From the NCBI GenBank assembly GCA_016930235.1, contig JAFGHI010000041.1:1-35583 (forward strand): a stretch of 35,583 nucleotides of DNA. Direction: 5' to 3'. The stretch's first letter is position 1. Every line of letters starts with the position of its first letter. Of this stretch, positions 1-35,583 are shown one piece after another. Both the position numbers and the translations under genes were made by a program. The notes beneath the pieces were generated by a model that was not told where the DNA came from, searched no databases, and worked only from the letters and a program-made list of their open reading frames with translations. Source of the stretch: Candidatus Omnitrophota bacterium. GTDB lineage: Bacteria > Omnitrophota > Omnitrophia > Omnitrophales > Aquincolibacteriaceae.

Positions 1-1
1 G

Positions 2-1879
2 GCAGTGGATACAGACGGTGACGATGATATTGACGTCCAGTATGTGTATGAAGGGGAGCATGAGGTAGGATCCTTGCCCGCACATCCGGATCAAGTCGTG
101 ACGATTGTAAGCGATACACTCCAGCTTATCCATGTGGATAATGAGCCTAGGAGCAGCGCTCCGGATGGTGCATTTGATCAAACCATTCGGGCGGAAGACA
201 CGGATGGGGATGGTGATATCGATGTTCAGGAAGTCTATGATGATTTTTATGCAACCTTAGGCGATCTTGCCGGCATTCATCCGGATCAGAGGGTGTTTAT
301 TGTTGATGACGACAATCAAATTGTTCATGTCATCAATACGGATGACGGTTCGGTAGAACAAACCATCCATGCTCAAGATACGAATGGAGACGGGTTAATC
401 GATCTCCAGCTTGTGTACGACGGCGAGTTCATGATCGATACCTTGCCGGCCCACCCGGTACAGGAAGTGCATATCATTGATAATGAAAATCAGTTGATCT
501 TTGTCGATGATGAACCGGACGGGACGTTTGAACAAACCATCCATGCGATGAACACCGATGAAGATGAGGATATCGATGTTCAGTATGTATATACCGGTTA
601 TTGTTCTGATATGGCTGATCTCGGGACGGTATGTCCTTTAGAGCAGATCATCTATATTCAGGACCAGGATGCCGAGCAGTTGATTCATGATGAAGCCAAA
701 AATCAGACGATCCATGTCTTCAAGCATCCGGATGATGATTCCATCGAAGTTCAGGAAGTTTATAACGGCATCTATGAAACCGTTGATGATCTGCCGCCTG
801 AACAATTGATTCAGAGAATCTTTATCATTAACGACATAGAACAGATTCTGCAGGATTTGGTGAATGGTATCACGTATTTCCGTTTCTTTGATGCCGATAC
901 CGAAATCCTTGATTATGAAAATACCTATGTCGGAATCTTTGAATCGGAATTAGGGAATTCCCAGTACCGGATCCGGCAGACCAAAGTGCTTTCGATCAAT
1001 CTCCAGATCGTCGTGGATTTCCCGGGTGGTTTTGTTGCGCTGCCTGTCGGTATTGAAGGCCAAACGAGTATTGTGACCTTGGGTGCGGCGGATGGCCAGG
1101 GGAACCAGGCGATCTTAAGAACAGAAGTTTTTGCGGGATTGCCCCCGGGGGCCATTGCGGACTTAACGGAATCGGTCGTCCGGAACAATATGACGCGCGT
1201 TAAAGTCATTGTTCCGCTTGCCGTAAACCAGCAGCTTGAGAAAAAGTATTATGAATACCAGGGCACAAGCTTGGTAGCGGCCAATCGTACGGAGATTACG
1301 GTTTTTGATTCCGTAACGGGCCGAGTTCAACAAATCGATACCTATCTTGGGATCAATGTGGCTGATAATGTGACTGGACTTACGCATGTCAGCACCCAGT
1401 TTTATGTGCATCCTTCTGTGGTTTTCCCCGGGGATGCCGGTCGCTATGCGAATGATCCGTCGGCCACGTTAATTTTTGAGCGTATTTACGTTCAGACAAC
1501 GGACATGTACAGTGATCCTTTGCCGGCACATACGGAGCTGACCTTTATCGACGCCTTCGGCCGTATTTTGCGTTTCGAAACTTATCTTGGCGTCAATTCA
1601 GCGCCGATCAATGCCTCGGCGGTAAGCGCTCTGACGCTTCGTTGGGTGCAGTTTAATGTTTTTGTGGCGGGGAGTTACGATCACACCGTCATTAAAGATT
1701 TGGGTTTTGTTTGGGATCAGCCGGGGACCGATGTCCACGGGATGATCGGCCAGACTATCTTTTATTATCCGAGTGGATGTCAGGAGTTTTATGCCGGTGT
1801 TCTTGGAGACGAAGCCGGAGAGTCTCTGGAAGATCTCGGAACGACAGGGCTTATTCATGCAGGATCACGCGGTTGTTAA
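2..1879 (+). CDS. Calcium-binding-type repeat surface protein, 5'-truncated
   Basis: The reading frame is open to the left edge, so the true start is outside the window; the GTG at 5 is only an internal Val codon. The first ~290 residues are a tandem array of units of 57-60 residues, each beginning QTIHA-like (starts near 179, 359, 533 and 704) followed by an acidic loop such as DTDGDGDIDV that resembles an EF-hand/dockerin calcium loop, then a VQxVYxG strand and a short LPAHP-type turn. The acidic loops decay along the array: the fourth is DEDEDIDV and the fifth has lost most ligands. The C-terminal half is beta-rich and holds two similar stretches (DTYLGIN and ETYLGVN). No membrane anchor or sorting signal is visible at the C-terminus. 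Function is unknown; a calcium-stabilised extracellular protein is an inference from the loops. A strong terminator follows. Confidence 0.85.
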   Translation, partial: AVDTDGDDDIDVQYVYEGEHEVGSLPAHPDQVVTIVSDTLQLIHVDNEPRSSAPDGAFDQTIRAEDTDGDGDIDVQEVYDDFYATLGDLAGIHPDQRVFIVDDDNQIVHVINTDDGSVEQTIHAQDTNGDGLIDLQLVYDGEFMIDTLPAHPVQEVHIIDNENQLIFVDDEPDGTFEQTIHAMNTDEDEDIDVQYVYTGYCSDMADLGTVCPLEQIIYIQDQDAEQLIHDEAKNQTIHVFKHPDDDSIEVQEVYNGIYETVDDLPPEQLIQRIFIINDIEQILQDLVNGITYFRFFDADTEILDYENTYVGIFESELGNSQYRIRQTKVLSINLQIVVDFPGGFVALPVGIEGQTSIVTLGAADGQGNQAILRTEVFAGLPPGAIADLTESVVRNNMTRVKVIVPLAVNQQLEKKYYEYQGTSLVAANRTEITVFDSVTGRVQQIDTYLGINVADNVTGLTHVSTQFYVHPSVVFPGDAGRYANDPSATLIFERIYVQTTDMYSDPLPAHTELTFIDAFGRILRFETYLGVNSAPINASAVSALTLRWVQFNVFVAGSYDHTVIKDLGFVWDQPGTDVHGMIGQTIFYYPSGCQEFYAGVLGDEAGESLEDLGTTGLIHAGSRGC

Positions 1880-1916
1880 GCCGTTAGGGTGAGATAGAAA
1901 CTGGTGGGGATACACT

Positions 1917-1954
1917 AAGCAGCGCAGGTTAAGAAAACCTGCGCTGCTTTTTTT
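1917..1954 (+). terminator. Rho-independent terminator
   Basis: A perfect 14-bp stem (1917-1930 with 1936-1949) has a 5-base loop and runs into a T tract ending at 1954. It lies 38 bases after the stop of the repeat protein. Confidence 0.93.
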
Positions 1955-1983
1955 GTGAGTTTTCCGACCGGCTAAAAACTGAA

Positions 1984-2100
1984 CGCACCGATGCCTCCGG
2001 CATCCCACCTCGTAGGTGGCCTTTTTTCAGCTACAGGCCACAAGCGGCAGGCCTCAAAAATCTTTTTGAAGTTTGCAGCTTGCGGCTTGCAGCCTGTCTA
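1984..2100. repeat. Dispersed palindromic repeat abutting the stop codon of the 703-residue gene
   Basis: It contains a GTAGGTGGCC core followed by a run of T and a GC-rich stretch with alternating CAGGC/GCAGC words. The same order occurs at 35475-35583, and parts of it at 4254-4409 and 27302-27401. Its right end includes the TAG stop (2098-2100) of the leftward gene. Apart from this and the terminator, the gap 1880-2097 holds nothing recognisable. Confidence 0.75.
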
Positions 2101-4209
2101 AGCCGCTTGCAGGAATTCGTTCATGCTGGCGTAACGGGCCAGCATATATTGAACGGCATCCCAAAACCGGGCTTGGATAGCCGGATCATCGGAAATTCCA
2201 AGCCGGCCTTCTAAAATCGGCGGAATCAGAAGAAGCACTCCCCGGATAGGAGGGAAAACAAGGAGAGATCCCGCATCATATCCGGGCTTTTCAATCGCTG
2301 CGATCCGGCCTTCATTTAGAAATTTTTCCAAACGTTTCTGGAGGCGGGGATTTTCCATCACTTGCCGGATATCGGCCTCGCCTCGTTCACGGATCATGGG
2401 GGCAATGCCGCCGATTGTCTCCATATGGATATCTTCAGTTTCTCCCAGCAGGATCACCAGGGTTTTGGTCCGGTCGCGGCGCATGGCCTGCCAGACACTC
2501 AAAGAGAATTCATCCGCAAAGATTGATTCGGCAAGAAGGGCCTGCCTGGCAACAATGGCAATGGGGATGGCACCGGCAGTTTTAAAACGTTCTGTCCATT
2601 CCCGCAATTGCAGAAGCTTGTCTTCTTCGCTTAAAGCCAGAAAGGCCTCGAAGGTCATGGAGCCTTCCCTGGTTTGGGGGACGGCCGTTACGGGAGTACC
2701 GGATTGCGTTAGAGCATCCGTGACCATCTGAACGGCCTTTGGGATATTCCTGTTTTCTCTGAGGTCAAGGACGGCTTGGGGAAAAACAGAATCAAACGCA
2801 GGCTGGAAAATCCTGTTTTGAAGGTGTCCGAGAGTTTGTCCTTGGACAATATGGTCGCGCATCCTTTTCATGTAGAGTTCTTGATCCGGAGAGGTTTTCC
2901 CAAGGTCCGGTTGCACGACCAAATAGGAAATGCCGGCTTCCCGCAACCGTTGACTTAAACCTTCCGTGTGAAAACCTCCTGCAACGACGATAATATTTCC
3001 TGAGAGTTTGGGGTCGGTTGTGATCTTCTGTAAAAAGACGTCGTCTCTTTTTTTGGCCAGAGTATAAAAATGAAGAGAAAGTTCCAAAGCTTTTTCAAGC
3101 CCGGCTTCTCCCATATCGCTTCGAATCGCAAGATGATTCGGGACGTATCCTTCAAGATCGGCCGGAGTGGCTTCCAGCAGAAGGATCTTCCGGGCGAGCC
3201 AGTAACGTTCGATCTTTTCGCTGAGGGCGGCTTCTTCGTCTGAGGTGATCAGCCGCGTTTTAAGATCAGCGATCAGCGATTCGATCTGATTGAAAAATGC
3301 CCCGTGATAGATTTGGTCCCGCAAGCCGATGAGCTCTAGGAATTTTTTAGTCTCCGGATAAAATTCGAGCTTGTCTTTCGGAATTCGGCCGCTCCTCAAG
3401 AGTTCCTCAAAGGTGAACCGCTCCTTCTTGAACGGTTTTGAAAGGCGTTCGGCTTCTGCTCGCAAGCGGTCTTGGTCAACCCTCTTTTCGAGTTTTGTGA
3501 CCTCGCGGAATAAGTTGATTTGATCATATTGAGCGAAATCGATATTCTGCTCGCCAGCCCGGGCCAGAAGGATCGGGATAAATTTCTCGATCGTGATCCC
3601 TTCCCGGTATTTTTCAAGGGCCTTTTCGAAGGCCAGAAGCGTTGCTGAGAATGCGCTTTTCTTTTTAATTTCAAGGGCTTCGCGGTAGCTCTCAAGGCCG
3701 GAGGCGATATCAAAAAGTTGATCTAAGTGCTCTAAATACGTCCTTCGGTTTTCCTGATAAAGGGTCCCATCTTCCAATCCGATGAGTTCCGTCGGCATTT
3801 GAGAAAAGAGGGCACTATAAACAGGGCCGGTAATGATCTCCTCTTCTAATAAAGCCCTTGCCAGGATCTGTTTCTCGCGTGATTGAGGAAGTCCCCAGCT
3901 TTGGGGCAGTGTCGTATCGCCCCACCCGGCCTCAAGGGCGATTGTCTTGATTCCATACAGCGCATTCAGGTGATCGGCGATGGCCGAGATATTTTCCTGC
4001 GCGACGAAGTGGGCATGCACGTCCTGAATATGAATGACCCAGCGATCGGTTGTTCCCTGAAAGCGTTCTTCAACCCTACCGATTGTTTCAGGAATCGCTA
4101 AATCCTTGAGCGATAAAGACGGATTCGCGGGTAGGGGCAAAGAAGAGGCGGATAAAAGGGCGACAAAACCAAATGATAAGATGCCGCAGCGAGGCAAAAC
4201 CCGTTTCAT
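2098..4209 (-). CDS. Exported ChaN/TIKI-like protein, 703 residues
   Basis: The N-terminus (about 30 residues, basic MKR then a hydrophobic run and LPLPA) is a signal peptide, so the product is exported. Residues 57-95 read HIQDVHAH then, after a helix, IALEAG, and residues 411-417 read GGFHTEG. This H60/H65/H67, E93, H414 pattern resembles the histidine/glutamate arrangement of the ChaN-TIKI-TraB-EreA group (haem binding or metal-dependent hydrolysis); assignment is by motif only. The same pattern occurs at the start of the giant ORF at 4592, with similar text between, so the two are paralogues in divergent orientation. The last ~220 residues (after about 480) have no match I recognise. The ATG at 4209 has no Shine-Dalgarno sequence, but a TATAAT box lies 8 bases upstream, so translation may be leaderless. 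The stop lies inside a dispersed repeat. Confidence 0.82.
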   Translation of the reverse strand: MKRVLPRCGILSFGFVALLSASSLPLPANPSLSLKDLAIPETIGRVEERFQGTTDRWVIHIQDVHAHFVAQENISAIADHLNALYGIKTIALEAGWGDTTLPQSWGLPQSREKQILARALLEEEIITGPVYSALFSQMPTELIGLEDGTLYQENRRTYLEHLDQLFDIASGLESYREALEIKKKSAFSATLLAFEKALEKYREGITIEKFIPILLARAGEQNIDFAQYDQINLFREVTKLEKRVDQDRLRAEAERLSKPFKKERFTFEELLRSGRIPKDKLEFYPETKKFLELIGLRDQIYHGAFFNQIESLIADLKTRLITSDEEAALSEKIERYWLARKILLLEATPADLEGYVPNHLAIRSDMGEAGLEKALELSLHFYTLAKKRDDVFLQKITTDPKLSGNIIVVAGGFHTEGLSQRLREAGISYLVVQPDLGKTSPDQELYMKRMRDHIVQGQTLGHLQNRIFQPAFDSVFPQAVLDLRENRNIPKAVQMVTDALTQSGTPVTAVPQTREGSMTFEAFLALSEEDKLLQLREWTERFKTAGAIPIAIVARQALLAESIFADEFSLSVWQAMRRDRTKTLVILLGETEDIHMETIGGIAPMIRERGEADIRQVMENPRLQKRLEKFLNEGRIAAIEKPGYDAGSLLVFPPIRGVLLLIPPILEGRLGISDDPAIQARFWDAVQYMLARYASMNEFLQAA

Positions 4210-4217
4210 AAGCAGTC

Positions 4218-4246
4218 ATTATACTCCCGTGTCTCTTCACCCGCAA
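4218..4246 (-). promoter_or_regulatory. Sigma70-type promoter of the 703-residue gene
   Basis: On the minus strand a perfect TATAAT (4218-4223) is preceded at 17 bases by TTGCGG (4241-4246, only 3 of 6 consensus bases). The expected transcription start falls on or just before the ATG at 4209. Confidence 0.5.
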
Positions 4247-4253
4247 AAACATT

Positions 4254-4409
4254 CACCGCTCGCCCCGTACTACGGGGCTTCGCCCACCGCGGCGGTGGCC
4301 CTTTTTCAAGCTAAGAAAAGCTTTATGAAGTTTGAGGCCTGCTGCTTGAAGCCTGAAAAAGGCCACCTACGCGGTGGGCGGAGCAGCGGCTCAAGCGCGC
4401 GTAGCGGTG
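4254..4409. repeat. MITE-like element with inverted ends between divergent genes
   Basis: The element starts CACCGCT and ends AGCGGTG. Inside, 4281-4310 pairs imperfectly with 4350-4380 through the GTAGGTGGCC-type core, and a small hairpin (CCCCGTACTACGGGG) lies at 4263-4277. It carries no gene. It is related to 27302-27401 and 35475-35583. The rest of the 4210-4591 gap holds the flanking promoter region and the palindrome at 4493. Confidence 0.75.
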
Positions 4410-4492
4410 AAAAAAGTGCATTTGCATTAGCTAGCAGAATATAACCTTTGGGGACAGAGAAATACAAAGGGATGCAATACTTTCTTAAGCAA

Positions 4493-4510
4493 TTATCAAG
4501 AGCTTGATAA
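4493..4510. promoter_or_regulatory. Perfect palindrome upstream of the giant gene (operator candidate)
   Basis: TTATCAAG and CTTGATAA form a perfect 8-bp inverted repeat around AG, 82 bases before the proposed GTG start. The right half overlaps a TTGATA that could serve as a -35 box with a weak -10 (TAATCT) 16 bases on. A second small inverted repeat (AGACTT/AAGTCT, 4538-4555) lies in the presumed leader. A regulator-binding site is inferred from symmetry and position only. Confidence 0.35.
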
Positions 4511-4591
4511 AATATAAAAATGTGGTAATCTTCTCCAAGACTTTTTCGTAAGTCTAAATCTCACAGAGAATTGAGAGAGGCAGCGGGATCT

Positions 4592-7500
4592 GTGCTTTCC
4601 AATTATTGGACGAAGAAATTCGTCGCGTGTCTGATTCTAACCACTTTCTTTTTTACGAATGCGATAGACCCATCGTATGCCTTGACGCCGTGGAAAGAGA
4701 ATCCATTTCTCTCCAAAGCGAATCTCAGTTTCGAAATCCCCTTTGATCTCGGTGAGGTCACAGAAAGAATTCCCGTTGTTTCATCCCGCGGAGTGATCGT
4801 CCATATCCAAACGGCACACGGGCATGAAGAGGCTCAGCTCAACATTGAGAAGATCCTCGGGAAGCTTCAGGAAGAATCCCGCATCAGCCATCTCTTCCTC
4901 GAAGGCGCAGCCAATCAACTCCAACCGGAAATCTTCAGAATTTTTCCCGAAGACCCTGAGCTCAATAAAAAGATCGGGGAAACCTTGGTCGCGGATGGAG
5001 AGTTAACGGGCCCAGAACTTTTCTTGCTTCAAGACAGCCAAAAAGCGAAAGCGTGGGGAATTGAGGACAAGAATTCCTACCGGAGAAACTGGCTGGCTTT
5101 TAAAGAGGTCCTGGAAGGAGAAGATTCAGCGAACGCATTTCTTGCGTCGCTCATGATTGAATGGGAAAAAGAGGCAGCCAAGATCTTCTCCGATAAGCTG
5201 AGAAAATTTCTTGAAGAGGAGGGGAAGTATGAAGAGGAGAAAATTCCCCTTGCCTCATGGCTTACCTGTTTAAAAGAAAAGGCCTTTGAACATCTCAAAG
5301 TTGATTTGGGCAGTTTTTGGTTTCAGGACAAATGGCCCCTTTTGGTTCGATATTTCAGGCTGCAAGCTATTGTCGATCTCCTTGACAGTGAGGCCACTCA
5401 AGAAGAGAAAAAACAATTCCTGGCTGTCTTGAATGACCTGCCTCTGAAAGAAGAACTGATCCAGGAAGTACGAAAAGCGCTCAATCCCGAAGAGAATAAA
5501 TCCCTTAAGACATCGCTCCGAAATCTCCTGGAAAGGCTTTTTGAAGTCCTCCCGGAGGATTTTTCCTTCAGCCGATATCCTGCCCTAAAATTAGATCTTC
5601 AGTACCGTATTTTGATGGAAGAACTCCAGGGCGAAAAATTGATGGAAGAAGTCGAGCGTTTAAGCCACCAGATCATGGAATCCCTTACCGAGTCCGCAGA
5701 AGAAAAAGAGTTATTAGGACTTTTTTATGACCAACACTTACTCAAGAAATTATTCCGTTTGGAATTGTCTCGTCAGGAGTATGCGGAAGTACAAACGAAG
5801 CGAGAAAGCTTAAAACCGTCTTCTTTTCAAAAGAGGATGGGGAAGGCTGATCATTCGCCTTCCGTTGCAGGGGACGGGGGTTTGGTCCACCAGACAGATC
5901 CCACTGCCGGCCTCCGTTCCTTGCATCCTGACAGACTTTTCGAACAAGCGATGGAGTTTTACGAAATCGCGGTCGGGCGCGAAGAGGCGATGATCCAAAA
6001 CACGCTGAAAAAAATGGAAGAGGAGCACACGAAAAAAGGTGTTCTTATCACCGGCGGATTTCATACCGAAGGCCTTAAAAAGAAAATCCTGGAGAGCGGC
6101 TACTCTTATCTTGAGATTATGCCGCGTATTCGGACCTTCACAAAAGACGCGCGTGAGATCTATATCCGCTCCATGATCGGCGAAAGAGCGAAAAAAAATT
6201 CCCCCTCACCCAAGCCTCTCCCCCTCGAAGGGGGAGAGGATAAAGGTGAGGGCGTAGCCTCATCTGAGGTGGAAAGTAGTGTTCTGGAACCCGCAAAACG
6301 ATTGGATCCTGCATTCTTCATAGGGACATCCGATGCTGCACTCATTCAAAGCGCTACAGAAAAAATGAGGGGAGCCATCGAACGAACCATTGCTTATCAC
6401 CGTCCTGGAAGGCGAGAAGCATTGGTATCCCAGTTTAGGGGGTCAACTTTTGCGAAAACTTATTTGGCGGATTCAGAAGCTGGAAGAATGAAATCGGAAG
6501 TTGGAAACTGGAAGCTGGAAGCCTTGCCTGCCGGCAGGCGGGCTGGAAAAAGCTTTTTTTCTGTAGCATCTAGTTTCCCGCGTCTAGCTTCTTCAGACAA
6601 AGAGAACCCCCGGGCCGAGCTACGTATTTCTGACAATAAACCCCGGCGGTCCGGGAAGCAAGCTCCGGACGCTGCAATGGATCGGAAGGTGGAGGAGTTT
6701 TTTGACGGTTTTCAGGGCTGGTTTGAAAATCAATACGGTCGTTATGGCGAGGAGCTTTATGAATATTTGATCAAGTCACTTACGGACCGAAACCGGTCCT
6801 ATCGGGAGGTCATGAGTTTGGGGGTTGTTGATGAAGCAAGAGTGCCCCCAATCGCCCGCCTTATCGCTTCCGGGTATTGGCTTTACCTTCAGCTTACGCT
6901 GGAATTTGCCAGGTTAAGCCAGGAGTTTCAAAGCCAAGGAGAAAATGCCATTATCGAAGAATTCCACGGTCAAATTCAGGATAGGGCATTTATCCATAGT
7001 TTGGTGGACAAAGCTTTTAAAGATAAACCCGGGGATGCATGGGATAAGTTACTTTTCGAGGCAGATCTAAATTTCCACCTTAGCAGCATCGAAAGAATTA
7101 TTTGGATGACGAGCGAAGAACAATCCGGGATTTCTTTTGAGGAGCTTTTTGCCCGGCTCAATATCGTCTACTTTTATTTTATGCGCTTAAACGAGATTAT
7201 GGGGGGTTATGCTTTAAGCCAAGGGATGCCGGTTGTCCGCGCTTTCGATGCCGCCCTGGCGCGCTACGAAGACAAGCACTACCCGCGCTCGGAGTTGCGG
7301 ATATCAAGGAATGGTGATAAAGGAGCGCGTGAGCTGGGTGCCGGGATGAGTCAAAGGATTGAGAAATTATTTGCCCTCTTACGGCTCAGAGCAAAGAAGG
7401 CACATCCGCAGTATGGAGAAGTCTTTTTCAATGAGGTGATGACAGTGATTGCGGGAAGAAACCAAGCTGATCGAATAGCCTTGAGTCAAAGCCCTGTGAT

Positions 7501-10500
7501 CCAAAGTACCCAAACGATTTTACCCAAGAGTCTTTTCAATATCGCCGCACCGTATTATCTTTACCCCCAGGCCCTGAATGTGTTGAAGGCCTTGGCTCAA
7601 GAACTTCAGGGAGAGAAAGATGCCGTCATCCTTCAAAGGTTTTCGGAGCATATGAAAAGCGACGCATTTTTCAAAAATGTTGCAGATGCGTTTCTGAGCA
7701 AAGATATCGGGGCCCGCTTAGATCCTACGGAACAGGCTCTTTTTATGAGTAATTTGAGCGCTCATATTGTTTACCTTACTAATGAGATTGCGGAAGCGGA
7801 CTCGTCCAACATGACAGTTGATCGGCTCCAAGCATGGTGCGACATCAATCTTTTTTATTACCTAGATGTCTACCTGAGTATGCTGCGCTTTCTTAGGGGA
7901 GACGATGACTCCGTCTTCGATGCCTTTGAGGCTGCTCTCATGCGTTACGAGGAGGCACATTATCTGCGGTCCGGTTCTCCGGCATTGGCTGGTCAAGATC
8001 GGGATCTTCAACCCGAAGCAACTTCAGTGGATCAAAGGGTTGAACATCTTCTCGGACTGTTCAGAGAACAGGTTTTAAAGAGGTATAGTCAGTACGGGCC
8101 TGAGTTTTATGATGCAGTCATGAGAGCCATTTCATCCAGAAACCGTCTTTTTCGGGAGACAATGGATCAGTCGCCCGCAGGGTTGCCGAAGAATCATCTT
8201 TTTGCTGTAGCCGGATTTTTCGTGTACGCCCAACTTATCGTGAGACTTAAAGCTTTAAGGACCGAACGGAAAGGAAAGGACGATACTAAAATTTTAGATG
8301 AGTTTTTAAAACAGATATCTGAGCCTGCATTGATGCAAAATATTCTAGAGGAAGCTTTGAAAGCGCTAAACTTTCTGGAAGATCCTTTGACCGTGGGCAT
8401 ATTTACAGCCAACGCCGAAACGCATCTTGCTCATATGGAACTGGAAATCGAGAAATCTGATTGGCCTTTAACAACTCTTGAACGTTTAGAGGCTTGGTGG
8501 GACGTCAATCATAACTATTATGCGAATATTGCCATGAACATGCGGCGATATATCGAGGCGGGAGATATACCAACCGTCCGTGATTTCGATGCCGCCCTGG
8601 CGCGCTACGAAGACAAGCACTACCCGCGCTCCGAGCTTCGGCCGGAATCCCGTGATTCCGGCATTCCGCTCGAAACTGGTCGTTCCGAGCTGCGCGCAAG
8701 CAACAAGGAGAAGGTAACAGCCTTTCTTGCTAAAACCGATCAATTTCGTCCGCGGGCGGAAGCAAGCCTTAAAAAAATAACGTCTGCCAGAATGGAAAAG
8801 GATGATCGCGAAGTATTGCGAATGGTTTGGGCCCAAATCTCTGTTGCCTTTAATTTACTCATGCAAAAACTTGATCATTCCGAAGTGAAATTGGCCATTC
8901 AGGATGTGATTGGTAATGCGTTGGTGGGGATTAGTAGGCTTTTAGAGCGTAAATCAGGCCGTCATGTCAACGCTATCTTACTGGAAGCGTTTCAAGTCTT
9001 GTTGACCCAGCTGGAAAACCTCAAAGTGCTTGTTGATCGGGGATTGCTCGAAGACATTGAACGCTATCACCCGAGTAGCGAAGGATTTGATCTCTCCACT
9101 GATATGGCAGAAGCAGAAACATCCCGTTCAGAATTTCGGGCTTTCTTGGAAGCCTCGGGGATTGTGGCCGCCGCTTCTTTTATCTTCGTGAAATATTTTT
9201 CGGCGATGCCCTTTTTACTATTCTTCCCTGTAAGTTTAGTGATCGGCCATTTAGCCTCCAGCCGTATTGACCAAGATAAGGATTACCGGCGGTATGTTTA
9301 CGCAGCGCTTTCGGGGATTATCCCGGCGATTGCCATTCCCTGGTATGTTCCGATGATTAAATTGATTCCCGATGCCTCGCTGACCTCTTATTGGTTTAAA
9401 CCCTATCTGGACTTATTTCTTTTTGCCTCCGTCATGAATCTTTCGGTTTTTGTTGTGATGGGATTCCGCGATATGGCAAGGGATCAAGGGGAGAAATTTA
9501 TCCGTTATCTCGGAAGAGTGGCCGCTGTGAAAGCAAAACAGATTTTTGAACGGGGCGGATTTTTTAAGATCTTTATCCTTTTTCAAATGCCCATTGCGAC
9601 TTTTAACTACGCTATTGCCACTTCGTTTGATCAGATTAAGACAATCATTATTGTGGCAGGCATGGTTTATTCGGTCCCCATGGCCTTTTTTGCCGTCAAA
9701 AAACCGGATGGTAAGTCCGGAAAACAAACTCTAGCCGATAAAGTCCTGGGGCATTCTTATCTCATTAGTATTTTCGCAACTGTCGGATGGCTTACCGCAG
9801 CCTTTGCGACCAAAAACCATACCGCACAAATTCATGCCGAAGCTCTTTTGGCTACCACCCTTGGGGCTTATGTCATCGTCAAAGGGGTTTATTCCCTCCG
9901 GTCTTTGGTTTCTGGTTCAAGCACCGTTGGCGAAGTAGGCCGCTCGGAGCTTAGATTGCCGCCCATGGATACGGCAAAGCGGCGCGAAGATGCGCTTGTG
10001 ATCTTGGCGGAATTAAAGGCCGCGGACCAAACGACGACCGTTGGGAAATTAGCCGAGACGATCAAGGCGCGTTTCCCGGAGCGGTATCAGGATTATCCCG
10101 TCGGCCAGATTGCGGACCGTCTTAAGGGTGACCGGAAAAATGACAGGCGGTTTGATGCTTACAAAGATGTTTTCGTTAAAAGGGCCGGGCGGGAAGAAAT
10201 ACCCGCAATGCAAAAGTTCCGCGAGCGGGTCCAGAAATTAATAGGCCTGGATCCGGATATCTTAAGGTCCTTTACGGCCTTTTTTGAGGCATGGGGGTCA
10301 AAGGGCGGAGAGGTTTTCTCCCTTGCGGCCGAGTTGCTCGATCAAATAGACCAACGTATCCAAAATGTCCCGGAGGATTGGCGGATGAATGTCAAGTTGG
10401 TCGAATTAGCGGATGAGATGATCCTCGCCGCGACCTTGAACCAACGGCAAAAAAAGGAAGATAAAAGGGTGTTCCGCCTCGATGAGCGTTTAGAGAGGCT

Positions 10501-10840
10501 TCTTATCGATGTCGTAGCGGATCATATCGAGCAGCATTTTGAGGAAGCGCCCGATCCTATTGGTCCGGAAAAGAGACGGGCAATCGATGCGGTTATGGGC
10601 ACCAAGATTTTGCCGCCGTGGGCCCCGAGGCCCTATTACGTTGAAGAAACCGGCGATGATGCCGAAGAGGATTTCTTATCGGGCGATACCGTGACCGGTT
10701 TTACATGGGATGATGAAGAAGACGGGGAAGAGCGTTCGGAATTACGGGGTACAGAAGCTGGAAGCTGCCTGCCCGCCAGCTGTCGGGCAGGGAGGCTGGA
10801 AAGGAAATGCTTTTTCCCGCTTCTAGCATCAAGCCTCTAG
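4592..10840 (+). CDS. Giant secreted RSELR polyprotein, N-terminal ORF
   Basis: The GTG at 4592 was chosen because it gives a 30-residue signal peptide ending PSYA (cleavage near 4681) and has GAGAGAGG upstream; a TTG at 4571 in the same frame is the alternative. The order is: ChaN/TIKI-like domain (to ~6190); a repeat-derived linker (to ~6625); three tandem helical units (6671-8641); a helical domain (8700-9110); a polytopic membrane domain (9140-9940) bracketed by RSEFR and RSELR; and an acidic helical C-terminal part ending at RSELR (10733). It has seven RSELR-type boxes. The frame then runs through an inserted palindromic linker and stops at 10840, while the neighbouring frame carries on for 4922 codons. 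I read it as the front part of one polyprotein of about 7000 residues that is now split, or translated in two coupled pieces. Function is unknown. Confidence 0.85.
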   Translation: MLSNYWTKKFVACLILTTFFFTNAIDPSYALTPWKENPFLSKANLSFEIPFDLGEVTERIPVVSSRGVIVHIQTAHGHEEAQLNIEKILGKLQEESRISHLFLEGAANQLQPEIFRIFPEDPELNKKIGETLVADGELTGPELFLLQDSQKAKAWGIEDKNSYRRNWLAFKEVLEGEDSANAFLASLMIEWEKEAAKIFSDKLRKFLEEEGKYEEEKIPLASWLTCLKEKAFEHLKVDLGSFWFQDKWPLLVRYFRLQAIVDLLDSEATQEEKKQFLAVLNDLPLKEELIQEVRKALNPEENKSLKTSLRNLLERLFEVLPEDFSFSRYPALKLDLQYRILMEELQGEKLMEEVERLSHQIMESLTESAEEKELLGLFYDQHLLKKLFRLELSRQEYAEVQTKRESLKPSSFQKRMGKADHSPSVAGDGGLVHQTDPTAGLRSLHPDRLFEQAMEFYEIAVGREEAMIQNTLKKMEEEHTKKGVLITGGFHTEGLKKKILESGYSYLEIMPRIRTFTKDAREIYIRSMIGERAKKNSPSPKPLPLEGGEDKGEGVASSEVESSVLEPAKRLDPAFFIGTSDAALIQSATEKMRGAIERTIAYHRPGRREALVSQFRGSTFAKTYLADSEAGRMKSEVGNWKLEALPAGRRAGKSFFSVASSFPRLASSDKENPRAELRISDNKPRRSGKQAPDAAMDRKVEEFFDGFQGWFENQYGRYGEELYEYLIKSLTDRNRSYREVMSLGVVDEARVPPIARLIASGYWLYLQLTLEFARLSQEFQSQGENAIIEEFHGQIQDRAFIHSLVDKAFKDKPGDAWDKLLFEADLNFHLSSIERIIWMTSEEQSGISFEELFARLNIVYFYFMRLNEIMGGYALSQGMPVVRAFDAALARYEDKHYPRSELRISRNGDKGARELGAGMSQRIEKLFALLRLRAKKAHPQYGEVFFNEVMTVIAGRNQADRIALSQSPVIQSTQTILPKSLFNIAAPYYLYPQALNVLKALAQELQGEKDAVILQRFSEHMKSDAFFKNVADAFLSKDIGARLDPTEQALFMSNLSAHIVYLTNEIAEADSSNMTVDRLQAWCDINLFYYLDVYLSMLRFLRGDDDSVFDAFEAALMRYEEAHYLRSGSPALAGQDRDLQPEATSVDQRVEHLLGLFREQVLKRYSQYGPEFYDAVMRAISSRNRLFRETMDQSPAGLPKNHLFAVAGFFVYAQLIVRLKALRTERKGKDDTKILDEFLKQISEPALMQNILEEALKALNFLEDPLTVGIFTANAETHLAHMELEIEKSDWPLTTLERLEAWWDVNHNYYANIAMNMRRYIEAGDIPTVRDFDAALARYEDKHYPRSELRPESRDSGIPLETGRSELRASNKEKVTAFLAKTDQFRPRAEASLKKITSARMEKDDREVLRMVWAQISVAFNLLMQKLDHSEVKLAIQDVIGNALVGISRLLERKSGRHVNAILLEAFQVLLTQLENLKVLVDRGLLEDIERYHPSSEGFDLSTDMAEAETSRSEFRAFLEASGIVAAASFIFVKYFSAMPFLLFFPVSLVIGHLASSRIDQDKDYRRYVYAALSGIIPAIAIPWYVPMIKLIPDASLTSYWFKPYLDLFLFASVMNLSVFVVMGFRDMARDQGEKFIRYLGRVAAVKAKQIFERGGFFKIFILFQMPIATFNYAIATSFDQIKTIIIVAGMVYSVPMAFFAVKKPDGKSGKQTLADKVLGHSYLISIFATVGWLTAAFATKNHTAQIHAEALLATTLGAYVIVKGVYSLRSLVSGSSTVGEVGRSELRLPPMDTAKRREDALVILAELKAADQTTTVGKLAETIKARFPERYQDYPVGQIADRLKGDRKNDRRFDAYKDVFVKRAGREEIPAMQKFRERVQKLIGLDPDILRSFTAFFEAWGSKGGEVFSLAAELLDQIDQRIQNVPEDWRMNVKLVELADEMILAATLNQRQKKEDKRVFRLDERLERLLIDVVADHIEQHFEEAPDPIGPEKRRAIDAVMGTKILPPWAPRPYYVEETGDDAEEDFLSGDTVTGFTWDDEEDGEERSELRGTEAGSCLPASCRAGRLERKCFFPLLASSL
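4682..6190 (+). other. Domain: ChaN/TIKI-like N-terminal domain of the giant protein
   Basis: After the signal peptide the text HIQTAHGHEEAQ (His71, His76 and His78 counted from the GTG), FLEGA (Glu104) and GGFHTEG (His491) repeats the putative metal or haem ligand pattern of the leftward 703-residue protein. The ~390 residues between Glu104 and His491 are mostly charged helices. The family link is inferred from motifs. Confidence 0.6.
6201..6254. repeat. In-frame palindrome of the CCCTCACCC/GGGTGAGGG type
   Basis: CTCTCCCCCT and AGGGGGAGAG flank a 3-base loop, with CCCTCACCC and GGTGAGGG outside. It is read in frame as a Pro/Gly/Glu-rich stretch at the end of the ChaN-like domain, where the paralogous 703-residue protein has no such text. 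It resembles intergenic palindromes common in other bacteria. Confidence 0.75.
6470..6625. repeat. In-frame GAAGCTGG-type linker repeat ending in RAELR
   Basis: Repeated GAAGCTGGAAG words on the left, a CTGCCGGCAG palindrome in the middle and TCTAGCTTC words on the right form a loose inverted repeat. The translation is a low-complexity linker that ends at the RSELR variant RAELR (6611-6625). Related copies lie at 10748, 22381 and 24874. Confidence 0.7.
7243..7290 (+). repeat. 48-base exact duplicate, copy 1
   Basis: Identical base for base to 8584-8631, while the domains before it are strongly diverged. It encodes the end of helical unit 1 and the first bases of an RSELR box. Confidence 0.9.
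8584..8631 (+). repeat. 48-base exact duplicate, copy 2
   Basis: Same sequence as 7243-7290, at the end of helical unit 3. The equivalent end of unit 2 (about 7920-7970) differs at many positions. Confidence 0.9.
8641..8695. repeat. PESRDSG linker element, copy 1
   Basis: A perfect 9-bp inverted repeat (8641-8649/8654-8662, loop CCGT) is followed by a short tail and a second RSELR box at 8681-8695. The first RSELR box (8627-8641) adjoins it directly. Copies lie at 17958 and 18777. Confidence 0.88.
9140..9940 (+). other. Polytopic membrane domain inside the giant protein
   Basis: Seven to eight hydrophobic segments of 18-25 residues are visible between RSEFR (9125-9139) and RSELR (9941-9955). 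A stretch with a GHL..SRID...DYRRY start and an IPWYVPMIKLIP segment is loosely reminiscent of Mpv17/PMP22 proteins, but I would not assign it. Its presence means the chain must be membrane-inserted, or released by cleavage at the flanking boxes. Confidence 0.75.
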
Positions 10841-10863
10841 CTTCTGTGGGCGAAGAACGCCTC
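10748..10863. repeat. Linker repeat at the junction of the two giant ORFs
   Basis: GAAGCTGGAAG on the left and TCTAGCTTC on the right flank an extra palindrome, CCTGCCCG...CGGGCAGG (10768-10791). RSELR boxes lie on both sides (10733 and 10864), but in different frames. The matching element at 22381-22479 lacks the extra palindrome and keeps one frame throughout. Confidence 0.85.
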
Positions 10864-13800
10864 CGCTCCGAACTCAGAGAAGAACCGGAGTCTGTCGCCG
10901 CTATCACGCCGGACAAAATAAAACCTACCGAGTTTATACAGGAGATACAAGCAAAAATTCGGGCGGGGAATTCTCAAATATTTGATGCGATCGAAGCGGG
11001 GCAATTTGAGGAAGCCGCCGGACTCATCGACGGAGAATCCGCGCCTGCTTTTAAAATTACCGCCTTGAGTTATCTGGCCTTAGCCGAAGCCGTGAAAGAT
11101 GATGTGGACAGCTCTTTCCGGCATCTGGCCTTGGCCGAACGCTTGATCGATCGTCTTTACGGGAAAGCTCAAGGTACCCCCGAATTCGAGGAGCCGGTCA
11201 GATATTTCTATGGGCTGGTGGTGAAGATCTTTGAGAATGTCATGAATAAAACGGGTGTCCCGCCGGATCCTAGTCGTCCTGAAATTCCCGTAAATCCCAA
11301 GAGCGATACGGGGGCGCTTTTCAAGCTGCTTTTAGGTAAACTCCAGGGGATTGAAGACCTTTATGTCGGAAAAGGAAGAAACTTTCTCCGCATGAAAGAT
11401 GTCAGATCAACGAATATTTATAAAGATCGGTTGTGGAAATATGAAAGAGAGAAAAGCGGAAAACAAGCCGCCAAAGAGGTTACGAAACGTGATTTGCCGC
11501 CAACGCCTCAGAGGCAGACCGTTCAGTCAGCAGTGCCGGATCGATCAAAAACCTCTGAACAGGCTCCGTTACCTCGGCAAAGAGTTCGGGCGGATTCTAT
11601 GCCGGGGCCTCAAATTGGAATCCAAAGGGTAAATCCGAATCCTCCTTATGAGGCCGTATCAAGAGAAGTCTATCGGCCGCTCGCAAAACCTTTCCCCCAG
11701 GATCTTCTCGATTCTCCGGTCAGGGCAATCTCGCTTGATAGCGATGCTCACAAGGACAATAGCACCGCGGCCTTAAAAGGGGCCGTGGTACTTCTGATCG
11801 ATTTTTTGGCGTTTCAAAAAGCTTTGGGACCGCACGCGAGTCAGAAAATTACCCAAGCTTATATTAACCGGTTGCAGACTTTCCTGAGCATTCCGACGAT
11901 CCGGGCGGTCGTTATCTATAATGCCGTTAATCCGATGTCCTTGCTGATGAGGAAGTTCATTCTGCAGCGAGGAAATCCGCCCCCACTGGTTGCTGTCGTT
12001 CAAAGATTGAATATGCCTTCCAGGTCTGCGGTCAACCTGAAAGATGCGCTTTTTGACGTGGTCATCCATGAGGAAGGCGAAGGGGTGTCCGTTTATTTTG
12101 AGGCTGCCAAGTTTCCCGGGGCCAGGAAATCAGCGGAAGACCAAAGATTTGCCGATGCCGTCCGAAAATTGGACCCCAAAAAAATCGAAGATGTCCGGGT
12201 CCTTCGCGCTCTCCAGGCTTCCTTGGAATTGATCAACGGAGAGATCGACGATCCCGAAGAATTAACGCCGGTTTCTCTCGATGCGGCAAGGGCCGTGGGG
12301 ATGAGCGAAGAAGCGATGCGCGAACCCGGGACCCGAAACCGTAATCTCATCGATCATTTATTCAATATCGGGAGCGATCAAGGGCTTCAGAAGGCCTTGT
12401 GTGCATTGTGGGATCAAAAAGAAGCGGCTGCCTTGCGATTGTCCGGGATGGTGGCCCGTCATGCGACAGTAGATTCCGGCGATATTCCAAGTTATCTTGC
12501 CTGGCAGGGGGATGCCCTTGTTTTGGCCCCCGGATATCTGGAGGTGGTCGAGTCCTTACAAGAGGAAATAGAAAGGGATATCGCCCCGGATGCCCGGACG
12601 ATCGACCGTCTTTTAAAGCAAAATGCCGACGGCAAGAGAAAGTATGTTGCGGATCCTGTTCAAGAGATGAGAAAGAGCGCGATTGACAATGTCGGAATCC
12701 TGGTCCGCTGGGCCCAGTGGAAGAATCATTTGCCTGAGAATTTGGCGCCGGATTATCCGGAGCGTGTCAAATCGCTTCAAGCTGTCCGGGAGGCAAGGGT
12801 CCGGGCGGCTCTTGTCAACTCGCTGGCGGGCCGGGGTTTGATTTGGGAAGAATTGGTATTGGCCGCTACGAGTTCGGATAAGGAAAATCCGGCGCTTCTC
12901 CAAAAACTCCTTGAAGGGGTTTTGAGCGAAATCCAGCTGCCGGAAGACTACCGGCCCAAGATTTCCCGAATTGCCAATGATCTTACGAACTTCATGAAGA
13001 AAAAAGGCAAAGACATCCGTACGCGTGAAGATTTGGCGCGCGGGATGAAGAGTCATGGAGGTTTGAAACCTTTTCTTGATCAAGCGGCGTGGATCGACCG
13101 GTTCAGCGAACAGTTTTCGTTTCAGAAGAAAGTTAAAAAAGCAGCGCCAGAGCCTGCGCAACCTGCTCAGGTTAAAGAAGAATCTCTATTGCCTGTTCCA
13201 TCGCCGACGTCATCCGAGCGCTATTTTATCTTAAGCGGTCATTTCTACAATGATAACGATTATCGTGATGGCCTGATTCCCGCGCTTGATGAGGTTATCC
13301 AAGAAGCTCAGGCAGGAGGTGAATCTCCCAAAATCCTGATCGAAGCCTATCCGACGATCCCAGATGTTCATTCCACGATAATTCTTGAGATTTTAAAAAA
13401 ATACGGCGAAGGGGCACTGGACCCATGGCTTGCTCGCAATGGTTATCGATTGACAAATCGGGAAAAAAATACCTTGGTGGCTTTCTCAAGAGAGTGGGAA
13501 CGTCACTATAAAAAAGGTGGGGCACAGTTCATTCTATTTTTAGAGAGCAAGGGACCTTTGGTCCGGGAAGGTTTTGAACTGCTGTTCCATATGATGAATG
13601 TTAATCTTAATATGATGTCGCGCACGATGCCGCCTGGCCAGAAAAGGTCGATGTATACGGCCGAATTCTGGGATTTATTGGACCGTTATCATGTCGCTCA
13701 TCAATTTTTTGTTTCTTCGGGTGAATTTGTTCGCTTTTATTTTTTAAGGGACTTTTGCACTCAAGAGATTTTTCGAGCGGTTATCGGCGGCGGTGATCAA

Positions 13801-16800
13801 CAGTTCGAATATGCGACGGGCATTGCGCGGAAAATAGTAGAAGCTCAAAAAGAATATATAAAAAGCGGAGGTCAATTTTATGGGGTAGCTAGGGCTCTTG
13901 GAGAGGCGCTATCCACTAAAAGTATCATAGCACTAATGAGCAGTCCGCCTACGGATTATCATTGGGGGTTTCTTGAGGGGGGGCAATCTGTAGCGTTGTA
14001 CCGCGCTGATATTCCCACCCTTGATTTTGCGGATGATGCCGCACAAAAATCCTTAAAGGGGGAGGCCTTTTCGGAGAATGACTTACGGCAGATTTCGGCC
14101 CGCCAAGTTCTTTTTGAAATCATGTGGGAAAGTTTTCGTCGTCGATATACAACTTTGTCCGCGAGAACCGCAAAAATTCTTCTTCGGCGTGTCCTCTCAG
14201 GCGAAAATTTTGAAACGGGTTTACCCGGAGAGTTTTCAGGGATCGAAGAGGATGATGTTCGAGCCGTTCTCGGCGTTATCGCTTCTCAATATCCCGATAT
14301 CAAAGCCAAAGTAACCGCAGCGGTGGATCGACGTATCGAGGATCAACTTCGGGACGGCAGCCTTCAGGAACCGGACGTTAAAAATAATCGTGCTTTTCTG
14401 TTTAATGTGTTTGTCCGTGACGCAATCCTTGATATTGTGCTTGCTTGCATGGAGGTCAATGGGCGGTGGCCGGAGGATGTGATTCAGCTTTTACGGGGGG
14501 ACCGGGATCCACCGGATTTAGCGCTTGGGAGCCGACTTATCCGTCAAGACCTTACCGGTCAAACCCGTCCCGATTATCTTAAAGTCAGAGCCCCCCAAAA
14601 GACAGCGAACGCAAAGACATCACGTACCCCCGCGGGTAGGAAAAAGCGAAAGCGTTCGGAATTGCGGGAAAATAAGCTGCAGGCCTCAGGCCGCATGCTG
14701 CAAAAACAAGATCTGGAGCCTGCAGCTGGCAGCCTGAAGCTAGGTGATCGTTCCGAGCTTCGCGAACAATCGGCCGCGGAGAATTCTGTTCCCCTGACCC
14801 GTTTTATGACGGGTTTCAGGGACCGGGTTTCCATCTTCAGTCCTGAAATCCTCCGACAAATTGAAACAGGAAAGTGGGTGGATGCCGGAGCGGCTTTACG
14901 AACTGAAGTCGCCCAAGCGTCGGGCGAATTGATGGAAGGCGTGATTCTCGCTTATGCCTACCTTGCCGTTCACTATGCCCACGCCGGTGAATTTAGCTCG
15001 GCTTCAAACACACTCCATAATGCCAAGGTCCTTTTCAATGAAAATTTCGGAGGCGGTCAACGTTTTGCGGATATGACGGTGGAGTATCTCTTCGGGGCCC
15101 ATGTCAAGGTTTATGAAATCATACGCGACCAGGTCGGGATGCATCCTCAAAAAGGAAATGGGTTTATTTCCATCAATGGCTACAGTGAAGCTCAGGCGTT
15201 GCAAATTTTGGAGCCCGTTATCCGCGATGGGGTTGAAATCAACAAGAATTTCGGCAAGGAGGTAATCCCGGATGTCGATTGGAGGAAAGAAAATGTCCGT
15301 TTTAGGACGCGCCGGCGAGATTCACAACAATTTAAGGTCTACGCGGGTAAATTCCGGGAGTGGAAGCGTCAATATCTTTTTAAACATCATCGGGAAAAAA
15401 TCTTGGGCCTTGGCAGCTTTCGGGATTTTAAGGATTTCGTGAGCGGTTCGCGAGTGATCTTGGGAGAGGATTATTATACGAAAGAGTATTATCAAGATAT
15501 GCAAGCCGTCCTCGAAGGCATTCTGGGGGCCGATTTCCAGGCGATTCAACTCAACCGCCAGGCGGCCCGGCAACTGTTTCCAGCCCTCAAAACGAGGTTG
15601 AATGAGAATCTGATCGGGATCGGGGCCTTTCGGCGGGTCGGGCAGCTGGAATATAAGCTCCATCGGTTCCTTCTTGAAATAGACCGAATAGATCCCGAGA
15701 CCGGAGAATTGCGTTCGGAACTTAGAGAAAGTAGGCTGCAAGCTTCAAGCTACAGGCTACAAGAAGAAATTCTGCGGCCTGCAGCCAGCAGCCTGAAGCC
15801 GGATAATCGCTCCGAGCTGCGGGATGAAGCGAGCCCGATGGCTCAAGGCCTGGGGGCCTATCCGGCGAATCTTTGGGTGACCGGGGATATTCATCAATCG
15901 TCCGACAATCCTTTTCCCAAGGAACTTCAGGGTGTTCCGATTAAAGCGATTACTCTTGATAATCCCCATCACGAGGGGAATAAAACGGCTCACCTTCAAG
16001 GTGCCGCGGTGCTTTTTGTGAACTATCGCGAGTGGAACCGGATGATGACAAGGCATAAGAGCGTAAACGCGAAAAGAACAGCGCAAGACAGGCGTTACTT
16101 TGATCGATTGAATGCTTTTTCGTCAATCCCTTCGTTGCGCGCGCTTATTTTTACCGATGCCGAATGGGTCGCCGCCAGTGAAGCCGCGCGCCACTATCCC
16201 AAGTTTCCTTTAATTGCGTCGTTCCGGAGACTTTTTGCCAATCGGGATGATTTGATGTTTGAAATATCCCTTCAGGTCCAAAATGGGGAAGTTATCCTTA
16301 ATCTGGATCCAAAAGGACAACAGGGCGGACAGACGGCTAAAACTGCGGATCAAAGCGCCCCATTACAAACAAAGGAAATAGTTCCTCCCCAAACGGGACC
16401 AAGGCAAGCGGGCGGTATTCATCAGCCTATCCCGGCGGTGGTGCCGGTTATTGAAGATGCCGTTATCCCTGCGGAGCTTGATTTTGTTCCGACAAAACTC
16501 TTGGAGCTTATTTTTGGAAGCCCTCTGGTCAACGCGCAAACCGGCCGGTCTCTTTTTGATGGGTCCAGGCAAGCTGTGCTCCACCGGGATATTGCCGAGA
16601 TGCATTTTATCCAGAAGAAAAGTTTGCAGGAAATGACGGATTATTTGAGGCAGCATGACAAGCGGTATCAAGATAAGCCGGACGATAAAGTTTATGCCTC
16701 GCTTAACGCGATGCTCAATACGATGCGGAAGGAATTGGGGGAGGACCCTGATATTTCAGCCCTTGCAGAAAAAATGTTGCGAGCCGCGGAAAAATTATCG

Positions 16801-19800
16801 GAAGAGGGCCGCTATCTTTTTAAATGGGTGTATCTCCCAGCTTCGGGAGATCGTCATAAAACACTCACCTTAAAAGAGGCATTCAGCCGATTTCAAAAAC
16901 AAGGTTTTACCGGAGATTACAAAGCTTTTCTTGAGTTGGTTCGCGGGCTTCCTGAAAAAATTTATGCTGTTCTTCAGGGGGATGTTGTCCAAGAGGTCCA
17001 ACCGGTCAGGGAGGAAGTTCAAATTTCTGTCAATCAAGTTCCCGCTAAAGAGGAGCCCCCAGCCGTTAAAACACCGGATTCACCGTTTGAGGTGTTCCTT
17101 GGAACGATTCCGCGGACGCAATATTACGGCATTCAGCTGGCACGGCTTCTTCGGGAGATGCATGAGGCTGTGGGGGAAAAGGACAGGGAGAAATTTGAAT
17201 TGGCTGTCAGAGCTTATAAAGCTTACTTTCATGATGTCCGTGAAAAAAATAAACACGGACACATGAGTCTTGAGATAGCCAATGCTTACGAATATGCCGG
17301 GGTTTGGATTGCGGAATTTGAGCAAACCTTCGGGGGGCGTTCCGAGCTAAGGACGCTTACGGATTCCGGGGTTGAAGGAAACGGGTCACGACATGTGGGC
17401 TTAATCAATGAACTGACTGCAGATCCCTTCCCGCCGGAATTACAGGGCGTTTCCGTGAAGGCAGTCAGCGTTGATAATTCTCTCTATAGCGGTAACAAAA
17501 CTGCCGGTCTTCAGGATGCTGTGGTTGTATTTTTGGATTATCAAGTGTGGCAAAAGTCTATGTCGGGAGCGAAAAATAGGGGCAATGCAAATAAGGGTCA
17601 CGATAAAAGTTATCTTGAAAGGATTCTGACTTATTTATCCGTTCCGACAGTGAGGGCTCTTGTCGTTACGAATGCTACCGGAGGAGAACCGGGTATTCTA
17701 AGACGTTTTTATGGAAGACCTTCTTTAATTGCCGTATTTCCAGGGCTTGAAATCAATCAAAGGGATTTGGCCTTTCAGGTATCGCTTCGTGTGGAGGGAG
17801 GAAAGGCTATCCTTGATCTGAATCCAAAAGGGAATCAGGTTCCTGCTCAGTCCTTTGGGCCGACCGCCCAAAGGGCCGAAGCTCGGGATCACGGGAGCTC
17901 CGAATTGCGGGGTACGGAAGCTTCTTTGAGCGAAGAACGCCGTCGTTCCGAGCTGCGGCCGGAATCCCGTGATTCCGGCACTCCGTTCAGAACTGGACGT
18001 TCCGAACTTCGGATGGCGTGGCGGCCGACGAGGCGGGCGGTCTACGGATTTACCGCTGCCGGTCTTTTATTCTTCGCCGGACTCTGGGTATCAGGTAGAA
18101 ACGGTCGTTTGGAGGAAGAAGCCAAACTCCGGGTTGTTGATTTGCGGTCGGTCTGGCGCGGGAAGAAAATCCGCTGGATTGACCGCACCAAATCGAAAGT
18201 TTTGGATCATGATGCCGAAATTACCCAGGCCATTGACAGTGTTTTAACGGCCTTGGAACGGCTGCCGAGCCAGGCGGCAAGGAGGCGGCTGGATCAAATA
18301 GCCGGATTTGAATTGACAGACGGCGGGCGGACCGGGGAAAACGTTTCTACGGTCGTTATTAAAATTTATCCGAATGAAGGGCTGGGTGATATTTCCCCGG
18401 AATTTGAGACCCATAAGATCCGGCTGGATGATTCCAAGACGGATGATTTGGCCGTTTTACAAAGCAATGTTTACGGGGAGGATTTCGGCGATGTTGTAAG
18501 GTCGAGGATGCGCTTAAAGTCGTTGAAATATTCCTTGGTCGGGACCGTTATCCTGGCCTTGGGCGGTTTTGTCGTGTTAGGCGGTTTGATTTCTTTTTTC
18601 AGGAGTTGGTCCGATAACCTTCGCGAGAATGTCGATGAGCGCCGCAGGAGAAAAGCAGAGAAATTATTTGAAGGCAGCCCCGAAGCAAAAAATCGGAGGA
18701 CACGGATTTATCTGGAGGATCGTGAGCAACGTCAGCGCCGGAGGGATGCTGAGGATCACTGGCGCTCGGAATTACGGCCGGAATCCCGTGATTCCGGCAC
18801 TCCGTTCGGAACTGGACGTTCCGAACTGCGGGAGGAGGGAGGTATCGAAAGTACGATCGCGGAGCTTTTAAAAGAGGGTTATGACGATAAAGCTTTGGGG
18901 CATTATCGGGAATTTATCGAAAACGCTATGGAGCATCTCGGGGATATTGATTACAAAAGAGATTTGGAGGGTTTTCATGAGATTTTGGTGGCAGTAAAAA
19001 AAGTGTTCCTCGTTGATATCCAGCAAATCATTCGACGCGAAAAAAATCCAAGAACGAGACAGGAACAACTTCGGCCTTACCAGGCCTTTTCAAGGGCATA
19101 TACCGAAGAAACCCTGCGGTATATGAAGGCATGGCCGGGTGAATATTATGAGTCTGAGATCGTACAGAAGGAGTTTGCGATACCGATGAGTGAATGGGCC
19201 CAAATCCTGAGGTATCTGGATCTCTATGATGAAACAATTGAATTGCTCGAATTTTTTGTCAGCAGGATGAAATGGCAGGGCAACCGGTATTTTGAATATC
19301 ATCTTTTGAGCGCTTATTCCAGCAAAGCAACGGCCTATTACCGAAATCAACAAATCAAGGAAAGCCGCGCGGCCCACAGAAAAGCAGTGCTGCATTTTGC
19401 CCGGTGGGTGAAAACAGTCGGGTTCGACAACCCTGATAATGAAAAAACCTTCAAGTCTTTAATGACTTCGGTGACAGAAGTTTCAAAAGAAGTGAGAGAT
19501 CCCACTTCCAGTGGGCAACCCTTTGCTGAAGCCATCCATGAGCTCAAAGAGGTTTTTCTTGAGATTGTCCCGGTCCAAGGGAAGACAGCATCGCCTGAGT
19601 TGATCGATTCTATCGGCACTATGATTAACGCCATGGGCAAATTCTGGATTGATTTGGGCAAGATTGATGAGGCGGAATCTTTTGTCAACGCGATGGCAAA
19701 ACATTTAATTCCGACGGCATACACGCTCCAGCTTTTGGCTCGAATTGCTGTTGCCAGAAAAAACTGGGACTTAGCCTGGGGACTTGTGGACAGTATTCGA

Positions 19801-22800
19801 GGCACCTTTCCCAATTTTGAGGTGGGATTGGTGATTGCCATGGTTCGGGATGAAATGCAAGCGGCAAAAGGAACTATGCCGCGTTGGCCGGACCTCGGGT
19901 TAGGAGAAACCTTTGCCAAAACGACTATGGCAAAACTTAGTGAATTAGAACAGGAAAGGACCGGACAAAGGCCTTCAAAAAGCCCCTCGCCCAAGCAGCA
20001 GATAGAGCTGATTATAAGGGATATGAGGGATCTTAATGAGCGGATAAGCAAGAAGACTATTGACGATGCTAGGGCCCAGCAGGAATTGGAAAAGTTATCG
20101 AAGGTCATAGAACGCTCGGACATTCCTGATGAGGAAAAAACCGAGCTTGCGGAAATCCTTTGGGGCTTGACATGGATGGAGCAGGATGAGATTTCAAACC
20201 GCCTGAAAGCCGTCGAGGGCAGGCGTTCGGAATTGCGTGAAGGCGGTTTGGATCGTCGGATTTTCGAGCTCCTTTTGGAGGCCAAGACTGACGAGCGTAA
20301 GCGCTGGCAGGCCCTGGAGCTCTTCGAGGAATTTTTAAAAGGAGCACAAACCCGGCTGGCGGTGCGGGCTCGGGAAGACCGGATCAAGGAGGACTTTGGG
20401 ATTTTCTGGAGGAGTTTTCGGCATTTGGTGGATAACGTGGATAGCCGGATCGGCGCGGTTATCCGGCAAAAGATTAGGGATAAATATACCCGTGAACGGC
20501 TCATCGAACCTCACCGCCCCTTTGCTCGAAGACTTACGCGGGCGGCCCGGGCCTACATGGCGAATTGGCGGCCGGAGGATTTTAATGTCGAAGACAGGAG
20601 TGTTCTGAGTTCGATCAATTATCTCGGGATGACCCTGCGTGTTTCGGATCTGGACCACGAATGGGTCGATTTCTTTAAATCGGTTCCGAGGGATACTACT
20701 ATCGGACAGGACGGGCGGTTTCATTTTCATAATCTTAAGGCTTATCAGACTGTGACGAATGCTTTATATCAGGAAGGTAAGCAGTTCCGGTGGAGCAATG
20801 ACAAAGTAAAGCTTGGGCAGCTGGAACGCGAAAAACGGTTGGCCCGTTCCGAGGCGGTCTGGAGTTTCGTGATCTGGGTGCGCGAAACAAAGCTTTCAAA
20901 ACCGGAAGCGAAAGTAATAATGCTGACGGCTTCCTGGGTCAAGGATGTGGTGAGCTTGGCGCATGATCAGGAGCCTCAGGTTCGGGAAGATGCCGTACAC
21001 ACTTTAGAGGAATTAAGCCGGATATTCGAAAACGTTGTTCCGCGGGTGGAGCCCCGGTCCCTCACGGACGAAATGTGGGGCGCAATCGGATCCATTTATT
21101 CGAGCCTTGCCTTATATTGGTCGGACAAAGAAGAATACGGCAAGGCCAAACAGTTGACCCATATTTCCATGGGGCTGCCTGTCCCTAGGATCTATGCCTT
21201 GAGGAATTTGGCGCGGATTGCCGCTAAAGAGGGGAATTTTGATCAAGCCGAAAATTATATCCGGGAAATCGAGAAATTGGATGCCTCCTTTGCCTTGGGG
21301 GTGAAGGTAATGATGGTCCGGATCAAGATACGCCGTTTGCAGGAGGCCGGGTTTTCGGATAGATCAAAGGACACGGATCTCGAAGCGCTCGTCCGGAAAT
21401 ACCGGATATTTGTCGATGAAGCGGTTTCAACAGAAGATGAAACGCTCTGGGAAAAGAGCCTTGGGCCCTTTCGGGATTTTCTTATCAAGGTAACGATGCC
21501 CTTTGAGGATCTCTTCTGGGATATTTGGGAGAGCGAAGGGGACGAGGAACTGGATGGTAAGGGTATCCAATCACTTGGGCCGTATGCCGAGGAGGTTGCC
21601 CGGGCGACTCAAAAGTACCTTGAAGCTTTGCCGCATTCCGTGATCCGCGAGGAAACCGATATTATGGAGTTGATCGTTTTGATCGGGGACATGGCGCGGG
21701 GACTTCGCTTTCTTGGGATGACTTGGTCCGCTTCGCCCATCGTCAAGGTTTTTATGCATAAAGCGGGACTTAGAAGAACGCAGATTCTCCAAGTCGAACT
21801 GTTTAAGATTTATTATTCGGTTGCAAGTCGTCTTTATAAAGAAGGCCGCGTGCGGGAATCTTTTCCTGTCAGGATTGAAGCGGCCGAACATTTTGCCGCG
21901 TGGCTCCCGGCAGCCGAGCTTAAGAGAGAGAACAAAATGGTTTTCCGGGAGGCCGGTTTTATCATCAGCGATGTTGCCGGTTCTACGAGAAGAGGACAGG
22001 TGGAATATCAACAGAAGGCCAAGCAGGTCCTTGGCGAAATAGCGTCGGGGATCCGCGGGATCGTTCTTAAAAGGCAAAACCCGGTGCCCGTTGATTATGC
22101 CAATCTTTTTGAAATGATCCTGGATAAGATTGCGCAGGCTTGGATTGAGCTGGGAGAGTTGGATCGGGCAGAGGACTTAAGCCGGTTTGTTTTGGAACTT
22201 CCGATCTTAAAAAAGGGATATGCATTTCACAATTTGGCTTTGATTGCGGCCCATCGGGGGGATTTTGAAGGGGCAGAACAAATCATCGCCCGCGGTAAAA
22301 AGGAAGACCCAAAATTTGATTGGTCGAGGACCGAGGGGGCTGTCTCTCAGATTCAGCTGGGCGGACGTTCCGAACTGCGGGGTACTGAAGTTGGAAACTG
22401 GAGGCTGGAGGCTAGAAAGGAAATGCTTTTCCCAGCATCCAGCGTCAAGCCTCTAGCTTCTTTGAGCGAAGAACACTGGCGTTCCGAGCTGCGCGAGACG
22501 GTTGATGCTGGAACTCAATCGATGCTTGAGCAAATTAGGCAGGGGACTTATCCGGCATGGCTTTCAAGGCTGCCGGCCGGTGTTGCTCCCCATATTAGAG
22601 AGCGTTTGTTTGAGCTTTTTAATATTCCTGAACGGTATAAAACCTATAATTTATGGTCCCTCGGGCACTATCACGGTCCGAACGGAATGGGAGCTTATTA
22701 TCATGAAAATCCGCTGACCAATCGCTATTTGGATCTTGAAGGTGAGTTGGGTATTCTCCGGGATTGGTTTTCGGGATGGCCTGAAATGTATCAAACAACT

Positions 22801-25575
22801 CCGATCATGGCCGAAGGGGAAAATAAGCCTTCTCACTGGGGGTACTTGTTTGCAATTCGTTATGGGCAGATATTGGATTATTTTGCCCATTATCGTCGAT
22901 TGATTGAAGCCGGTGTTTTAGAACCCCAAAAAGTCGGGCGCGTTCTGGAATTGGCTTCGGGTAATTGGTGTTACGCACCGATCTACCCTCGTCTCTTCCC
23001 CAATTTTCAAAAGGCGTTTGCTATTGACCACAATATCGGTGGAAAACGTGTTTTTGATAAGAGGTATCGACAGGTATTCGGTTTAGATCCCGAAAAATTT
23101 GTGATGCATCCTTATGATGATGGATCGATCCGGATACTTGAGGTCGATGAAAAACTTCAAGCTTTTGTTCACGAGAATGGAAAATTTGATCTTGTGTCAC
23201 TCCAGACATTCTTACCCGAACAATTTCCCCCGGGCCCTGGAACACAGTCGGATGTCTATGGGCAAAGGTACGAAGCGGAGGATCATTACAAACTTCTCGT
23301 GAATATCAGCCGTCTGCTAACACCTGAAGGAAAGTTGGTTATTTCATTTAAAGGTTGGGATGCTCACGGAAGTTATTCAGTTCAATTTTTATGGGAAATC
23401 CTAAAGAAGATTTCCCATGAATCTTTTACCGACTGGCGTGTTGATCAAGCGCCTTTTGGTTCCATTGGTGCCGGAGAACAGCTGATCTTTGTCCTTTCGC
23501 AGCCGGAACTTGCCAAGGTAGAGGATCTTTTTTGGCAGTATGCGGAAGAAATGAGAGAGAAAGGGGAGCGTTCGCATACGATCGATGCTTATGAGAGGTT
23601 ACTGGAGCTGCATCCTGAGAGAACGGATCTTTATTTCTATTTGGGAGAGGCCTACACTCAGATAAAGAGCAATGATCCGTATTATGTCGGGAATGCACTG
23701 ATGTATCTTCTCGCCTATCTTGAAAGAGATAGTGAACAAAAATTTGCTGCGCAGGTGCGTCAAAACTTAAGAGAAATTGTCGAGAATCGTGAAACGGCCG
23801 GCCTTGATGGTTATCATCGGAATTGGATTGAGGAGCATCGTCGAATGGGTCAAATGGAGCAATATCAAAAATATCGCCGGCAAGAAAGAAAAGCATTGCA
23901 TTGGTCACTGCGCTTCGATCCGACTCGTAAGTCGCACCGGCTGAGATTAGCTCACCATTATTGGAAAGCAGGCAAGCACTGGCTGGCCACACAAACGGCA
24001 TTGGATCGTATCACTTATCGTCCCGTGACCGATGAAGAAGTTATGAATTATATCAACAATTATCTCGCCGAGCATGGAAGACGGCAATCGATCCTTATTC
24101 CAGAGAGATTAACGGGTGATGCCTTGCCCGTAAAACAGGCTAAGCGTGCCGAACTGCGCGAGACAGAGGCTGTTCTTTATCCTGATTTTGTTTACCCCGA
24201 GCCGCCGGTATTTTTTGTCACAAGCCGGATGATCGGGGATAAGGATATCTATGGCCGCCATTTGAATTCTGAGGAGATTCAAAAAATTCTCCGGTCCGAA
24301 GCATTTAAGGGGCTTTCCGATGCGGAGCGAAATCTTTTTCAGCGCATCGCTGGATTTACGCAAGGCGTTGTGATCGTGAATCAGAATATCCTCAAGCAAC
24401 CGGATCTTTTAAGGAAAACCCTAAGGCATGATTTCTTCCATGATGGCATTGCCTCGAATCTTGAAATGAAAGCAGTTTTGGGGCGCATTTTTGAAGCTTG
24501 GAAAGCAAAGCGTCACAATTTGGAGCAAGCTCTAAGCGAAATTTTTCCTATTTATCGGAACTTTTGGTTTTATGCGGCAAGCGAAGTTAAAGGCGGGGAA
24601 GTTTTCTCCCAGATATTCGAACCTTCACCTTCAGCCAGCCGGCATTGGATTCAACCGAAATGGGAAGCTTTGAAAGCAGAATTGATAGAGTTGGTTGCAG
24701 GAGAAGATGCCGATTCTGAATTTCGTTCAGCTTGGGAATTCGCTCAAGGGGTGCGTGAAAGAGCTATTCAGCAAGCTGAAAAAGTGATGGCGCTCATTCA
24801 AGTCGGGGATAACGGGAAAGTGAGCGTGAGGCCTTATCGAAGACCCGGTGACTACTGGCGCTCGGAATTACGAATAGCAGAAGCTGGAAGCTTGAGGCTG
24901 GATGCTGGAGAAAATATGCCTTTCCCAGCTTCTAGCTTCCCGCTACCAGCTTCAGCGTTACCTGAATACGCCGAGGCGCATTCGGTTTCATCGGAGAGTG
25001 TTTTAAAAGTTGTGGTGGATGTGATGGATGGGGTACTGCCTCTCTCGATTAGTCAGTTGGCGGGGTCCCTTCTTGTCCGATTCTTTGGGGAGCCTGAAGT
25101 GATCGATCCTCATAAGGATGTGGAAGCGGCAAGAAGAATCGTGGCACATGTTGACACGAAACATCTTGGCGCTTTTGTCTTGGGACGGGATTTTGCCCTC
25201 CAAAAGGGCGGGCTTGAAGCGATCCTGAAACTCCATCCTCACATTCCCATCGCTGTCCTGGTGGATGATGATGAGCTTGTGGCCATGCTCGAAAAGGATT
25301 ACCCGGATGTCCTGGCGGTTCGAAATGTTTGGGAAGCTCAATCCTCACTGCGCGAGCGGATGCGATTGGCTGATGATTCGGCGACTCGAAATAAGATTGC
25401 GGGTGTGGCGAGTTCCGATGAACTTGATGTCGCTGAACTTCTCCAACAGGTTGTCGATGATGTCACCGTGATGACGGCCGTGATGTTTGAAAAGTTCCGC
25501 ACCTTTGTCGGCGAGCAGATCGCTCACCTCATGAGCGAACTTGAGAGCCGCATCCAAATCGCACAATCCGCGTAA
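10807..25575 (+). CDS. Giant RSELR polyprotein, C-terminal ORF (4922 codons)
   Basis: The frame is open from 10717; the first ATG is at 10807, with GGGAGG (10790-10795) 11 bases before it, and it overlaps the preceding ORF by 34 bases. There is no signal peptide of its own. Order: domain A1 (10920-11490), domain B1 (11641-12110), a large unrecognised helical region (12110-14570), A2 (14780-15400), B2 (15850-16320), a helical region (16440-17330), B3 (17385-17840), a two-helix membrane domain (18013-18762), three solenoid blocks (18832-22365), a methyltransferase-like domain plus TPR (22495-24140), a zincin-like domain (24160-24858) and a terminal alpha/beta domain (24955-25575). Pro/Gln/Lys-rich linkers lie near 11500-11640, 13140-13200, 16320-16450 and 17000-17080. 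Sixteen RSELR-type boxes mark the borders. Missing a leader, it only makes sense as the continuation of the upstream ORF or as a translationally coupled partner. Function is unknown. Confidence 0.87.
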   Translation: MLFPASSIKPLASVGEERLRSELREEPESVAAITPDKIKPTEFIQEIQAKIRAGNSQIFDAIEAGQFEEAAGLIDGESAPAFKITALSYLALAEAVKDDVDSSFRHLALAERLIDRLYGKAQGTPEFEEPVRYFYGLVVKIFENVMNKTGVPPDPSRPEIPVNPKSDTGALFKLLLGKLQGIEDLYVGKGRNFLRMKDVRSTNIYKDRLWKYEREKSGKQAAKEVTKRDLPPTPQRQTVQSAVPDRSKTSEQAPLPRQRVRADSMPGPQIGIQRVNPNPPYEAVSREVYRPLAKPFPQDLLDSPVRAISLDSDAHKDNSTAALKGAVVLLIDFLAFQKALGPHASQKITQAYINRLQTFLSIPTIRAVVIYNAVNPMSLLMRKFILQRGNPPPLVAVVQRLNMPSRSAVNLKDALFDVVIHEEGEGVSVYFEAAKFPGARKSAEDQRFADAVRKLDPKKIEDVRVLRALQASLELINGEIDDPEELTPVSLDAARAVGMSEEAMREPGTRNRNLIDHLFNIGSDQGLQKALCALWDQKEAAALRLSGMVARHATVDSGDIPSYLAWQGDALVLAPGYLEVVESLQEEIERDIAPDARTIDRLLKQNADGKRKYVADPVQEMRKSAIDNVGILVRWAQWKNHLPENLAPDYPERVKSLQAVREARVRAALVNSLAGRGLIWEELVLAATSSDKENPALLQKLLEGVLSEIQLPEDYRPKISRIANDLTNFMKKKGKDIRTREDLARGMKSHGGLKPFLDQAAWIDRFSEQFSFQKKVKKAAPEPAQPAQVKEESLLPVPSPTSSERYFILSGHFYNDNDYRDGLIPALDEVIQEAQAGGESPKILIEAYPTIPDVHSTIILEILKKYGEGALDPWLARNGYRLTNREKNTLVAFSREWERHYKKGGAQFILFLESKGPLVREGFELLFHMMNVNLNMMSRTMPPGQKRSMYTAEFWDLLDRYHVAHQFFVSSGEFVRFYFLRDFCTQEIFRAVIGGGDQQFEYATGIARKIVEAQKEYIKSGGQFYGVARALGEALSTKSIIALMSSPPTDYHWGFLEGGQSVALYRADIPTLDFADDAAQKSLKGEAFSENDLRQISARQVLFEIMWESFRRRYTTLSARTAKILLRRVLSGENFETGLPGEFSGIEEDDVRAVLGVIASQYPDIKAKVTAAVDRRIEDQLRDGSLQEPDVKNNRAFLFNVFVRDAILDIVLACMEVNGRWPEDVIQLLRGDRDPPDLALGSRLIRQDLTGQTRPDYLKVRAPQKTANAKTSRTPAGRKKRKRSELRENKLQASGRMLQKQDLEPAAGSLKLGDRSELREQSAAENSVPLTRFMTGFRDRVSIFSPEILRQIETGKWVDAGAALRTEVAQASGELMEGVILAYAYLAVHYAHAGEFSSASNTLHNAKVLFNENFGGGQRFADMTVEYLFGAHVKVYEIIRDQVGMHPQKGNGFISINGYSEAQALQILEPVIRDGVEINKNFGKEVIPDVDWRKENVRFRTRRRDSQQFKVYAGKFREWKRQYLFKHHREKILGLGSFRDFKDFVSGSRVILGEDYYTKEYYQDMQAVLEGILGADFQAIQLNRQAARQLFPALKTRLNENLIGIGAFRRVGQLEYKLHRFLLEIDRIDPETGELRSELRESRLQASSYRLQEEILRPAASSLKPDNRSELRDEASPMAQGLGAYPANLWVTGDIHQSSDNPFPKELQGVPIKAITLDNPHHEGNKTAHLQGAAVLFVNYREWNRMMTRHKSVNAKRTAQDRRYFDRLNAFSSIPSLRALIFTDAEWVAASEAARHYPKFPLIASFRRLFANRDDLMFEISLQVQNGEVILNLDPKGQQGGQTAKTADQSAPLQTKEIVPPQTGPRQAGGIHQPIPAVVPVIEDAVIPAELDFVPTKLLELIFGSPLVNAQTGRSLFDGSRQAVLHRDIAEMHFIQKKSLQEMTDYLRQHDKRYQDKPDDKVYASLNAMLNTMRKELGEDPDISALAEKMLRAAEKLSEEGRYLFKWVYLPASGDRHKTLTLKEAFSRFQKQGFTGDYKAFLELVRGLPEKIYAVLQGDVVQEVQPVREEVQISVNQVPAKEEPPAVKTPDSPFEVFLGTIPRTQYYGIQLARLLREMHEAVGEKDREKFELAVRAYKAYFHDVREKNKHGHMSLEIANAYEYAGVWIAEFEQTFGGRSELRTLTDSGVEGNGSRHVGLINELTADPFPPELQGVSVKAVSVDNSLYSGNKTAGLQDAVVVFLDYQVWQKSMSGAKNRGNANKGHDKSYLERILTYLSVPTVRALVVTNATGGEPGILRRFYGRPSLIAVFPGLEINQRDLAFQVSLRVEGGKAILDLNPKGNQVPAQSFGPTAQRAEARDHGSSELRGTEASLSEERRRSELRPESRDSGTPFRTGRSELRMAWRPTRRAVYGFTAAGLLFFAGLWVSGRNGRLEEEAKLRVVDLRSVWRGKKIRWIDRTKSKVLDHDAEITQAIDSVLTALERLPSQAARRRLDQIAGFELTDGGRTGENVSTVVIKIYPNEGLGDISPEFETHKIRLDDSKTDDLAVLQSNVYGEDFGDVVRSRMRLKSLKYSLVGTVILALGGFVVLGGLISFFRSWSDNLRENVDERRRRKAEKLFEGSPEAKNRRTRIYLEDREQRQRRRDAEDHWRSELRPESRDSGTPFGTGRSELREEGGIESTIAELLKEGYDDKALGHYREFIENAMEHLGDIDYKRDLEGFHEILVAVKKVFLVDIQQIIRREKNPRTRQEQLRPYQAFSRAYTEETLRYMKAWPGEYYESEIVQKEFAIPMSEWAQILRYLDLYDETIELLEFFVSRMKWQGNRYFEYHLLSAYSSKATAYYRNQQIKESRAAHRKAVLHFARWVKTVGFDNPDNEKTFKSLMTSVTEVSKEVRDPTSSGQPFAEAIHELKEVFLEIVPVQGKTASPELIDSIGTMINAMGKFWIDLGKIDEAESFVNAMAKHLIPTAYTLQLLARIAVARKNWDLAWGLVDSIRGTFPNFEVGLVIAMVRDEMQAAKGTMPRWPDLGLGETFAKTTMAKLSELEQERTGQRPSKSPSPKQQIELIIRDMRDLNERISKKTIDDARAQQELEKLSKVIERSDIPDEEKTELAEILWGLTWMEQDEISNRLKAVEGRRSELREGGLDRRIFELLLEAKTDERKRWQALELFEEFLKGAQTRLAVRAREDRIKEDFGIFWRSFRHLVDNVDSRIGAVIRQKIRDKYTRERLIEPHRPFARRLTRAARAYMANWRPEDFNVEDRSVLSSINYLGMTLRVSDLDHEWVDFFKSVPRDTTIGQDGRFHFHNLKAYQTVTNALYQEGKQFRWSNDKVKLGQLEREKRLARSEAVWSFVIWVRETKLSKPEAKVIMLTASWVKDVVSLAHDQEPQVREDAVHTLEELSRIFENVVPRVEPRSLTDEMWGAIGSIYSSLALYWSDKEEYGKAKQLTHISMGLPVPRIYALRNLARIAAKEGNFDQAENYIREIEKLDASFALGVKVMMVRIKIRRLQEAGFSDRSKDTDLEALVRKYRIFVDEAVSTEDETLWEKSLGPFRDFLIKVTMPFEDLFWDIWESEGDEELDGKGIQSLGPYAEEVARATQKYLEALPHSVIREETDIMELIVLIGDMARGLRFLGMTWSASPIVKVFMHKAGLRRTQILQVELFKIYYSVASRLYKEGRVRESFPVRIEAAEHFAAWLPAAELKRENKMVFREAGFIISDVAGSTRRGQVEYQQKAKQVLGEIASGIRGIVLKRQNPVPVDYANLFEMILDKIAQAWIELGELDRAEDLSRFVLELPILKKGYAFHNLALIAAHRGDFEGAEQIIARGKKEDPKFDWSRTEGAVSQIQLGGRSELRGTEVGNWRLEARKEMLFPASSVKPLASLSEEHWRSELRETVDAGTQSMLEQIRQGTYPAWLSRLPAGVAPHIRERLFELFNIPERYKTYNLWSLGHYHGPNGMGAYYHENPLTNRYLDLEGELGILRDWFSGWPEMYQTTPIMAEGENKPSHWGYLFAIRYGQILDYFAHYRRLIEAGVLEPQKVGRVLELASGNWCYAPIYPRLFPNFQKAFAIDHNIGGKRVFDKRYRQVFGLDPEKFVMHPYDDGSIRILEVDEKLQAFVHENGKFDLVSLQTFLPEQFPPGPGTQSDVYGQRYEAEDHYKLLVNISRLLTPEGKLVISFKGWDAHGSYSVQFLWEILKKISHESFTDWRVDQAPFGSIGAGEQLIFVLSQPELAKVEDLFWQYAEEMREKGERSHTIDAYERLLELHPERTDLYFYLGEAYTQIKSNDPYYVGNALMYLLAYLERDSEQKFAAQVRQNLREIVENRETAGLDGYHRNWIEEHRRMGQMEQYQKYRRQERKALHWSLRFDPTRKSHRLRLAHHYWKAGKHWLATQTALDRITYRPVTDEEVMNYINNYLAEHGRRQSILIPERLTGDALPVKQAKRAELRETEAVLYPDFVYPEPPVFFVTSRMIGDKDIYGRHLNSEEIQKILRSEAFKGLSDAERNLFQRIAGFTQGVVIVNQNILKQPDLLRKTLRHDFFHDGIASNLEMKAVLGRIFEAWKAKRHNLEQALSEIFPIYRNFWFYAASEVKGGEVFSQIFEPSPSASRHWIQPKWEALKAELIELVAGEDADSEFRSAWEFAQGVRERAIQQAEKVMALIQVGDNGKVSVRPYRRPGDYWRSELRIAEAGSLRLDAGENMPFPASSFPLPASALPEYAEAHSVSSESVLKVVVDVMDGVLPLSISQLAGSLLVRFFGEPEVIDPHKDVEAARRIVAHVDTKHLGAFVLGRDFALQKGGLEAILKLHPHIPIAVLVDDDELVAMLEKDYPDVLAVRNVWEAQSSLRERMRLADDSATRNKIAGVASSDELDVAELLQQVVDDVTVMTAVMFEKFRTFVGEQIAHLMSELESRIQIAQSA
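10920..11490 (+). other. Domain A, copy 1
   Basis: Helical, TPR-like domain: an I.AGQFEEAAGLI helix, then an LSYLALAEAV helix, an FRHLALAERLIDRLYG helix and a YFYGLVVKIFENV helix. The same order is seen in copy 2, followed in both by a basic helix. Confidence 0.6.
11641..12110 (+). other. Domain B, copy 1
   Basis: An alpha/beta domain of about 155 residues. Its shared pattern is PFPxxL...P(V)(R/K)A(I/V), then N.TA.L.(G/D)A.V.(F/L), then L..(F/Y).S(I/V)P(T/S).RA. It has no recognised family. Copies follow at 15850 and 17385. Confidence 0.72.
14668..14748. repeat. GCAGC/CAGGC linker repeat between two RSELR boxes, copy 1
   Basis: It lies between RSELR at 14653 and 14749. The words CAGGCCTCAGGCCGC and GCTGCAAAAA resemble the intergenic repeats at 2031-2097 and 35526-35570. 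It is translated as a low-complexity linker (LQASGRMLQ...AAGSLKLG). Confidence 0.8.
14780..15400 (+). other. Domain A, copy 2
   Basis: It follows an RSELR-linker-RSELR cassette. Helices match copy 1 in order (IETGKWVDAGAAL, LAYAYLAVHYAHAGE, VEYLFGAHVKVYEII), but identity is low. A basic helix follows, as in copy 1. Confidence 0.6.
15727..15807. repeat. GCAGC/CAGGC linker repeat between two RSELR boxes, copy 2
   Basis: It lies between RSELR at 15712 and 15808 and has the same 81-base length as the cassette at 14668-14748, with a similar peptide (LQASSYRLQ...AASSLKP). Words GCTGCAAGCTTCAAGC and GCCTGCAGCC relate it to the intergenic repeats. Confidence 0.8.
15850..16320 (+). other. Domain B, copy 2
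   Basis: It keeps PFPKELQGVPIKAI, NKTAHLQGAAVLFV and SSIPSLRALIF of the shared pattern and ends LNLDPKG, as copy 3 does (LDLNPKG). It starts just after an RSELR box. Confidence 0.75.
17385..17840 (+). other. Domain B, copy 3
   Basis: It keeps PFPPELQGVSVKAV, NKTAGLQDAVVVFL and LSVPTVRALVV, and ends LDLNPKG. It is closer to copy 2 than to copy 1, so the last duplication was probably between copies 2 and 3. Confidence 0.75.
17911..17943. repeat. Short linker remnant between SSELR and RSELR
   Basis: A GGTACGGAAGCTTC start followed directly by a GAGCGAAGAACGCC end looks like the long GGTAC...GAAGAA element with its middle deleted. It is translated GTEASLSEERR. Confidence 0.6.
17958..18012. repeat. 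PESRDSG linker element, copy 2
   Basis: A perfect 9-bp stem (17958-17966/17971-17979, loop CCGT) with a tail ending in RSELR at 17998-18012. From 17956 on it matches copy 3 at all but two positions. Confidence 0.9.
18013..18762 (+). other. Domain with two transmembrane helices
   Basis: Hydrophobic helices near 18037-18090 (AVYGFTAAGLLFFAGLWV) and 18535-18600 (VGTVILALGGFVVLGGLI) bracket about 145 polar residues. A very basic, charged tail follows up to RSELR at 18763. The middle domain was not recognised. Confidence 0.72.
18777..18831. repeat. PESRDSG linker element, copy 3
   Basis: The same stem at 18777-18785/18790-18798. The tail holds CGTTCGGAACTG (18803-18814) and, 14 bases on, CGTTCCGAACTG (18817-18828). 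Only the second is read in frame as RSEL. Confidence 0.9.
18832..20223 (+). other. TPR-like solenoid block, copy 1
   Basis: An all-helical block starting just after RSELR. It shares three signposts with the next two blocks: an ESRAAHRKAVLHFARWV helix, an MGKFWIDLGKIDEAESF helix and an LLARIAVARKNWDLAWGLV helix. The last pair has the length and small/large pattern of TPR helices. It ends with a charged coiled-coil-like stretch before RSELR at 20224. Confidence 0.75.
20239..21345 (+). other. TPR-like solenoid block, copy 2
   Basis: It starts right after RSELR at 20224. Its signposts are RSEAVWSFVIWV, SSLALYWSDKEEYGKAKQL and LRNLARIAAKEGNFDQAENY, in the same order and spacing as in copy 1. Confidence 0.75.
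21346..22365 (+). other. TPR-like solenoid block, copy 3
   Basis: Signposts are PVRIEAAEHFAAWL, IAQAWIELGELDRAEDL and HNLALIAAHRGDFEGAEQII. There is no RSELR box at its start; the border reads SDRSKDTD, which may be a decayed box. It ends at RSELR 22366. Confidence 0.72.
22381..22479. repeat. GAAGCTGG-type linker repeat between two RSELR boxes
   Basis: Repeated (G)AAGTTGGAAACTGG words pair loosely with CCAGCATCCAGCG...CTAGCTTC. It is read in one frame between RSELR at 22366 and 22480, with the peptide MLFPASSVKPLAS that recurs at the ORF junction (10807). Confidence 0.82.
22495..24140 (+). other. Methyltransferase-like domain followed by TPR helices
   Basis: GRVLELASGNW (about residues 4044-4054 of this ORF) fits motif I of class I SAM-dependent methyltransferases, FDLVSLQTFLP fits the motif IV strand, and LLTPEGKLVISFKGWD fits the strand after it. 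An ~140-residue helical region precedes the fold. Then YERLLELHPERTDLYFYLGEAYTQ matches a TPR repeat, and an Arg/His-rich helix ends the segment. The substrate is unknown. Confidence 0.65.
24160..24858 (+). other. Zincin-like domain with HDFFH motif
   Basis: After RAELR (24145) comes an alpha/beta stretch with GVVIVNQNIL, then a helix holding HDFFHDG (24427-24447, His4541 of this ORF). HDxxH is the spacing of the HExxH zinc-peptidase motif with Asp for Glu. A third ligand cannot be placed with confidence. If active, it could be a processing protease for the chain, which is speculative. Confidence 0.4.
24874..24960. repeat. GAAGCTGG-type linker repeat after the last RSELR
   Basis: GAAGCTGGAAGCTTGAGGCTGG on the left pairs with CCAGCTTCTAGCTTC and ACCAGCTTC on the right around an AT-rich loop. 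It follows RSELR at 24859 and has no second box after it. Confidence 0.75.
24955..25575 (+). other. C-terminal alpha/beta domain of the giant protein
   Basis: It has alternating strands and helices (VLKVVVDVMDG, LGAFVLGRDFAL, IPIAVLVDDDELV, DVLAVRNVWEA) reminiscent of a receiver-like or Rossmann-like fold. It then ends in a long charged helix. No catalytic residues were recognised. Confidence 0.45.
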
Positions 25576-25581
25576 AAAGGG

Positions 25582-25650
25582 CACCAGTCACCAGAACACA
25601 TGAGCACCAGCAAAACTTTTACTGGTGACTGGTGTTCTGGTGCTCTGGTG
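25582..25650. repeat. Inverted CACCAG/CTGGTG repeat after the giant gene
   Basis: CACCAGTCACCAGAACAC (25582-25599) pairs with 25632-25650 with one extra base. It starts 7 bases after the stop at 25575 and could form a hairpin that ends transcription, though no T run follows the right arm. Confidence 0.8.
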
Positions 25651-25670
25651 CGCTAGGGTTTTTAATGCCG

Positions 25671-25700
25671 TTGATATCCGCGTCTGATCTGCGCTATTAT
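25671..25700 (+). promoter_or_regulatory. Sigma70-type promoter of mqnD, leaderless geometry
   Basis: TTGATA (25671-25676) and TATTAT (25695-25700) are 18 bases apart, each with 5 of 6 consensus bases. The expected start of transcription is at the ATG (25707). Confidence 0.6.
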
Positions 25701-25706
25701 CCTTTC

Positions 25707-26549
25707 ATGAATCAAACTGCAACAAAACTTATTCGTGTCGGGCATAGCCCGGATCCCGATGACGCCTTTATGTTTTACGCGCTAGCTCATGAGAAAATTC
25801 CGATGCAGGGTTTTCGTGTGGAACATGTGATTGAAGATATTGAAAGCCTGAATCAGCGGGCGCTTCAAGGGGAGCTGGAGGTAACGGCGGTTTCCTGTCA
25901 CGCTTATGCGTTTTTGTCTGATCGATACGTCGTGATGCGCTCCGGAGCCAGCATCGGCGATCAGTACGGGCCCATCCTTGTTTCGCGCGAACCGGTTCAG
26001 GATATTCGAGGCAAGAAGATCGGTATCCCGGGAAAATTAACAACGGCTTATCTTGTTCTTCAACTTTATGAAAGGGGAATCAATCCTGTCTTCCTTCCGT
26101 TTGATCAGATTTTGGGAGCTGTTCAATCCGGGCAAGTGGATCTTGGCCTCATTATCCACGAAGGACAGATTACTTACGATCAATTAGGATTGTCCAAGAT
26201 TGTTGATTTGGGTGCGTGGTGGTATGAGAAGACAAGACTCCCGCTTCCTTTAGGTATCGATATTATCCGCCGCGATTTGGGAAGAGGGACGATTCAGGAT
26301 TTCGCGCGTCTTTTTAAATCCAGCATTGAGTATGCCTTATCGCATCGGGAGCCGGCCCTTCAATATGCGATTCAATACGGCCGGGGACTTCGGGAAGACC
26401 TGAACGACCGTTTTGTGGGAATGTATGTGAACCCTTACACGGTGGAAATGGGAGAAAAAGGAGAAGCGGGTTTCAGGAGACTTTTTGAAGAAGGCTTCAA
26501 GCAGGGAATTTTACCGAAGAAGGTTGAGTTGGAGTTCAGCGAATTTTAG
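25707..26549 (+). CDS. mqnD: 1,4-dihydroxy-6-naphthoate synthase, MqnD
   Basis: MqnD converts cyclic de-hypoxanthine futalosine to 1,4-dihydroxy-6-naphthoate in the futalosine route to menaquinone, in the cytoplasm. The 280-residue product has the family's opening GHSPDPDDAFMFYAL (usual form GxSPCPNDTFxFYAL), an EDIESLNQRAL segment, PGKLTTAYLVLQLY, and GLIIHEGQITY followed by VDLGAWWYEKTRLPLPLG. His151 in GLIIHE matches the histidine considered catalytic in Thermus MqnD. The fold is periplasmic-binding-protein-like, but no signal peptide is present. The start at 25707 is supported by the promoter 7 bases upstream; the upstream ATG at 25665 (AGGG before it) is the alternative. No other menaquinone gene is adjacent. 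Confidence 0.9.
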   Translation: MNQTATKLIRVGHSPDPDDAFMFYALAHEKIPMQGFRVEHVIEDIESLNQRALQGELEVTAVSCHAYAFLSDRYVVMRSGASIGDQYGPILVSREPVQDIRGKKIGIPGKLTTAYLVLQLYERGINPVFLPFDQILGAVQSGQVDLGLIIHEGQITYDQLGLSKIVDLGAWWYEKTRLPLPLGIDIIRRDLGRGTIQDFARLFKSSIEYALSHREPALQYAIQYGRGLREDLNDRFVGMYVNPYTVEMGEKGEAGFRRLFEEGFKQGILPKKVELEFSEF

Positions 26550-26616
26550 ATTTGGGATTTTAGATTAGCATTTGAATCTGAAGGCATTTTTGATGTTCAA
26601 TCCAAAATCCGCAATC
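26549..26616. repeat. AT-rich inverted repeat overlapping the mqnD stop
   Basis: GATTTGGGATTTTAGATT (26549-26566) pairs with 26599-26616 at 15 of 18 positions. It begins on the last base of the mqnD stop codon. The rest of the short gap to 26652 is AT-rich. Confidence 0.75.
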
Positions 26617-26652
26617 CAAATTCCAAAAATTTAGATTTTTAATGACTATCTT

Positions 26653-27300
26653 ATGACCTGTCCGCTTTGCTTATCAGAAGAAACGGCGCTTTTTCGCGAA
26701 TGGAAGGACACTCATTTTGGTGCGCGAAGATATTGGCGGTGTCCGGAGTGCCGTCTCATTTATCTTCATCCGGACGGGCATCTCACCTTTGAGCAGGAAA
26801 AGGCCCGTTATGATCTTCATCAAAACTTTCCTGAGGACCCCAAGTATGTTCAGTTCTTGAAGAAATTGGCGGATCCCTTAAGTCAAAAATTACGGGCGGG
26901 TTCTTGCGGGCTCGATTACGGGTGCGGTTCGGGGCCCGCGATGAAAGGGATCCTGGAAGCCGGGAATGTTTCCGTCGAACATTACGATCCGTACTATTTT
27001 CCGGATGGAAAGGTTTTGGAAAGGGAGTACGATTTTATTACCTGCACGGAGGTGATTGAGCATTTCCGCAAGCCGCGCGAAGAATTTGAAAAGTTGAACC
27101 GGCTTCTTCGTCGCGGTGTCGGGGTTTTGGGTGTGATGACCGAAATGCTTGAGGATGAAGAGAATTTCTCGAATTGGTGGTACCCGAGGGACCCGACTCA
27201 CATTGCTTTTTATCAGAAGAAAACTTTGGGATGGATTGCCGGTGAGTTTGCTTGGGGGATCGAATTCCCTTGCCAGAATGTCGTCCTGTTTTCGAAGTGA
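26653..27300 (+). CDS. SAM-dependent methyltransferase with N-terminal zinc ribbon
   Basis: A 215-residue class I methyltransferase of the Methyltransf_23 type. Two CxxC pairs (Cys3/Cys6 and Cys30/Cys33, in CPLC and CPEC) form an N-terminal zinc ribbon, which is common in methyltransferases acting on sugars or lipids of the cell surface. GLDYGCGSGPAMKG at about 92-105 is motif I, DFITCTEVIEHF at about 125-136 is motif IV, and LLRRGVGVLGVMTE follows it. The substrate is not deducible. There is no Shine-Dalgarno sequence before the ATG, but TTTAAT lies 9 bases upstream (26638-26643), so the message may be leaderless. The stop is followed within two bases by a long perfect inverted repeat. Confidence 0.85.
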   Translation: MTCPLCLSEETALFREWKDTHFGARRYWRCPECRLIYLHPDGHLTFEQEKARYDLHQNFPEDPKYVQFLKKLADPLSQKLRAGSCGLDYGCGSGPAMKGILEAGNVSVEHYDPYYFPDGKVLEREYDFITCTEVIEHFRKPREEFEKLNRLLRRGVGVLGVMTEMLEDEENFSNWWYPRDPTHIAFYQKKTLGWIAGEFAWGIEFPCQNVVLFSK

Positions 27301-27301
27301 A

Positions 27302-27401
27302 CGCCACCGCTAGCGCCCACCGCGTAGGTGGCCTTTTCGCACAAATCGAACGTTAGGAATGATTGAAAAGGCCACCTACGCGGTGGGCGCTAGCGGTGGC
27401 G
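27302..27401. repeat. Perfect 37-bp inverted repeat
   Basis: Left arm 27302-27338 and right arm 27365-27401 are exact reverse complements with a 26-base spacer. The arms hold the GTAGGTGGCC core shared with the other intergenic elements. A GGTGGC triplication follows the right arm. It can act as a strong RNA hairpin between the two genes. Confidence 0.95.
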
Positions 27402-27463
27402 GTGGCGGCGCTGTCGGTGATGAAATTTGTTTGAAAAAGTGCTCGGATTTTAGATTTTCAATC

Positions 27464-27508
27464 TTGACGGTGACTCAGAATCCGGAGTAGATTGTGCCTA
27501 AGGAAAGG
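27464..27508 (+). promoter_or_regulatory. Promoter and ribosome-binding site of the SPOR gene
   Basis: TTGACG (27464-27469) and TAGATT (27488-27493) are 18 bases apart, matching 5 and 4 of 6 consensus bases. AGGAAAGG (27501-27508) then serves as the ribosome-binding site, 12 bases before the ATG. Confidence 0.5.
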
Positions 27509-27520
27509 TGAACGAGAACG

Positions 27521-28114
27521 ATGAGTCTATATGCCGATGCCTTACACAAATTAAGTGAGAAGAAAATCCGAAGAACGGTTTTAGCGCCCTACCCGGAACC
27601 CAAGAAGCCGATGAAGAAGCGCTATGTTTTTCTCTGGATTTTTATCACGCTGGTCGGTTTCTATTTCATTTATGTTATAGGATTTTATCAGGGGATGCGG
27701 TTAGGTGACGGAGAAGGAAGCCAAGGCGCTCACATCGAAGAGGCGAAGAACCTGGAGCCCCCGTCCGGTGCCAGTTTGAATGAAATCAGAAGAGAGATGG
27801 GGACCGAACCCGCCAAAGAGGCTGACGAAGTAACGCCCGTCAAGAAACCCGTACCGCCCTATGAGAAGTTACCGCCTTATCATACCATCCAACTGGTGAC
27901 CTACCGCACCCGGGACCGCGCCGAGCAGGAAGTGAAAATGCTCAAGGGAAAGGGATTCTCGGCATTTGTGATTCCTGGCGCAAAATTCTACAGTGTCTGC
28001 GTTGAAAAATACGATGATAATGACATGGCCCTTAACCGGATGTATGAAATTAAGAAACTCTTCGGCGAGAAAGTCTACCGCGACGCCTTCGTGCGATACA
28101 TTCGGGAACAATAA
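27521..28114 (+). CDS. SPOR-domain membrane protein
   Basis: A 197-residue type II membrane protein: a basic cytoplasmic N-terminus of ~32 residues, one transmembrane helix (about 34-55, YVFLWIFITLVGFYFIYVIG), a Pro/Glu-rich extracytoplasmic linker (about 65-115) and a C-terminal SPOR domain (about 118-192, YHTIQLVTYRTRDRAEQEV... FYSVCVEKYDD...). SPOR domains bind denuded peptidoglycan glycan strands, typically at the division site (as in FtsN, DamX and DedD), so a role in septation or cell-wall remodelling is likely. The layout is FtsN-like, but no FtsN-specific motif is seen. It is a single gene with its own promoter, flanked by inverted repeats on both sides, and converges with the M24 peptidase gene. 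Confidence 0.85.
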   Translation: MSLYADALHKLSEKKIRRTVLAPYPEPKKPMKKRYVFLWIFITLVGFYFIYVIGFYQGMRLGDGEGSQGAHIEEAKNLEPPSGASLNEIRREMGTEPAKEADEVTPVKKPVPPYEKLPPYHTIQLVTYRTRDRAEQEVKMLKGKGFSAFVIPGAKFYSVCVEKYDDNDMALNRMYEIKKLFGEKVYRDAFVRYIREQ

Positions 28115-28117
28115 ACA

Positions 28118-28326
28118 GTAGACTTCAGACCCCAGACTCCAGACCAAAGACCCAACGACCAAAAACAAGGAGCATTAAAAACTAATTCCTGTCATTCTCG
28201 ATAACAGCTTGCGGGAATGACAAGACCTAGGTTTTTTCTTCCTTATTTAAGAATTAGGAATGAGGAATTAAGAATAGTATTTTTTTGACTTGAAGTTTGT
28301 AGTCTTTGGTCTTCAGTCGGAGGTCT
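28118..28326. repeat. Nested inverted repeats between convergent genes
   Basis: The outer arms (about 28127-28154 and 28301-28326) share AGACCAAAGAC/GTCTTTGGTCT words. Inside is a second pair of the common GTCATTC...GAATGAC type (about 28190-28220), then AATTAGGAATGAGGAATTAAG. The outer arms reach into the stop codons' flanks of both genes, so one hairpin may end transcription from both sides. Confidence 0.75.
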
Positions 28327-29461
28327 AAACTTCCAACACTTTCGGGAAGCGGGTAAGATTCCTGCAGCCTGTGCGGGTGATAAGGACAACATCTTCAAGT
28401 CTGACGCCGCCTGTGTCTTCATAATAAAGGCCAGGTTCAACCGTGACGACATGTCCGGCCTTGAGGATTTCATTCGTTATTCCCAACCGGGGTCTTTCGT
28501 GGATATCGAGTCCCAGACCGTGGCCGGTACCGTGAAAAAATCCCTGCATCCGGCCGTTCCGAAGGCCCGTCTTAAAATCGCAGGATTCGAAATATTTGAG
28601 AATCGATTCGTGAACGTTCCGGCCGTTAACGCCGTGACGGAGCATCCGGAAGGCAATCGATTGCGCTTCTTTGACCGCAGCGTACATCCTCTTTAATTTC
28701 GGCGAGGCCTCCCCGCGGACAACAGTCCGGGTAAAATCCCCGTAATACCCGTGAGTTAAATTCCTGGGGAAGATGTCCAAAACGATCGGTTGATGAGCCA
28801 GAAGGGGCCCTTTCCCTTCTTCGTGAGGGTTGATACCCTGTTTCCCGCAGGCGACAATCGTGCGCCGCGCCGCGCAATGCTTTCGTATTAAAAAAGTGTG
28901 GATGGCCATTCTTAAAGCTTCGCTTGTGAGGACCTGACCCTGAAAGTAGAGACGCCCCTTTTTGATCACGGAACGTCTGAGTATTTCAACGGCTTCACGG
29001 GCCGCCCCTTCGACACACCGCAAGGTTTCACCAATCATCCGTACTTCCGCCGGGGTTTTGACCGCCCGCGATTCGATAAAAGGATCGGGTTTGATTCGGA
29101 CTCGGATTCCTTTTTTCCGTAAAGTCTCCAAATACTTTGCCGGGAAACTTCCGGGGACGAGGAAGCCCCGGATGCGCTGCCGCCGGGCAAATTCAACAAT
29201 CAGGTCACCCAGGGACGGCCGGCGGCCGTATTTTTCATAATATATTTTCGCAAGGGCGGTCGTTGAAAAGACTTCATTGACCTCAGCCTCTTTTTTAGCG
29301 CGGTCTTTTTCCAAGTCACTGGTCAAAAGGATCTTCTTCTTTCCCTTTTGAATTAGGACAAGAGAGTCCGGCGCGAAGAAACGGGTGGCGTAATAAAGGT
29401 CGGCGTCCCTTTCGCTTGAAGCAACCATCAAGAGAGTTGGGGTGTTTGGATTCTTCTTCAT
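28325..29461 (-). CDS. M24 metallopeptidase, Xaa-Pro aminopeptidase/dipeptidase-like
   Basis: A cytoplasmic aminopeptidase P/prolidase-type enzyme of 378 residues that removes N-terminal residues before proline, probably for peptide recycling. It has a small N-terminal creatinase-like domain and a C-terminal pita-bread domain with the five usual metal ligands in order: Asp in IVLDIFPRN, Asp in GYYGDFTRT, His in GTGHGLGLDIHE, Glu in TVEPGLYY and Glu in GGVRLEDVVLIT. The ATG at 29461 was chosen because the sequence after it (MKKNPNTPTLLMVAS) opens the domain; an in-frame start at 29569 would add 36 residues and run through the promoter region. No clear Shine-Dalgarno sequence is seen. It diverges from the Rieske gene with overlapping promoters. 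Confidence 0.85.
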   Translation of the reverse strand: MKKNPNTPTLLMVASSERDADLYYATRFFAPDSLVLIQKGKKKILLTSDLEKDRAKKEAEVNEVFSTTALAKIYYEKYGRRPSLGDLIVEFARRQRIRGFLVPGSFPAKYLETLRKKGIRVRIKPDPFIESRAVKTPAEVRMIGETLRCVEGAAREAVEILRRSVIKKGRLYFQGQVLTSEALRMAIHTFLIRKHCAARRTIVACGKQGINPHEEGKGPLLAHQPIVLDIFPRNLTHGYYGDFTRTVVRGEASPKLKRMYAAVKEAQSIAFRMLRHGVNGRNVHESILKYFESCDFKTGLRNGRMQGFFHGTGHGLGLDIHERPRLGITNEILKAGHVVTVEPGLYYEDTGGVRLEDVVLITRTGCRNLTRFPKVLEV

Positions 29462-29489
29462 TGAGAGAAAACTCGCATTTGGGTATAAT
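29461..29489 (+). promoter_or_regulatory. Promoter of the Rieske gene
   Basis: TTGAGA (29461-29466), a 17-base spacer, then a perfect TATAAT (29484-29489). It starts exactly at the first base of the divergent M24 coding region. Confidence 0.68.
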
Positions 29490-29515
29490 TGTATGCGTTC
29501 ATCCTTCCAAGACAA
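29488..29515 (-). promoter_or_regulatory. Divergent promoter of the M24 peptidase gene
   Basis: On the minus strand TACAAT (29488-29493) is preceded at 16 bases by TTGTCT (29510-29515). Its -10 box overlaps the -10 box of the rightward promoter, so the two probably exclude each other. Confidence 0.4.
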
Positions 29516-29571
29516 AGGTTTTTTCATCATTCGAAACGAAGACCCCATCAGGGGCATGAATAGGGGCAAAC

Positions 29572-29880
29572 GTGGCAGAGTTCGTCAAGGTCGCGAAGAT
29601 TTCGGATATTCCAAAAGAAACAGGGATGCTCGTTAGAGCAAAAGGCAGGCGGATCGCCCTTTTCCGCAGAGGGGATCAGGTTCATGCTATCGATGCGGTT
29701 TGTTATCATATGGGCGGTCCCTTAAATGAAGGCGGATTGGAAGGGGATCATGTCACTTGTCCGTGGCATGGTTGGGAATTTAATGTGGTGACCGGGGAGG
29801 CGAGTTTTGACAAGTCCATCCGACAGAGGGTTTTTGAGGTAAAGCTTGAAGGGGATGAGGTTTACGTGAGTCTTGAGTGA
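29572..29880 (+). CDS. Rieske [2Fe-2S] ferredoxin
   Basis: A 102-residue soluble Rieske protein. Cys44-Tyr-His46 and Cys63-Pro-Trp-His66 are the two halves of the cluster-binding site (CxH...CxxH), with the usual GGPL after the first half and HGWEFN after the second. The length and lack of a signal peptide fit a small electron-transfer ferredoxin (NirD/BphF-like) rather than a cytochrome bc subunit. The GTG start is set by AGGGG (29563-29567), 4 bases upstream; the ATG at 29556 is in another frame. No oxygenase or reductase partner is adjacent, so the electron acceptor is unknown. Confidence 0.92.
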   Translation: MAEFVKVAKISDIPKETGMLVRAKGRRIALFRRGDQVHAIDAVCYHMGGPLNEGGLEGDHVTCPWHGWEFNVVTGEASFDKSIRQRVFEVKLEGDEVYVSLE

Positions 29881-29893
29881 GAAAGATTAATGA

Positions 29894-29922
29894 TTGACGG
29901 TTCGAGGTGAAACCGTTAAACT
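29894..29922 (+). promoter_or_regulatory. Promoter of the transketolase pair
   Basis: TTGACG (29894-29899), a 17-base spacer, then TAAACT (29917-29922), matching 5 and 4 of 6 consensus bases. An ACGGTT/AACCGT inverted repeat lies within the spacer. Confidence 0.55.
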
Positions 29923-29984
29923 CCACCCTTTGAATTCTTAGAACAGTTTCTTTTTGAAATCAATGTGAAATGAAGGGATTTCGA

Positions 29985-30803
29985 ATGACAAAACCTTCAG
30001 TTGAAGAACTCAAAGCGATTGCTAAAAGAGTTCGACGCGATATTATTAAAATGACGGCCGCGGCGGCTTCAGGACACCCCGGAGGTTCGCTCTCGGCCGT
30101 GGAAATCCTCATCGCGCTCTATTTTGTGATCATGAAGCACGATCCCAAAAATCCTTCATGGCCGGAGCGGGATTATCTGGTTTTAAGTAAAGGTCATGCC
30201 TCTCCTCTCCTTTATTCAGTTATGGCCGAGGCCGGTTACATTAAAAAGGACACGCTCCTGTCTTTTCGCAGACTTGGAAGCCCTTTACAGGGGCATCCTG
30301 ACAGGCGCCGCATCCCGGGGATTGAGGCCTCGACGGGTTCTCTGGGACAGGGACTATCGATTGGGATCGGGCACGCCCTGGCGAACCGTTTGGACAAGCG
30401 GTCCAACTATACTTATGTTGTCATGAGTGACGGGGAGACCAATGAAGGGCAGGTCTGGGAAGCCGCTGCCATGGCGGCGCATCATAAGATCGATCATTTG
30501 GTCGCAATTATCGATTACAATAAATTTCAGCTGGATGATGCTACCAAGGTCATCTGCAATATGGAGCCGATAGTCGAAAAATGGAAATCCTTTAACTGGC
30601 ATGTCGAGGAGATCGACGGCCACGATTGGAACCAAGTCATCGAGGCCCTTGAAAAGTCCAAGAACGTTAAAGACCAGCCGGCAGTGATCATTGCCCATAC
30701 GATTAAAGGTAAGGGCATTTCTTTTATGGAAAATAATAATCATTTTCATGGCGTTGCCCCGACAAAAGAAGAGGCCGAGAGGGCGCTCAAGGAGTTGTCT
30801 TAA
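29985..30803 (+). CDS. tktA: Transketolase, N-terminal (pyrophosphate-binding) subunit
   Basis: Transketolase moves two-carbon ketol units between sugar phosphates in the pentose phosphate pathway. This 272-residue subunit carries the thiamine-diphosphate site: GHPGGSLS near the start, SKGHASPLLY, and GDGETNEGQVWEAA followed after ~20 residues by DYNKFQLD, the GDG...N metal/TPP motif. ATG 29985 was preferred over 29970 because AAGGG lies 7 bases before it. The stop overlaps the start of the next gene by one base (TAATG), so the two subunits are translationally coupled. Split transketolases of this kind are known in archaea and many anaerobic bacteria. The symbol is generic. Confidence 0.92.
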   Translation: MTKPSVEELKAIAKRVRRDIIKMTAAAASGHPGGSLSAVEILIALYFVIMKHDPKNPSWPERDYLVLSKGHASPLLYSVMAEAGYIKKDTLLSFRRLGSPLQGHPDRRRIPGIEASTGSLGQGLSIGIGHALANRLDKRSNYTYVVMSDGETNEGQVWEAAAMAAHHKIDHLVAIIDYNKFQLDDATKVICNMEPIVEKWKSFNWHVEEIDGHDWNQVIEALEKSKNVKDQPAVIIAHTIKGKGISFMENNNHFHGVAPTKEEAERALKELS

Positions 30804-31738
30804 TGGAGAAGAGGTTAGGGAAAGCCACGCGTGATGCCTACGGCAAAACATTGATCGAATTGGGAAAGGAAAATCCGAATATTGTTGTTTTGGATGCGGA
30901 TCTTTCGAAGTCGACAAAGACTTGTCTTTTTCAGGAAGTCTTCCCGGACCGGTTTTTTAATGTCGGGATTCAAGAAGCCAACTTGGTCGGTGTGGCAAGC
31001 GGGCTCGCTGCAAGCGGGAAGATCCCGTTTGTTTCAAGTTTCGCGTCCTTTCTTGTCTTAAAAAGTTATGATCAACTGCGTATGGGGGCTGCGTTTCCTG
31101 AACTTAATGTCAAAGTCGTGGCCTCCCATGGGGGTATTTCTGTGGGAGAAGACGGCGCTTCGCAAATGGCCATTGAAGATATTGCCTTGATGACAAGTTT
31201 GCCCGGCTGTGTTGTAACGATTCCGTGCGATGAATTCTCGGCCGCCCAAATGACCCGGAAATTCGCCGAATATAAGGGCTTGGCCTATATGCGCACCTGC
31301 CGGCCGAAGGCCCCGATCATCTATGATGAGAAAGTCAAGATCCAGATCGGCAAAGGCATCAAACTTCGGGACGGGAAGGATATCACGCTCGTTGCGAACG
31401 GGCTGCTTGTTTTCGAAGCCCTTCAGGCGGCCGAAGATCTTGCCAAAGAAAAGATCGAGGCCTCCGTCATCGATATGCATACCGTCAAACCGTTGGACCG
31501 CGACCTCCTGATTTCGGAAGCCAGGAAGACGGGACACGTTGTTGTGGCAGAAGAGCATCAGATCTGGGGCGGTTTGGGGAGTGCTGTTGCGACATTGCTC
31601 GCCCAGGAATGTCCGGCGCGAATGGCCTTTGTTGCGATTCAAGATACCTATGCCGAGTCCGGGCCACCGGATGAACTTCTCGACAAATACGGCTTGAGGG
31701 CTGTGGATATCGTGAAGGCCGCAAAAAAAATCCTGTAA
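30803..31738 (+). CDS. tktB: Transketolase, C-terminal (pyrimidine-binding) subunit
   Basis: A 311-residue partner of the preceding subunit; together they equal one full-length transketolase. GIQEANLVGVASGLA holds the glutamate that activates the thiamine ring, followed by a typical FASFLVLKSYDQLR helix. SHGGISVGEDGASQMAIEDIALM is the usual phosphate/ring-binding stretch, and ~200 onward is the C-terminal transketolase domain (VIDMHTVKPLDRDLL, VVVAEEHQIWGGLGSAV). It starts on the last base of the previous stop codon. It is followed by a MITE-like element. Confidence 0.92.
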   Translation: MEKRLGKATRDAYGKTLIELGKENPNIVVLDADLSKSTKTCLFQEVFPDRFFNVGIQEANLVGVASGLAASGKIPFVSSFASFLVLKSYDQLRMGAAFPELNVKVVASHGGISVGEDGASQMAIEDIALMTSLPGCVVTIPCDEFSAAQMTRKFAEYKGLAYMRTCRPKAPIIYDEKVKIQIGKGIKLRDGKDITLVANGLLVFEALQAAEDLAKEKIEASVIDMHTVKPLDRDLLISEARKTGHVVVAEEHQIWGGLGSAVATLLAQECPARMAFVAIQDTYAESGPPDELLDKYGLRAVDIVKAAKKIL

Positions 31739-31743
31739 AAACC

Positions 31744-31980
31744 GCAAAAGAACGCGAACTCTCACGCGAAATTACGCAAAAAGTGAATTTCCTCAAGCGA
31801 TGAGGTAACATGCCGTTTCTTCTCCGTAAATTTATGGTGACTTTCATCACCAGGTAATAAAGTGACTGATCAAATGAAAGATTGCTAGATAGGCGGGCTT
31901 GCTTCATTGCTAAGGTTTCGCTCGAATGGTTTCCCGCGTTTTTGCGTAAAATTTGGCGTGCTTTTCGCGATCTTTTTGCG
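31744..31980. repeat. MITE-like element with ~40-bp inverted ends
   Basis: The left end 31744-31782 and the right end 31939-31980 align as reverse complements with only small gaps: GCAAAA, CGCGAA, CACGC, AAATT and ACGCAAAAA recur in the same order. The ~155-base middle has no ORF. The element fills the space from the transketolase stop to the gamma-glutamyltransferase -10 box. Confidence 0.72.
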
Positions 31981-31993
31981 ATACACTATCACT

Positions 31994-33673
31994 ATGCGTA
32001 CCTTGATTTCCTTTCTTTTGATCGGGCTTCTCTTTTCGCCTCAGCTACGCGCGGCCCAGGGTAAACACGCGATGGCCGTGACTTCGGATCCCTACGCAAC
32101 AAAAGCAGCCCTTGAAATTTTGAAGCAGGGCGGGAATGCTGTCGATGCGGCCATTGCGGCTCAATGGGTTTTGAATGTGGTGGAACCCCAATCTTCGGGA
32201 ATAGGCGGCGGCGGGTTCTTCCTTTATTATGATGCCGTCACCAAACAAATTCATGCCTTTGACGGAAGAGAACAGGCACCTCAGGATGCTTATCCGGATA
32301 TGTTTCTCGACGAGAACGGATTTCCTTTTCCCTATTATCCTGACAGGATCACCGGCGGTTTGGCCGTGGGAGTGCCGGGGACCTTAAAGCTGCTTCAAGT
32401 CGTTCACAGCCGTTTCGGTTCCAAGAAATTTTCATTTTCGGAATTGTTCGGTCCTGCGATCGAAGTTGCCGAACGTGGATTTCCCGTTTCCAAACGGCTG
32501 GCGCGATATCTTGAGGAGCATAAAAAGCGTCTAAAACTTTTTCCGGCATCCCGCCAGACATTTTTTAATCCCGAAGGAAAATCCTTGGAGGTCCATTCGC
32601 TCCTTTTCATGCCGGACCTGGCGGAGACTTTCAAGCTCGTTCAAAAAGAAGGAATCAGGGTCTTTTATGAGGGAGAGATTGCAAAGGATATCGCGAAGGC
32701 CGTTCGGGAAGCCCCTTTTCATCCGGGATTGATGAGTGAAGACGATCTTTCCTTTTACCGGGTAAAGGAAAGAAATCCGATTCGAGGCCGCTACCGCCAG
32801 TACGATGTTTTTTCGATGGGGCCGCCTTCGTCGGGGGGAACTACCTTGATCGAGACGCTGCAGATTCTGGGATTTTTTGATCTCGCTTATTACGGAAAGA
32901 CAGCGGATGGGATCCATCTTTTTTCCGAGGCCCAGAAGCTTGCGTTTCAGGACAGGAATCACTGGCTCGCGGATCCCGATTATGTGGAGATCCCTACGGA
33001 GAAGATTGTTTCCCTGGAGTTTGCCGAAGAACGTTCTCAGGCGATCCGCTGGGAGTATGCGATCCCGACCACCCAGGCCGCGATGAGTCCGCTCAATTTG
33101 GGCGCGAGTCATACCTCCCACCTTTCGATTGTGGATGAATGGGGCAATATGGTCTCCTATACCACGACGATTGAATCGGTTTTTGGGTCGGCCCTCATGG
33201 TGCCGGGCCGCGGGTTTCTTCTTAATAATGAACTGACCGATTTCGAGGCTGTTCCCAAGGATGACAAAGGAAAACCCGTCGCGAACGCACCGGAAGGGGG
33301 CAAAAGGCCTATGAGCAGCATGACCCCCACGTTTATTTTTCGTGAGGGGAAGCCGCTTATGATTGTGGGAGCCGCGGGCGGAACGAAGATCATCGGCGCT
33401 GTTCTCAATATCCTTACGAATGTCTTGGATTTCGGGATGTCCTTGAATGATGCTATGAACGCGCCGCGCATCATCAATCGTTACGGGCCGACCGAGATGG
33501 AAACATTTCTTTATGAAAATCAAACGATTGTCCATGACCTTGAAAGGCGCGGGCATCCGATCCGTCATGAGCCGTCGATGGGGATTGCGCAGGCGGTTTG
33601 GTTTGACGAGGACAACCACGCGGTTTACGGGGAAACGGACCCCCGGGGAGAGGGCAGTGCGCTTGGGTATTAG
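31994..33673 (+). CDS. ggt: Gamma-glutamyltransferase (exported)
   Basis: It cleaves or transfers the gamma-glutamyl group of glutathione and related peptides outside the cytoplasm. The ATG at 31994 gives a 20-residue signal peptide (MRTLISFLLIGLLFSPQLRA). The 559-residue product has the family's usual length: GGNAVDAAIAAQWVLNVVEP and SGIGGGGFFL in the large-subunit part, then HTSHLSIVD, in which Thr374 aligns with the autoprocessing nucleophile of E. coli GGT (TTHYSVVD). The small-subunit part has RGFLLNNELTDF, GGKRPMSSMTPT and GAAGGTKII. It should self-cleave before Thr374. There is no Shine-Dalgarno sequence; TACACT (31982-31987) ends 6 bases before the ATG, suggesting a leaderless message. 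The next gene overlaps its 3' end. Confidence 0.93.
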   Translation: MRTLISFLLIGLLFSPQLRAAQGKHAMAVTSDPYATKAALEILKQGGNAVDAAIAAQWVLNVVEPQSSGIGGGGFFLYYDAVTKQIHAFDGREQAPQDAYPDMFLDENGFPFPYYPDRITGGLAVGVPGTLKLLQVVHSRFGSKKFSFSELFGPAIEVAERGFPVSKRLARYLEEHKKRLKLFPASRQTFFNPEGKSLEVHSLLFMPDLAETFKLVQKEGIRVFYEGEIAKDIAKAVREAPFHPGLMSEDDLSFYRVKERNPIRGRYRQYDVFSMGPPSSGGTTLIETLQILGFFDLAYYGKTADGIHLFSEAQKLAFQDRNHWLADPDYVEIPTEKIVSLEFAEERSQAIRWEYAIPTTQAAMSPLNLGASHTSHLSIVDEWGNMVSYTTTIESVFGSALMVPGRGFLLNNELTDFEAVPKDDKGKPVANAPEGGKRPMSSMTPTFIFREGKPLMIVGAAGGTKIIGAVLNILTNVLDFGMSLNDAMNAPRIINRYGPTEMETFLYENQTIVHDLERRGHPIRHEPSMGIAQAVWFDEDNHAVYGETDPRGEGSALGY

Positions 33674-34187
33674 GATTTTTTGGATTGGGAGTATTTTTAT
33701 TTTTTGGGGGATAGGTCTGGTGTCTTTATCGATGGCAGAGGATATCCCTAGGCCCGGTGAGGGGGTGAAAGGTTATCAGGTTGCAGGCAGTAAAACGATC
33801 CCTTATGAGTCCGAAGAGGAGCGCCAGGAATTTTTGGAGGGCATTCAGGAAGCAGACATGATTTTAGTGGGAAATGTTGACAAGGTTGTCAGGATGAATG
33901 TCGGGGCGGGGGCTCTCTCTGTCCCTGTGACACAAATTTATTTCAAGAACATGAAGGCGTTTAAAGGAGAAATCCCCCAGACGAATGTTTTCCGCTATGC
34001 TCAGCCGCCCGAGACATTACGAATGGATAAGAAGACGAAGGTGATCGCCCTGATGAAGAAGAGGTTTTTTTCTAAGGAATATCAGGTGGCCGAGATTTTT
34101 GAGGCGACCAAGGCCAAGATGACCGTTGTTGAGGCCGTGGCGGCATCAAGGAAGGTGAAAGTCCCGGGGAACGTTCCCAATGATTAG
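33657..34187 (+). CDS. Exported protein of unknown function
   Basis: The GTG at 33657 was chosen because GGGGAGAGGG lies directly before it and it gives a signal peptide (VRLGIRIFWIGSIFIFWGIG... then SMA before EDI). The frame also extends upstream into ggt, but nothing supports an earlier start. The ~147-residue mature part has a beta-strand pattern (ADMILVGNVDKVVRM, SVPVTQIYFKNMKAFKG, KVIALMKKRFF) that resembles small secreted domains in which a strand pair reports cost or transport of a ligand, but no family was recognised. It overlaps ggt by 17 bases and the following gene by 8, so the three are coupled. Confidence 0.75.
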   Translation: MRLGIRIFWIGSIFIFWGIGLVSLSMAEDIPRPGEGVKGYQVAGSKTIPYESEEERQEFLEGIQEADMILVGNVDKVVRMNVGAGALSVPVTQIYFKNMKAFKGEIPQTNVFRYAQPPETLRMDKKTKVIALMKKRFFSKEYQVAEIFEATKAKMTVVEAVAASRKVKVPGNVPND

Positions 34188-34644
34188 GCTGAACAAGGCT
34201 TGCCTATTTTTTCTTTTGCTTATTTTGATGGACGGCGCTTGTCTTTATGCCCTTCCCGATTCAAAGGATCCTCGAGCCTGGTACGAACGTTCGGCCGAGG
34301 ATTTTGAAGCGGCGGGATTTCTCCACCGGGAAGGAAAATTCGAAGGGAGTGTTTGTTTTCATGCCCATCAGGCGATTGAGAAATCTCTGAAGGGGACGTT
34401 GATCGCCGAGGGGATCTCGCCCGAGAGAAATCATGACACAGAAAATTTTGCCAGACAACTTTCCAAATTTTATCCCGGAATAAAATCTTTTGAGCGCGAT
34501 CTTTCTTGGATCGACGGGCTTTATATCCCAAGCCGTTACCCCAAGGTGGGGGTGAGCGCCATTCGCGGAGAAGAAGCGGGGCGTTGCTTGGAACTTGCCC
34601 GGTCTATCCTTGAATGGACCCAAACGAAGGCCGTCCGCTCATAA
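34180..34644 (+). CDS. HEPN-domain protein with an N-terminal signal peptide
   Basis: Residues 30-150 fit the HEPN fold of the PF05168 type: W34, AEDFEAAGFLHREGKFEGSV, then CFHAHQAIEKSLKG (59-72), an NHDTENF segment (84-90) and YIPSRYPKVG (115-124). Such proteins usually work in the cytoplasm beside a small nucleotidyltransferase (MNT), as toxin/antitoxin pairs or nucleotide-related factors. Here no MNT gene is adjacent, and the first 24 residues (MIRLNKACLFFLLLILMDGA ending LYA) look like a signal peptide. ATG 34180 overlaps the previous stop (ATGATTAG). A start at the internal ATG near residue 17 would remove the leader, but it has no ribosome-binding site. Confidence 0.8.
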   Translation: MIRLNKACLFFLLLILMDGACLYALPDSKDPRAWYERSAEDFEAAGFLHREGKFEGSVCFHAHQAIEKSLKGTLIAEGISPERNHDTENFARQLSKFYPGIKSFERDLSWIDGLYIPSRYPKVGVSAIRGEEAGRCLELARSILEWTQTKAVRS

Positions 34645-35197
34645 CGCGCATCCAGAGTAATCCCGCGAGAAGAAGCCAAAAACTCCAGGGTTCAGGGGTG
34701 TTCGGTATTTCTTGTTTCACCTCTTCAACATGAAGCTCAAGCGTCGAAGCCGTGAGGTAAAATTTCTCGCTGTTATAGGCCGTGATTTCGCTGAAGGAGA
34801 ACGGAAAATAATCGGTGTGGGATATTTCCATCTGATCAAGAACCCTGCCGGGGAGTTCGAATCGATCGGTTACCGGGCCCTTCTCACTTTCACTCAAGAG
34901 GCCCAGGATATCTCCGGACGGAGATATCAGTGACCAGATCTCACTGCGGGGGCCTTCGTTCAAATTGCCCTCGTGTGTGATCGATAAAATCCCTTTCTCA
35001 ATTTCGATCGGCTGATTGTGTTCGGGCAGCCTGTGTTCATAAGTAAAATTGATTTGGTCGCCGGATAAAAGATCCTCGACGGTAACGGCCGGATCAAAGA
35101 TTAGGGGATGGGTCCAGACTGCAGCTTGCGCTTTACCTGTTACGCACAGATAAAGGGCCAGTGCCAGGAGGGTCATCCCGTAATGGTGTTTCATCAC
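34604..35197 (-). CDS. PEP-CTERM sorted exported protein
   Basis: The 197-residue product has an N-terminal signal peptide (about 1-25, ending GKAQA), a beta-rich middle with no recognised domain, and a C-terminal PEP-CTERM signal: PEPWSFWLLLAGLLWMR, that is PEP, a hydrophobic helix and a basic end. Exosortase (EpsH/XrtA type) normally cleaves there and passes the protein to the surface or exopolysaccharide. The tail after the basic residues (RVMSGRPSFGSIQG) is longer than usual and overlaps the 3' end of the convergent HEPN gene by 41 bases. The GTG at 35197 follows AAAGGAA by 8 bases; ATG 35194 is the alternative. No exosortase gene lies in the window. Confidence 0.85.
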   Translation of the reverse strand: MMKHHYGMTLLALALYLCVTGKAQAAVWTHPLIFDPAVTVEDLLSGDQINFTYEHRLPEHNQPIEIEKGILSITHEGNLNEGPRSEIWSLISPSGDILGLLSESEKGPVTDRFELPGRVLDQMEISHTDYFPFSFSEITAYNSEKFYLTASTLELHVEEVKQEIPNTPEPWSFWLLLAGLLWMRVMSGRPSFGSIQG

Positions 35198-35227
35198 TCA
35201 TGTGATTCCTTTCTTTTTAGATTCAGG

Positions 35228-35262
35228 TATCATGAATGCAAGTATCATGCTAATGTATCATA
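35228..35262. promoter_or_regulatory. Three direct TATCATG-type repeats upstream of the PEP-CTERM gene
   Basis: TATCATG starts at 35228 and 35243 and TATCATA at 35256, intervals of 15 and 13 bases, in a very AT-rich stretch (35215-35330) 30-65 bases before the start. They may be regulator sites or simple AT-rich noise. The remaining sequence to 35470 shows no gene. Confidence 0.3.
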
Positions 35263-35474
35263 TATTATATTAATTATATACATATTCCATATCCTTTTAT
35301 ATTGACTATAGTTAGGGATAATTTTACGGGATAGACGAGTCATTTTTTGGGGCTCTTTTGGTTTCTGCTGTCGGTTAGGTTGGACATTTTTCCGGGAGTG
35401 TTTCAGAGAATCGACACAATCGGCGGGAATAAAGTTCATGAATTTGCCCCGCATCTCGCCGATACCTAAATGAA

Positions 35475-35583
35475 ACCGCTCGCCCCGTAAAACGGGGCTT
35501 CGCCCACCGCGTAGGTGGCCTTTTTCCAGGCTTCAGGCCACAGGCGGCAGGCTGCAAAAGACTTTTGAAGCTTGAATCTTACA
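35475..35583. repeat. Dispersed palindromic repeat running off the right edge
   Basis: It starts ACCGCTCGCCCCGT with a small CCCCGT...ACGGGG hairpin, then the GTAGGTGGCC core and a CAGGC/GCAGG stretch. It is the same module order as 4254-4311 and 1990-2090. Its right partner is outside the window. Confidence 0.78.

Follow-up and report, generated by a model that had tools for sequence, protein, structure and literature searches.

The RSELR box and the giant gene of the window

What does a five-residue word do when it recurs along a giant bacterial protein? The question is raised by the window analysed here, a 35,583-nucleotide stretch of DNA (contig C63 of genome G000, which is 2.31 Mb and 90% complete), in which two consecutive giant ORFs repeat the pentapeptide RSELR. 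A preliminary description of the window had taken the word for a boundary mark kept by selection on the peptide, and suggested a recognition site for a protease, for docking or for sorting. The giant gene and its neighbour are arranged as follows.

4571..10840, + strand: ORF1, 2089 aa, front part of the presumed giant, with a signal-like start, the head domain, 5 RSELR, 1 RAELR and 1 RSEFR
4571..4684, + strand: signal-peptide-like N-terminus with an uncertain start codon, TTG (translation judged by eye)
4583..6196, + strand: conserved head domain (IQ-x-x-H ... LEG ... GGFH; E 1.2e-169 with profile A1, which includes this stretch as one of its rows)
10717..10837, + strand: linker within which the open frame switches from ORF1 to ORF2 (ORF1 without AA/SA tail, ORF2 without head)
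10807..25575, + strand: ORF2, 4922 aa, remainder of the presumed giant, with 14 RSELR, 1 RAELR, 1 SSELR and a Ser-Ala end
25567..25572, + strand: C-terminal Ser-Ala of ORF2 (..QSA)
2101..4209, - strand: stand-alone head-domain copy, 703 aa, without a box and with an Ala-Ala end, divergent neighbour of the giant

As ORF1 has a head and no tail, ORF2 has a tail and no head, and the frame switches within a linker, the two most likely form one giant of ~7,000 aa that the assembly shows in two frames, through an error or a real change. The account of two consecutive giant ORFs therefore stands as far as boxes occur in both frames, but the ORFs look like one split gene. Pfam matches are almost absent from the window giants, and a 1400-aa piece of ORF2 used as query found no homologue in 26 relatives of the same family; the giants are poorly conserved, and the word is shared among them.

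All of the 19 exact and 4 near-exact boxes claimed for the window were found, each in the frame of ORF1 or ORF2. Six-frame search of the window revealed no site encoding RSELR beyond the 19, in agreement with the claim that the word is restricted to the giant ORFs. Composition predicts 0.025 copies in the 7,011 aa of ORF1 and ORF2, the maximum in 200 shuffles of these ORFs was 1, and the reversed word RLESR is absent from the same 7,011 aa. The boxes, all on the + strand, are as follows.

6611..6625, +: near box RAELR
7286..7300, +: RSELR
8627..8641, +: RSELR
8681..8695, +: RSELR
9125..9139, +: near box RSEFR
9941..9955, +: RSELR
10733..10747, +: RSELR
10864..10878, +: RSELR
14653..14667, +: RSELR
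14749..14763, +: RSELR
15712..15726, +: RSELR
15808..15822, +: RSELR
17338..17352, +: RSELR
17896..17910, +: near box SSELR
17944..17958, +: RSELR
17998..18012, +: RSELR, with Met directly after it and a hydrophobic segment shortly downstream
18763..18777, +: RSELR
18817..18831, +: RSELR
20224..20238, +: RSELR
22366..22380, +: RSELR
22480..22494, +: RSELR
24145..24159, +: near box RAELR
24859..24873, +: RSELR

A box pair of the form box-PESRDSG(I/T)P(L/F)xTG-box is copied three times in the window (8627-8695, 17944-18012 and 18763-18831), and the linkers of such pairs differ in other G000 giants (for example RSEQRQVA...QARSELR).

The frame change that splits the window giant could suggest an artefact or decaying pseudogenes. 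This has a negligible probability and is refuted by open frames such as those of 12,257 aa (genome G014) and 12,255 aa (G000). Their heads and tails are conserved, and active-site motifs are retained in the two enzymes examined (described below).

The box is conserved as a peptide throughout the genome

In G000 the degenerate DNA pattern CGYTCSGARYTNMG matches at 106 sites compared with 3 for the reversed pattern. All 106, on both strands, are in the box frame (103 encoding RSELR and 3 encoding RSEFR) within stop-to-stop frames of at least 849 aa, and there are no matches between genes or in other frames. Among the pentapeptides of 38 long G000 frames (103,372 aa), RSELR ranks first, with 136 copies written in 99 different 15-base spellings; the next non-overlapping pentapeptides are RAELR (26), RSEQR (19) and RSELH (14). 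Joining neighbouring stretches gives 140 copies over the frames of at least 800 aa (122,409 aa in all) and none in the 742 frames of 150-799 aa from the same stretches (222,235 aa, many of these frames not being real genes). Twenty ORFs of G000, some of them incomplete, carry the word, the longest being the 12,255-aa frame.

Leu4 and Arg5 of the G000 boxes each use all six codons at roughly background-like frequencies, with CTG (26% vs 15%) and CGG (35% vs 25%) slightly raised, and this scatter identifies the peptide as the conserved entity. The box word of other families, [A/G]-x-S-L-G (see below), has 37 spellings in 37 boxes, with Ser encoded by TCN in 18 and by AGY in 19. The earlier claim of selection on the peptide is thus borne out by spelling and frame alike. 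The claim of full synonymous scatter, however, is valid for Leu4 and Arg5 and fails at the first two positions, as Arg1 is CGY and Ser2 is TCC or TCG in 19/19 window boxes. Throughout the G000 boxes CGY accounts for 86% of Arg1 (36% in the background) and TCC/TCG for 85% of Ser2 (40% in the background), and the bias is present in all six genomes examined (CGY 71-86%, TCC/TCG 60-85%), with the CGY preference seen at Arg1 and absent at Arg5. The near-absence of AGY at Ser2 can stem from descent under peptide constraint, because the path from TCN to AGY passes through a non-Ser step. A protease does not account for the codon bias at Arg1 and Ser2. The box core YTCSGAR, as read from the pattern, is a DNA palindrome.

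This bias, together with copied linkers such as the pair present three times in the window, would suit a DNA-level element, in which the boxes are the remains of a mobile or recombining repeat that aids domain shuffling and are seen in frame since other insertions were lost. An interspersed DNA repeat would be conserved as DNA and occur in several frames or between genes, whereas 0/106 matches fall in another frame or beyond long ORFs, Leu4 and Arg5 are fully scattered, and no two [A/G]-x-S-L-G boxes share a spelling, both Ser codon families being used. The frame and spelling counts largely refute a DNA element, which we consider quite improbable. Rickettsia palindromic elements are in-frame coding repeats; the box resembles them as a repeated sequence in frame inside genes, but differs in that the peptide rather than the DNA is conserved and that there are no matches outside long frames.

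Architecture and content of the giants

A signal-peptide-like start is present, as judged by eye, in most box giants with a visible 5′ end. In the own family it is usually followed by a head domain of ~500 aa, which BLAST to stand-alone copies detects in 35 of the 37 own-family box giants with a 5′ end, the exceptions being one giant of G012 (contig C73) and window ORF2. Among the 13 G031 box giants with a 5′ end, 2 have the head and 11 are without it by BLAST. Profile search places the head domain in 47/47 genomes of the same order and 143/285 of the phylum, and it is also present in one giant of G048, from another order. Stand-alone copies adjoin giants in the window (2101-4209), in G014 (C7:10180) and in G012 (C73:18978).

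Alignments of 14 (A1) and 21 (A2) head members share an invariant Gln-x-x-His, one Glu and Gly-Gly-x-His. Members of the Tiki/ChaN/EreA superfamily have conserved His/Glu/His with G-x-x-H type motifs, and the head may resemble them in its invariant His, Glu and GG-x-H; its Pfam scores to ChaN and EreA are weak and do not reach family-profile significance. ChaN was matched by 2/14 (best E 0.0076) and 3/21 members (best E 0.0093), and EreA by 1/14 and 2/21; the window member scored 13.2 bits against ChaN, below the Pfam cut-off of 27.7, and DUF1722, an unrelated family, outscored both in 2/14 members (best E 7.1e-5, and 0.17 in the second search, with 21 members). A PDB search with the head domain gave no match below E 0.03, and single-sequence structure prediction of the stand-alone head protein had a mean pLDDT of 33.7, too low for use.

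At the other end, the C-terminus is AA or SA in 45/57 box giants with a 3′ end compared with 15/573 other non-overlapping ORFs, and in 27/32 head-domain ORFs by motif test. This Ala-Ala/Ser-Ala tail may be a sorting or quality signal of the giants and the stand-alone head proteins. A conserved C-terminal domain was also considered and rejected, as likeness between the giants was seen in the last residues only. Cysteine makes up 0.03-0.11% of the box giants and 0.68-1.14% of other ORFs of the same stretches (G000, G012, G014-G016 and G031); there is no cysteine depletion in the giants read of G030 (1.37%) and G048 (1.15%).

Typically cytosolic enzymes and domains are found inside the G014 and G000 giants, namely UGD, NDK, PTA, PPDK_N, HD with a response regulator, and a MoxR-like AAA domain. 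One 8785-aa G014 ORF combines UGD, PPDK_N and HD/response regulator, and one G000 ORF combines NDK and PIG-L; functionally unrelated proteins are thus joined in one ORF, as in a polyprotein, and many stretches are without a Pfam match. The UDP-glucose dehydrogenase unit of G014 retains GGSCFPKD, with its catalytic Cys, despite the near-absence of cysteine, and the NDK unit of G000 retains HGSDS, both being active-site motifs. In the MoxR-like AAA domain the phosphate-loop region is atypical, so some units may be inactive.

Boxes avoid conserved domains

The boxes had been placed, with few exceptions, at the borders of domains. Of 322,527 residues, 44,309 can be aligned between genomes, and these contain 33 of the 728 boxes of the wider set compared with 96.9 expected, and the 18 Pfam matches (2,614 aa) contain none compared with 5.64 expected. 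Conserved domains are therefore avoided, but the ends of BLAST alignments are no nearer to boxes than random positions (14.3% vs 19.2% within 50 aa), so that the border claim holds only in the sense of avoidance; alignment ends were rejected as border markers, showing no excess near boxes. A box lies within 60 aa on one side of 9/18 Pfam matches, and 70 to several hundred aa away from the others. Among the closest, UGD starts four residues after a box, PEP-utilizers_C starts three after, and NDK stops four before one. Boxes are spaced a median of 338 aa apart, and disorder propensity peaks in the ten residues on either side of the boxes (of 40 per side).

The giants were also compared with 662 stand-alone ORFs of the fetched stretches. 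Besides the three head copies, 9 had partners, most over part of the gene, and this gauge of whole-protein borders was dropped; for one of them (o258) the match begins exactly at a box, and for another (o162) a box lies inside the match.

The word differs between lineages

The wider pattern CGYTCSGARNTNMG was counted against its reversed control in 285 genomes of the phylum. It reached at least three times the control in 25/27 own-family genomes, the exceptions being G009 (14 vs 10) and G023 (12 vs 10), and in part of families f3, f6 and f8 of the same order. In the other genomes it was near the control, and raised in G189 (11 vs 3) and G190 (9 vs 0). For the narrower pattern, 64/72 distinct matches in the loci of relatives are in frame in long ORFs; the remaining 8/72, which are not, include all three loci outside the class.

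Counts in the fetched long frames of each genome showed that RSELR is the word of G000, G014, G015 and G031, making up 132/137 RSExR in G014. G012 and G016 are mixed, with RSEVR first and then RSELR and RSEMR. Elsewhere the words are RSEMR/RSEVR (G004), RAETR/RSETR (G007), RAEVR (3) and RAETR (2) (G021), RAEVR/RSEAR (G028) and RSEAR/RAEVR (G033 and G041). The fetched giants of G039 (family f7) and G038 (f4) contain none of RSELR, RSE[VMI]R and [RKH][SA]ELR, and their strongest word is A-x-S-L-G, with 18 and 9 copies compared with 0.40 and 0.33 expected. G030 (f5) has G-x-S-L-G, 11 compared with 0.15 expected, and such words number only two in G029 and one in G032. The architecture of the giants is alike in lineages with different words. 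The G048 giant with a head domain has no box word in the 3,999 aa read. As to free drift of the box in relatives, by which the preliminary description had proposed to judge its reading, the outcome was a third one: genera differ in their word, whereas several genomes use a single word throughout or almost so, and this combination looks like dialects.

The disorder-prone surroundings of the boxes would also be expected of a structural linker, in which the word serves as a spacer or as the start of a helix, preferred between domains and in need of no partner. A spacer, however, would not keep one exact word per genome, as G014 does, nor give way to an unrelated word, A-x-S-L-G, in further families of this order, and a purely structural role is unlikely.

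Residues following the box are as expected of a cleavage site

The position directly after the box (+1) was compared with expectation in five genomes (G014, G015, G031, G012 and G016). Of 428 boxes, none is followed by Pro (19.4 expected), 6 are followed by Phe, Trp or Tyr (35.8 expected) and 240 by Ser, Thr, Ala or Gly (113.9 expected). Positions -3 to -1 and +3, in contrast, are enriched in Pro. Six further genomes, searched with R[SA]E[VATLM]R, have Pro at +1 in 1/125 (5.8 expected) and Ser, Thr, Ala or Gly in 62 (33.0 expected). In G000 itself Pro at +1 is at chance (6/153, 6.4 expected), with aromatic residues in 1 (13.2 expected) and Ser, Thr, Ala or Gly in 53 (37.8 expected). Pro follows [A/G]-x-S-L-G in 0/37 (1.3 expected), too few to tell. 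The +1 profile is as would be expected of a cut after Arg5, and as in a polyprotein the conserved word is followed by an apparently cleavable bond, except for the missing exclusion of Pro in G000.

Met stands directly after 26/586 boxes, compared with 11.4 expected and with 6 to 12 at 13 other flanking positions, and hydrophobic segments number 24 within 60 aa after boxes and 4 within 60 aa before them, where ~14 would be expected each. Together these suggest that the unit following a box often starts as an independent protein would.

A recognition site, as first proposed, is the best reading of the word, and among protease, docking and sorting options cleavage fits the flanks best. The main rival is docking or escort, in which a receptor, chaperone or translocation partner binds each box and the giant is handled domain by domain and left uncut. 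It would fit peptide-level conservation and linker position equally well, the lineage words would track a co-evolving receptor, and none of the four protease families searched tracks the boxes. That Pro and aromatic residues are so sharply avoided at +1 alone, with Pro enriched two residues on, is nevertheless more like a scissile bond, and Met right after boxes suggests separate units; we regard docking as a possible, tentative alternative.

A proposed processing pathway and candidate proteases

The repeated word is a genuine feature, conserved as protein, specific to lineages and spread over the genome. Our preferred reading, to which we assign a probability of roughly 0.55, is that the giants are exported polyproteins and that the word is the cleavage site at which the chain is cut into units. 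The long chain would comprise a signal peptide, usually a head (in the own family), many formerly separate proteins and the Ala-Ala/Ser-Ala tail, with the short word, in this genome RSELR, in flexible linkers between units. An endoprotease, itself exported, would read the word and cut after the last Arg, releasing each unit with its own N-terminus, and the joint evolution of word and protease would give every lineage a word to itself. Conservation at the peptide level, frame restriction, domain avoidance, lineage words, the shared tail, cysteine loss and a head shared in one family are observed, and export, cleavage, the cut position and a protease are inferred. Against the reading count the chance frequency of Pro at +1 in G000, the 33 boxes within alignable residues, the alignment ends that are no nearer to boxes than random positions, the nine Pfam matches that have no box within 60 aa, and the codon bias at Arg1 and Ser2.

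Four protease families were considered as the processing enzyme and rejected. C11 occurs in 0/58 genomes; the trypsin family occurs in 35/58 but not in G000 or G012, S41 in 28/58 but not in G000, G012 or G014, and S8 in 14/58 but not in G000. Because its His, Glu and His are invariant, the head domain is speculatively proposed as the protease, working either in cis or from the stand-alone copies. In a fuller version, a bacterial order would keep part of its exported proteome as a genome-wide self-processing set of giants, in which the head is the protease, the word its private site and the tail a sorting or quality mark, with typically cytosolic enzymes delivered as Cys-poor units to a compartment outside; this version is doubtful. 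The head is missing by BLAST from 11/13 G031 box giants with a 5′ end, which makes the fuller version less probable, and present in the G048 giant, where the part read has no box word; both also count against the preferred reading.

Relation to known systems

Viral-type polyproteins are single chains with a repeated protease site. The box giants resemble them in the single chain, the short conserved linker word and the small residue, mostly not Pro, that comes next, but differ in coming from a bacterium, where 20 ORFs in a single genome carry the word, and in being apparently exported, with a lineage-variable word and putative protease and products.

Giant ORFs of Omnitrophota have been described, in the parts of the reports consulted, as very long, with few annotated domains, poorly conserved and several per genome (PMC10066038, PMC12057145). 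The box giants share this length, sparsity of domains, poor conservation and number per genome, and the consulted parts of PMC10066038 and PMC12057145 do not mention a boundary word, tail or cysteine loss for them. A literature search, preprints not covered, found no report of a boundary word in giant proteins.

A word that stands between units and is specific to each lineage offers an immediate and testable answer: cut here. If this is true, bacterial chromosomes would join the places that use polyproteins with private cleavage codes, the presence of typically cytosolic enzymes inside giants with a signal-like start would be accounted for, and the giants would be a possible source of new sequence-specific proteases.

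Repeats within the window giant

Two further kinds of repeat were observed in the giant of the window. Residues ~700-1357 of ORF1 comprise some three copies of one domain, two of which end in ...ALARYEDKHYP just before a box. Linkers near 10747-10837, 14667-14749, 15726-15808, 22380-22480 and 24873-24950 contain repeated EAGSxxLEA / FPASSxxPLAS-like strings, which look like copied DNA repeats.
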